Assembly (NCBI GenBank): GCA_021018995.1
Contig: CM037588.1
Span: 139,249,725-139,313,724 of the forward strand
DNA length: 64,000 nucleotides
Source of the DNA: Chloranthus sessilifolius
Taxonomy: Eukaryota > Streptophyta > Magnoliopsida > Chloranthales > Chloranthaceae
Direction of reading: 5' to 3'
Position numbers and translations under genes: made by a program. Positions 1 through 64,000 of this stretch are shown here, piece by piece (position 1 is the first letter of the stretch; each line of letters begins with the position of its first letter). The notes under the pieces are model-generated. The model saw only the letters and a program-made list of their open reading frames with translations. It had not been told where the DNA came from and ran no database searches.

Positions 1-379
1 CACCTATCTAACACCATACTTTTGGAAGTTGGGTATTAGAATGGATAGCGCAAATTGGAATGGGTACCCAAAATCAATCCGTCCAAGCACCCATATCTAA
101 TACCACACAAGCATATTGTTTCTTATTTATTATTATTATTATTATTATTTTTGAATTTGGGTTACGGTCATATTTGGGTGTATTCGCCCAATTTAAATAT
201 GTGGGCTAGAGATCACGTCACAAATATCAAAAGTTTGACCAAAGTCAAATCGGTCAAAATAATTATATTTTCATCAACGGTCAATGAGTCAACGTTAGCA
301 AAATCAGTATCGTTACATTTGAAAATTGGCAATTGCCGTGTGAGAGGGGCCGTTACAACTGGTTAGTTTGGACTTTATC
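1..379. other. AT-rich flank, no recognised gene
   Basis: Low-complexity AT-rich sequence with a short TTA run near 126-150. An open frame of 103 codons (55-366) has no recognisable domain and a biased composition, so I do not call it a gene. This stretch lies just outside the left end of the hAT-like element that begins at 380. Confidence 0.5.
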
Positions 380-454
380 CAAGGGTATCCATGGGCTGGG
401 CCGAGCCGGGTCTTATTTGGGCCAGACTTTAACTAGATCAATTATAGTCAGGCC
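380..454. mobile_element. hAT-like element, left arm
   Basis: The left end begins CAAGGGTATCCATGGGC, and the right arm ends in the inverted form CAAGGGTCTCAACGGGC (read from the minus strand at 25,582). About 17 of the first 22 bases agree. GGGC-rich ends of this kind are common in plant hAT non-autonomous elements. The 8-bp flanks (ACTTTATC and CTTTTAAG) do not match cleanly, so the element is old or the ends are slightly misplaced. The two arms are now about 25 kb apart because an LTR element inserted between them. Confidence 0.5.
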
Positions 455-1983
455 TGTTGTAATTTTAAATCTAGTTTTACTCGCCAGCGCACGAATCAGA
501 TTATAGCTAGTGAATGCAGAGTACGAGATCGTTCCGACGAAGATTGACAAGAAAATTATGCAATGAAAATAGCAATTAATCCAAAGAAAAACTATAGATT
601 TAAAACAGTATTCCACTAGATTACTGATTTAAAAGCGAGTGATGAGAACAATAAAAACTATGCAACAAAATGAAATTAAATAAAGAATAAAAGGGGGGGA
701 TTAGGATGCTAAATCCACCCATCGTTGATTTGCCATTTACAACATATAGATCTACGATTGAGATATCTCTAGATGTAAAACACTCATAAATGCTGAAATC
801 AATCCGCAATTTATGAAAGATAAAACTTTTAATTCAAACAAGTAATCCAACATATTATACTCTCCCAAAATCGCAAAATAAATTAACAAAACATTCACCG
901 TAAAATAAGTTTATATCTAATGACGATAAATAAATGCCGCAAAAGAAATGGGCAAAACATTTACCGTAAAATAAGTTTCTAATGACAATAAATAAATACT
1001 GCAAATATTATCAAGAAAGAACCCGGTGTAAACTCCGAATCACAGATCCGAGATCATGGGAAAAGCATGACTAGTTCCCATATCTTAGATGGCGATCATA
1101 ATTTACGTATTCAGCAAGAGCAATTAAACATTACAACCTCAAACACCTAGAACACATTACATCCCAACCATAGATCTATATTTTATAAATGAATGCCGCA
1201 GATGGGGTTTATTAAACTCCGAATCACAGATCCGAGATCATGGGAAAAGCATGACTAGTTCCCATATCTTAGATGACGATCAGAATGTACGTATTCAGCG
1301 AGAGCAATTAAACATTACAAGCTCAAACACCTAGAACACATTACATCCCAACCATGGATCTACATTTTATAAATGAATGCTATAGATGGGGTTCATTAAA
1401 CTCCCATCCTCAATAAAATTAGCCACACATGATTGAATTAAATGACATGATCGAAATAAAACTGAAAAATAATATTAAAATACCGTAAAAATGCTTCAAT
1501 GACTCCAATATAAGCTTTAATCTAACGGGTACAATGCTTCCTTGATCCAGTAAAAGAAACTAATCTAAATCCTAAAGCTAGAAAATTGAAAGAACAAATT
1601 CTTGGAAAAGGAAAGGGAAAAGCTCAAAGAAAACTTAAAATGCTAAGGAAAATAAAAGCTCTCCAAAGGGAGAGACCCTTAAAACTAATTCCCAAGTTTG
1701 CTTAAATATGGTTTTAGTTCGAAGTTCGAAATTCAAAATTCAAAATTGATCGATCGAGACTATTGGTCGATCGATCAATTTTTCACGAATATCAGGGTCT
1801 GACAGTTCCTTTGGTCTCATGTTCCGACATTAATCAACTTTATACTCTTCTATACTTCCAATTGCATCCAATAGTCAGATTTTCCTGAAACTATCAAAAC
1901 TTGCACAAAACTATCAGATTGCTCTCATCGGATGACTAAATGTACATTTTAGGATGTGAAATATGATTATATTTTAACACTCA
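455..1983 (-). repeat. LARD-like element 3' LTR
   Basis: This 1.5-kb LTR matches 5,995-6,903 plus 24,816-25,225 along its length. It contains a partial internal duplication of about 180 bp (around 1,030-1,140 and 1,207-1,320, with 'gagatcatgggaaaagcatg' in both copies) that the right LTR has once. Near its minus-strand start it holds a perfect inverted repeat with 16-bp arms at 1,742-1,782. Confidence 0.75.
1742..1782. repeat. Perfect 16-bp inverted repeat in LTR
   Basis: Arms AAAATTGATCGATCGA (1,742-1,757) and TCGATCGATCAATTTT (1,767-1,782) are exact complements around a 9-nt spacer. The right LTR has the same structure at 24,991-25,031 with two mismatches. The CGATCGAT core recalls the TCGATTAATCGA palindromes of the neighbouring chromovirus LTRs. 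Confidence 0.85.
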
Positions 1984-4084
1984 TCACACTCCTAAACCTA
2001 TACTTTGCTAGTCTTCGAGCAAAAAAGAAGATAAACAAAACTAAAAAATAAAGTAACAACCTAAGAAAAATAATAAATGTCACTTTCGTAGGGAGCACGA
2101 TTGCATTTAGCGTATGCAACTAACCTTTAAACCACTAGGTGATCCCTAGTGGAGGAGTTTTATCTCCTGAGGGTTTTCAGTGAAGTTACCCACAAACTTC
2201 AACATATTTTGGAAACTATCGATAAAATGTAGTTTTCAAAACATGATTTTCATATATATTTAACTTCAAAGCACAAAATCATTAATCAATTCAACATGCG
2301 AATTCTCAATTTCAAATATCAATCTCATACCAATCATACTAGAATCCATTCAGATTATTCTAATGCTCCAATTTTTAAATAACTCATTCATTCATGCCTA
2401 AACGTAAAGTGTGTGTACACCAATACTAATATCCATCTATCTCGGAACCAATCCAAATAGTAAACCATCGGATCTCATGTCTCGACTCAATCCTCACAAT
2501 AGATATACTCTCAAAAATAAAAATACTTCGATGATGGGTAAATTTTCACACACGTGTGAGAGATCAATACAAAGCAAATAAAAGATCTCACATGATAGAA
2601 GAAACACGATGCAATCAATAAATAAAAAAGAATCTCATAGAAAGATACTTGTATATCCTATACATGTCATATCAAGCACCATAGGTATTGTATATTCACT
2701 CTCCACAAGGTAGTTACCAAAGCCAGATCAGATCATGAAGGTCTTTTATAGTGTTGTAATGGGGCTCAGGTAAGGGTAAGAAAAAAAGGGAAGCTGAGAT
2801 TCAAAGTTTCTAAAAAATTGGAAAAGGATATATATATATTCTTCTTTTTCTTCGTTCTTTTCTAATTTCTCAACTCTTTAATCTTTTCTTTTTCTCCCAT
2901 TTTCACTAATTTTTCTGCCATACACAACTTGATATCTCTCTACTTACTCTCTTTTGATTCATTTTCATCCCTCGTTCCTAATTTCTCATAAATAAGAAGG
3001 ATAAAGCTAAAATTTCAGAAATGGTGAAGAGGTAAAGGTTAACATGGCTTATCAAATAATATATATAGACAAATTTTTTAATAGGCTTAAAGGGGTACTA
3101 GAATGATAAATTTACATGAGATAAGACATTTTAAACACAAACGAGCCAAAGATGGCCTTCAATCATGTCCTCAAAAGATGGTAACCTAGCCTATTTGTCT
3201 TGAATAAATATATAATATATTATAGTACAATAATATGAATTTAGTGTCATGCAAAGTCACAAGTCAAAACAAAATGTATGAGATTATGTAAAACAATTCG
3301 TATTCAAAGAAAACTCCGAGTTTAAGTAAGCACTTATCAAAGACGAGAAATTAGCTCTAAAGCTCATCAGGTTCAGTCTCCACTAAGATCCTAAGATTCA
3401 AAGTTCAAGCTAGTTCCTTGATTTCTAGATCCTAGTATGGTATAAGTGCAAAAAGTATCTAAGCATGAATTTCAGAGCCATTCTCAAATTATCACATTAA
3501 TTTTCATCATCCTAGATACAAGTAATCAAAATATGACATCGATATTTTCAAAATTAAATTCATATGCATCACCAACTAAAGTTTGAAAATTATTACAAAA
3601 TAACATGTGTGATGGTTTCAAATTATTTTTTTTATGGTTTTAGGGGTATCAAAATAATAAAATCACAGAAATTACACCCCCAAACCTAAACCAAATAAAT
3701 TTATTGTTAGTAATAAATAAAATATTGGATTAAAATGAGAAAACATACTTGGAGTAATGATTTGAGGCTCGTGATAACACATGAAATGGGGAGAAATAGG
3801 AAAATGTCCCCAAACCTGCATAACAATATACCAGTACAACCTGCCCATCGAGCAATATGTGTATTTCCAAGCATCCTCACTACACAAAAAAAAATATCAA
3901 CAATAGAGAGGACATTATTTTATTTTATTTATTATTATTATTATTATTTTTTTAATTTTTAATTTTTAATTTTTTTAATTTATTATTATTATTATTAATA
4001 TTTTTTAAATTATTTATTTATTTTGAATAGAAATTTGTGAAATTAATCTATGAGGTGTAATCACATTTTGAGTCCACCAGGATC
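1984..4084. other. LARD internal region, non-coding
   Basis: No gene is supported. The sequence is AT-rich with many stops in all frames. Much of it (roughly 1,984-3,850) is repeated in the second copy at 39,639-41,601, including the block 'gagtaatgatttgaggctc' near 3,752 and 41,516. The first bases (TCACACTCCTAAACC) are the complement of the likely polypurine tract. Confidence 0.6.
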
Positions 4085-4761
4085 TCAAATCTTTATGCAA
4101 AATTTTCTAAGCAAGACCAGTGATTTATTTAATAGTCTTTGCATTTCTCTTATCAGGGACTTGGCTACAACCCCATGTTGTGCCCAAGTTTCACCACTAT
4201 AGTTTCTCTCTAACCTTCCAATCTCTACCCTGTACTTGACAACCCCATGTTGGGCCTTTTGTTGATTGTTTATGTATTCAACAAATGGGCAGCAACTTAG
4301 AAATTCTTTTTTCTCTCCCAAACTAAATTCACATTCAATGTAAAATATTATGTCTCCTTTATCACAACATTGTAAGAGTGGATGTTCGACTAACATGACC
4401 CTCATTCCTTCAGGTGTTGACTCGACATCAAACTCGTTGGTCAAGCTGGGTAGATCAACTTTCAATGGTTCTGTAAGGGTGTCATTTTTTCCTCTCTCTT
4501 CTCAATTTGATTCTCAATTCTCTCCTCAACATAAGTATAGTTCCATTCCATTTCCTCTTCTCTTTGCACTCAGACTACCTCAATGCTCATTGTGTTATTC
4601 TCAAGCGTAGTGACCAATTGGTCATCCTCATATTTCTGAACAAAATCAGAGGGGTCCTCTTGAAAATGTTCTTCATTTCGATCCGTATCAATAAGGTACT
4701 CTTTTATTTCATCTTCAATTTGTAAGTGTTTGACCATCTGACTAACGTGAGATTGTAACAA
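4085..4761 (-). pseudogene. Broken unknown coding remnant of the LARD-like element
   Basis: On the element's sense (minus) strand, two open segments (4,761-4,570 and 4,465-4,085) can be joined across one stop and one frame shift into about 225 codons. The upstream part is acidic and charged (for example VEERIENQIEKREEKM); the downstream part begins KVDLPSLTNEFDVESTPEGM and includes a repeated AQHGVV motif. I recognise no domain: there is no zinc knuckle, no protease motif and no RT motif. It may be a gag-derived remnant or an unrelated captured fragment. The second LARD copy is interrupted before the matching position, so conservation cannot be judged here. Confidence 0.35.
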
Positions 4762-5159
4762 AAAAATCTCTAGTTTGTGGTGTGCACCAAGCTTTTTAAA
4801 TATTCTAAGGAGTAAGAAGAAGTTTGGGCTGGTTCATATAGTTATGTGTCCTAAAGGTATTGAGTTTGCTGTGAAAACTCTTATCGAGGGAAAGTTATTA
4901 CCCCGATAAGAGTTATCGGGGTAATAACTCTTATTAGAGTAACACATCATATTACACATTAGAGGTCGATTAAACCCTTATATGTCATTGGATTGACTCT
5001 GCCAGTCATGAGTATTTCAAATAGGTTTGGGGTGGACTTGTTCAGAGTAATAATTTGGGTTATTCAAGGGAGTCATAGGTATCATATGCATGCATCGAGT
5101 TTCCACAAATAGCACATGATTCTGGATTGAATCCATGCATTGACACGATTTTATCGATA

Positions 5160-5890
5160 ACACCAAAATTTATTTATATATTTTAAATTTGAATTTAAAA
5201 TTTAAAATTTTATTTTACTTTCAAATTTTAAGTTTCAAAATTTGAATTTTTTTTGGAATTTTATTTTTATTTTTTTGCAAATTGTTTTTTTTGGAAATTT
5301 TGAATCTTTTTGGATTTTTTTTCTTTTTTTTTTAAATTTGAATTTCAAATTTCAAATTTTAAATTTCAAATTCAAATTCAAAATTTTAAATTCATTTTCA
5401 AATTCAAATTCAAATACAAATTTCGAATTCAAATTCAAAATATAAAATTTCAATTTTCAACTTTTCAAATTTCAAATTTTAAATCTTTGAAAATTTGAAA
5501 ATTTCAAATTATGAATTTAAAATTTTGAATTCCTACACAAGAAAAGAAAATCTTACAAATCCTAGAAAAATCCTAAACTAGAAATCTTAAAAAATCTTTA
5601 AAAAAAAATTCCTAAACTGGAAAAGAAAGGAAGAAATGAAAATCCTACAAATCTAAAAAAAAATCCTACAAATCATAAAAAATCCAAAAAATCATACAAA
5701 TCCTACACAAGAAATGAAAGGAAAAAAAAAAAAAAAAAATCTTGTCAATCCTGCAAATCCTAAAAAAAATCCTACAAATCCTAAACTAGAATTCTTAAAT
5801 TTTGAATTTTAAACTTTGAATTTCAAATTTCAAGTTTTGAATTTTGAACTTTAAACTTTGAATTTCAAATTTTTGGATTTTTGAAACAAA
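5160..5890. repeat. AT-rich simple-sequence tract (AAATTTCAAATT / AATCCTACA repeats)
   Basis: Degenerate repeats of TTCAAATT-type words (5,165-5,530) are followed by repeats of 'aaatcctacaaatcctaaa' (5,535-5,800) and more TTTGAATT words. Open frames here only reflect the composition (runs of F, N, K) and are not genes. Confidence 0.8.
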
Positions 5891-5970
5891 CAAAAATATT
5901 GAATTAAACCTACAAAAATTTCTAAAATCAATTATCTATTCCCAAAGATTGTGAATTTTCTACATTGAAT

Positions 5971-5988
5971 CTCCAGCAAGTGGCGCCA
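5971..5988 (-). promoter_or_regulatory. Primer-binding site of the LARD-like element
   Basis: The minus strand reads TGGCGCCACTTGCTGGAG, seven bases from the LTR end at 5,995. It resembles the TGGCGCC-type tRNA primer sites of the Athila/Tat side of Ty3/gypsy with several mismatches. It fixes the element's orientation. Confidence 0.65.
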
Positions 5989-5994
5989 AAAATT

Positions 5995-6903
5995 TGTTGT
6001 AATTTTAAATTTAATTTTACTGACAAGCGGACCAATCGGATTGTACTTAGTGGGTACAAAGTACGAGGTCGTTCCGACGAAGATTGGCCAGAAAATTATG
6101 CAACCGAAATAGCAATTAATCTAAAGAAAAACTATAGATTTAAAACAATATTCCCACTAGATTACTGATTTCAAAGAAAGTGGTGAGAATAATAAAAACT
6201 AAGCAATGAAATGGAATCAAATAAAGAATAAAAGGGGAGGATTAGGATGCTAAATCCACCCATCGTTGGTTTGCCATTTACAAAATACAGATCTACGATT
6301 GAGATATCTCTAGATGTAAAACAGTCATAAATGTTGAAATCAATCAACAATTTATGGAAGATAAAACTTTTAATTCAAACAAGTAATCCAACAGATTTTG
6401 CTCTCCCAAAACTGCCAAATAAATGAGCAAAACATTCACCGTAAAAGAAGTTTATTTCTAATGACGATAAATAAATGCCGCAAAAGAAATGGGCAAAACC
6501 TTTACAGTAAAAGAAGTTTCTAATGACGATAAATAAATGCTGTAAATATTATCAAGAAAGAACCCGATATAAACTCCGAATCACAGATCCGAGATCATGG
6601 GAAAAGCATGACTAGTTCCCATATCTTAGATGGCGATCAGAAAATACGTATTCAGCGAGAGCAATTAAACATTACAACTTCAAACACCTAGAACACAATA
6701 CATTTTATAAATGAATGCCGTAGATGGGGTTCATTAGATCCCCATCCTAAATGAAATTAGCCATACATGATTGAATTCAAATGACATGATTAAAATAAAA
6801 CTGAAAAATAATATTAAAATAACGTAAAAATGCATCAATGACTCCAATGTAAGCTTTAATCCAATAGGTACAATGCTTCCTCAGTCTAGCAAAAGAAACT
6901 AAC
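5995..6903 (-). repeat. LARD-like element 5' LTR, part 1
   Basis: Begins TGTTGTAATTTTAAAT like the left LTR at 455. It is broken at 6,903/6,904 by the chromovirus and resumes at 24,816 with 'ctaatctaaatcctaaagct', exactly the sequence that is continuous in the left LTR near 1,560. Confidence 0.8.
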
Positions 6904-7175
6904 TGTAACATCTTGAAAATTTTGACCTTAAACAGTGACCTCGGGATCCGTGCCCGATGGGTCATAGGTTTGACCAAATGATGGTCAAATAGTGGACTTC
7001 TATAGTTAACATATTCATGTGATGTAAGTGTACCCTAAGTATGGGGTATGGGTGTTAGTTAAGGGTCACATACACCTATCTCTGGTGTATATGCTTAACA
7101 CCAAAACTGAAGAGGGTTATAAGGGTTTAATAACCTAAAGGGAAGGCATTCCTTTGTTTGGTTGGTGAGAGAGTT

Positions 7176-7221
<46 letters not shown>

Positions 7222-7528
7222 AAGAGGGAGTTAATGGCAAGGAGAGTTATTGTGGTTTGGATTTGAGGACGGATTTGAGCATTGAATGCCAGATTCGACG
7301 CGTGAAGAACCGTTCAAGCAAAAGCTTAGAACCCTAGCCAAGAAATCAACCATTCCATCATTTAAGAGATTAATTTGAGGTGAGCTTTGTTAGATTTAAA
7401 TGTATGAGTTTTGATGATTAAATTCAGTCAATAGATGGGGTAAATGATGAATTAAAATGATGGAAAAAGATAGAAAAAATAGGAAGAAAAAAATTTGGAG
7501 GAACAACTCGAGAAGGGGCTGAGTTCTA

Positions 7529-7873
7529 TCGATTAATTGATTTTGGCCTGGAAGTTGAAAAGGCTGAAAAGCCCGAAATTGATTAATCGATTTTGAATTC
7601 GATCAATCGATTTATAAATCAACTAATCGACTGAGTACCTCCAGTGGCAGGAGAATTTAGGCTTGGGGAAACCGATTAATCGATTTGAGAATCGATTAAT
7701 CGATTTTGGATTTCGATTAATCGATTTGACAATCGACTAATCAATTGTGGATTTTCGATTTATTGATTTGGGATCAATTAATCGATTTTGGATTTTGATT
7801 AATCGATTTAGAAATTGATTAATCAATTTAGGGTTTCGATTAATCGATTTTGGAGATCGATTAATCGATTTTG
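7529..7873. repeat. TCGATTAATCGA palindrome array
   Basis: More than a dozen exact or one-off copies of the 12-bp palindrome TCGATTAATCGA, spaced about 20-25 bp apart and usually followed by TTTNG. The same type of array lies at the same relative place in the 3' LTR and in both nested solo LTRs. Confidence 0.9.
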
Positions 7874-8900
7874 CCAGTTTTAGTTGGCTTCTTAATTGAA
7901 CCATGAGGTTCATGAAGGGTCTTGAACCTTCTCTATTGTATCCTTATTGATGTTGTGCATATGTTATGATGTACCATAGGTGGTACGAGCTAAGGCAAGT
8001 ATAAGGAGCCGTGTGAGACTTTGATGCTTGGACAGTCAGACACCTGAGGTAGGGAACACCTTGAATATGTACTTTGATTACAAAAGCATGTATATAGTGA
8101 TATAAAAATAAAATGAATCATATAATCTCCATGTGCAAGTGTGTGTGATACACCAATGAAATGAAAATATTTTAATTATATAATCCTCTCAGTATGTGTG
8201 TGTGTGACACCAAGTAAGCATATGAAAATGAGACATCCCCAAGGGATGAGAAAGTGATAAAGGAATCAGTGTGACGCGAGTAATTTAGACATCCCAGGGA
8301 TATAAGTGAGATTGTAAAGTAAGATTGAGTAAAGACTGATAAGGCCTAATTGATATAAAGTAGCACATTTATACTATGAATAACTATATGTAAAGCACAT
8401 GATATTTTTTTTATTTAAGGTTTGATCAGAATACCCCATCGACGTGGCAGAATACCCACGACTGACTCGACAGAATATCTGTGACCGGTACGGCGACCAA
8501 TCCGTACACCGGTACGGCGGTCTATCCGTACACAGTAACACATCTCAGGGATGTTGAGATGAGATTAGACCCCGTCGCCTATGAGAAAAGGACCTGGGTA
8601 GTATTCAAAGTGTATATTTACAACAATTGTCTATTTAGACGATGATGGAGGGTATTCCATCGGGGCTCGATGCTATATTGCCCGGGGATTACTTAAGTTG
8701 AAGATTTAAGTTTCTTTAGGCCTATTCAGTGTAGTTCATAAACAGTTGATAATAAATATCACATGTAAACCACCAGTAAACTTCAATGCATATGTAACCC
8801 TTTAAACAGTTTTCCATTAAGTTCATAAATACTTCATGCTATCATATCATGGAATATATGTGAGGATTTGACTTATATGTTTATTGTGTTATTTCCTATT

Positions 8901-8917
8901 GAGCTAGGATGTAGCTC
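8901..8917 (+). promoter_or_regulatory. Conserved LTR hairpin GAGCTA-GGATG-TAGCTC
   Basis: A 6-bp stem with a 5-nt loop is followed by ACTATACGTCGC. The identical hairpin occurs at 14,724-14,740, 23,566-23,582 and 24,292-24,308; a variant lies on the minus strand at 42,128-42,146. Its function is unknown. Confidence 0.6.
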
Positions 8918-9427
8918 ACCCTTTAGACTATACGTCGCATGTCCTTTGCTTGCAGTCGTAGAGGCTTCGAGAGACGCTGATTCGAGGGATTCGAACTTCG
9001 TGCCCGGAGATGAGTTAGAGCCTCCTACCGAGGACTTCTTCTAGGAGACTCCGTTGTAGACTTTGATAGGGAGAGTTCTGAGAGCTCATTGTACGGCTTG
9101 ATATGTCAAGCCTTAATTTTTAGAAATGTAATTAAATAGATATATTCTTTTGGTGAACCATCTAGGGTGACTAAGTGATGTCATTGATGGTTCGAGTGGT
9201 TTCTTTTACTCATGCAGAGGCATGAGTTTAGAACCACCTTTTGGATTATAGATTTTGGAGTATATATATATAGAACTGGAGAATTATTTTAGTATTAGTT
9301 CTTATGCATTTCTTTCTCTTTATTATTACTGGCTATGCCAATGTTTCGTACGTATCCATGGGGCACGGTCTGGAGGATCGTGCTAATGGCATGGGTTTTG
9401 GGGTGCCGAAATTCGGGTCGTCACAGT

Positions 9428-9440
9428 TGGTATCAGAGCC
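9428..9440 (+). promoter_or_regulatory. Primer-binding site (initiator Met tRNA type)
   Basis: TGGTATCAGAGCC starts two bases after the LTR end (CACA at 9,422-9,425). This is the standard plant site complementary to the 3' end of initiator methionine tRNA. Confidence 0.92.
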
Positions 9441-9528
9441 ATTTCTTTTAGAAATTCTGACAATCATTATTTTTGTTAGAGCATAGAGACTTCTGCTAAT
9501 AAAACTTTGGTTTCACGTGCAGACCGTG

Positions 9529-10861
9529 ATGTCTTCTGGGAGAAGAGGTCGACCCAGGGGGCGGTCATAATAGGAATTTGTGTAGTCGAGATGATTTCAT
9601 CTCGGATACCAATTGAGTGCATTTGGGAGATAGAGGGGCTTCAGGCTGTGGTGGCTAAGAGAGCCAAGATCAGGCAGAGAATCGGGATCGAGATCGTCAG
9701 AATCGAGATCAGAGGGAACATGAGAGGATCAGAGAAAGAAATAAAGATAGAGAGGAGCGTCAGAGGATGATGCACACTATGAAAACTATGGTGACTGCCA
9801 TGACACAATAGGCAGCATCCTTGGCAGCTCACAATGCCCATGACCAACAACAGCCGCCTACACCTCCAGTGGCAGGCAGAACCCAAGGACGGCTGAAAAC
9901 TAGCTGAGTGAAATGGAAAAAGTATTTAGTGTACTCACATGCACAGAGGACGAGAGCATCCATTGGGCAGCCTACATGTTAGATGGGGAGGCTGGGCCTT
10001 GGTGGAAGTCCGTTTCTAGGACTAGGGCTTAGGAGACCCCAGATTTGCCCTGGACGTGGGATGAATTCGTTGAGGAGTTTAATAAACAGTATTTCCCAGA
10101 AGTTGTGAAGAATCAGATGGAGATCCAGTTTTTGCAACTCTTGTAAGGGAAAATGACGGTAAGGGAGTATGGAGTTGAATTTATGTGACTTGCTCGCTTC
10201 GCGCCCGACTATGTTATCACGAAGATGATGAGAGCAAAGAGATTTCAGCAAGGGTTGAGACCGGACGTGAGGGGAGGAGTAGCACCGTTCCAGTTGAGGA
10301 CCTATGGCGAGGTTATGAGCACGACCCTTGTGGTAGAGGAAGAAAATAATAATAAATATCACCAGAGGGAGCAGTAGGGAAGATGAAATACAAATAAGAG
10401 TAGAACGGGGAACTACGAGCCGGTGAACAAAAAGCTAAGATTTGTAGCCGACAATCAGAGATTACCGTTTCAAGGAGGGTATCAAAGACCGGCGTAGTAC
10501 ACCAACCAGCAGAGATTTCCATTGCTTGCGTCGGAGAGACTGATACGATATGAGAGCTCTGCTATCACCATCGGAGCTACAGTTACACAGGGTTTCTCAC
10601 GAGCTGCATCTTACACACCGCGGGAGACTTGTACCAAGTGTGGCAAGTCTCACAAGACATCAGATTGTAGGCAGGGAACTCGGGGCTGTTTCAAATGTGG
10701 CAAGGTGAGCCACTTGATCAAAGATTGCCCTGAGGCAAATAAGGAGAAGACGGCTTCAACTTTTATGCCACGACCTATACAATCGAGGAAGCCAATCGTC
10801 CAAGGGAGAGCCTACGCAGTCACAGCTTGAAAGGCCCAAAATACAAATGATGTGATCCAAG
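9529..10861 (+). pseudogene. gag: Chromovirus gag (capsid and zinc-knuckle nucleocapsid), broken
   Basis: Gag forms the particle that packages element RNA. The likely start is ATG at 9,529 (MSSGRRGRPRGRS), then stop codons. A charged Arg/Glu-rich stretch (9,650-9,770) is followed by capsid-like segments around 9,910-10,340 with the FNKQYFP and QGLRPDV motifs usual for Ty3/gypsy gag. Two CCHC-type knuckles lie near 10,630-10,730: CTKCGKSHKTSDC and CFKCGKVSHLIKDC. At least six in-frame stops (for example TAG at 9,809 and TGA at 10,828) and one frame change after 9,570 make it non-functional. Reading continues past TGA 10,828 (probably a former CGA) to a sequence ending VIQ, where an intron-like insertion begins. 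Confidence 0.85.
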
Positions 10862-11006
10862 GTGAGAATTTCTTTTAAATAAAGAATTTCAATTCTTGAA
10901 AATTTTTAGATAGAGAAGGTGCATCCATATAGAAATTAGAAAAGAACCTGTAAGTATGATGGTATACATTATATATATATATGTGTGTGTGTGTATGTAT
11001 GACTAG
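10862..11006 (+). other. Intron-like 145-bp insertion between gag and protease
   Basis: The coding frame reads D-V-I-Q up to CAAG at 10,861, breaks into 145 bp of AT-rich sequence, and resumes in the same frame as G-T-L-Q-I-Y at 11,007. The insertion starts GTGAGA and ends GACTAG, so it has GT-AG ends with an AG|GTGAG donor context. Related elements usually have an uninterrupted V-x-G-T-L type sequence here. It could be a spliced intron or a chance insertion; there is no target duplication or TIR. Confidence 0.55.
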
Positions 11007-11520
11007 GTACGTTACAAATCTATGAGAAAGAAAGCGATGTGACATATGAAGCTCGAGTGTTGATAGACCCGGGGTCTACCCACTCATTTATTACCCCTCG
11101 CTGCACAAAGAAGATGAAAGTCAACCCAGGAGAGTTAGACTTTGTGTTAATCGTGGTTTTTTCGACTGGGAAATCGATTGATACCGAAAAGGTTTGCAAA
11201 TTTATGATCGTGAGAATCATGGATGGAGACATCTTTGAACTACCGACAAATTTGATTATGGTAGACATGCAAGGATTTGACGTGATCCTTAGCATGAATT
11301 GGTTGTCGACTCATTGTGCAACTGTGGATTGTAAGAACAAGATCGTCATCTTCAGACCTAACAGAAGGAGATCATTTCGATTTTGATGTGAGAGATCGAA
11401 GTATATGCCACTTATCTCTGCAGTTAGGGCCGAGCGCGTGATCAGAAAAGGGTTTAGTGGATACTTGGCATTCTTGAAGGAAGATAAGGAAGAGAAAAAT
11501 ATTATTTCAGAGATAGCAGT
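11007..11520 (+). pseudogene. pol: Chromovirus aspartic protease, split by a solo LTR
   Basis: The retropepsin active-site region reads VLIDPGSTHSFI (about 11,055-11,090), followed by GFDVILSMNWLSTHCATVDC, the usual protease end. A stop at 11,384 (TGA) is followed by a linker that is still in frame up to the solo LTR at 11,521. The coding sequence resumes at 15,150 with [12 protein letters not shown]. Confidence 0.85.
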
Positions 11521-12486
11521 TGTAACATCCTGAAAATTTTAACTATAAACAGTGTACCTCGGTGTGCGTGCCCAACTGGTCACATGCCCGATTTTTGTGA
11601 AATCACTTACGTGAGTTAAATTAGGTTTGGTCTTAAGTGGAAAACGACCGATTTGGACTAGGTGTTAAACGTTAGATGATTTCATAAACACTATGTGTTG
11701 GTGCTTTGGCTCAACACCAAATTCAATGAGTAGATGTTTTGGGTGTGTAGGCCCCATACCGAATCAAAGATCATTTTTATGATGTAATACCCGAGTTAGG
11801 TATACTGAATTTACATGGGAATTAGTCCTTGGAATGAGAGCTAATATACCTAAAGTGGTGCGTATGTGTTTTGTATGGGAACTAGTCCCATTGAATTAAA
11901 GAAAAGCAAATAGCTTCCTTTAGAAGCTAACACCCGGTTTGCACTATTTTGGGAGTTTTGGGTTTTAGAGAGAGGAAAAGGGAAGAGAGAAAGAGGAAGG
12001 AGGAAAGCTTGTGGATTTGTGTACTCCGAGCATTTTATTTACATGAAGAAGGTCTGTGAGATCGTGTAAGGGGAAGATCGTCGTCGATTTCGACGTTTGG
12101 TTATGGTTTTGTGAGATTTGGAGCCGTTTGAGGTTTTGAAACCCTCTTCTTGCGAAGAGATGGTGGGTTTTGATCCATAAATCGTAGCGTGAGTTTGGGT
12201 GAAGTGTGTGTGGAAGAATTGCCATCAATTTCGTGGGCTTGGTTGTGATCATGGAGCACGGAGATGATCGAGGTGGGTTTGGAAACCCTTTTTATTTAAC
12301 GAAAAAGACGATCCAATCTACGAGTAGATCGCCGATTTAAAGAGATAAATAATGCAATTCTTTCATGTATTTAAATAAATATAGGTTGCTTAGATGTGTG
12401 CAAAAGATTAGGATCAAAAGGATTGAATTTTGATGAAAAAAAATGGGTTTCAAGGTTCAAACCCGAGAAGTGCTCAGAAACTGCCA

Positions 12487-12990
12487 AAATCGATTAATCG
12501 ATTTTGAAACTCGATTAATCGATTTTTGACAAGAGAGAAATTCAAGAGGAACTTCACGAAATTGATTAATCGATTTTGAAATTCGATTGATCGATTTTGA
12601 AAATCAATTAATCGAGTTTGCCTGGGCTTACTGACATTACCGTAGTATTTGGGCCATAACGTTTTGTGCCAAATTCTGATTGACATGATTCTTATTGCAT
12701 TGGAAATAGGACAGCAAGCCCTACAAATTTCATGAATTGATCAACTTGTGAATCAACTGTTTTAAAGGTCAAAATTTAGTAATAAGTTAGGTAAATTTCT
12801 GATTTTGTCGAGAAACGAAACCGATTAATCGAGTAAAATCGATTAATCGATTTTTGAATTTCGATTAATCGAAATTGGGTCGATTAATCGACTGGCCTCA
12901 AATAGTGAACAAGATTTTTGGCTCTTTGAAAATCGATCAATCGACTTTGGAAAATCGATTAATCGATTTTGAAAATCGATTAGTCGATTT
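12487..12990. repeat. TCGATTAATCGA palindromes in solo LTR
   Basis: Two clusters (12,487-12,615 and 12,825-12,990) of the same 12-bp palindrome found in the surrounding element, here fewer and more degraded, some within a TTTTGAAA context. Confidence 0.85.
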
Positions 12991-13829
12991 TGTATGAGTT
13001 TGCCAGTACTGCTTTGGTATTTTGACCATAACTTTCGGCTCCGACCTCCGATTGATACGATTCTTAAGGCGTTGGAAAGATAACAAAGAGATCAACAACT
13101 TTTGTGTTTTGACAAACTTATGAATCTAAAGTTTTAAAGATAAAAATATAGGAGGAAGGTTACATTAATTTCTATGTTGGCGCGAACTTGCCCGTTCCGA
13201 CTCGATTTTTTTTAGAAAACACTTAAATAGTCTAAGTTATTAGTGGTTGGGGTTAATCCTTGATGCATCATTGTGTGCTTATGATGTAGATTAAAGGTGG
13301 AAGGCCATCGATAGGACCTTGCTTGCTTCGAGGTTAAGGTAGGGGAAATTTAATATCTGATTATATTTTTGAAATTGATTCATAGATGCCTTGATTTAAT
13401 CAAATGAAAATGATAAGTGTGATTTGAAATTTTGTTATTTAAAATCGATGCTTGAATCTAATTGGACGTGTAGGGGAACTTCAACACAAACTTGGATGTT
13501 TAACTTTGATTCATAGTTTCTTTAAGGTATTTATATGAAAAAAATGATAAGTTTTCTTGATGTATTTTAATGTTAGTTTGATAGATATTTGAATTATAAC
13601 TTGAACTCCTTGTAAAATAGAAATTTAAAATCCATGAGTCGAAAATGGTGAATTCTGAACTGTGAACTTAACCTAGAATTTGTACTATGGTATTCGATTT
13701 TTAAACTTGATTTTTAAATGGTGAGTTTTAAAACCTTTTAAGCAAGAATGTGAGATTTGGATCGTGATTTAGAAATCTGAACTAGAATGTGAACTCGAAA
13801 TCTTTGAGTCTTATAGATTTGTGAGAAGG

Positions 13830-14410
13830 TACACCCTTGGACCGCTGTGGCGGGATTTATGTACACCTTTAGACTGCCGTGGCGAGATTTGTGTACGCCC
13901 TTGGACCGCTTTCACGGGATTTTACGTACACCCTTAGACTTGTTGTACTCATGTACGCCCTTGGACCGTTTTTATGGGATTTTACGTACACCCTTGGACT
14001 TGTTGTGTTCATGTAGGCCCTTGGACCGTTTTTACGAGATTTTACGTACACCCTTGGACTTGTTGTGCTCATGCAGACCCTTGGACCGCTTTCGCGGGAT
14101 TTTACGTACTCCTTTGGACACTGTTGTGAGTCATGTACGCCCTTGGACTGTCTTTACGGGATTTGCGTACACCCTTGGATTTCGATGTAGTCATGTACAC
14201 CCTTGGACCGCTTTCGCGGGATTTTACGTACTCTTCGGATTATACTTCGTGAATCAAACCATAAGTCGTGAGATTAAAGTGGACCGCTATGGGCGGATAT
14301 TGTGTATGTGGACCGCTGTGGGCAGATTATATGTATGTGGATCGCTGTGGACGGATTATGCTTGTCGTGAACCGCTATGGGCGGAGTACAAGTACCATGT
14401 GGGCTGCCGG
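13830..14410. repeat. Minisatellite of about 60-bp units in solo LTR
   Basis: About seven units of roughly 60 bp share 'acccttggaccg' and 'gggattttacgtac' (13,830-14,240). They are followed by shorter units of about 30-40 bp around 'ggaccgctgtgggc' (14,279-14,410). The repeat happens to leave an open frame of 197 codons, which I do not regard as a gene. Confidence 0.85.
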
Positions 14411-15144
14411 GGCAGATTTGAAATCAGTTTTGAAAGATAAATAAATGTTTTGAAATCACTTTTGTGTGTAAAAAGGAAATCAGTTTTGAAATCAGTTTTG
14501 TATGATAAGGAAATCAACTTTTAAATCAGTTTTATGTGAAAAAGAAAATCAGTTTTGAAATCAGTCGTGTGATAAGAAAATAGTATTTGAAATCAGTCTT
14601 TGTTGATAAGAAAAAATACCTTTGAAATGAGTTTCAGTTTTAAATAAGAAAAGGTTTGATTATGACATTGAATCTATGTTTCCTTATGATAAGATGTGAA
14701 TGAGTATTGAATTTTTCTCTACTGAGCTAGGATGTAGCTCACCCCTTCGACTATACGTCACAGGTATAGCCTCTATGTGGACACCAGATTTGCAGATTGA
14801 GGAATTGAGGAGGGCTATGATGTTCGGAGTCATAGATTGAGTATTTTGTGGAGATTGGTGAGTTCAGACTTGGCACCCTTTGAATACGTATATAATTTTG
14901 TACACCACTGTTTGGTGATGTTGGTACATTACCGGTGGTCGTTGTTAGTTATTGTAATATTAGATGTTAGAATTAGAGATTTATTTATGCCATATGTATC
15001 ATCTGCTTTGATTTCTAATGTATGTGGATGTGCCAAACATTCTGTATAGGTTGTGATTTACGATCTGGTGGTCCGGGTTTTCCCATTAGTGTTAGAAAAA
15101 AAAAGTGTCTCAAAATTCAGGTTGGGAAAATCCGGGCTATCACA

Positions 15145-15777
15145 GCAGTTGTGCGAGACTTCGCTGATATGTTTCCGAAAGAATTACTCGGATTACCTCC
15201 AGATAGAGAAGTTGAGTTTGCCATCGACTTAGCATCAGGAACGGAGCTTGTTTCCAAAGCACCATATAGAATGGCTCCTGCTGAGTTGAAGGAGTTGAAA
15301 GAGCAGTTACAAGAGCTCATGGATAAGGGGTTTGTTAGACCGAGCGTGTCTCCATAGGGAGCACCAGTCTTGTTTGTAAAGAAGAAAGATGGGTCAATGC
15401 GTCTATGCATCGACTATCGGCAATTAAACAAACTCACTATAAAGAATAGGTATCCTTTGCCTAGGATAGATGACTTATTCGACCAGCTGCAAGGAGCATG
15501 GTATTTCTCCAAGATCGATCTGAGATCTGGATACCATCAGTTGAGAGTCAAGGCAGAGGACATCCAGAAGACTACATTCAGGACACGGTACAGACACTAT
15601 GAATTCTTAGTGATACCGTTTGGGTTGATGAACGCACTGGCTTCGCTTATGGACTTGATGAATCGGGTGTTTAAACCACACCTAGACTCCTGCGTTGTCG
15701 TGTTCGTCGATGATATCCTAATATATTCCAAGTCAAAAGCGAAACACGAAGAACACTTGAGGATTGCTCTATAAACT
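15145..15777 (+). pseudogene. pol: Chromovirus reverse transcriptase, broken
   Basis: Copies element RNA into DNA. RT motifs are visible in order: [66 protein letters not shown] and the active site [12 protein letters not shown] (around 15,705-15,740). Both catalytic Asp residues of the VDD box remain. A TAG at 15,355 replaces the usual Trp codon and a TAA near 15,772 replaces a Gln codon. FGLMNALAS differs from the usual FGLTNAPAT. Confidence 0.93.
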
Positions 15778-16485
15778 TTGCGTGAACACCAACTGTACGC
15801 CAAGCTCAGCAAGTGCGAGTTTTGGTTAGAGGAAGTTAGCTTTTTGGGACATGTCGTCTCAAAACATGGTGTCACGATAGATCCAGCTAAGATCGAAGCA
15901 GTAGTAAATTGGATTAGCTGGCTATTATCGACGTTTCTTGAGGGGTTTTCAAAAATATTGGCACCACTCACGAGACTTATAAGGAAGGATGCAAGGTTCG
16001 AATGGAGTGAAGCATGTGAGAAGAGCTTTCAAGAACAAAAGAAGAGACTTACTTCAGCTCCAGTACTAGCGATTCCGTCAGGCAGTGGAGGGTTCGCAGT
16101 CTACAGTGATACTTCATATGATGGCTTGGGTTGCGTGCTCAACCAACACAAAAAGGTGATAGCTTACGGGTCGACACAGCAGAAAGAACATGAGAAAAAT
16201 TATCTGACACATGATCTGGAACTAGCAGCGGTCATATTTGCACTGAAAATTTGGCGACACTACTTATACGGTGAGACCTTTGAGATTTTTACCGACCATA
16301 AGAGCCTCAGATATCTATTTACACAGAAAGAATTAAATATGAGGCAGCACAGATGGATGGAGTTCCTCAAGGACTATGACTGTTCCATACAGTACCATCC
16401 AGGCAAGGCTAATGTAGTAGCAGATGCCTTGAGTCGAAAGGGTTCAGCTCAGTTGGCTAGTTTGATTTTGGGTATGCACAGATGA
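15778..16485 (+). pseudogene. pol: Chromovirus RT connection and RNase H
   Basis: Begins [17 protein letters not shown], typical of the end of RT, then [11 protein letters not shown]. RNase H follows with the first Asp in [15 protein letters not shown], Glu in the HDLELAAV context, Asp in [11 protein letters not shown], and the end [12 protein letters not shown] segment after NWISW is shortened. The frame ends at TGA 16,483, probably a decayed codon since the polyprotein continues at 16,548. Confidence 0.9.
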
Positions 16486-17561
16486 AAGTTGTTTGAAGAT
16501 CTGGCACTGTATGATGCAAATAAGCTTGAGCCTTTTGGCTAACGACGTTGAGACCAGTGATATTTGAGCATATCCACGAGCTACAGATGAAATACCCGAC
16601 GCTAACCATGATTCGTCAAGATGTGAATGAAGGCATCAAACCGGACTTCTCAGTGAAAGAAGATGGTTCCTTATTGTTCAAGGGCCGTCTCTGTATTTCG
16701 GACAATGCCGATCTACGACAAACTATCCTTGATGAATCTCACAAGTCAAACTATGCGATCCACCCTGGTAGCACGAAAATGTATCAGAAAAAGAATTATT
16801 GGTGGAGAGGTTTGAAGCAAGACGTGGCTAAATACGTGTCACGGTGTTTGACATGTCAGCAGGTGAAGGTCGATCATAGACATCCTGCGAGATTATTGCA
16901 ACCTCTATCTATACCGGAGTGGAAGTGGGAATCGATCTCTATGGACTTTATCGTTGGACTACCGTGTACTGCAAAGAGATACAATGCCATTTGGGTAGTC
17001 GTAGACCGATTGACCAAGTCAGCACACTTCTTTTCCTATAACACAATGTACACGGCAGGAAGACTCGCAGAGCTATATATGAAAGAGATCGTCCGTTTGC
17101 ATGGGATTTTAAGTAGCATTGTTTCTGACTGTGACCCATTATATACATCAAAGTTCTGGAAGAAATTTTAAGAAGGAATGGGAACGCGACTGAACTTTAG
17201 TTCAGCATTCCATCCGTAAATTGATGAACAAACAGAACGAGTGAACCAAGTCATAGAAGACATGCTCAGAGCGTGTATGCTAGAACTACAAGGATCATGG
17301 GATCAACACCTACCATTGATTGAGTTCGCATATAATAACAGTTTTCAGACGAGCATTGGGATGACACCGTATGAAGCTCTTTATGGACGACGATGCCGAT
17401 CGCCTATCAATTGGGAAGAAACCAGTGAGAAGTTTGTTTTGGGACTGGGGATATTAGAAGATCATGTCGCCTACGTCCGTATGATATGAGAGAGACTTAA
17501 GGCAGCACAGAGCAGACAGAAAAGCCACGCCGATATCAAGCGGACCAGTATAGACTATAAA
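16486..17561 (+). pseudogene. pol: Chromovirus integrase, broken
   Basis: Integrase joins element DNA to the chromosome. The HHCC zinc region is visible (ESHKSNYAIHPGSTKMY, then CLTCQQVK), then the core with MDFIVGLP (first Asp) and IVSDCDPLYTSKFW (second Asp; SDRDP is usual), then VIEDMLRACMLELQGSWD holding the expected Glu. It is interrupted by TAA at 17,169 and 17,217 (former Gln codons) and TGA at 17,487 (former Arg). These are C-to-T changes. Confidence 0.92.
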
Positions 17562-17987
17562 GTGGGCGAACACGTGTTTGTGAAAGTGTCGCCTATGAAA
17601 GGCGTGATGAGATTCGAAAAGAGAGGCAAGTTGAGCTCTCGCTACATTGGACCTTTCGAGGTTCTGGGTCGAGTAGGTGAAGTTGCTTATCACATTGGAT
17701 TACCACCGATGTTGGATCTCGTGCATAATGTTTTTCACATATCGATGCTAAGGAAATATGTGAATGACCCTTCCCATGTTTTGGGAGGTCAACCTTTGGA
17801 GATACATGAGGAGATGAGCATGATCGAGGAGTCGGCGGAGATATTGGATAGAAAGGAGCAAGTACTACGCGCCAAAGTGATTCCATTAGTGCTTGTTCGA
17901 TGGAAGAATCATCCGACCGAAGAGGCTACGTGGGAACGAGAGGCCGACATAAAGGAACATTACCCGTACTTATTTACGACAAGTTGA
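17562..17987 (+). pseudogene. pol: Integrase C-terminus with chromodomain
   Basis: Reads GEHVFVKVSPMKGVMRF and KLSSRYIGPFEVLGRVGEVAY, the GPF/Y-type module, then HNVFHISMLRKYV. It ends with a chromodomain-like segment, LVRWKNHPTEEATWERE. In chromoviruses this tail is thought to bind modified histones and guide insertion into heterochromatin. The TAG-free end of the frame is TGA at 17,985. Confidence 0.88.
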
Positions 17988-18920
17988 GAGTCAAATTGTA
18001 TCACCGCAAGCATGTTTGCGGATTTAAACCATCTATTGTAATCCAATGTTGACCATTTGGCCAATTTATTCAATGGAGAGAATGTGGATCCAAATCGTGC
18101 CGTGATGCCATATGGAATGCATGGTTAGGATTCATCATGCCACACAATGGCTGAGAAGACATGCTTCACTAAGCCAATGACCAAATGGTCAAAGAACTAC
18201 CAAGAAAATGGAACAAAAATGAAGCAAAAAATTTCTGAATTTCTGTTGAAAACCGATTAATCAATTTTCAAATCAATTAATTGATTTGAAAAGTCGATCA
18301 ATCGATTTTGGTCGATTAATTGACTGACACACACCAGTGAGATGACAAACCTGAAAAACATAATAATAGAAAAATTTGATTAATCGAGATGAAATTCGAT
18401 TAATCGATTTTAGTGTGTTTAAATACATTTCTTTCAAACGCGAGTTCGGTTGTTAATCGCTGTACTTTACTCTAGAAATTTTCCGAGAATTGGAAGCGTC
18501 TAAGACAATCATGAAGGTAATTGACAACGGATAAGAAAATTTAATTATGGATATCATGAGAGAGCAGAATTGGATGTCACTACAGTGAATTGCGCTATTT
18601 TCACCTAAGCCATAATGAATGATATAGATTTTCAAGGACTATATGGAGGTTTAGTTAGTATAGGGAATGGGTTGAGCATTGTGCATAGGAGGAAGTCGAT
18701 TAATCATGCCTAAGTATTTATGTACGACCTTATCCTGGTGCACCTGAATGGTAAGACATTGAGAGCAATCCTTTGCAATCATCTCCTTGATTTGAAAGGC
18801 TAGATGTGTCACACTCTTTTACCCTTCCTGTATGATCAAAATTTGATTCGCGTATCATAAGATTGGTTAAGGGCATAGAGTTTGAAGATTTCAAGATCAT
18901 TGCGGTAAATTTAGAGGTTA

Positions 18921-19108
18921 TCATTTTGATGCTGGCTTTATCTCATTTTGGTGATGGCTTAATCTCATGTTGGTGATGGCTTTATCTCATTTTGCTGATG
19001 GCTTCACCTCATTTTGGTGATGGCTTTATCTCATTTTACTGATGACTTTATCTCATGTTGGTGATGACTTTATCTCATCTTGGTGATGGCTTTATCTCAT
19101 TTTGGTAA
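18921..19108. repeat. 24-bp minisatellite
   Basis: About eight tandem units of 'ttggtgatggctttatctca' with single-base variation, lying in the chromovirus 3' untranslated region. Confidence 0.85.
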
Positions 19109-19504
19109 TTCCTCTTACCATCGTTGCGTATCAGAAAGTGGGTGCGTATGAACTTTTATTCCTAGACAGGTGAGACCTGTTCCGCATATCGAGGTTATTT
19201 GCTCATCTGTTGATCCATGTATATGGGCATCTTTATTGCAATTAAAGGTACATGTTGACAATTAATGGTTGGATAGTTTTCTCTTCCTTTATGACGATGG
19301 TTAAATTCTAATTACGATCCATATGATTCGTTGTGGGCTGATAATCTCATGGATAGTATATGTGTAGTTGATTTTCTCGAAATATCATTTAACAGATGAT
19401 TATCTTATTGGATAATCAGTGGTACACCAGTCTAGTGATATGTGGATTTTCATGCCGATTGTATAGTCGTAAATTTTCGAGTACGAAAATTCCTATGGAG
19501 GGAA

Positions 19505-19692
19505 GATTTTTGAGGACGTGAGTGTTCAACCCCTCGAATTTATTTTGAGTATAAATCGATTCATATCTGAACGTGAGTGTTCAACTTGATGTGCATGATA
19601 AGACCTGATTACTTAAGGCAATTTTCGAGGACGTGAGTGTTCAACTTAATGTGCATGATAAGACCTGATTACTTAAGGCAATTTTCGAGGAC
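19505..19692. repeat. 60-bp tandem duplication before the polypurine tract
   Basis: Units at 19,571 and 19,631 are nearly identical over 60 bp; a more diverged unit starts near 19,510. Each has 'acgtgagtgttcaac'. Confidence 0.85.
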
Positions 19693-20351
19693 AAAAATTT
19701 TATAAGGTGGGACGAATGTAACATCTTGAAAATTTTGACCTTAAATAGTAACCTCAGGATCCGTGCCCGATGGGTCGTAGGTTTGACCAAGTGATGGTCA
19801 AACAGTGGACTTCTATAGTTAACGTATTCATGTGATGTAAGTGTACCCTAAGTATGGGGTATGGGTGTTAGTTAGGGTCACATACACCTATCTCTGGTGT
19901 ATGTGCTTAACACCAAAACTGAAGAGGGTTATAAGGGTTTAATAACCTAAAGGGAAGTCATTCCTTTGTTTGGTTGGTGAGAGAGTTAAGAGGAGAGAGA
20001 GAGAGAGAGAGTTAAGAGGAGAGAGAGAGAGAGAGAGTAAAGAGGGAGTTAATGGCAAGGAGAGTTATTATGGTTCGGATTTGAGGACGAATTTGAGCAT
20101 TGAATGCCGAATTCGATGTGTGAAGAATCGTTAAAGCAAAAGCTTGGAACCCTATCCAAGAAATCAACCATTCCATCATTTAAGATATTAATTTGAGGTG
20201 AGCTTTGTTAGATTTAAATGCATGAGTTTTGATGATTAAATTTAGTCAATAGATGGGATAAATGATGAATTAAAATGATGGAAAAAGATAAAAAAAATAG
20301 GAAGAAAAAGATTTGGAGGAACAACCCGAGAAGGGGCTGAGTTCTGACCAA

Positions 20352-20737
20352 ATCAATTAATCGATTTGGAAAATTGATTAATCAATTTTGGCCTGGAAGT
20401 TGAAAAGGCTAAAAAGCCCGAAATCAATTAATCGATTTAAAATTCGATTAATCGATTTTGAATTCGATCAATCGATTTAGAATTCGACTAATCGACTGAG
20501 AACCTCCAGTGGCTGAAGAATTTAGGCTTGGGGAAACCGATTAATCGATTTGGAAATCGATTAATCGATTTTGAATTTCGATTAATCGATTTGACAATTG
20601 ACTAATCGATTGTGGACTTTTGATTTATCGATTGGGGATTGATTAATCGATTTTGGATTTCGATTAATCGATTTGAAAATCGATTAATCGATTTAGGTTT
20701 TCGATTAATCGATTTTAGAGATCGATTAATCGATTTT
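20352..20737. repeat. TCGATTAATCGA palindrome array (3' LTR)
   Basis: Same array as in the 5' LTR, with more intact copies of the 12-bp palindrome. Confidence 0.9.
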
Positions 20738-21567
20738 GGCAATTTTAGTTGGCTTCTTAATTGTACCATGAGGTTCATGGAGGGTCTTGGACCTTCTCTA
20801 TTGAATCCTTATTGATGCTGTACATATGTTATGTTGTACCATAGGTGGTACGAGCTAAGGCAAGCATGAGGAGCCGTGTGGGACCTTGATGCTTGGACAG
20901 TCATACACTTGAGGTAGGGAATACCTTGAACATGTACTTTGATTACAAGAGCATATATGTAGTAATATAGAAATGAAATGAATCATATAATCTCCATGTG
21001 TGTGTGTGTGATACACCAATGAAATGAAAATGCTTTAATCATATAATCCTCTCAATATGTATGTGTGTGTGTGACACCAAGTAAGCCTATGAAAATGAGA
21101 CATCTCCAGGGGATGAGAAAGTGATAAAGACATCAGTGTGATGTGAGTAATTTAGACATCCCAAAGACGTAAGTGAGATTGTAAAGTAAGATTGAACAAA
21201 GATTGATAAGGCCTAATTGATATAAAGTAGCACATTTACATGGCGAATAACTATATATAAAGCACATGATATTTTTATTATTTAAGGTTTGATCAGAATA
21301 CCTCACCGACGTGGCGGGATACCCACGACTGACTTGACAGAATATCTGTGACCGGTACAGCGGCCAATTCGTACACGGCATGCAAGCTAATTGCATACCA
21401 CGATGGTCTATCAAGATACGCGATAGCACATCCTGTGATGTTGAGATGAGATTAGACCCCGTCGCCTATGAGGAAGAGACCAGGGTAGTATTCAAAGTAA
21501 TTTATTTATAACAACTATCTATTTAGACGACGATGGAGGGTATTCCATCGGGGCTCGATGCTATATT

Positions 21568-24063
21568 TGTAATAGCCCGAAAAATCACGCCAAACTATGA
21601 CCTCGAGATCCGTGCCCGATCGGTCATAGGTTTGACCAAATAGAATTCCAATAGTTAGCATGGGGTGTGATGAATGGACGAGATGCGATGGGTTGTGTGG
21701 CTATGTGGTGTGTGTTGAAAATCTAAAGTCACATACACCTATCGAGGTGCATGTGCTCAACACACAAGCTAAGGGGGAGATAAAAGGGTTTAATAACCCT
21801 AAAATCAATAGCTTGGTTGTTGAGAGAGAAGTAAAGAAGAGAGAGAGAGGAGTAAAGAGAGTGATAAAGCAAGGAGTCATTGTGGGTGATTGGAAGGGGG
21901 ATTCAAGTATTAAAGAGGCCAATTCTGCGCAAGAATCCGTTCAAGCAAAGCTGGAACCCTAGCCTTCCAACCACTTGATTTGAAATCAATTTGAGATTGA
22001 TTCAAGGTAAAACTTTGTGAATAAAATGCATAGGTTGTAGAGGTTAAATTGTAGTTAAAAATGGTTTAAATCATATGATAATGGTTTAGAAAAATAGAGG
22101 AAAAAGTGTGGAAAAAGATTGGGAAGAACAGCTCAAAAGGGGCTGAATCTGGCAATTTCGATTAATCGAAATTGAGATTCGATTAATCGAAATTCGCCAA
22201 GAAGTTGAAAAGTCAGAGGACCCCGATTTCGATTAATCGAATTGGGTTTCGATTAATCGACTTTGGTTTTCGATTAATCGATTTGGGAACCTTCAGTGGA
22301 CCTCAGGGGCTGGAGGAAATGACTTGGGGAAAATCGACTAATCGAAATGGGATTTCAATTAATCGATTTCAAATTTCGATTAATCGATTTGGGATCGATT
22401 AATCGATTTTGGGAACTCAATTACTCGATTTGAGAATCGACTTAGCTGAACAGAGAAGTTCGATTAATCGAATTAGGATTCGATTAATCGAATGAAAATC
22501 TCGATTAATCGATTTGAGAATCGATTAATCGATATTGACTTTCGATTAATCGATTTTGGAAATCGATTAATCGAATGGGATTCGATTAATCAATTTTTGA
22601 GTTCGATTAATCGACTGGGCTAAATTTTGTTGACTTTTGAGTTTGACTTTAAGCTTCATGGAGGGTCTTGGACCTCCTTTATTGCATCTTTAGTGATGTG
22701 TTTCACCTGTTATGTGATACCATAGGTGGTACGTGTGAACTAGTGCACAAGGAGCCACGTGGGACCTTGATGCGTTGATCAAACAAAGACTTGAGGTAGG
22801 GAACACCTTGAACATGTACTTTATTTTTACAAGAGCATGTATGTAGTGATATAGAATTCAAATTCAAATGTTTATTGCTTAAGAATTGTGAAAAGTGTGT
22901 GTGAGTGACACCCATAAGAGTAAGTATAATGAGCCATCCCCAGGGGATGAAGAAGTAAAGAGATAAGAGCATCAGGTGTGATGCAAGTGAATGGATATAT
23001 CCCAGGGATGTATCCAAGATTGAATCATGTTTGATAGGGCCTAACTGATATAAGATAGCACACTTACACGGTGAATAACTATATGTAAGGCACCAATATT
23101 TTTATTATTTGAGGTTTGGGATATCGACGACATGATATCCGTGGCCAAATCACGATGAAATCAGTAAGCTAGTGCGGAGGCTTATCCGCACATAGTAAGC
23201 ACACCCCAGGGGTGTTGATTTGAGACAAGTGAAACCCCGCCACTAATCCCCAAGGGAAAGGGGCTTGGGTACTAATTGTATTCCCAGGGAATACGTTAAA
23301 AGTGTCTATATAGATGACGATGAAGGGTATCTCATCGGGGCTCGATGCTATATTGCTCGGGGATTACTTAAGTTGAAAGTTTAAGTTTTGCTTTAGGCCT
23401 TTTCAGCATTATTCATGAGTAAATAAAAGATACGAGTAAACTACCAGTAAAATGTAATACTTTTTAATTGTTTCATCAGTAATTGCATAGACACATCATG
23501 CATGGCATATCATGGAATATATGTGAGTAATAATTTATATGTTCAACTGTGTTTTGTTCCCTATTGAGCTAGGATGTAGCTCACCCTATAGACTATACGT
23601 CGCAGGTCCACTACTAGCAGCGGCCGAGGCTTCAGGAGACGCTGACCCTGGTGAGTCGGACCTTGCGGCCGGCGACGAGTTGGAGCCACCTCCTGAGGAC
23701 TTCTTCTAGAGGACTCCGTTGTGCCCCTTTGAGGGCTTTTAGAGAGGGATTGTACGACTTGGTATGTCAAGCCTTGTTTTGGTTAAATCATGTGTATATT
23801 GAGTTTGAGATTATTCTTTTGGGGCGAACCATCCGTGATGATTGCGATCATCGATGGTTCGGATTGGTTCTCCATTCATGCAGAGACATGAGGGTAGAAC
23901 TGTCTTTTGGAGAATTGCTTTAATATAGATTTAAATTCCGCAGTTTCATTTATTATTTCATTTATGTTTGATATGCCAATGTTCCGTGCTAAGCTAAGGG
24001 GCACGGTCAAGATGATCGTGCTGATGGCACGGGTTTCGGAGTGCCGAGACCTGGGCTGCCACA
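21568..24063 (+). mobile_element. Nested solo LTR (2.5 kb, Ty3/gypsy) with ATATT target duplication
   Basis: Begins TGTAATAGCCCGAAAAATCA and ends GGGCTGCCACA. It is flanked by a perfect duplication ATATT (21,563-21,567; 24,064-24,068), and the surrounding 3' LTR is continuous once it is removed. It has the same layout as the host LTR (TCGATTAATCGA array at 22,155-22,610, hairpin at 23,566-23,582) but a different sequence, so it is a sister family. There is no internal coding domain. Confidence 0.93.
22155..22610. repeat. TCGATTAATCGA palindrome array in solo LTR
   Basis: About 15 copies, many as TTTCGATTAATCGAAATTG, so the palindrome extends to 14-16 bp in several units. Confidence 0.9.
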
Positions 24064-24815
24064 ATATTACTCAGGGTTTTTATTTAAGTTGAAGATTTAA
24101 ATTTCTTTAGGCCTATTCAGTGTAATTCATGAACAGTTGATAATAAATATAATATGTAAATCACCAGTAAATTTCAATGCATATGTAACCCTTTAAACTG
24201 TTTTCTATTAAGTTCATAAATATATCATGCTATCATATCATAGAATATATGTGAGGATTTGACTTATATGTTCATTGTGTTGTTCCTTATTGAGCTAGGA
24301 TGTAGCTCACCCTTTAGACTATACGTCGCAGGTCCTTTGCTTGCAGCCGTAGAGGCTTCGGGAGACACTAATCTGGGGCATTCGGACTTCGTGCTCGGAG
24401 ACGAGTTAGAGCCTCCTCCCGAGGACTTCTTCTAGGAGACTCCGTTGTGGACTTTGATAGGGAGAGTTATGAGAGCTCATTGTATGACTTGGTATGTCAA
24501 GCCTTAATTTTGGGAAATATAATTAAATAGATATATTCTTTTGGCGAACCATCTAGGGTGACTAAGTGATGTCACTGATGGTTCGGGCTGGTTCTTTACT
24601 TATACAGAGGCATGAGTTTAGAACCACCTTTTGGATTATAGATTTTGGAGTATATATGTATAGAACTGGAGAATTATTTCAGTATCAGTTCTTATGCATT
24701 TCTTTTTCTTTATTATTGCTGGCTATGCCAATGTTCCGTACGTATCCATGGGGCATGGTCTAGAGGATCGTACTGATGGCACGGGTTTCGAGGTGTCGAA
24801 ATCCGGGCTGTCACA

Positions 24816-25225
24816 CTAATCTAAATCCTAAAGCTAGAAAATTGAAAGAACAAATGCTTGGAAAAAGAAAGGGAAAATCTTAAAGAAAACTTAAAATGCC
24901 AAGGAAAATAAAAGCTCCATAAAGGGAGAGACCCCTAAAACTAATTCCCATGTTTGCTTAAATAGGGTCTCAGTTCGAAGTTTGAAATTCAAAATCGATC
25001 GTTCGAGACCATTGGTCGATTGATCGATTTTTCACGAATATCAGGGTCTGACAGTTCCTTTGGTCCCATGTTCCGGTGTTAATCAGCTTTATGCTCTTCT
25101 ATGCTTCCAATTGCATCTAATTGCCAGATTTTCCTAAAACTATCAAAACTTGGACAAAATTGTCAGATTGTCCTCATCAGATGGCTAAATGTAGGGTGTG
25201 AAATATGATTATATTCCAACACTCA
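24816..25225 (-). repeat. LARD-like element 5' LTR, part 2
   Basis: Continues the LTR broken at 6,903 and ends AACACTCA at 25,225, the complement of the LTR start TGAGTGTT. It contains the inverted repeat at 24,991-25,031. Confidence 0.8.
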
Positions 25226-25582
25226 TAAGGACCTCTTCGAGCTAGGCTATATTTAGCTTACTAGTTAATCGGGCTGGACTAGGTCAGCTCATTTATGAAT
25301 CGAGCCTACTTATCTTAGCCAATATTTGACCCATGGCGGGTTGGATTGACTGGGGCAACAACCCGACTGAACAATTGTTATATAAAAGAACTCATTTGAT
25401 CAATTTGTGCGAACTTAAGTAGGTTAATTTTTAATGGGTCTTTTGGAATTAGCTCTTACCTAGCTCGGCTTACTATTGGTTTCAGGTCAGCCAATCCATT
25501 TATATAGCAAGCTTACATACCTAACCATTATGGGCTGGGTCGGGCCAGGGGGAGCCGGCAGCCTGGCCCGTTGAGACCCTTG
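25226..25582. mobile_element. hAT-like element, right arm
   Basis: The right part of the element begun at 380. Its last 32 bases are GGGCC-rich and end GAGACCCTTG, the inverted match of the left end. There is no coding potential. Confidence 0.5.
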
Positions 25583-25747
25583 CTTTTAAGTGGAGTTCCT
25601 ATATTATAATCGATGGAAATTCCAATTGCAAAATGGGAAGGGTCCATGTTTTTGACATTTGGAACTATTCTTCCTATAGTTTGTCCCGTCAAAGACCAAT
25701 AGCACTAAAGCTTGAAATGAAAAGGTATCTATTATATAATTCAAAAG

Positions 25748-25971
25748 CAAGGTATTAAAATGGGTATGGGTCTCCGGTATCAGTTTGCCCGAGGCAGATA
25801 CGATATCAGTCAATTTTTTTTATAAAAAAAAAAAGCAAAGAAAACAAAGGTCTTAGTCGAAATCGAGACGTATTGGCGATACCGATATGCCAAACCGAGA
25901 CATATCGGTTTAGCCGAAAACCGATATGTATTGCCGATACGTATCGGTATCGGCCGATTTTTGATACCTTG
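25748..25971. mobile_element. hAT-type MITE, 224 bp
   Basis: Ends CAAGGTATTAAAA and (minus strand) CAAGGTATCAAAA form terminal inverted repeats. The interior is full of short CCGATACG/ATCGG words. A perfect 8-bp duplication TTCAAAAG flanks it (25,740-25,747; 25,972-25,979), the hAT length. Confidence 0.9.
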
Positions 25972-26245
25972 TTCAAAAGTCAATGTTAGAAAAGTAATAG
26001 ATGGATATAGAAAAATATAAAATAATTCCAGTGATTTGGAAGTCAAGGCTGATCTTCAAGATGATTTCTTTAAAATGAATTCCGTCCCCCTTTTGGTATA
26101 AAACCATGAGTGCTAAATGGGTTCTGGACATACTCGTTTTCAGGATACAACGAAGTTCAATCACTCTATACTGCAATCCAATTCAACACGTTTCGATGCA
26201 GCGAGAATACTCTTCATTTGAGACAAATTGGCCCAATAAAAAATA

Positions 26246-27598
26246 GGAAAAATTTCATAAAACCCCCTGAACTTTCATATCAATGTTCGAGAGGAATCAA
26301 AACTTTAAGAAATACAACATAACACCCCAATGAATACAAATGCCCAAATTCTGGCCCCTACCGTCATAGTCCGTCTCATGTTCGACGGAAAACACTTACT
26401 AACCGCGAAACGACCGTTTTGTTGCTGCGTGGACTCGCTGGCGTGGAAAGCAAACGCCGACTATGCCCCTGTTAAGGGTTAGGAAGAGTTCCCCTCTCTT
26501 ATAAAGCTCATTTTTCTGGCGCCAAAACTCATTCGTCTCCTCTTTCTCTTCTCTCCTTTAGCCAAGCCATCCTCTTCTTCTCCAGCAAATCTGAAGCACG
26601 ACAAAAATCTCATGGTTATTGGAGTTGTACGTCTTGCACATGCAGGAATCGGAGGCCAACGCAAATATTATAGACAGAGCGCAATCCCGAGAGGAGGTTC
26701 GTTAGCTGCCTAAATTTGAGATGTTGTAGTCACAAAAAGTCATTTGGGTGATGAATCAAGCATACAAGAATTTTTTAGGGTAACTGATATAGGATAACTG
26801 ATATTGAGATTTGAAATCATATTCCCATTGCTATTTGAGGGTAAGTGATTTCAACATAGAATGTAAAATATCATGCAAAATCAGTTCCCTAATCCAATGC
26901 ATTCGGCAGTCTGTAACCTCATCCATAATCCCCAACACCCAATAACTGATATTGCTTGGTTTGTGGAATGCAAAATCCCATAAAGAAAATCTTGAATGTA
27001 CTTAAAAAATACAACCTACAATGCATCATTGTGAAATCAGCCAGAACCTTAATCCTTAATCCAATAAACCCTAATCCCTAACCTAGTAAATAAAACAAAC
27101 TCAAATGCATCAAAACCCCTAACAAGGATAATCCATTAAGTTAGTGAGGAGTTGGGCGTCATGAATCACGCTTGACCCAAGTCATTGAGGCTTTGGGACG
27201 ATGATGTCGTTGGGGAAACGTAGAGACAGAGAGGTCTCAGTTGAAGAAGAGCAGAGAAGAAGAAGAAGATAAGAGCAGAGAAGAAGAAGAGAAGAAGAAT
27301 GAGTTTTGATGCCAAAATTTTATTTATTAGAGGAGTTGATTCAGCAATTGCTTGCCACATTGACGCTTAAAAGGGGTTGAATCAGTGTTAGTTTTCCACG
27401 TCGGCGAGTCCACACAGCAATGAAACGACCGTTTCACGCTTAGTCAGTGTTTTTTATTAAACAGGAAACAAAGGGTGACGATAGGGGCCTGAATTTGGGC
27501 ATTTGTATTCATTAGGGTGTTATGTTGCATTTCTTAAAGTTCAGGTGCCTCTCGGATATTGAGGTAAATGTTCAGGGGATTATATATGAAAATTTCCC
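26246..27598. mobile_element. Mutator-like element with long TIRs, 1.35 kb
   Basis: Terminal inverted repeats of about 228 bp (26,246-26,473 and 27,371-27,598) share long blocks such as 'acaaatgcccaaatt' and 'aaactttaagaaat'. The flanks are an exact 9-bp duplication TAAAAAATA (26,237-26,245; 27,599-27,607). Long TIRs with 9-bp duplications are the Mutator (MULE) signature. No transposase is present. The 0.9-kb interior has a purine-rich AAGAAG stretch (27,240-27,300) and no recognised gene fragment, so Pack-MULE status is open. Confidence 0.9.
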
Positions 27599-27607
27599 TA
27601 AAAAATA

Positions 27608-28435
27608 ATAAGATATTGCTCTCTCAAAATTGATGAATTGATGTTATAAGATTTTGCTTCTTTTTCTCTAGTAATTGAGACTCATTTTATAGAATTCATG
27701 GGAATCTAGCAGTTATAAATTAGACTGTAGAGATTAATTCGTCCAAATCTGTAACCACAAGACCCATTAATCCTCTTAATTTGCTTGTAAACACACTAAC
27801 GGCTATATCATTAAAAGAACTAATGACTATATCAATAATTGCCCACTAACCACTAGTTTGAATATCTTTTAGTCGTGGTCAACTTAGTCAACCAAATTGA
27901 AGCCTAAGATTCAAAAAATTTAATGCTCTCGAGGCTCCTTGCGACGATGCGAAGTGCTAAATGTCAAGTGCGCCTCATTACGCTCAAAGTCTATTGCCCT
28001 TCACGCGACGCGGCAGCTACGTTGTCAGAAGCATTATTGTTTCCATCCCACTTAATTAAGTTAATATCATAAAAGTGAGGCCCATCCCACTTAATTAAGT
28101 TAATATCATAAAAGTGAGGCTATATATATATGGCGAGAGTTTTTCTATTCTCCAACTAATGTGGACAATCTCTTATATTTCAACCAAGCAAAAAAATTTA
28201 TTTGAAATATAAAATATTTAAATAAATAATTTTATTTAAAAAATTAATAATCAACAATTTTAAAGTTAACATATAAAACTGATCTTAGAAATGCACATGG
28301 TAGCAAGGACAGACGCAACTACTTTTATGGGAGGGGGCCCAAGTATGAACAAGAAATGTATCAGAAAGAGGGGGAAATCATGAATGAGAAATACATTAAT
28401 AATATAAAAAATAAAAATAACATTCATTTACTGTT

Positions 28436-28515
<80 letters not shown>

Positions 28516-28975
28516 TCCTTATATATATTTGTGCGCCTACCACTAGGCATTAGGGCTAATCTGCCATAGTTGGGTGCCGTATTCACTGGGCTAGGCCATT
28601 TAGGGCATGTTTGGATATGGGGGAAAGAGAGGAATACTTCAATTCAGATTATATTTTCCGTAGTTTTCCGCTGTTTGGAAACAACTTCAGGGTCGGAATA
28701 CAAAATACAATTTTTACGCTCATTTCCGACTTAAGAGTTCAAGGGTACCCCTCGACATTTAATTTGTCGAGGCCTCGAAAAGATAAGAGGAGTGGAGAAG
28801 AAAAAGATAAGGCTACGACTCTTCTCACCCGTTTATTAGTAATACCACACAATTTTTTCACAGACGATAGAGATTTTTTTTTTTTTTTCAATCTTCCTCA
28901 TGATGGATCTTAAGATCATTGCACCCCTATCAGATGGTTAGATGTTGATTCTATATGGCACACATCCCTAAAAAT
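27608..28975. repeat. AT-rich spacer with a tandem 39-bp duplication and TA microsatellite
   Basis: No gene. A 39-bp unit ('cccacttaattaagttaata...') is repeated exactly at 28,043-28,080 and 28,082-28,119. A (TA)n microsatellite of about 78 bp fills 28,438-28,516. 'gggcatgtttggata' at 28,602 resembles common plant MITE ends but no partner was established. Confidence 0.7.
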
Positions 28976-29947
28976 CAGAGGCGGAGCCACGCTATGACTT
29001 GGGTGGTCAATTGACCACCCAAACTTTCTAAAACTTTGTTACTAAGCAAGGGATGGATTTTCATCCATCAAAAAATTATATTGACCACCCAAAATTATCA
29101 AAAATCTTCAAACAATCTTTTTTATGGTATTTTTTTTCATAACAAATATTTCTTCTTTGATTTTTTAAACTAAATCTCACAAGGGCTCCATTGTAGAGCT
29201 ACATGCTCACATATATGATGTATATGCTCTAGTATAATTAATTAAAAAAAATAATTTATTTATTGCACATAACAAGGTTTGAACCTAGAACCTAACTTTC
29301 ATAAAGCACTAAGTCAACCACTAGAACAATTCACTAAGATTTGTAAAGAGCAAAAACAACTTAATACATATATAATTTTTTGGTCATTTTTATGAATCAT
29401 TTTTATGATATTACAGTTGTTTTTTAGTTTGGATGATTTTTTGTGGTATTATGACTATTTTTTTGTTAGGATATGTTATTTTCTTATAATTTTCTGCATA
29501 TGCATCCAAACACAGGATTTGGTTAATCCCGCGTTTTCCCAGCTAGCAATGTGGTTGTTTAAAACAGTGAAAAAAAAGGGAAACAAAGGAATTCCATGGT
29601 TTCCTACAACTTAAGCACCCATGAGAAAATATAGGAATATTATTTCACTTTCATACATTTCCCGTGTTTTTATCCAAAGAAGCACTAATTTGTTTGGATA
29701 AATTAGTAGGAAAATGGCGAATTTGGATTTATAAATCTAATAAATTCCTAGCTATGCCTTTTTAGATTTTAGGAATCCACATGATTCTTTTATTTTCTAC
29801 GGTTTGGATGGCGTAATCATTTGTCTCAAGAATGATTTACAAAATGGCATTTGAGAAGAGAGAGAGAGAGAGAGGTCTTAGGATATGATTTGAGAAGAGA
29901 AGTGATATGATTCGAGATGAAGTAGGATATTTGGTTGATACGCCTAA

Positions 29948-30006
<59 letters not shown>

Positions 30007-30599
30007 TGGGATATGATTTGAGACTTTAAGAACTAGCGCTTATTTTTTCATCAAAGATTCGTTATTATCAACCCGGGTTTTATGTTCTTAAATGGTTGAT
30101 TGGTTTGAATTAAAAGATGAAAATCATTTTTTAGTCCCAATCTTTGACGCAATAGGTCTTGAGATTATGTTTCTAAAGTAAGAGGGTGGGAGTTTAATTC
30201 CTCGCACTTGACATAGCGAAAAATGATACAGCGAAAAATGATACGAGAATAATGTTTACCTATACTAATATGTTCATATTTTGGGATGTGTACTACATGA
30301 AATAAAATTTAACCCGTATGATGATAGAAGCATGATCCCAAGATCTATTATAATGAATATTGGGGAGAACAATGATCTTCATCACTTAATTCAAAGTAGT
30401 CAACGATTTAAGAATGTGAAACTTGAGTTGAGAAAGAAGAATCTTTGATTGTATAGAAAGATACCTTTGAGCAAATAATTGGAAGGGGTCAATCAGTTTT
30501 GCGCCTAAAAATAAGTGAGATAAACCAAAGAAATATAAAAAAATTTAAATATCTGGAGGGGGCCGTGACCCCTATCAGCCCCCCTGGCTTCGTCCCTAT
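28976..30599. mobile_element. Possible Tip100-like hAT element (weak)
   Basis: The left end CAGAGGCGGAGCCACG and the minus-strand right end ATAGGGACGAAGCCAGG share the pattern of plant hAT Tip100-type ends. No 8-bp duplication is found, and a similar left end (GTGGCGGAGCCAGG) occurs at 31,649 without a partner. The ends may belong to different insertions. The interior holds GA microsatellites (29,858-29,874; 29,952-30,003) and no transposase. Confidence 0.25.
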
Positions 30600-31993
30600 A
30601 TGGTAGCTATTTATTTGAAAAGCTTTTAATTGGTTAAAATTACATAATGGAGATGTCTTTCTCATGGAATCTTTGACCCACCAAAATTTTTGTATCAGGC
30701 CCTTCATATCACATTATACACTTGATGAGCATTTTGGAATTCGTTAGTTAACCTCACATATTTAGAGGCGTCTAAGTTTCTACATGTTCGTTGAGTGTTG
30801 ATAGTTAAGTGAATGTGCCTTGTGGTGCAGAGGCCATGCACCTAATAGAATGTCTAAATGGAGGGCTTGGGCTTATAGCACAATTAAAGATTGATAATAT
30901 TGTAACCTCAAGGTCACATATTCAAGCCTATCTTACCTATAAAGAAAAGGAAAAAAAAATCTCAAATATCTTTCCTTTAAACTAATCTTTCTAAATCTTC
31001 CCTAAACATTTTCTAATATATTATAAATTCTATATTTAAAACTTGACGTAATACAAAAAATGCCCCCTTTATGTCTAAACGCAAAACACAAAATTTTCAT
31101 TAAAATTGTAGAATGCTCTCCATGACATAAAAGAGGAAGTTAAAATCACAATATTTGGTTTTAAAACTAAAGTTTGCTGTCGGGTATGGGCGAAAGAAAG
31201 TTGCGCAAACCAAGACGATGAGGGGACAGATGTTAATGGTGGCCTAAAAAATACGTCAAATGTGTTGCTACGTTAGCGTGAAGATTACATTAGGTTTTGA
31301 TAGTCATAATGCTTTGAGTGTTTCCTAGTCCGAGTAATATGAGAAGTGCTGCGTACGTTTGGGTGGAGTGCACTATGTTTTGGGAAGCTTGCTAATTTTG
31401 GTGAAAAGTTTGTATTTTGTGGACTTGTGTATGAAGTATCACATTTTTTGTATTAAGGTACGCTTAAAATTGAGGGGATATATATATATTATATTGAATT
31501 GATAAGATATTAGAAAAGGTTTAAGAAGGATTTAGAAAAATAAATTTATAGGGAGGAGATTTTAGAAACGTTTCCAAAAAATGAAGAGGGGAAAAAATAT
31601 CATCTAGATGGGAGGATTTAACATATTCTCAAGTGACATAAAAGTAGTGGCGGAGCCAGGATTTTTCTGATGGGGGATACCTTATAGTTGTAAGATGGTA
31701 ATAATTTTGTCACACTCGCTTTTATCAAATCGTAATTACAAAATAAAAAATAATAATAATTAAACAACTCTAAAAAAAAAACAATTCATACTAAAAAATA
31801 ATAAATTAGGGCTTTTAATTTTTATTAAAAAATAATAATTATAGCATACCTTTGACTTCAATAAAAAATCGACGATAATAAGAGATCTTGGCGTTGACAA
31901 TCTGAGAGTGAGTGAGATGTCATAAAAACAGATTGGCAGCTAAGATTTGAGAAAGAGATGTACTTTAGGACTTGAGAGTGGGCAGGGGGTGGG

Positions 31994-32030
<37 letters not shown>

Positions 32031-32093
32031 TGAGATGGAGATTGGAGAGTGGCTGGGCTTGGAGAACCAAGAGAAAATTTTGGGATGAGATTT

Positions 32094-32163
<70 letters not shown>

Positions 32164-33395
32164 TTGGGAGTCTATTTCTATTAAAAAAAAATTGTGGATA
32201 AAAAAATAAAATTTTAAAATATCTTAAGAAGTTTTGAGATTTGGAGGATCTTTATTAAAAGATTTTGTCTCTAAATAAATGGAACTTAAAAGACTTTAAA
32301 GGAAAAAACTTGCGATTAAGACCCCGGGACCTCCCATTGAACAATGTGACTCTGCATAAAAGGAGGAGTAGTATTAGCAAGGTATGTGATTTAATGCTAG
32401 TAGGACATAGGTTACTCTCACATGGACAATCTTAATGAATATGGAAATAATATTAAGTGTTTAAACAGCAATAGTTAAAATTAAACTTTTCACTTATTTG
32501 CGTGTTCATGAATAACAATACAACTACCCAAGGTTTGACAATTTCAACAAAAAGGAGATTGGCCCTACTGCCGCTGCATAGTCAGGTGTACCTAATACCA
32601 ACTCTATAGTGAGTGGGTTGCTGCACCCAGGCTACGGTACCCCACTTCCCAAAGTGAACATGGTCAAATTAATGTATTTTTCATATGAATTGGTGTGAGA
32701 TAAACTAGTAGAATGCATATTCGATGAACATATAGAAGCAAGAGAAAAGCATGTGTGAATGAATCAGTGTAGGTGTTAGCTCTTAAAGATAGGGGCATGC
32801 CTGTTTTTTTTTGGTTTAAATAACATAGGGTGTTCCAATGCTACGAGGGTGACCAACTACTGAGTGAAATAATGAGTAAAATAATACATAGAGTGTTCCA
32901 ATGCTTGAGCTTGGAATAATTATTACCATAACATAAGGCATTCTTATAATTTTCAAAAATAAATCGTTTTGTCTTTTTGTGTCACCTGACGTAACATCTC
33001 CTTTCTTCCATTATAATAGTATAGATTTTGACTTTTATATGTATTTTACCTATCTGAATCATTCAGACGGTGAACAAACTATGAACCCATGCACCTACAA
33101 GTAATACAATCTTTGGACTGCACCTAATACATAGGTCCCAGGTAGCCTCAAAAGGCCCAACCTACTACTGAGTTCCAACACAGTATTCTTGAAATTTGTA
33201 AACATGCAAATTAACAATGAAAAAATCTCATTTTCTGTTGTTTTTATTGAACACACAACAAAAAAAAATAAAAGAAGGAATCAACCTTTCCATTCTGTCT
33301 TTTAGAACAAAAATATTTAAGACCTAAAGGACAGCCGTCCCATATTGGATAGAGAAAAGTTTTTATTGAAAAAAAATGGTATTGATAATGGCTCT
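30600..33395. other. Spacer, no gene; GA microsatellites
   Basis: I see no gene. Notable only are GA runs at 31,998-32,028 and 32,096-32,160 and poly-A/T tracts. Short open frames here are composition effects. Confidence 0.6.
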
Positions 33396-33400
33396 GAGGC

Positions 33401-33910
33401 ACATAGTTCACTACGCTATGTTAAAGATAATAGACGCCTACATTCTATCGGATGAATGAAGATATAATAGAGTTCCCAGCGAATCTGCTTTCAGAATACA
33501 ATAGAGCCCGGTCTTGTCAAGAACTATATGTTGCTTTCTAGATTACACTTTGTAAAGAAAGAACCTGCCATTAAAAGAAAATGAGAAATATATGTTATTA
33601 TAATTTATATTGTCTTGTATATCTTGTGTTATTTTAATGTAGATCTTATCTCTATTTATAGAGAAATTATAAACTATTGTGTCTTTTCAGATTATGAGTA
33701 AAAAAATTTCAGAGATGCCAGACTTGTCGATTCACTTGTGTCTTTTCAGATTTCAGATAAAGAGATGTTGGACTTGCATTTTTTTTTCAACTAACGGTAA
33801 AAAGATAAATCAAAATTTGAAAAGACATTTAGAGAAAAAATATTTATAATGATAACTATAAATTTATTTTGAAACAATAAATATATATTACAAAACTAAT
33901 ATAGATAACA
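33401..33910 (-). repeat. Copia LTR copy A
   Basis: The first of three related LTR copies. On the minus strand it starts TGTTATCTAT directly after the purine tract CAAGTGGGGGAT (33,911-33,922), the usual Ty1/copia layout. Its other end is next to a degraded primer-site-like CAGAGCCATTATCAAT (33,382-33,397). Confidence 0.65.
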
Positions 33911-33987
33911 ATCCCCCACTTGTTTCAAAAAAAAAAAAAAAAATTGTGTATCAGAGCGATCATACTAAGCATCATTAGAGCCCAAGG
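33911..33987 (-). other. Copia polypurine tract and 3' internal scrap between LTR copies A and B
   Basis: About 60 bp matches the sequence next to LTR copy B (34,696-34,760: purine tract, poly-T, then 'tgatgcttagtatgatcgct' on the minus strand), then joins LTR B directly. This looks like a recombination or deletion junction. Confidence 0.6.
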
Positions 33988-34695
33988 GACGTAGTTCACT
34001 ACGTTATCTTAAAGACAATAGACGCTCCCACTCCGTTGGATAAACAAAGAAGCAATAGAGTTTCCAGCAAATCTGCCTTCAGGATACAACAGAGCTTGGT
34101 CTTGCCAAGAATCGTATGTTCTTTTCTAGATTGCACTTTCTAGAGAAAGAACCTGTCACTCAGATTTTCTGATACACAAAAAAATTCTTAAAAAAAATAA
34201 GAATGTAAGAGAAATGAGAAATAAATGTTATTATAATTTATGTTGTCTTGCATATCTTGTGTTATTTTAACGGATTTCTTATCTCTATTTATAAAGAAAT
34301 TATGAACTATTGTCTCTTTTCAGATTACGGTGAAAAGATTTCAGATCTGTGTCTTTTCAGAGAGTTGTCTTTTCGGTAAAAAATAAGTCGACTTCACTTG
34401 TGTCTTTTTAGAGAATTTAGTCGTTTAAGATGATGGTAAAAACGTAAATCTATTTCACTTCTGTCTTTTCAGATTTACGGTATTGTGTCTTTTCATATAA
34501 CGTGAAAAGATAAAGATTTCACTTGTGTCTTTTCACATTTACGGTGAAGAGATAAATCTAAATTTGAAAAAACACTTCTTTAGAGTGATAATATTTACAA
34601 GTTTGTCATTGAATTATTATCAATATATATAATAATAATTATAAATTTAATTTTGAAATAATAAAATATATATTACTATACTAATATATATAACA
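33988..34695 (-). repeat. Copia LTR copy B
   Basis: Matches copies A and C ('aatagagttt/cccagc', 'gaacctgtcac'). On the minus strand it begins TGTTATATATATTAG after the purine tract CAAGTGGAGGAT (34,696-34,707). It is the likely 3' LTR of the copia remnant to its right. Confidence 0.7.
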
Positions 34696-35229
34696 ATCCT
34701 CCACTTGTTTCAAAATAAAAAAAATTGTGTATCAGAGCGATCATACTAAGCATCATCAGAGGTACTGATCAGTTTGAATTATTGAATAGTACATACAACT
34801 CAAAGTTTGTAAGGACTTTAAGTAGCTTATAGCCTTGAACTTAAAACCTGTCTAACAAATCAGAATTATATATGCACTTATTATGACCTAAATCATTAGT
34901 GACATAAGGCCGCTTTACAGTCATGCGCTAAAATTCTGATTTCATGAGTATCTTAGAGAGAGGACCGAATCTCTGTTGAAGCAACTTCACTTACATACTC
35001 ATATAGGTGAATCTGTCATGGGTGCTCTTGTAACTACTTTATCATCTCAGAAAATGATTGCCTATACAATCATTAAGAGTTAAACTCACCCTCTCATATT
35101 ACAAGAGATGTGCACGAAATTTAACACTATAACGTGACCAATAGGTAACATATATTTGTGCACTTTTAAGGGTCACGAAGTAGTTTCTTATCTCGTTAAA
35201 CTTAGGATTTAGGATCTCCAATTCTATTA

Positions 35230-35720
35230 AGTTGAGGTTTAACTACTTTGCCTTTAAAAATATCGGTCTTAGGCCCATCCCCCTCGATGTTTTCAATATT
35301 ATATTTTTGGATAGTATTTTTGTAAGCTTCGAAGCCACTCTGCCTCTTTTACTCCCGTAAATAATACTATATACTCTGATTCCGTACTTGAATAAGAAAG
35401 ACATATTTGTTTCTAGACCCCTACGATATTATTCCTCCAATCAAAGTAAAATGTCATCCGCTTGTGAATTTTGAATCAGAGGAGTCAGAATCGATGTAGC
35501 ATCAGTAAACCCCTCTAAGAGTTTAGATTTGCCACTATATTGCAAACTATAATGCATAGTTTCTTTCAAGTATCTTAATGCCCTACGAATAGCTTCCCAA
35601 TGTTCCAACCCTGGGTAGCTAGTCTACTCAATACCCCCATTATATATGCTATATTGGGTATAGTACACTTCGTTAAATACATAAGACTTCTATCTCAGTG
35701 ATGATAAACTGTAATTCTTA
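35230..35720 (-). pseudogene. pol: Copia RT-end/RNase H remnant
   Basis: Minus-strand translation gives IPNIAYIMGVLSRL, then after a 1-nt shift HWEAIRRALRYLKETMHYSL, then after further stops SSTESEYIVLFTGVKEAEWL. These are the hallmark segments of Ty1/copia RT-RNase H. RT catalytic motifs, integrase and gag are missing. Several stops and shifts show long decay. Confidence 0.85.
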
Positions 35721-36192
35721 AACTTGTTTAAGAATCGATTTATCTTCAACCATTATTAAAATATTAGAGACTAGAAAAGCCTTTGTACCTGTATCCTCAA
35801 TTAGATACTTCTTCGCTAATGAATATCAAAATCTTTAGTAATAGTGAACTTACAAAATGTGTTGAATAACTTATCGTTCAATGCATTGAGGATGTGGTTC
35901 CGACAATTCTGATCATCTTCCAGCCATTTGAGTCAAGCATCCGATCCTCTACTAGTCATATTTCCCGCTGTTTTCGTTACAAAAATTGGTGGACATGGTG
36001 TAGTGAGGACGTAAGCAATCTTGACTTGTCACGAGATAAATTGTACCTTTTATTGCCATATTTGAAATTTGACCCGCCAAATTGATCAAATTTGATGAGA
36101 TCTTAATTCACGAACTTTATGCTCAGAGCCATTAGAACGATCTATTGTCTTTAAATTATTGATAAAAATAGTATTGATAATGGCTCCGAGGC

Positions 36193-36610
36193 TTATAGTT
36201 CACTATGCTATCTTAAAGACAATAGATGCCTCCACTCTGTCGAATAAACGAAGATGTAATAGAGTTCTCAGCGAATCTGCCTTCAGGATACAACAGAGCC
36301 CGACCTTGCCAAGAACCGTATGTTCTTTTCTAGATTGCACTTTCTAGAGAAAGAACCTGTCACACAGATTTTCTGATACACAAAAAAATTCTTAAAAAAA
36401 ATAAGAACGTAAGAGAAATGAGAAATAGATGTTAGTATAATTTCTGTTGTCTTGTATCTTGTGTTATTTTAACAGAGATCTGATCTCTTATAGAAAAATT
36501 ATGAACCATTGTGTCTTTTCAGATTACGGTCAAAAGATTTCAGATTTGTGTATTTTCAGAGAGTTGTGACTTTTCAGTAAATAATAAATAGACTTCATCA
36601 TGTTTGTGTG
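36193..36610 (-). repeat. Copia LTR copy C (truncated)
   Basis: The same family as A and B up to about 36,600; homology then stops. A degraded primer-site-like sequence (minus strand GGAGCCATTATCAATAC) adjoins it at 36,170-36,186, so this is the likely 5' LTR of the minus-strand copia element. Confidence 0.65.
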
Positions 36611-37120
36611 AAATAATCCTACGATTATATTAGATTTCATAGTGAAACTTCTGCCCTATAATCTGAATTCAACATATATCTTTTGAGCCTGTATATATTT
36701 GCAAAAAACACACTGTCTTGCATATTTTTATGTGGTTTTGAGTGCGCATTCTTTTGGGATTCTAAAAAGGCATCTAAATCCTTGTTTTATGATATTTATG
36801 ATCTGAATACCAAAAGGCAACAAGACGGTGCCTATGAGTTCGGATGGGACAATTCTGACACTCTGGCTAGGTCGTGTATCTGTTATCTACTCTGTTATTT
36901 TATCTCAACATTAGTTGAGAAGCACTTGGTATTCGTGCTATTAGCTATAAAATATTCCCCAACAGAGATAAGGATGTTGTGGTAATTTAAGTTTAAGATT
37001 CATGTCTGATTTCTAGTATGAGACTATCTGTCTGATTTCTAGTATGGGCAATGAGTTTTACTCTAGTACTATTTTTTGTGTCACTTTAATATCAACTTGA
37101 TTTCATTTAAAACACCTAGT
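36611..37120. other. Spacer, no recognised gene
   Basis: A 100-codon open frame (36,683-36,985) has no domain I recognise. Nothing else is supported. Confidence 0.4.
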
Positions 37121-37375
37121 TGTAAGGACCTTGATAAACAAAATTCGAAATTGTGTTATTAGTGAGTTAGTCAATATTTATTAGAATGGGTTACTTGCGG
37201 AGCATGTGGATTAGCTCTTATGGTGGTTTTAACCACCTTGCAGGTTAAGGGAAGAGATTGGAGAAAGAGCTGTCGACGGAGTTCTCGGCAGTGTTATCTG
37301 GTGAAGACTTCTGTATCCAGTAAGATTATCTGTGTATAAAGTATGTTCATAGTGAGTGGCATGTAGTAGTGTCAA

Positions 37376-37421
<46 letters not shown>

Positions 37422-37643
37422 CAGTCGTTTGGTCCTTGTTGTATAGGGAGTTGTGTTATTAAATGTAGTGAGTTGTTCTGACCAGTTCTATGAAATGAAA
37501 GGAAAAGTTTCTTCTGTCTTTTGACAATCTGGTTATCTGGAAATCTATATTATATCCCTTGTTAGAAATGTTTATTACAGGTTTCTTCCAATCTGTTTGG
37601 GTCGCGACTTGAAATGCAGGTGTGTGGATTTTGGGTCATGACA
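37121..37643 (+). mobile_element. Probable short gypsy solo LTR, 523 bp
   Basis: Starts TGTAAGGACCTTGATAAAC and ends TTTTGGGTCATGACA, like the gypsy LTRs elsewhere here (TGTAACATCCTG to GGGTCGTCACA). Flanks CCTAG/ACTAG match in four of five bases depending on register. A (TA)n run occupies 37,379-37,417. No internal region is present. It seems to sit in the 5' LTR of the copia element that follows. Confidence 0.5.
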
Positions 37644-37842
37644 ACTAGAACCTTCTAGGCACATTATCATAGACGGTTAGGATGCGATACCCATTGTGTG
37701 GCTCTTATTCACTCATACTGTGTGGCTGTAATTCATTGTACTGTTGCAATCCTTTTATATATAGTGGAACCCATTCATCCAAAGAATGGATAGAGAATTA
37801 CTCTCACATCATCAAGCAAAGGTTATTATGGTATCAAAGGCT
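37644..37842 (+). repeat. Copia 5' LTR end and primer-binding site
   Basis: Copia-LTR-like sequence ('tagaaccttctaggc', then 'ttttatatatagtgg', a likely TATA region at 37,756-37,766) leads to TGGTATCAAAGGC at 37,830-37,842, a one-base variant of the initiator-Met primer site. The exact LTR start could not be fixed. Confidence 0.55.
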
Positions 37843-37914
37843 CCGACTAACATCAAGGGTTTGTAAACGGAGCTCCCTTAAAATCCAAAGACAGCTGCTC
37901 CTTTGAGCTCTCTA

Positions 37915-38295
37915 ATGGCGGCTCAATCATCATCCACACCCAACTTCACACTTCCACCGGGGCTCACATTTTTCATCTCAAATCTCTCCTCCATTATCAC
38001 TGTTCGTCTAGATGCTACCAACTTCTTTGTTTGGCAGCAACAAGTTTGCAACGCGCTTCGTGCTAATCTTATCTTAGGATATGTGGACGGCTCGATTCCA
38101 TGTCCTGCTACTTCGGTGATCGACTCCAATGGACGAGAAATCCCCAATCTCGATTTTCTGCTATGGAATATGGTGGATAGTCATCTTCTCAGTGGCATCA
38201 CTGCAACTGTCTTTGCCAACATCCTCCCCCATGTCTTAAACTGCAACCATACACATCAAGTGTGGTCTATTCTGGCCCAAAGGTACATGTAGGGT
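37915..38295 (+). pseudogene. gag: Ty1/copia gag N-terminus, truncated by insertion
   Basis: An open frame from ATG 37,915 encodes about 125 residues of copia-type gag: a Ser/Thr/Pro-rich start, then IITVRLDATNFFVWQQQV, LGYVDGSIPCP, LLWNMVDSHLLSGI and HQVWSILAQRYM. These match the plant copia gag (UBN2/DUF4219-like) order. The frame is intact up to the point where the LARD-like LTR starts (38,296), so the stop at 38,290 belongs to the junction. The rest of this copia element would lie beyond the right edge of the window. Confidence 0.85.
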
Positions 38296-39638
38296 TGTGA
38301 TTTTAGTCTTGTTTTAAACTCGCAAGTGCACAAATCGGATTGTAGTTAGTGGGTGCGGAGTAGTTGTTTGCTCCCATGAGGATTGGCCAGAAAATTTAAA
38401 GAAGGAAACAACAATTAACTAAAAGAACTATCACTGATTGGAAACAATATTTAACTAGCTTATGATTTCTGAGTAGATTGATGGACAGAATAAAGACTAG
38501 TAATAAAATTAAATTGAATGAAGAAGAAAAGAGAGGATAGGGATACTAAATCCTCCCATTGCTGGTTCATCATTTATGGAATACAGATCTATTATTGAGA
38601 TGTAACATTACTGCAAGATGTATCACACATAAACATCATTGGTGAAGTCAACACTGTTAACCTAAGATCATAGGGATGCATGATTAGCACCCTATGGATC
38701 GTGTAATTAACACTCATATCTTAGATAACAATCAGAATTTTCCAAGATGGTAAGTTAAGGCTCCAAGTGCAGGTAATAAAGGTCCGGGTGTGAAGTCCAC
38801 ACTGTAGATCCAAGATCGTGGGGATGGGAATGCATGATTAGCACCCTATGGATGTGTGATTAACACCCATATCTTAGATAGAAAGGGAATTCATCACATT
38901 GGAAAGAACATTAGAGAAGGAACCCAGAGTAAAATCACCATTGCAGATCCAAGATCATGGGGATGCATGATTAGCACCCCATGGACGTGTGATTAACACT
39001 CATATCTTAGATAGTAATAAAATTTTATAAAATTGATAATGAAATATCACATGCATAGGTCTATATTATTATAAATGAATACCTTAGATGAGGTTCATTA
39101 GATCTCCATCCTCAAAAAAATTTAGCTACGCATACTAGAAATGAAAGAAATGAAAGACATTGAAAGACAAAATGAAAATAACATTAAAATACCATAAAAG
39201 AAGTTTTAACAATTCCAAGGTAAACTTTAATCCAAGTATAATTCTTCTTCAAGCCATAAAATGAAACTAAGCTAGAACAAAGCTTGAAAAATGAAAGAGA
39301 AAAGCTTAAAAGAAAACTAAAAAATGCTAGAAAAGATAAAAGGCTCCCCAAAGGGAAAGACCCTTAGAACTAAGTCCCAAGTTTACTTAAATAGGTCCTC
39401 AGCTCCAGATTTGAAATTCAAATTCAAAATTAAATTCAAATAAAAATTTAAGGCCCAACAATCCATTTGCTCTAGTGTTCCAGTGTGAGTCAGTTTTATA
39501 CTCTTCTATACTTCCAATTGCATGCAATGGCCAGATTTTTCTAAAACACTAAAAACCTTATAAATCTGTCAGCTAGCCTTCATCGGATGACTAAATATAG
39601 GCTTTAGGAGGTGAAATATCATCATATTTCACCACTCA
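38296..39638 (-). repeat. LARD-like 3' LTR (copy 2)
   Basis: About 1.34 kb, aligned with the LTR at 455-1,983. The internal repeat block is triplicated here, duplicated in that LTR and single at 6,570-6,700, so the LTR gains and loses units. Confidence 0.75.
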
Positions 39639-41601
39639 TCACACCCCCAAACCTACACTTTTCTAGTCCTCGAGCAAAGGAGAAAATAAATAAACTGAAA
39701 AATAATCAATAAATGCCACTTTTGTAGGGAGCAAGATTGCATTTAGAGCATGCAACAAGCCTTTAAACTACTAGGTGATCCCTAGTGGCGGAGTTGTCTC
39801 TTGAGGGTTTTCAGTGAAGTTACCCACAAACTTCCAAAATTTTCAAACCATCGGTAAAATTGAGTTTTCAAAACATGATTTTCATATATATTTAACTTCA
39901 AAGAATAAAACTATTAATTAACTCAACATACGAATTCTCAAATTCAAATATCAATGTTATACCAATCATACTTGTATCCATTCAAATTAGTCTAATGCTC
40001 AAATTGTTAGATAACTCATCAATTCATGCCTAAACGTGAAGTGTGTGTATACCAAAACCAAGATTCATCCAACTCGGAACCAGTCTAAACAGTAAACCAT
40101 CGGATCTCATGTCTTGACTCAATCCTCACTTTAAGTATACTCTCGAAAATAGAAACACTCCAATGATAGGTAAATTTCATACATATGTGAGAGATCAATA
40201 CAAAATAAATAAAAGGGTCTCACACGATAAAAGAAATACGATGTAATCAATGAATAAAAAAGAATCTCATAGAAAAATACTTATATATCATATGCATGTC
40301 ATATCAAGCACCATAGGTATTGTATATTCACTCTCCATAAGGCAGTTACCAATACAAGATCGGATCATGAAGGCATTTTTAAGGTTGTAATGTGCTGAGA
40401 TAAGGGTAAGAAAGAAAGGGAAGTTGGGATTCAAAATTTCTGAGAAATTGGAAAAGGAACTAACATCGGATTTTTCTATTTCTCTTCTTTTTCTTTCCTA
40501 ATCTCTTGCTATTTTTCTCAATATTTTTGTATTTTTCTCAACTTTCTTTTCTTTTCTCACTCATTTTTCTTCTCTTGAATTTCATTTTCTTAAAGCACCT
40601 CATATTTTTTATTCGTTTTCAAATTTTTTTTCTTTTCCTTTTTTTTTTATATTTCCGTCATACACTTTTAGTAAACACCACAATTCGGTATCTTTTCACT
40701 TACTCTCTTTTTGTTCATTCTCATCCCTCATTCCTAATTTCCCAGAAATAAGAAGGCTAAGGCTGAATTTTTAGAAATGGTGAAGGGGTAAAGGTTAGCA
40801 TGGCTTATCAAAGAATGTATAAAGACAAATTTTTTAATAAGCTCAAAGGGGTACTAAAAGCATAAATTTATATGAGGTGTAATCACAAATGAGCCAAAGA
40901 TAACCTTCAATCATGTCCTCAAAAGATGGTAACCTTGCCTATTTGTCTTGAGGAAACATACGATACGTTCTAGCACAATGATATAAATTTAATGTCATAC
41001 AAAGTCACAAGTCAAAACAAAATGTATGAGATTATGCAAAAATAATTCGTATTCAAAGATAACTCCGAGTTTATGTAAAGTTTCATCAAGGATGGGAAAT
41101 TAGCTCTAAAGCTCACCCGGTTTAGTTTCCAGTAAGAACCTAGGATTCAAAGTTCAAAATAGTTCCTCAATTTTTAGATCGTAAGCATGTTATACGTGCA
41201 TAAAGTGTCTAGGCATGAATTTCAGGGTCATCCTCAGATGATCACATCTAGTTTCATTATCCTAGATATAAGTAATCAAAATATGGCATTGATATTCTCA
41301 AAACATAATTTACATGAAACATTGACTAAAGTTTAAAAATAACATGTGTCATGGTTCTAGAGTTTTATTTTATTTTATTTTTTATTTTTTTTGTGTGGTT
41401 TTAGGGGTATTAAAATAATAAAATCACAGAAACTACACCCGCAAACCTGAACAAAGCAATGCCCTCATTGTTGACAATAAATAAGATATTTTACTATGGT
41501 GAGAAAACATACATGGAGTAATGATTTGAGGCTCATGGTAGCACTTGAAGAGGGGAGAGATAGAACAAATCCCCCCCAAACCTGTATGAAAATATACCAG
41601 T
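38296..41601 (-). mobile_element. Second copy of the LARD-like element, split at 41,601
   Basis: LTR at 38,296-39,638 (ends CCACTCA), then TCACACCCCCAAACC (complement of the polypurine tract), then an internal region collinear with 1,984-3,830. The LTR has three copies of a block of about 120 bp around 'gggatgcatgattagcaccc' (38,660-39,010). The element is cut at 41,601 by a gypsy LTR and its other LTR is outside the window. Confidence 0.78.
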
Positions 41602-42731
41602 TGTGATAGCCCGGATTTTCGAACCCGAAAACTCGTACCGTCGGACTGCCAATAAGGCGATCCTAGAATCACTGAACACTTGGTACATCCACCCGAGGCA
41701 GAAATCAAAGCAGATATTTCTATCTAAGCAGATAGAGTCATCATAGATAATAAAAGAAAACTTCATTTCTATATAAGACTACATCGATGACTATGACAAA
41801 AGACAACTCTAATTCCATGCCAAAAATACATGGACAAAAGAATCAAATTGAACCACCGGTGATGATTGACCATCACCGAAACATGGTTCACAAAATAATA
41901 GAGTATAACATAATTACATGAGTTCAAAATTTCTAACAAAAAATGGCTGGACACACCAAGCCTAATCCATGCATATCACAAAATCTATATGACTAATCTC
42001 TCAACTCTCAGAAAAACTCCTCTGGAGGTGGTTCAGTCTCCTCCTCGGGAATGCATTCTGAGTCCTCTAAATCCAGATCCTCAGTACCAACATCTACACT
42101 TGTACCTGTGACGTATAGTCGAGGGATGAGCTAACATCTTAAGCTCAGTAGGGAAGCATCAATAGCATGTGTATTATCATGTCACACATATATCTCATGA
42201 CATAAATCGAACATGCTTTTCAATAAAGATTCACAATTTAAAGGCAATTTAATCGAATTTAAAACTAATCTCAAATGCAGATTTTAAAGGCATTTCACAT
42301 GATTTCTAAACTTTTCTCATAACAAAACAAAAACTTAATTTGATCACTTAAATACAATTTTGAGCATATATAACATCGAGAGCCACACATATACCGATGG
42401 GAATCTCAACCATCGTCGTTCAATGAACTATTTTCATGATGTCCAAGCCCCTTCGTATGAGGGATGCTTGTGCTGAACGAAGTTTACGACAGATCGGTAA
42501 AAAAATGACAGATATCCCGCCGTCCTGGAGGACAAGGGATTCGTTCCACATGAACCTTAAATCAAAGTGCAAAGTCTAACTTATAGTTTATCACTGTGAA
42601 ATGTGATACTTTATAACTAGATTTTGAGTTTGAAAATCTCAAAGTTGACACGCACACATATGTACAGATCTTACATGGTTCATACACACACACACGCACA
42701 CACACACATTTTCATGTTATTAATCCGTACA
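41602..42731 (-). mobile_element. Gypsy LTR on minus strand, interrupted by the Tat element
   Basis: The minus strand ends GGTTCGAAAATCCGGGCTATCACA, like the solo LTR at 11,521-15,144. It carries the GAGCTA-type hairpin variant (42,128-42,146) followed by GACTATACGTCAC, and a CA microsatellite (42,683-42,710). Only the 3' part of this LTR is visible; it breaks at the TG start of the Tat LTR. Confidence 0.78.
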
Positions 42732-44333
42732 TGTAGACACCCAAATTCGGCCCAAGGCCCGATCAGTCTGTACTCCGAGAGAGATATACCCCTGCGCTTT
42801 CGATGGCACCCCTGAATCCTTGGGAATCTATCCAGACCTTTAGGAATCACCTAAAACGCATTAGAACCATTCCCCCAACCCTTAGAGATCACTCCTAAAC
42901 CCTAGGATCCCTTCCCAGACTCAACTTAAACCTTTCTAAGTATTTGATGGTAAGAGAGCTACAATTTATTATACCGACCATTGCCAAGGATGAGCCGCAT
43001 ACCGTTGGAAAGAGGACTTCTCCAGCTTTCCAACAAGCCAAAGATCACCCAATTTAGAGTTGTGGTTTGAAAGTTATGGCCGAATGAAGGTTCACATAAA
43101 ATCATGACTTTTTGCTCAGGCGTATGAATTACATACGCCCGGCAAATATGGCCCCAGTTTGGTCAGGCATATGTATTATATACGCCTGGCATTTTTGGAC
43201 CAAATTTGGCCAGGCGTATATATTACATACGCTCAGCATAGGTAGCCACCACCACGGGCACCATCTTCTCATATTTCCCCTGGTTTTCATGACATTCACT
43301 GTGCATAAACTGGGCGTATGTAATATATACGCCCAACTTAGCTACAGTAACTGTCATCGAATGCTCGAATTTCCTCTATCTGGTTTGACCCTTTGACCAT
43401 CCCCTTGGTTGAGGTGGGTGTCTTAAGGTTGGTTGCACCCCCTTTGAGCTTATTGGCAACCCTTAAGTCACACCCTATCATCTGCCATTAAAACCAGTTT
43501 CCCAAACCCCTAGGACCCTAAAAACCTAGAAAACCTTAGATGGAGGATTACCTAATTGCTAAACTAATTAGCTCTTAAGTAACCCTCTAACCCATCTCTT
43601 CTCTTTAAATAGAGAGGCCCCCCTCTTCCCCAAGGGGTTGAAAAATTAAGGCTGAAAGTTAAGCTTAAGAGAGAGAGCCCTAGTGAGAGAAAAAATATAT
43701 ATTATTTTGCATTCTTCAACCAGAATTCCAGCATGCTTAGTTCATCCTTTGCAACCCTTTTCAACCATTAGATCACCCCTCTTTAGTCAAGCTTAGTCCC
43801 TAGCTCCATCCTACCCTTCCCATCTACCGAATCCTAGTATTAGAACCCATTCCTCTACCGTTCAAGCTAATTAAAGCTGTCGGGAGCACGCCAAAGCGAA
43901 GGTCTTCCACGGTGCAACAAGGGCCCGTGAGCTCTAGCTCACCCCTCTCTTCCTCTACCTTCTTGGTGTTTCCTCCGTCCAAGGATTCAAGCCGTTACGC
44001 CACTGAAATTTCGGTTTGGCTCAAAGCTTGATAGGACCGTATTGCCTTGGGGCAAGGGGAAGCTCCGCCTATTTGTTTTTATTTTGGCCATAGATAGAGA
44101 CCGCTACGTGTGGGTTGATCGGGTGCCTAAACCCTTCCCGATCAATAACCGAAGCCCCTACCCTAGAGCCTTTGGCAAAGACCGGTAAATCAGAGTCATA
44201 TTTAGCACTTCGGTGCTCAAAATATTGATTTAAAGGTTTCCCGGGTCACCAAAAGCTTCGGGTGGCGACTCTACATTTTATTCTACCGCAAGCGTATCGC
44301 CTCGATGGGTTCGAGAGGATCCATGGTCGCACA
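42732..44333 (+). repeat. Tat-type 5' LTR
   Basis: Begins TGTAGACACCCAAATTCGGC and ends TGGTCGCACA two bases before the primer-binding site. It includes four palindromes (43,119-43,333) and a possible TATA box TTTAAATAG near 43,604. The preceding five bases are GTACA; the matching right flank is outside the window. Confidence 0.85.
43119..43333. promoter_or_regulatory. Palindrome cluster 1 (in 5' LTR)
   Basis: Four 21-bp inverted repeats at 43,119-43,139, 43,166-43,186, 43,213-43,233 and 43,313-43,333. Each is close to arms GGCGTATATA / TATATACGCC around one central base. The first three are spaced exactly 47 bp apart, the fourth 100 bp on. They lie about 270 bp before the likely TATA box. 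Confidence 0.85.
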
Positions 44334-44335
44334 GA

Positions 44336-44353
44336 TGGTGACTTTGCTGGGGA
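44336..44353 (+). promoter_or_regulatory. Primer-binding site of the Tat element
   Basis: TGGTGACTTTGCTGGGGA matches the TGGCGACTCTGCTGGGGA-type site seen in Ogre/Tat elements with two differences. It follows the LTR end by two bases. Confidence 0.8.
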
Positions 44354-45847
44354 TGTCACCCTAGCGCTTCCCCTCCTTTTGGCCTTTCTTTTTATTTTTT
44401 TACTAACCATGGCTGTTTTTTTATTCTGATCTTCTGCTATTTTCCTTTATTTTTATTGTTTTTACTAACATACTCACCCCTACGATTCAATCCTTTAAGT
44501 GCCTTAGCCGATTGGCGAGCCTACTTGCGCATTTAAATTTTAGTTTTTTACGATTTTATCATTTAAGCCGCCTTAGCCGTTTGGCTGGCCTACTCACATC
44601 TACTTTTCACGTCATTTAAATTTCAGTCATTTACGAGCCTTAGCCGTTTGGCTGGCCTACGTGCGCTCTTTATTTCAGTCATCATATCTCACCATTGAAC
44701 GCCGGCCCATTGAGGCGGCACGGGCTTGTCATCCCCGACCCGATTTTGGACTTAAATTCATTCCCCTTTAAAAATCTGTAATTAAAAGTGAACCAATAGG
44801 GTGGGGACATAATCAAATATGTTTTTGCGTGTTTTGGATAGTTTTCGGGGGGTTTAGGCACATATATAACTTACCCGGTTCCCAGTAAGGTGGCAGCCCT
44901 AGTGGTGATGATCCTGAAAAGAACCACCCTTTCCAGTACTTGAGAAGGCGCTTGCGCCGGAGGTATATCGGTTGGGTTGCCAATTCCGATCAAGCCGTAA
45001 AATCCGCGATGGTGAGAGCATAGACAGCCCGAATTCAGCCGTGTATCCTTAAGAAGCGGAAAGGAGGGACTCGATAACATACACAGCAGTCCCTGGGATC
45101 ATCCCTCCCAGAAAACCAGTCCAAGAGACCCATCTCCTTCGCATTTCTTTGTCAAAACAATGTGAGCTGTCTACGCTAGGCGTATATAATATATCGTGAC
45201 TAAAAATCGAAATACTCGGTATATAATATATACGCACCAAAATCGAAATACTCAAAGTATATAATATATACGCCTAGCCAAAATCCCCAGATTTAAGCCA
45301 CACGTATATAATATATACGCCCAGCCAAATTTGCTTAATTTTAGTCAAGCGTATATAATACATACGCCCAGTATATACTGGGTTCAAGCAGCCCGATCTG
45401 AGGCCCAATCCACCACCCGAGTTCCCCGATTAGTGGTAATAGTGCCCACAGTAGCCTCCCGTATTCTGTAATGCCCAATATGCCCCCACCCAGTCAAAAG
45501 AAGGCGACTTCTCATTGATTTGCTCCGGGGGATCGGGTCGTTTGCGAGGACTCCCTCACCTTCAATAGAATGAAAGGGTTCCCCTTTCACCTCTTCCAAA
45601 GTGTGTCGGATCCCGCCGTGGGACCTACTAAAGGTGCATATATCACCCGAGATGGGAATTTATCTAGGGCGCCGGATCATCATTCATTTAAATAGGGGAG
45701 ATAATTTTTATTTGAAAAATCCAAAAAAATAAATATATAGAAAAATAAAAAATCCGTGTATATGTGCACTTTCAGTACGACCGCTACTACCGCGACCTCA
45801 AACCCAACCCGTAGAGGAAGAACTAGGAAAGTGTTTGGCCTTACCCA
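44354..45847 (+). other. Tat leader (5' untranslated region)
   Basis: No gene. The words 'ccttagccgtttggctggcc' recur three times (44,500-44,660). Palindrome cluster 2 (45,179-45,382) lies about 470 bp before the first gag ATG. Confidence 0.7.
45179..45382. promoter_or_regulatory. Palindrome cluster 2 (leader, upstream of gag)
   Basis: Five copies (45,179-45,199; 45,218-45,236; 45,257-45,274; 45,301-45,321; 45,348-45,368) of the GGCGTATATA / TATATACGCC inverted repeat, spaced 39-47 bp apart. The last overlaps a perfect 16-bp palindrome CCCAGTATATACTGGG (45,367-45,382). Confidence 0.85.
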
Positions 45848-48843
45848 ATGCATCGGTACAACACTCGTCAACAGATCATGTCGAGCACCGATGCATCCCT
45901 GCCATCATCACCATCCCATTCCCATATAGGAGAAGACCCGATCTCCAACACCTTCACCCAAACCCGGTTCAATGTCACGGGTCCATTTGGGGCACCCGTG
46001 TTCGCATCCACCCCATCCCCCGCCCTTACATTTTCTCAACCTACCCCCATCTCATCCTCTACTGAAACACCTCATTTCCCAATCGACCCATACATCCCCA
46101 TCTCCCATCCTTACACCTTACCGCACCCCCTACTCCCAAAGACCCCATCGGGAGCCCCATCCCCCGCCTACCTCCCACACTCCGTCCACCTCATCATCCA
46201 TGCCTCCTATATCCTATATCCCACCCACCTCATCTCACATGCCCTCCACATCACGTGGCCCATCCACATCCCAACATACCCCCCTATTTACCCAGGTCAT
46301 GCCCAACTTTGCCCAGGGTGTGACCAGTAACTCACCATCTTCCTTAGCCATACATCCACACCCTCCAAGCATAATCATTCATACCCCCCATACCTGGGTC
46401 ATGCCCAATTTCACCCAACCCTCTCCATCCTTGAATGGACCATCACCCTCCAATCTCACACTTGAATCCATGACCTTAATGGAGGACATGAGAATGATGT
46501 ATGCCCTGTGGGCTACCTCTCGGAGTCCTACATTCCAAACCCCACATCTAGGTCTCCAAAACCTCCATACCCCATTCCCCCATGACCATGCCCAACCACC
46601 CATCATTCATACCATCCAAGATCCCCCACCTCAATTTTAGGCCCAAGCCCAACAGACCCAAGCCCACTCATCCCAGGCCCAAGTCCACCAAACCCATCAG
46701 GCCCAAAATCCTCAAGGCCCAAGCCCAAACCCATCAGACTCAGGCTCAGGTTCAAAATCCTCAAGGCCCATGGGCCCAAGCCTAAACCCATCAGACCAGG
46801 CCCAGGCCCAAAACCTTCAAGGCCCATGGGCCCCATCCCAAACCCATCAGACTCAGGCCCAGGCTCAAAATCCTCAAGGCCCAAGCCCAAGCCCATCATA
46901 CCCAGGCCCAAAACCTTCAAGGCCCATGGACCCCATCCCAAACCCACCAGACTCAGGCCCAGGCCCAAGCCCATCAGACCCAGGCCCAATCCCAAGCCCC
47001 CCTAGGGCCCTTGGACCCAGACCTATCAAACCCAAGACCAAGGCCCATCATCCCACACCCAATACCCACATGGCCCATTAGCCCAAACCCAACAGGGCCC
47101 ATTGGCCCAAAATCATACCAACCCCCACACCCAGGCTCAAGGCCCATCAACCCAAGCTTCCACTCATCGAGGCCCGTTCACAAACCCCTTACCCCTTCAC
47201 TAGTACCCTTCATTCACCTATACCCCTTATGCCCCCATCCCGCTTCCAACGAAAAATCCGATCCACCCCATGCCTCAAAACCACGTCTACAGTATCCCGC
47301 CACATCAACCACGGCCCCATCATCCCCAGAATATACACCCAGCTCAGCACGTCATTCATCCACAAACCACTCAACCATTCACTCCCTCCCATCCCCTACA
47401 AGCCTTGTGGCCCCACCAGGTCGTCCAACCCATCACCCCCTAGGTCCAAATAGCAGCCTCGCTGCTCACCAATACAATGACCAACAGTACGAGGAGGACG
47501 AGATCCGTAATAGTGGAGGAGCGGCCAGCTTCGGCCCCCCTAGGTCCATCATCCTCACACCCAGGGCCGAGCCAAACCAGGGGGAAGCAGTCCCAACTAT
47601 AGCCTCAAAAGAATCAGAGCAGCTGAGAGAGCAAATAGACAGAATACAGAAGCAGCTGATGAAGATGGGAGGGCTAGAATTGCATTCGACAAACTTTTCA
47701 GACTTATGTCTGTTCTCGGATGTCCCCCTACCACAGAAATTCAAAATGCCATTATTCAATAAATATAATGGCACTGGCAACCCCATCGCCCACTTAAAAT
47801 CTTACTGTGGGGATATGTGTCAGTACGGCGGAGATGAACGACTCCTCATCAAAGTGTTCCAAAAGAGTCTAACGGGCCTAGCACTGAGATGGTTCACGTC
47901 CCTAGAACCATCCATGATAAAAACTTGGAAAGATCTGACACACTTGTTCCAAGAACAGTATGTCTATAACATAGACATAGAGCCAAGGAAGTCGGATCTG
48001 GCCCGTTTGAAGCAAAGGCATGATGAAACTTTCAGTACCTACTTAGGAAGGTGGAGGGCATTGGCTACCCAAGTGACCCACCGAATTCCTGATGATGAGC
48101 AGATTGAATTGATAACCAAGGGAGCTCTCCCAGTCATCGCAAAATTTTTAGTATATTAGCAACAGTCTAGTTTTGCTGATTTAGTCAGAAATGTCAACCG
48201 TTGGGGAGACGCCGTTAGAGAGGGCAAGTTGGGAAAGAGCATGACCAACGGGGCCACCGGGGTTCGAAAAGCTGTCGAACCAAGAATCGAAAGAAGACCA
48301 AGCATAGAGGTACAGAACATCGTTTACCCCCAGACCAATACCAATGCCCCCCAGGTATAGCTCTAGGTCGCACAACCACCCCCAGCCCGTTTAGAGCAAG
48401 CACCAAGGCCGAACAACGGACCGAGAGCCCCATTTACCCAGGAACAGATGAGAGCACGATTCGAACGGGTGTTCACGCCATTAGGACAATCTTTAAGTGT
48501 CTTATTGCCAGTATTGGTACAAAAGGGTCTGGTCAATTTACTCCAGCCTTGCCCCCTACCCAATCCAATCCCGAGAAACTATGAGCCGAACTTGCATTGT
48601 AACTTCCACCAAAGGCCGGGTCACCCTACGGACCGGTGCTTCCCACTAAAGCATGCGGTCCAAGATCTAATAGAGGCGAAAAAAATTATTCCCCCACCAC
48701 TTCCTCAAGGGCAGAATCAGAACATCCATCAGGCCCCTCTGCCACCGCATCCAGGAGGCCCCAGGCCTAACATCCATTGCGTAGAAGAGGAAGAGGAAGA
48801 GTTTACATCAGTAATCAAGAAGAGTTTTCATTTTCCAGGCTGA
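45848..48843 (+). pseudogene. gag: Tat gag with long proline-rich N-terminus and zinc-finger-like end
   Basis: From ATG 45,848 a Pro/Ser/Thr-rich region of about 550 codons (one frame shift near 46,190, stop at 46,638) contains a minisatellite coding for QAQNPQGPxPxP-type repeats. A coiled segment (SEQLREQIDRIQKQLMKMGG, about 47,610) leads to the retrotransposon gag domain (47,700-48,156: PLFNKYNGTGNPIAHLKSY, LTGLALRWFTSL, LTHLFQEQYVYN). After TAG 48,157 the frame continues to a Cys/His motif, CNFHQRPGHPTDRC (48,597-48,638), as in other Tat gags, and ends at 48,841. Further stops at 48,358 and 48,364. Confidence 0.85.
46640..47080. repeat. GGCCCA-rich minisatellite within gag
   Basis: Repeats of about 70 bp built from 'aggcccaagcccaaacccat' and 'aaaatcctcaaggccca'. 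It lengthens the proline-rich part of gag. Its complement gives a spurious Gly/Leu-rich frame on the other strand. Confidence 0.85.
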
Positions 48844-49829
48844 ACGAGGGTGAACCAATTGTGGGGGTAATCGAGCCGCTGTATTTAGCCGATTACTTCC
48901 CCACCCGGCATACCAAGAAGAGCCCTAGATTTAGGCCAGTATTTTTCCACTTCCGCTCCTGCCTATCAAATCCAAATGGGCACAGCCCCGTCGCAATCAT
49001 ACGCATATCCGCCTCACTCTCAATTTACCCCACAGTACACACCACCTCCTAATCACCCCATCCCATACACTATCCCACCATCAGCCACCCCATGTACCTC
49101 TTCGTCACGCCCAAATCACTCCACGCCATACATGAATTCACCATCCCCATACTACCCCACCCCATACACACCTCCAAATCTCTCCACCCAATACACCACT
49201 CTGCCATCCCCAAATTATCCTATCCCGTACACACCCCCAAATCTCACCACCCAGCATACTATCCCGCCATCTCCAAATCATCTCTCCTAATACACCACTC
49301 CACCATCCCCAAATCACCCCGCCCCGTGCACAACTCCGTCATCCCCGATTTACCCCGTTTCATCCACGAACCCATCATCGCCCTGCCATGCCACCCCAGT
49401 TACAAACCCTTCATATCAGTACCCCCCTGCTCCATCCGCTACCCCGTCATACCCCTATCACCTCGCTCCACCCGCACCTTCGGTGTTTCCCAGTCACCCC
49501 ATCCCAGTCACACCCCCACCATCCCTTCGCCATTTTGCCCCCAATCCAACTCCACCCCCACCCAAACAAACAATCCCTCACCCACTCCCCTTATCACCTG
49601 CTCCCAATCACCAGTGGTCTTACCACGCCCCGATAATGCTTGCACAAACCCACTCCGCACCCTCAAATCCAACTTTGCTAATTCCCGCCAATACCACTCA
49701 GCCCCCTATTGGAGTCAACCTGGTTGGGCCCGAGAATCCAACATACCCAAGCCCAATCCACCCCAGAATCACCATGCACTCCCTTCCTCATCCCGAAACG
49801 TGCCTATGACCCGCATCAAGTGTCATTAA
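48844..49829 (+). pseudogene. Second proline-rich linker between gag and protease
   Basis: Degenerate repeats coding for YTPPSPNHP / PSPNYPIPYTPPN. One stop near 49,290 and frame changes are present. No catalytic or binding motif is visible; it probably acts as a spacer in the gag-pol precursor. Confidence 0.6.
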
Positions 49830-50554
49830 GTTACGAGCAAACGGACATGAATGCTGGTCGCAACCAAGAAGAGACTGTCGAATTCATCACCCGGTCAGGC
49901 AGGATCTCTACACAACCAGAAGCATCGAGGGTCGTCAAAGGAGAAGAAAAGAAGAAAGAGCAGGCCACAGGGAACCCTTTCGAGAAAATGGCTAGAGAGC
50001 ACATGTTGGAAACACAACTCAAGAGAACGCCCGCACATATTACTGTATGGGATTTGTTAATCACATCCCCGCTCCACTTTCAAGCCTTAATGGGAGCGCT
50101 CAAAGATGCACATGTTTCCACCCACGTAACCCCAGATGAAGTAGGAGAAATAATCGGGTAAGTATTGGCCCCAAATGCCATCTCATTCACGGATGCGGAT
50201 CTGCTGCTCGAGGAGAACAACCACTTTAGGCCCTTGAATATAACTGTGGAAATAGGGAACCTGGTGGTGCCATTGGTCTTAATAGATAACAGGTCAACAT
50301 TAAATGTATGTCCTCTAAGGACGGCAATCAAAATCGGTGCGAACCCCAACACCTTTCGGCCATCCATAACAAGCGCCAGGGGATTCGACAACACTCGAAG
50401 AAAAATCATAGGAGAAGTAAACCTCGATCTGACCATCGGGCCGCAAACCTTCACCGTCCCCTTTCAGGTGATGGACATCAAGTCTACATTTAATCTATTG
50501 TTGGGCCGGCCGTGCCTACATGAGATCGGGGCAATACCATCAACTCTACACTAA
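49830..50554 (+). pseudogene. pol: Tat aspartic protease region
   Basis: The leader segment EETVEFITRSGRISTQP and NPFEKMAREHMLETQLKRTP is typical of the gag-protease joint in this lineage. Protease follows: LVVPLVLIDNRSTLNVCPL at about 50,255-50,310, where the active site should read DNGS (Gly to Arg, a GGG/AGG type change), and TFNLLLGRPCLHEIGAIPSTLH at the end. Stops occur at 50,159 and 50,552. The Gly-to-Arg change would by itself disable the enzyme. Confidence 0.82.
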
Positions 50555-51490
50555 AAACTCCAATTCATCTCAGACGGAAGAATCGTCACCATCGTAGCTG
50601 AGAGCAGAGAAGACAAGGAGCAGATCGCTTTGCATATTGAGAACTCGAAAGTGCTTGATATTCCGCATACAGCAGATGACACCGATCTCCATCAATTTGA
50701 GTATGACTTTTCAGCCGTTACTCTTGAGTCGCCTTAGAAAACCCCTGTTAAAACTGGGGTAGGAATGGATGCAGCAGTGTTCATGCTCCACAAATTGGGC
50801 CACCAAAAAGGGAAGGTTTGGGCCCACGCCTTCAAGGAAGAAGAGACCCTGTCAGGGCTAAGGGGCAACAAACCAGATTTGGCCTGGGCTATAGGCCCCT
50901 TGAAGAAGAAGTCAGAGAGGCCAAGGAAAAGATAAGAGCCGCAGCAGCCGCCAGGGCCAGAGGAATCAACCTGAAAGAAGAAACTCAGGCCCGACCCCAC
51001 ATCCGTCAAACCTTCGTGAGCGTCGGGGTGGTAAAGATTGATCTGAATGGGGAGACAAGGGTAACCCCGCACAAGCCTGTTTCCGCCCATCCTACCAACC
51101 CTTACATCACCCCCCCATACCTCGAGGTGGACTTAGCCGCCCTCTCCTTATTTGAGGAAGAAGTCCTCGGTCCACCTGTCACTCTAGCACCAGCCACTTT
51201 GGGCGCATCCTAACCATAGAGGACAGGGTCCCAGAGGATCCCTCCATAAACATGCTAAGGGGGGAACTGTAAGAGCCCACCGATGCCGTTTCTAGCTAAA
51301 AGGGTAAAGGCCAAGCCTCGCAGGTAAGTAATTGGGCATCTTTGCCCCAACTCCTGGGAGCCGTCAAATGCTGTGAATACGGCACCGGCTCTCCAAAAAA
51401 AAACAACTTGTAAGAAGTGAGGTTAGCCTCTGGGACACTCTACCCTGCATATATAGAGATCCACCTTGCCAGGGGCTAACCTTCAAAAAA
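50555..51490 (+). other. Protease-RT linker with a possible intron
   Basis: Coding-like linker (RFGLGYRPLEEEVREAKEKI near 50,876) in changing frames. A strong splice donor CAG|GTAAGTA occurs at 51,324, with candidate acceptors TATATAG (51,456) and TTGCCAG (51,472) before RT coding resumes near 51,491. Ogre elements are known to have an intron between protease and RT, so this may be the equivalent. Confidence 0.4.
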
Positions 51491-52996
51491 TTGCGAAAAA
51501 CCATAAAAATAGAAAAAATACCAATTCCAAAAATATTATCCTTTAAAATTTCCAATAAAATTGAAAATGATGTCGTGATACCCGTCCCACGCGAAGCCGA
51601 CCCCTTCCCTATAGAAATACGAGAAGAGGTAGGAGTCACGAGTCTGGACGAGGAAGGTCATGTCGATGAGCTCCTCAAGCAATTTGCCGATTTTGAGCAT
51701 GGCCCTACCCCGATCGTCGAAGAGACAGAGGACGTCAATTTGAGCACTGAAGAGGCCCCTAGAATCACCAAAATCGGAACATCGCTGTCCCCTGTGGAGA
51801 GAAAGGATATGATAGACTTCCTCTGGTCATACCAAGAAGTCTTCGCATGGTCGTATGAAGACATGCCACGTCTGGATACCGATCTGGTTGAACATGAGCT
51901 GCCACTCTACCCTGCTTGCAAGCCGGTTAAAAAGAAGCTGAGACGTCTCCGACCTGAATGGATGTTGAAGGTCAAAGACGAGGTCATTAAGTAGTATGAC
52001 GCAGGTTTCCTCATGGTATCCAAGTACCCGCAATGGCTGGCCAATATCGTCCCCGTGCCAAAGAAAGATGGAAAGGTTCGAATGTGCTTTGATTTTCGAA
52101 ACCTCAATAGGGCAAGCCCTAAGGATGACTTCCCATTACCCCACATCAATATCTTGGTCGATAACACTGCTAAGCACGGAATGCTCTTATTCATGGACGG
52201 GTTCTCAGGCTACAATCAGATTAAGATGGCAGAGGCCGATCGAGAAAAGACTGCGTTCATCACTCCCTGGGGTACCTTCTGCTACAAGGTGATGCCATTC
52301 GAGCTCAAGAATGCTGGGGTAACCTACAAGAGAGCAATGACGGCCCTATTCCATGACATGGTGCACCGAGAGATCGAAGTGTATGTCGATGACATGATTG
52401 CTAAATCACCGGAAAGGGACGACCACTTGGTAAACCTTCAGAAGCTGTTCGAGAAGTTGAGAAAGTACAGGTTGCGATTGAATCCCCAGAAGTGCGCATT
52501 CGGCGCTATGTTAAGAAAACTATTAGGTTTTATCATTAGTAGGAGAGGCATCGAAGTCGATCCGACCAAGATCAAGGCCATCACTGAAATGCCACCACCG
52601 TCTACAGAGAAAGAGGTTAGAGGCTTTTTAGGCAGAATCCAGTACATCAGTCGGTTCATTGCACAGTTAACTCCGATATGCTCACCGATCTTCAAACTAT
52701 TAAGAAGGGACTCACCAGTTGAGTGGAATGATGACTGCCAAGCTGCATTTGACAAGATCAAGGGTTACCTCTTAAATCCTCCAGTATTGGTACCACCTGT
52801 ACTTGGCAGACCCCTGATAATGTACCTGTCCATGATAGAGTTTTCCATGGGCTGTGTGTTAGGGCAACACGATGAGACAGGAAGAAGAGAACAGGCCATC
52901 TACTACTTGAGCCAGAAGTTCACTGATTATGAGACGCGCTACTCTCATCTGGAGAAAGCATGCCTAGCACTCGTGTGGGCTACTCAAAGACTTTGA
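51491..52996 (+). pseudogene. pol: Tat reverse transcriptase and start of RNase H
   Basis: RT motifs in order: FAWSYEDMPRLDTDLVEHEL, NIVPVPKKDGKVRMCFDFRN, LFMDGFSGYNQIKM, MPFELKNAGVTYKRAM (FGLKNA is usual) and IEVYVDDMIAKS (YVDD near 52,382). RNase H follows from about 52,800 (GCVLGQHDETG, YYLSQKFTDYETRYSHLEKA). A TAG at 51,992 (former Gln or Trp) and TGA at 52,994 (former Arg CGA) interrupt an otherwise well-kept frame. Confidence 0.93.
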
Positions 52997-53281
52997 CACT
53001 ACCTGTTATCCCAAGCCGTCCTACTTCTAGCGCGGATGGATCCGTTGAAGTATCTATTTGAGAAACCTGTTCTCACTGGCCGAACTGCACGATGGTAGCC
53101 TTTATTATTAGAATTCGACATCACATACATCACTCAGAAATCGATCAAGGGGCAGGCGCTTGCTGATCATCTTGCTGACAATCCGTTACCTGATTATGAA
53201 CCTTTGAGAACTGAGTTCCCCGATGAGGACATTCTGTTCATAACAGAAGATGATACAGAAGAAGCAGAGGAATCATGAGTA
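52997..53281 (+). pseudogene. pol: RNase H end and connector
   Basis: Continues the frame after TGA 52,994 with HYLLSQAVLLLARMDPLKYL, a stop near 53,096, then LLEFDITYITQKSIKGQALA and an acidic connector to the second RNase H. Confidence 0.8.
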
Positions 53282-53701
53282 ATGCACTTTGACGAGGCAT
53301 CACATCTCGAAGGCCAAGGAATTGGCGCCATCCTGATTTCACCAAGAGGATCCCATGTACCGATCTCTATCAAGCTCAACTTTCCCTACACTAACAATAT
53401 GGCTGAGTATGAAGCTTGTGCCGCCGGTCTACAGGCAGCTCTCGATCTGAATGTAACTCACCTTCGAGTTTTTGCCGATTCACAGTTAATCATATGTCAG
53501 ACAAATGGTGACTGGAAGACGAAAGATGAGAAACTGATCCCCTATCATGAACACCTTGAGGATCTAATAGCTTGCTTCCAAGATGTGACTTTCTCATACG
53601 TCCCCTGGATAAGGAATCGCTTTGCCGATGCATTAGCAACTTTGGCGTCAATGATTGAAATCCCCTATGGTGTTGAGATGAAGCCGATCATGATCAAGTA
53701 G
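53282..53701 (+). pseudogene. pol: Second (archaeal-type) RNase H of the Tat lineage
   Basis: About 139 residues with MHFDEAS (first Asp), NNMAEYEACAAGLQAAL (Glu), LRVFADSQLIICQTNGDW (second Asp) and RNRFADALATLASM (third Asp). An additional RNase H between the first RNase H and integrase is a diagnostic feature of Tat-lineage elements. A stop precedes it at 53,276. Confidence 0.88.
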
Positions 53702-55012
53702 AGGAATGAGCCGGCCTTCTGCCTCCAAATTGAGAAACCTACAAAGCCTGATGATGAGCTACCTTGGTTCTCAGATATCAAGAATTTCCTCAAGACCCTA
53801 ACTTTCCCAGAGGGTACATCCAAGATGGACCGACGAACCATTTAAAGTTTAGCGGCAGGTTACGTCATTTGCGGGGAATGCCTCTATAAGCGATCATACA
53901 ATAACATCTTACTCAAGTGCCTCACTGAAACTGAAGCAGTCAGTATTATGAAAGAAATCCATGAGGGAGTATGTGGAGCCCACATCAGCGGTCATATGTC
54001 GCTAAGAAAATCCTATGGCAGGGATACTTTTGGACCACCATAGAATCGGATTGTTGTAAACATGTTCAAAAATGCTACAAGTGTCAAGAACACTCCAGTT
54101 TGATACACGCTCCTGCCATTGATCTTCACTGCATGACCACTCCTTGGCCATTTGCTACCTGGGGCCTTGACATTGTTGGAATGATTAATCCGAAAGCATC
54201 AAACAGACATTGATTCATCCTCGTCGCCATTGAATACTTCACAAAGTGGGTAGAAGCGGCATCCTATGCCAATATCACGACCATTCAGATTGAGAAGTTT
54301 CTCAAGAACAATATTGTGTGTCGATTTAGAGTACCCAAAGATATCATAACAGACAACGGCATAAACTTTGCGAATAAACGCATCCGAGACTTCTGCGAGC
54401 AATACAAGATCAAGCATCATCGATCATCCCCATATAGGCCTCAGAAATATGGAGCCGTTTAGGCAGCCAACAAAACTCTGGTCCGCATCCTTAAGAAAAT
54501 GGTCGTCACTTACAGAGATTGGAGTGAGCAGTTATCCTTCACACTTTGGGCCTATAGAACGTCGATCTGTACCGCTACAGGGGCAACACCATTTTCCCTT
54601 GTGTATGGAATCGAGGCCGTCCTCCCGGTGGAGGTTGAAGTACCCTCGCTCCGAATCCTCATGGAATCTGGCTTACCCGAAGCAGAGAGAGAGATCCCGC
54701 TTTGAACAATTAAACTTACTGGACGAGAAGAGACTCCTAGCCTTGTGTCACACTCAAGTTTACCAGGGGAGAATCGCACACACTTACAATAAACGTGTCC
54801 GCGGTCGAGATCTAAAGGTAGGAGACACTGTGCTGAAGAAAATCTTCCCATCCCTCCATGCCGATCCAAGAGGAAAGTTTAAGCCGAACTGGGAAGGACC
54901 ATACGTCATTCGAGAGGTGCTGTCGGGATATGCCATCCGCCTCGCCACCATGGACGGAGATCATCTTCCTAAGCCCATCAACGCTGGATACGTCCGGCGG
55001 CTCTACTCATAA
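53702..55012 (+). pseudogene. pol: Tat integrase, frame-shifted
   Basis: Zinc region: ETEAVSIMKEIHEGVCGAHI, then after a frame shift near 53,990 CYKCQEHSSLIHAPA. Core: WGLDIVGMI (first Asp), VPKDIITDNGINFANK (second Asp) and a region where a TAG (54,460) breaks the usual E-rich helix. RDWSEQLSFTLWAYRTSI follows, and after another shift YNKRVRGRDLKVGDTVLKKI and KPNWEGPYVIREVLSGYAI, the C-terminal GPY module. Ends TAA at 55,010. No chromodomain, as expected for Tat. Confidence 0.9.
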
Positions 55013-56708
55013 TCTATCATGATAAGGTAAGTATTGATGAAATAGATACGTGACTACTTAAGAATCATCCAAAAGAGGCCATCGTTTCAAGCATAATAGC
55101 CCAAACGCATTCCTAAAAATGATGATATCCTTTGCTACCCCATTTGAGTCGGGGCCTTTCTTTCAATAAACCCTTTCCCAAAAAAAATATATGTGTACAT
55201 ATACCAAAAAAAGAGGGAGAGAGGAAAAATATATGAGTATAGAGTTACTATCAAATCCCCAAAAAATCGAGAAAAGCAAAACCTCAAAAAAAAATAAAAT
55301 TTTTTGTCTCAAATGGAGGAAAAAGAATAACAAAAAATGTGTATGTAGAAGAATCACAAGGCATGTACAGTAGAAACCCCCAAGGAAGAAAGTATTTTGG
55401 GAAAACTGAAGCCATAGAAAGGAAACCCTTTTTAACCCAGCATACCTTCAGATCCTAACCCTACCCATGGCCAAGCTACACCCTGAAAGAAGCCCTCTTT
55501 GTAGGTTCGCAAGCGGTCATATTATCTGTTAAGTCAACATGAGCCGAGTCGTGAGACGACACCAGAACCCCATCCAACCAGTTATGAAAGAATCTTTGTC
55601 CATGTCGTGGCTTTCTGGTTCTAAAAAAAAAAAGAAAAAAAAAGAAGAAAAGAGAAGGAAAATTAATTTGAGTTCAAAGCAAGATGGACGTGGTGAAAAC
55701 CTGCAAGGGCACCGTGGGTAAAAACAACGAACTCATGCGGACCAGGTGAAAACCTGAAAAGGCACTTGGGGTAAGAGAGCGGACCCATGGACGTAGTGAA
55801 AACTCGAAAGGGCGCTACGAGTAAAAATAGGGATGACAGGCATGGCGAAAACCCGTCTGGGGCGCTGTGAGCAAAAATGTCAACAAAAGAGAGATTAGGA
55901 GATGATCTGTTCTGACTCACCTATTTTTGTCTGGACCCCTTGAGCCCCTTCCCCCTTCTTTTGTTGGGCCGCTCATGTTAAAATTAGATCGGATCCTAAT
56001 CAAGTATGTCGTCTCTACCGCGTCGTTTGACACATGACCAAAGGTAAGGCCAGAAGACCAATCAATCTCAGGGAAGCTGACCTATCCACGTTTAAAAAGA
56101 AGCACCGGAAACTCCTAAATGGGGTTCGACCATGCTTAAAAAGAGGACCCGCCGGTTGGCCTTAAAAATACCGACATCACAAAAAGGAGAAAATTTCAAA
56201 AAAGATAATGGATTTTCCTTTCCTATAAAAAGCCTCACACTGTGAGGGAGAAAATTTCAAAAAAGATAATGGATTTTCCTTTCCCATAAAAAGCCTCACA
56301 CTGTGAGGGAGAAAATTTCAAAAAAGATAATACATTTTCCTTTCCCATAAAAAGCCTCACCCTGTGTAGGAGAAAAATTTTAAAAAAAGATAATAGATTT
56401 TCCTTTTCCATAAGAAAAACCTTACGTTGCGAGACGCATGGAAGAAAATTCGAACACCAAAAAATATGTATATGTGTATATAGCAGATTTCATTTCTTTT
56501 CTTACAAGCATTACGTATGAAGTGTCACATCCCAAAAAGATAACAACATGACACACTTTCTACTTTCCGCCTTCTGTACAAGTATAAAACAAACAAAAAA
56601 GAAACAACCCAAAAAAGGAAGGAGATCTCTATTAAGGGGCATCAGCCCCCCCTCTGTGTATATGATCTATGTTATGTGTAGGAACAGGTCAGGGGCAGGA
56701 ACCACGCT
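55013..56708. repeat. Spacer between pol and antisense genes, with two minisatellites
   Basis: The sense pol and the antisense genes meet tail to tail here. Three to four units of about 60 bp with 'ggtgaaaacctg/cgaaagggcgct' lie at 55,680-55,880. Four units of 60-61 bp ('gagaaaatttcaaaaaagat' ... 'aagcctcacactgtg') lie at 56,186-56,440. No gene is seen. Confidence 0.75.
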
Positions 56709-58135
56709 TCAAGGCACTGATCTCCGCGAAGCGTCAGCTGCACTGCGAGACTCAGTCAAAAGCCCAGTTAACCGAAGAACCTCACTCTCGCCCGTAGCAG
56801 CTCTCACCTTCGCCATCTCAGCTCTGGCCCTCTCCTTCCCCAAAGCCTCAGTCAAAGCTAGCTTCTCTACAGAAAGAGACTCAATTCTAGTCCGGAGCAT
56901 CATTTCCTTGTATGGCCAGGGTCCCGTCTCTATCGCATCTACCGAAATCGGGTTAGGGGCAGGTAAGCTCTCAGATGCCAGCCAAACCTCATAATCAGAA
57001 GAGAGGACGCCTCCCTGAACCAAGCTACACATGTGCGCCGATTGGCGGGTCTCCCAAAGGGCTGTTATGTGATCTAGGTCACTGAGAGAACCCTGAGAGA
57101 ATATAAGGGAACACAAGGGCGGCCTCACAGTGCACGACACGTGTTGGGTATATCCGAATTGACGGAGCACCTGAGATGGGAAATAGTAGGTACTACCAGT
57201 CAACCCCAAAAGCGTGATACCCTCACAATCCTGAGAGCGGACAATCGGAAAGGTGCTGTCCAACCAGGGAAGTTGCTAGATCAACTCCGCGTTAGATAGC
57301 CACAGGCTCAGTTCTTCGATGCTCCTATGGGACAGTCTCGAGCTGCATGTCAGAAATCCCCGAGCCACATCCCCTCTTACCAAGCAGAGTCTCGGCACAG
57401 GCCCCATGATAGCTAAATGCTCTCCTAGCCAAATCTGAATGAGGAGTCGACTCCCGCGAAGAATCCCAACCTGGCCTGAGGCCAAGGCATCCAGGCCCCG
57501 ATACATCTCAGCCAAGACTAGGTGTACCAGTGAACGATCTCCCTCCAATTCGGTCAAGAAATCGCATAACCCGAGAGAAAATGTCTCGCCCCCAGTAAAG
57601 AAGAGAACTTCCGATAGCAAGTAAAGGGAAAAGGCCTTCACATTGAAAGGATCCCGGATAGCCAACTTTCGGAGACTCGAGTCGCCAAAAAGTTCTCTCA
57701 GGAATTTCACCGAGCACCTAGTGGGCCCGCCGGCGAAGCCCTTCTCATACCCACCCTTTTTCAAACCAAGAACCGCGTAGACCGCCTTTGCATACCCCGG
57801 TTTGGGCACCACTTTGGCAAGCCCCCGATGCATCCTCAAGCCGGTAATAGAGGCTAGCTCCTCCAAGGTAAGGGTGAGCTCCCTGGACCCGAATCTGAAG
57901 ACATGAGCCCTATGGTCCCATGACGCCAAAGCCGCCTATAGGATGTCGGGCAACAAAGGAACAACCAGGAGATAGGAAAGGCAGGATAACCCGAGGCGAT
58001 CCAGAATAGCGAGCTCGCCCTCAGCCAAGATAGCGCACCACTTTTGCAAAAACTGGGCCCCAAGTCCAAACAGGGAAGTACACTAACCCCATCCCTCGTG
58101 TGAGAATTTGGGCCGGGAAGCGGGTCCATAGACAT
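56709..58135 (-). pseudogene. Antisense accessory gene 1: DUF7745/PMD-like protein with coiled-coil tail
   Basis: Opposite to pol. From ATG at 58,135, after a 1-nt shift near 58,040, the frame reads QFLQKWCAILAEGELAILDR, a stop at about 57,940, then the core HVFRFGSRELTLTLEELASITGLRM, an 'F-G-x-x-E-L-T-x-T-L-E-E' pattern seen in DUF7745 and related plant mobile domain proteins carried by transposons. The core continues to 57,276 (TAG, in frame), then to 56,709 with a charged heptad-like tail (RTRIESLSVEKLALTEALGK). Total about 475 codons with two stops and one shift. Palindrome cluster 3 lies 180-345 bp upstream of the ATG. The family assignment is from pattern memory and moderate. Confidence 0.65.
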
Positions 58136-58316
58136 ACAAAAATGATTCTATATAAATCCTAGTCAATGTAGGGTGATGGACCCGCTTGTCAAAGAAAAAG
58201 GGGAAGAAAGAGAAAAGAAAGAAAAAGGAGGGGCAAAAAGGCAAGGCCCGGGTGTTTGGTGAGGCAAAGAGGACTGGGCGCGGATTATAAGGAACCCGTC
58301 GAGCCCAGTTATACGA

Positions 58317-58480
58317 GGTGTGCATATTATATACGCCAGAGCAAACACTGAAAAAATTATGGCTGGCGTATATATTATATACGCCCAGGTAAAAACTGAG
58401 CATTTCCCGCTCGGCGTATATATTATATACGCCCAGACAAATTTTCAAAAATTTTGCACGGCGTATGTAATATATACGCC
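58317..58480. promoter_or_regulatory. Palindrome cluster 3 (upstream of antisense gene 1)
   Basis: Four copies (58,317-58,337; 58,365-58,385; 58,413-58,433; 58,460-58,480) with 47-48-bp spacing. The second and third have perfect 10-nt arms GGCGTATATA / TATATACGCC. The spacing equals that of the first three copies in the 5' LTR cluster. Their centres TATATTATATA resemble TATA boxes on both strands. Confidence 0.9.
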
Positions 58481-58877
58481 CACTTGAGAAAGCAGGGAAG
58501 TGTGGCTTCCCTCACATCGGGCCATGCATTTTTTTCATCCCCAGGGGAGGGGCGGGTTTCGCTCAGCCTACTTTTTCTCCCGGGGCAGCCCATGGTCGGG
58601 CACGCTTACGCACCCATGGGAAACCCTCGGATGACGTAGCATCCGTGGGTCATATGCGGGTAATCACAAGCGAGCTCAACCCCATCATTGGAGGGGCTTT
58701 GGCCCACTTCATACAAAAAAAAAATCATAAAGGCAGAGAGATAAACAAACGGAGCATTCATATAAACCATAAAAGTCATAAAACTATCTAAAAAATCAAT
58801 CAAAAGAAAATTATTACATATTCCCCAATATTTCAAAATCTAAACTGTTTCACTATTTCAAATTTTCAGAAAATGAA

Positions 58878-61220
58878 CTAATCCTGGGTAGCCCCCTTTG
58901 ACTTCTTGGCGCGGTCGCTTTGAAAGTCTGAGTCTCCCCACCAGTCCACACCGAGATGCGGCCAAGCAGAGAGCACGACTCCTTTTCACGAGCACGCTAC
59001 ATAAGCACATGAAGGGCCATCAGTTAGGAAAACAAGCAGAAAGTAAATATGAAGATAACTAGATACGGTCAATATTAACTCACCACCTCAACCTCCCTAA
59101 GACCGACAATGCTGCGGTAATATTCGGCTTGGTTTACGGCCGACTCATAATCCTGCAGCAAAAAGATAAAGAGAGAGGTATCAGTCACACAGGCCATCGG
59201 CATGATCTAAGAAAACGGAGGAGCAAGGTAACAAGGGAGAGATTACCCCAGGGATCAGCTCAGGGGGTGAAACCCAAATAGCTTCAGCGGATATGCGTGC
59301 CTTCTCAGCCACATTGGTGCACATACGCCACAGAAAGGCATCATCCAAGCGCTTAAAAGTCCCCTGAACCTCGGGCCATTAATCGCCAAGCGCCAAAGAC
59401 CGAACGTCGGAAGGTCCAAAGACCGTAGCCTCATCAGAACAATCCTCATCCCCTCATCTGAATCGTCATCCTGTCCAAACTATAGGGAGAAACAGTCTTT
59501 GTTCAAACAGTAGGGCAATTAAGGTAATCATATGGAAGGCTGCAAATAGAAAGAGGAAAGAACATTACCTGAGATCGCGGACCACCAAAAGCCAAAAAGT
59601 TGGCACCAGGCACGAATTTGGGCAGCAGAGAACGATAGGGCAGAGACTCATACCACATCTGATATCCTCCAGGAAAGAGAAGGTCATCAATGGGGATCCC
59701 GTGGTGGAGAAAGTGAGCAGTAAGCACTTCGGTAGAACCTTCGGGAGCCAATACATAAGCTGGAGGAGCTTGGGGCACAGCAAAAAGAGGTCGATACTGA
59801 TGAACCACCCTCTCTCCTAAGTAATAGGTTCTAGCCCAGGACCCATAGAAGAAAATAATGCGTCGATCTAACAAAAGGCGAGAAGGGCCGACTGCAGCCA
59901 GGTTTCAGAAGGGGGATCCGACGTAGGGATCAAGGATGACCTGCTCAACAAAAAGGAGGGATTTATACATTTGGTCAGAATCCACAGCATATAGGAGCTA
60001 TCAAATTTGTGAAGAGAGAAATTGTTATACCTGCTCAGGGATCAGCAGATCAAACTGAGAGCGCAGCCCTAACTCCAGGTGCTTCATACCCACGTCCAGA
60101 TGGTGGTTCGCGTGCCAATTGCTCATAAGGGGGAACGTGGGAACCTCCGAGAGAAGCAGAGGGCGACCAGGTTGGAAATGCAGATACCCCCATACCTGAG
60201 AAAGCAAGCAGATAAAAACAGATATGCCAAAAAAAAGGGGGGGGGACGAATTGAGACCAAAGGATAAAATACCTCAAGTGTGGGCCAGAAGCCCACAACG
60301 GAGCTGGAGTCCCCAAGAACGGCTCGCACCAGGCTAGACATGAGCACCGCATAACCAGCACCTCCCCAATCAAACCGATGTACAGTGTCCCAGTTCACCA
60401 TAAGACTAAGAAGGGACAATGAGACCCGCCCTCCCTTGATATTTGAAAGGAGAGTCTTGCCCAAGAGGAATAACAGAGAAATGCGGGCCAGCATCAGCGC
60501 GCGCTCGGGCTCGAGGTAAATGGCCGCATCAGGCTGGCCCAGATCCACTAACTCATGGGGCTCAAACAGACCAACCAACCAAGATAACTTGACTTCGGAA
60601 CCATGAACGTTCCCGGAGGTTGGGTAGGCCCCTATCAGCCGAGTCACCTCCTCGCTATCAGGCGTGCGGGTAGGTATCACTGGCACCCCTCCAATACGAA
60701 CCCCAGTAATCATGGACCAGTCCGCGGGTGTGAGGGTCATCTCAGCCATGGCCATGTGAAACGTCATGGTCTCAGGGCGGAAGCGCTCTATCAGGGCCTT
60801 CAGATAGGCCGTGTCAGCCCTCACAACGGGGTAGGAGATGAAATCCCCAAAACCAGCTTGGGCAAGCAGGTCCTTCACTACCTGGGGGAGATAAAGTACG
60901 AGGCGTTGGAGGTCGAACCAGCCACCCCGGAACATAATGTGTCGCAAAGCCTGCAAATAAAGGCATCGATCAAATAGGAGCAAAGTGGTATAATGAAGGC
61001 ATCAAAGGAAAAGAAAAAGGGCTCATCTGTTTACGTGGCCAACGATCCCAAAGTTGGAAATATGGGTATGCTGATAATGAAGGAGGCCAGTACGGGCGGC
61101 TTCACCTTGCATTTCATACCAAGGTTGAGAGGAGCGCTGTGAAACAATGAACTGCTCCCCATGAGGACCATAGGCCATCTTGGGCCCCTCCTGTGGATCC
61201 TGCCCTTCATTGCCAGACAT
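58878..61220 (-). pseudogene. Antisense accessory gene 2: seven-exon plant mobile domain protein
   Basis: Start ATG at 61,220 (MSGNEGQDPQEGP). Proposed exons, 5' to 3' on the minus strand: 61,220-61,035; 60,950-60,273; 60,195-60,031; 59,940-59,569; 59,479-59,247; 59,152-59,084; 58,996-58,878. All six introns (77-94 bp) start GT and end AG. The first four exons are exact multiples of three (62, 226, 55 and 124 codons) and join in one frame; exon 6 is 23 codons. Exon 2 carries ERFRPETMTFHMAMAEMTLT followed by W-S-M-I-T-G-V-R, the core of the plant mobile domain (PMD, MAIN-like family). Defects: one stop early in exon 4 (PYVGSPF then TGA) and a 1-nt loss in exon 5 within the DDDSDE acidic stretch. 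The last exon's frame is uncertain. Host MAIN-like PMD proteins act in gene silencing and meristem upkeep; the role of transposon-borne copies is unknown. Confidence 0.8.
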
Positions 61221-61802
61221 CTGAAAATATGGAACACATCGGTATGAGAAAGGGCTGCTAAAAAAAAAAAGAGGAGAATAACAAAAAAAATGCACTAATC
61301 CATCAAAAAAATGAATGAAGAATGAATGGTGATGAATAATAAGGAAAATGAAAAAAGAGGGGAGCATAGGCCTAAGGAATCACATATACCTGAAAAGAAA
61401 AAAAAAAAAGGAAGAACATCAAGCATTTCAAACCAAAAAAAAAAAGAAAGAGAAAAGTAACAAAAAATACAAAAAAATAATATATGTGCACTAATCCATC
61501 ATTAAAAAAAAAAAAAAAAAACAAACAAAAACAACAAACAAATAAGAATGAAGATGATGAACGGTGATGATATATGATGAATGATGAATAAAAAAGGGGA
61601 AAGAGGATGATGATGAATGAAAAAAGAAATAAAAAAGAGAAATGAAAAGAAAAAAAAGAGAGAAGAGCATGAGCACAAGGAATCACATATACTTGAAAAA
61701 AAGAAAAAAGAGAAAAAAATGTATTAATTTGTCACCACAAAAAGGAGGAACATCAGCATTATCAAAATTCAAAAAGGAGATGAAAGAGGGGTTGATGATT
61801 AC
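61221..61802 (-). other. Probable 5'-UTR intron of antisense gene 2
   Basis: On the minus strand, CTTGAAG|GTAATCATC at 61,802 and CATATTTTCAG|ATGTCTGG at 61,221 bound 582 bp of T-rich sequence, so the acceptor sits directly before the start codon. A pyrimidine-rich leader (61,803-61,990) would be the first, non-coding exon. Confidence 0.5.
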
Positions 61803-62011
61803 CTTCAAGGGGAGAGGAAATAGATCCAAAAACCGGCAGAGGATGAGTGTTTCTGATCTACACACACGAACCCCGGTGATAGAACTCAAACAAAACCAAA
61901 TGCCAAAACCCTAAGGGGCTGTCCCGGACTTGAGAAAGAGGGAGGGAAGAAGATAGAGTTTGAAAGAGGGGGTCCCTTTTGTGCTCGCGCTTTAAATCGC
62001 CAATTTTGGTC

Positions 62012-62071
62012 GTGTATATAATATATACACCATTTTTGTCAGATTTGTCAGCGATATATTATATCGCTGAC
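62012..62071. promoter_or_regulatory. Palindrome cluster 4 (upstream of antisense gene 2)
   Basis: Two perfect palindromes: arms GTGTATATA / TATATACAC around a central A (62,012-62,030), and arms GTCAGCGATATA / TATATCGCTGAC around a central T (62,047-62,071, 25 bp). They lie just upstream of the presumed first exon of gene 2 and could supply a TATA element on the minus strand. Confidence 0.85.
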
Positions 62072-64000
62072 CAAAATGGCGCTTAAAATGCCTGACTATT
62101 TTGGCTTTGTGGCCACGGACCCCAGATGCTATGGACCAAGGACCGGTCCCTCTTAAAAGCTCACGTACCATCAAGCGATGGTGCACGCATCCCCAAACGG
62201 CCCTTCGAGCTCTCTTCGATTGGCCCAAAGGGACCGTGCTACAATAAACAGATCTAGATCTGTAAGCGCTCGCTGAGTGCTCCATAAAATCATAAAATAA
62301 AAAAAAAAGAGAAAAAGGAAAAATGCTGAAAAACAACACTAGTTCTCAAAAGAGCGTCACAATAACTGTTTGCGCCATCGCGAGAACCGTGTTAAATCAA
62401 TTTAGAATGATTGGGTTCACCCGAAAACTCTCGAACCCTATTTTACACAGGGACACCCCATACCTGATCCGACAGGCAGATAATTTTACCCATCCCCGGT
62501 CCCTGTTCCCTAAACATGCCCCAGGAGGTAGTATCTGGTCCGACAGGCAAACCAAGGACCTATCACTGGAATGCGCACGTCCTTAAGGTACATCAACATG
62601 GCAAGTTGGTCTGCCTAAGGATACATGCAAAAATAAAAATCGTTTGAGCATGCTCAAAGTCTTGATCTGACATGTGCAAAAAAAGGGGAGAAAACGAAGG
62701 AGAAGGTTCGGAATAACAACCTGTTATTATGTAGTTAAAATCCTGAGTAGGTTGACCCCACCTTCCAAGCTTTGGCTCTGATCATCCACCTTCTGATCTA
62801 TGTTGACCAAGAGTATACCCGACTTTAGACCATTCGAAAAGTTTATTGTCAGTCGAAACTGACCCGTCAAAAATGAAATTACAACCAACCAAACTATGTG
62901 CAAACATACAGACCAAAGGGCTCATTCCCTTTTACTTCCTTTTACACAGGCTTAAAACCTGTATAGGCACGGTGTCCCTGTTGAATGTACGCACTTGCGT
63001 CTGGGTATTCGCAGGATGGTCGTTTGTCCTCGTAAATTATACCTTAGGGTCGAGGCTTCCGTTCACGCCTATTTGCTGCTTATCGCCCCTGATGGGTGTC
63101 TGTCTGTGCATAGTTAGTAAGATGCTATTTCATTAGGGACGGAGGCTAGAATTGACCATCTCTTTCGATGGATGTTTGGTTCTAGCCCAATCCTTTTTAG
63201 CTTTGTCTCAAATTAAGGTACTCCGATTCATGTGAATCAGGAGCACCTCGCCATCGGAATGAGCACATCCGCAAGGTGTACCCATCCCCGGTGGAGCACA
63301 CGCATTCTTAAAGCATATCAACTGACATTTGATCCACTTAAAGAGTTGTGCAAGAATAAAATTACCAGGGGTCCTTGAGCTTTTCTTAGAGGCCTCGAAA
63401 CAAAATAAAATTAAAAAAAAAAACACAAAAAATTACTCTGAAAATGGGCATGCATTCCCAAGAAGTGTTGCGATATCAATATTCGCTCCACTCGGGTAAA
63501 TCATGCTAAAGCAACCTCGAGGTTGATGGGTTCACCCCGAAACTCCGAGCCTTACCTAGGTAAGGGCACCCGTGGCCAATCCAATGGAGCTGTCAATACC
63601 CCATAGGATTGGACACATTGTTTAGGCCTTCTCTTTGTGTACCTCGCATTGATCCTGAAGCATAGATCGATCACCCCGTTTCATGGAGCTGTCTGGTTCA
63701 GATTAATACTCAACATCACAAATCTATAATTTCCCTTAGGAAGTGGATGATATCCTGGCTAGCGGGCTTACACTTTTTTTGATCATCGCAGTTATGCCCA
63801 GTAATGTCGCAATGCGCTTGGGGAGTGTTAGCTTTGAGGTACGGACGATATCCCGAAATGAGAGGGCTTACGTACACTCACCATCACCATGAATGTTTGA
63901 GAATTGAATTGAACCAGGCGGACCCATCAAACATGCCTTGGACCTCTTCGAATGTCTCTTATCTTTGGCATCCGATCATTAGTGATCGAATACCAAAGAG
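62072..64000. other. Tat element right-hand non-coding region
   Basis: No gene found. Loosely repeated blocks are present, for example 'gggttcacccgaaaactct' at 62,414 and 'gggttcaccccgaaactcc' at 63,529. No LTR start (TGTAGACACC) occurs, so the 3' LTR should lie further right. A near-perfect hairpin closes the window at 63,963-63,998. Confidence 0.6.
63963..63998. repeat. Inverted repeat, 16-bp arms
   Basis: CTTTGGCATCCGATCA and TGATCGAATACCAAAG around TTAG. The two mismatches become G-U pairs in a minus-strand transcript, giving 16 paired positions. Confidence 0.7.

Follow-up and report, generated by a model that had tools for sequence, protein, structure and literature searches.

Structure of the retrotransposon

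The window, by which we mean the whole analyzed stretch of 64,000 nt of Chloranthus sessilifolius DNA, carries a Tat/Ogre-like retrotransposon that is very abundant in the genome of its plant host. The features considered below are as follows (no strand is given for palindromes).

42,732 to about 65,619: whole Tat/Ogre-like element, with the 3' LTR just beyond the window end
42732..44333, + strand: 5' LTR (1602 bp), beginning with TGTAGACACCC, with a PBS-like stretch directly after its end
43119–43139, 43166–43186, 43213–43233, 43313–43333: LTR cluster of four 21-bp palindromes
43604..43612, + strand: LTR TATA box, TTTAAATAG in the window copy and TATAAATAG in other copies
44336..44353, + strand: candidate primer binding site by sequence, tggtgactttgctgggga
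45179..45382: leader cluster before gag, with five 21-mers at 45179–45199, 45216–45236, 45254–45274, 45301–45321 and 45348–45368
46786..48159, + strand: gag (Pfam Retrotrans_gag, 1.3e-15)
51995..52996, + strand: reverse transcriptase/RNase H part of pol (Pfam RVT_1, 1.4e-26)
56709..57935, – strand: antisense gene 1 (PMD1), plant mobile domain, with one in-frame stop in the window copy
58148..58154, – strand: TATA-like box of antisense gene 1, TATATAG in the window copy
58317–58337, 58365–58385, 58413–58433, 58460–58480: cluster of four 21-mers before antisense gene 1
60123..61379, – strand: antisense gene 2 (PMD2), with the PMD exon at 60123–61001 and an N-terminal exon inside 61023–61379 (limits of both exons inferred)
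62011..62071: one 21-mer (62011–62031) and a variant palindrome, forming the cluster before antisense gene 2
64008–65619 in window-equivalent coordinates, outside the window: 3' LTR, 93.7% identical to the 5' LTR

The LTR limits (1–1602) are also found in several other copies of the element, and the stretch at 44336..44353 is probably a primer binding site, with a likeness to the tRNA-Arg type of Tat/Ogre elements. The assignment to Tat/Ogre (Ty3/gypsy) is based on the LTR pair together with Ty3-type gag and RT/RNase H domains identified with Pfam, and on the long region between pol and the 3' LTR, which holds extra ORFs, the two antisense PMD genes. PMD is carried by 57% of Ogre elements, according to the relevant part of PMC6317226.

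Palindromic sites in the window

The palindromes are genuine and far above chance. Fourteen 21-mers scoring at least 16/21 are located between 43,119 and 62,031 (within 42.5–64 kb) and none in the rest of the window, and no such 21-mer was found in any of 40 simulated sequences. The core of the 21-mer is GGCGTATATA/TATATACGCC; with at most one mismatch, GGCGTATATA occurs 21 times in the window, and 19 of these occurrences fall in 43119..62071. The expected number is 2.16, and none of 100 shuffles reached 21. Each arm is a half-site GGCGTATRTA, and the back-to-back pair makes up the 21-mer. The leader 21-mer at 45179–45199 is degraded, with a broken right arm, and the leader cluster is adjoined by CCCAGTATATACTGGG. 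The variant palindrome before antisense gene 2, GTCAGCGATATATTATATCGCTGAC (25 bp, perfect, centered at 62059), is unlike the 21-mer.

The sites thus stand where the original prediction had placed them, in the LTR, before gag and before both antisense genes, and the coordinates are confirmed. The distances between successive sites are 47, 47 and 100 bp in the LTR, 37, 38, 47 and 47 bp in the leader, and 48, 48 and 47 bp before antisense gene 1, nearly the spacing of about 47 bp (39–47 bp in one cluster) proposed initially. None of 15 palindromes lies inside the gene tracts, as drawn by the analyst; these tracts occupy 57% of that part of the element which is inside the window. The window's non-coding DNA from pol to PMD1 is also free of sites. 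A rough estimate of the chance of the observed cluster placement is 0.00009; its zones were defined with the data already in view, and this value is not relied on.

Recurrence in the host genome

In the host genome (2.17 Gb) the two symmetric variants of the 21-mer occur in 8,531 and 691 copies, the former being the perfect 21-mer, with zero copies of the reversed-pattern control. All 20 fetched stretches around perfect sites belong to the same retrotransposon family; they surround some of the first listed sites on a single contig and thus cover only a part of the 8531 sites. Among copies sampled via a perfect site, all four LTR slots are present in 12 of 14 stretches covering the LTR region and three slots in the other two; clusters of 2–3 sites are seen in all nine leaders covering that place. 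Moreover, PMD1 clusters are present in 5/5 stretches (four sites in four of them, two in the fifth), and PMD2-side clusters in 7/7, with one or two 21-mers, mostly perfect; the latter stretches were assigned by position and flanks, and one of the seven (L009) showed no PMD gene.

The same layout is observed when the palindrome is not used to find copies. In 12 LTR copies sampled blind, taken from 38 among the matches listed with the window's own two excluded, 45 of 48 slots are present, and the spacing is 47/47–48/101 in ten of the twelve. Blind sampling before PMD genes was limited to two PMD1 copies in one listed contig stretch, one having three perfect 21-mers where they would be expected and the other none perfect. 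Out of 85 neighbor spacings shorter than 160 bp, 62 equal 47–48 bp. Absence of the palindromes from other family members, named at the outset as evidence that would count against the prediction, did not occur, as the layout recurs in other copies.

Relation to promoters

TATA boxes were called as plain TATA variants compared between copies; a canonical TATA matrix yielded no match downstream of the clusters. In the LTR, TATAAA is found in 7/8 copies, 277–282 bp past the last palindrome (270 bp in the window copy). A TATA-like box lies 147–162 bp from the antisense PMD1 cluster in 5/5 copies, and reads TATAAAG in three of four copies other than the window one. The LTR and PMD1 clusters are hence followed by TATA boxes on opposite strands. 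No TATA box was found before PMD2 in seven copies, and in the leader one is present at a matching place in just 4/8 copies.

Since separate TATA-like boxes are situated further downstream, the 21-mer probably does not itself serve as TATA box in the LTR or PMD1 promoter. The suggestion in the original prediction that one factor could act on sense and antisense promoters is supported, as TATA boxes after both the LTR cluster (7/8) and the PMD1 cluster (5/5) mean that one factor could serve promoters of both strands. The location of palindromes before every transcription unit, as formulated earlier, is true for the LTR and the 5' flanks of the antisense genes and also finds sites in the leader, but is too strong a statement, because the leader cluster is past the LTR TATA box and falls within the leader that is predicted to be transcribed.

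This position of the leader cluster, between the PBS and gag, would suit a role at the RNA level, with transcript hairpins acting in packaging, dimerisation or translation control. However, the LTR and PMD1 clusters are upstream of their own TATA boxes and hence outside RNAs started there, and the arms show no compensatory coupling (see below), so we regard such a role as highly improbable.

Arm symmetry and conservation of sites

It had been proposed that the arms stay matched although the copies differ, under selection on symmetry. In the 14 window copies, the arm identity is 8.21 of 10 within a copy vs. 8.08 between copies (p = 0.27), and in 125 copies, 8.77 vs. 8.69 (p = 0.025, the copies being related). 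Nearly all changes affect a single arm. At arm position 8 either arm may have A or G, and in recognisable copies of the window's subfamily the arms are unlike at this position in three of the four LTR slots. Beyond this weak effect, compensatory evolution of the arms is not supported by either set, the sites changing one arm at a time and unlike position-8 states being usual at three LTR slots, and we do not retain selection on symmetry.

Common ancestry of the arrays through duplication accounts for part of their likeness. A rival explanation treats the sites as inert: a tandem repeat of 47 bp with a palindrome at its core would have spread by duplication through the element as a by-product, recent ancestry or gene conversion would keep its units alike, and it would play no part in regulation. 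The units do have a common length and orientation, and the clusters are joined by BLAST. Moreover, in 12 blind copies of the window's close subfamily the palindromes are kept no better than the spacers (0.897 vs. 0.887, p = 0.30), and in four LTR pairs, each from a single element, their divergence slightly exceeds that of the remainder (7.2% vs. 5.0%); thus, at these levels palindromes decay like their surroundings, which fits neutral decay after insertion and gives no positive support for function. In an alignment of 11 LTR copies no palindrome stands out, 5 to 42% of 21-nt LTR windows being equally or more conserved.

In 28 pairs of eight units from the window the 21-mers are 81.5% identical and the spacers, 42.4%; the inert-repeat explanation has to accommodate units whose spacers are down to 42% identity with 21-mers at 82%. 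It also does not account for the avoidance of gene tracts and, in the window, of the non-coding interval that separates pol from PMD1, or for the layout and spacing being constant across elements, and we consider it unlikely. Between nine LTRs, palindromes differ at 7.0% of sites and the remainder at 13.9%, with eight of the nine sampled via a perfect palindrome nearby, which favours conservation.

Antisense PMD genes

Both antisense genes encode PMD proteins. For PMD1, the Pfam PMD match is 6.2e-9 in the first piece, just over the cut-off, and 6.7e-4 in the second, below it; for PMD2, it is 2.7e-20 at 60123–61001. The dN/dS values are 0.09–0.33 for PMD1 (ten pairs of five copies) and 0.15–0.52 for PMD2 (15 pairs of six copies), so both genes are apparently under purifying selection, judging by these codon comparisons. 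A first look at the host genome gave 10281 PMD1 candidates, of which 150 were scored. PMD1 and PMD2 are barely alike. DUF1985, which occurs in VANC-related genes, matches PMD2 far below the Pfam cut-off (E 0.028, 14.8 bits vs. 35.1).

Structural and database comparisons yielded little. The AlphaFold model of the PMD2 exon alone has mean pLDDT 37 and is unusable; PMD2 has one weak match in PDB (E 0.41), and the PMD profile none up to E = 1. No match was found in the protein database queried with both PMD exons, in viral contigs queried with PMD2, RT and the Tat RT motif, or in prokaryote genome contigs queried with RT. The palindrome retrieved two viral contigs with one site each, and the Tat RT motif, one prokaryote contig, which is labelled Streptomyces, has a Tat-like RT and is probably contaminating plant DNA.

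Comparison with known systems

A long region between pol and the 3' LTR with an antisense accessory gene having its own promoter is reportedly a feature of Grande as well. Extra PMD ORFs are present in Ogre (PMC6317226), and Retand has a similar long region with antisense genes, TRP28 being its accessory gene (PMC11963269). For antisense and extra genes of Tat elements nuclear or DNA-related roles have been proposed; in contrast to the element studied here, the portions of these papers that deal with such genes describe no palindromic site common to sense and antisense promoters (PMC6317226, PMC11963269).

Palindromic RMs of Sireviruses (Ty1/copia), as presented in the corresponding sections of PMC2829016, are similar in that a clustered motif precedes the LTR TATA box and, in HOPIE and Inga, is also found at the 5' side of the internal gene ENV. 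They differ in superfamily, in the CGG-CCG core, and in the second gene, which is env-like (PMC2829016) instead of a reverse-strand PMD gene. In the present element a single 21-mer, spaced at 47–48 bp, is shared by the LTR, the leader and both antisense genes. Our element is Ty3-type with the GGCGTATATA/TATATACGCC core and does not belong to Sireviruses, sharing with them the position upstream of the TATA box.

VANDAL elements also encode an extra protein, VANC, and have a short motif arrayed in non-coding parts, the arrays being tied to tandem repeats. VANDALs, however, are DNA transposons, unlike the present retrotransposon, the binding of VANC is proven, and the motifs are short one-orientation direct repeats, not palindromes (PMC5735166, in the part concerning motifs). 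As for arraying, we likewise observe sites in non-coding parts (0/15 in gene tracts), and the family accounts for 20/20 fetched perfect-site stretches, which cover a part of the 8531 sites.

Candidate regulator of the site arrays

The sites themselves are observed, as are where they lie, how they recur and are spaced, and that 21-mers within the element resemble each other far more than the spacers do; protein binding, the dimer state, and the effect on transcription or chromatin are inferred. From the sequence pattern we consider it likely that the palindromes are candidate site arrays for one dimeric factor in the sense unit and in the promoters or leaders of both antisense PMD genes, switching or shielding all of them together. 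Two half-sites GGCGTATRTA back to back would form a putative dimer target recurring every 47–48 bp, and the factor would jointly control the LTR/leader sense unit and both PMD genes, acting as a transcriptional switch or as a shield from silencing.

Such a factor could be a host transcription factor recruited by the element, the PMD proteins being unrelated to the sites and merely among the driven genes, which we see as a serious possibility falling short of probable. A chromovirus in the window, together with repeats near it, has another palindrome, TCGATTAATCGA, in 32 exact copies at intervals of mostly 19–22 bp (11 of 32 in the chromovirus LTR pair, the others in related repeats), and PMD was found in none of ten chromovirus ORFs scanned. 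Conversely, another PMD family of the host genome has no comparable array in ten loci taken with about 4.5 kb upstream. Small palindrome pairs or triples do occur in loci L059 and L061, and perhaps in L058. A 21-mer (at least 16/21) is found within 1.5 kb in 0/30 PF10536 loci. An array without PMD and a PMD family without arrays argue against a simple PMD–palindrome rule. Moreover, the palindromic repeats of Sirevirus LTRs have been likened to stress-factor sites in the pertinent part of PMC2829016. On the other hand, an element-encoded binder would also suit a family that has thousands of copies of one 21-bp palindrome and places it before its own regulatory-looking genes, and no matching host site was identified in a comparison that covered known host motifs unsystematically.

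Our tentative choice for an element-encoded binder is a PMD protein, as an activator or anti-silencing factor. By analogy with VANC, PMD1 and/or PMD2 might bind the palindromes and keep the LTR and antisense promoters active; this we can entertain only tentatively. It is consistent with both antisense genes encoding PMD proteins with low dN/dS and having sites in their own 5' flanks. The host PMD proteins MAIN and MAIL1 are required for the expression of genes with a common promoter motif (PMC7156037, PMC9899485), and a tentative suggestion is that they work as heterodimers (PMC5418596). For VANC proteins, the bound sequences are short motifs that form arrays in non-coding DNA of the elements encoding these proteins (PMC5735166). 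MAIN, MAIL1 and PP7L resemble the present case in that PMD proteins are tied to a common promoter motif, DOWN, of the dependent genes, but are host genes, and the quoted motif instance, CATGCAGTTT, is non-palindromic and by eye unlike the 21-mer (PMC7156037, PMC9899485). The parts of these papers dealing with mechanism leave open direct DNA contact by PMD proteins and the molecular function of the domain in plants and their transposons (PMC7156037, PMC9899485), and, together with that of PMC5418596, do not demonstrate DNA binding. PMD genes and palindrome arrays are also not always found together, as in the chromovirus and the other PMD family, and, PMD1 and PMD2 being barely alike, a common site for both is not obvious. 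About as tentative is the full proposal that retrotransposon PMD proteins are sequence-specific DNA binders with the 21-bp palindrome as their operator, forming a self-carried circuit on the LTR, leader and their own antisense promoters that would keep the family expressible.

With its many copies at regular positions ahead of the PMD genes of the transposon, the palindrome is a concrete candidate target for PMD binding. If PMD proteins do bind the 21-mer, a widespread extra gene of retrotransposons would be tied to the control of both strands, which would bear on the action of MAIN and MAIL at genes and transposons; and if the palindrome is indeed their operator, the host MAIN/MAIL proteins would be relatives of a transposon transcription regulator.

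Palindromic sites of the Tat/Ogre-like element

Fourteen matches to the palindromic consensus GGCGTATATA-W-TATATACGCC (at least 16 of 21 positions) have been identified in the window, all of them between 43,119 and 62,031, in the Tat/Ogre-like LTR retrotransposon; at this threshold the 21-mer is absent from the rest of the window, and 40 sequences simulated with the neighbour-base frequencies of the region contain none. The half-site GGCGTATATA with at most one mismatch occurs 21 times vs. 2.16 expected. The element is organized as follows:

from 42,732, + strand: LTR retrotransposon with 5' LTR, PBS-like stretch, gag and RT
42,732–44,333, + strand: 5' LTR, with the PBS-like stretch directly after its end
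56,709–57,935, antisense: PMD1, matching PF10536 in two pieces (E = 6.2e-9, narrowly passing the cut-off, and E = 6.7e-4, short of it)
60,123–61,001, antisense: PMD exon of PMD2, matching PF10536 (E = 2.7e-20)
64,008–65,619 (window-equivalent, just outside the window): 3' LTR, 93.7% identical to the 5' LTR

Both gag and RT are recognized by Pfam, as are the two antisense genes, found in the interval from pol to the 3' LTR, whose products are two plant mobile domain (PMD, PF10536) proteins with little similarity to each other (best stretch, 12 of 33 residues). The window's copy of PMD1 is split in two pieces by an in-frame stop; the PMD2 exon also has a DUF1985 match far below the curated cut-off (E = 0.028). 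A 61-bp tandem repeat (3.7 copies, 56186–56413) is present between pol and the end of PMD1; Retand elements are reported to have tandem repeats in the same region.

Four sites form the LTR cluster, five (one degraded) the leader cluster before gag, four precede PMD1 and one precedes PMD2. Their spacing is mostly 47–48 bp, and none of 15 palindromes falls inside the drawn gene tracts, though these cover 57% of the window's share of the element. The PMD2-side cluster also holds a different 25-bp palindrome, the variant GTCAGCGATATATTATATCGCTGAC (62047–62071), in place of a standard 21-mer; a similar form with a shorter core is seen in the leader of one related stretch (L015). Three further perfect, mutually unlike 16-bp palindromes are found at 62255, 62650 and 63557, within the 2 kb that precede the 3' LTR.

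Recurrence in the host genome

The perfect 21-mer has 8,531 copies in the host genome (2.17 Gb, 32 contigs), and a variant carrying G-C at position 8 of each arm is present in 691 perfect copies; reversed-pattern controls yield none for either. For some of the perfect sites at the top of the listing, all on one contig, 20 surrounding stretches were fetched, and each of them contains LTR, leader or PMD gene sequence of this family. The LTR cluster has four slots in 12 of the 14 stretches covering it and three in the other two, the leader cluster two or three sites (9 of 9), the PMD1 flank two sites in one degraded stretch and four in the other four, and the PMD2 side one or two sites (7 of 7; assigned via position and flanks, one stretch, L009, showing no PMD gene). 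Together with the window these stretches contain 125 sites matching at least 15 of 21 positions, 50 of them perfect; out of 85 neighbour spacings below 160 bp, distances of 47 or 48 bp account for 62 and distances of 100 or 101 bp for 12.

As these stretches had been picked via a perfect site, LTR copies were also sampled blindly, with the palindrome-free part of the LTR: 12 of 38 listed copies were taken, those most similar to the window's (its own two excluded). At least 15 of 21 positions match in 45 of 48 slots, and the full 47/47–48/101 spacing is retained in 10 of 12 copies. All 45 deviate from the yardstick 21-mer at one position or more; the window's LTR subfamily has G at arm position 8 in one or both arms. 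Two scored PMD1 candidates fall in the listed part of one host contig (C1); counting perfect 21-mers upstream, where the array is expected, gives three for one candidate and none for the other.

Conservation and symmetry

Among the eight repeat units in the window, 81.5% of palindrome positions are shared, compared to 42.4% of spacer positions (28 ungapped pairs). Mean pairwise identity in 11 LTR copies (the window's plus 10 fetched, one element contributing both its LTRs) is 0.931 in palindrome columns, 0.827 in nearby spacers and 0.867 in the LTR remainder, single LTR palindromes not being outstanding (5 to 42% of all 21-nt LTR windows are equally or more conserved). Between nine LTRs, every one except the window's sampled via a perfect site, palindromes differ at 7.0% and the remainder at 13.9% of positions; between two LTRs of one element the values are 7.2 and 5.0% (summed over four elements), and in the window's close subfamily identity is 0.897 in palindromes vs. 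0.887 in spacers (p = 0.30). Our reading is that the sites may be constrained while a lineage is active and decay freely once inserted; the within-element and subfamily data would also be obtained without constraint. That the array is an inert duplicated repeat we consider unlikely.

Selection on symmetry, proposed in the original prediction, did not hold up: arm identity is 8.21 of 10 within copies vs. 8.08 between them (p = 0.27), and nearly all changes are one-sided rather than compensatory. In the 125 copies the values are 8.77 and 8.69 (p = 0.025; p = 0.055 for the 119 better copies), this effect being weak, as the copies are related. The blind LTR copies have unlike arms at position 8 in three of four slots wherever the slot is recognizable. 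Judging from these alignments, each arm is held near one half-site, in the fashion of dimer sites, and the arms do not track each other.

Position relative to predicted promoters

An LTR TATA box, TCTATAAATAG or close to it, is located 277–282 bp after the last LTR palindrome in seven of eight copies; the window's LTR has TTTAAATAG at 270 bp. The antisense strand has a TATA-like box 147–162 bp beyond the PMD1 cluster in all five copies and, in four of them, also TTATAA at 26–27 bp. Given these positions, the LTR and PMD1 flanks look similar, each having an array followed by a gap and a TATA-like box, on opposite strands. The leader has a TTTAAATA or TATATAG box 316–319 bp beyond its cluster in four of eight copies, and no such box precedes PMD2 in seven copies. 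The claim that the palindromes stand before every transcription unit goes too far for the leader cluster, which lies inside the predicted transcript of the LTR promoter. A role in RNA is very improbable.

PMD genes and control loci

The search for PMD1 in the host genome gave 10,281 first-look candidates, and many of the 150 scored have open frames of 400–583 aa with the match free of stops. The dN/dS ratio is 0.09–0.33 for PMD1 (10 pairs, five copies) and 0.15–0.52 for PMD2 (15 pairs, six copies), with stop-containing codons skipped and pairs not independent. From these sequences, the PMD genes appear to be important to the element. In published studies, PMD is present in 57% of Ogre elements (PMC6317226), is the commonest unusual domain of plant Gypsy elements, its function being given as unknown (PMC9289625), and forms clades A1 and A2 encoded by Gypsy elements only (PMC5418596). 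PMD genes of tea plant reportedly give rise to phased siRNAs, for which a repressive effect on these genes was suggested (PMC10673657).

Besides the Tat/Ogre-like element, the window contains one other LTR element, a chromovirus (RT, RNase H, integrase, chromodomain):

6904–25200: chromovirus plus related repeats close by, both carrying another palindrome, TCGATTAATCGA
TCGATTAATCGA copies: 11 in the chromovirus LTR pair, others at 12,490–12,966, 18,396 and 22,158–22,614

This palindrome has 32 exact copies in the window, mostly 19–22 bp apart, and no PMD was found among 10 scanned ORFs of the region; thus, an array of palindromes can exist without a PMD gene. A host factor is accordingly a plausible binder of the 21-mer, without being the probable one.

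Conversely, the 30 best PF10536 loci of the host genome were cut (117 scored, 128 of 20,278 candidates listed): three match at full length and are host-like, and the other 27 are 22–39% identical to PMD2. The 21-mer is absent within 1.5 kb of all 30. In 10 loci examined over about 4.5 kb of upstream sequence, no array comparable to that of the element is seen, though L059 and L061 have small clusters of mutually similar palindromes. A PMD gene can thus likewise occur without an array of this kind. The 27 loci form a second high-copy PMD group, mostly stop-broken, one of which adjoins Tat pol: in L060 (C9:87850700–87855800), with an RT sharing 79% identity with that of the window, integrase homology ends at query residue 131 and a second-group PMD member follows on the same strand, probably by nested insertion. 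A bacterial assembly labelled Streptomyces clavifer includes, probably as plant contamination, a 4.7-kb contig (L003; BMWJ01000029.1) with a plant Tat-like reverse transcriptase (50% identical).

A possible binder, held tentatively, is the element's own PMD proteins. A preprint reportedly deals with PMD protein–DNA motif modules and Polycomb. Published parallels are provided by MAIN and MAIL1, needed for genes with a common promoter motif, direct recognition being left open (PMC7156037, PMC9899485), by VANC proteins, which reduce methylation and bind to arrayed motifs in the non-coding regions of the elements encoding them (PMC5735166), and by an anti-silencing role speculated for PMD captured in MULE transposons (PMC5418596). 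In the literature covered, mostly outside subscription papers and available in part, we found no single palindrome common to sense and antisense promoters of Tat elements; the string TATATACGCC is present in 11 papers, and the 10 listed are apparently unrelated by title.

Whichever protein is the binder, the palindromes are likely to be arrays of binding sites: a single dimeric factor would dock on the 21-mer arrays and, once bound, would act on sense and antisense promoters of the element alike.
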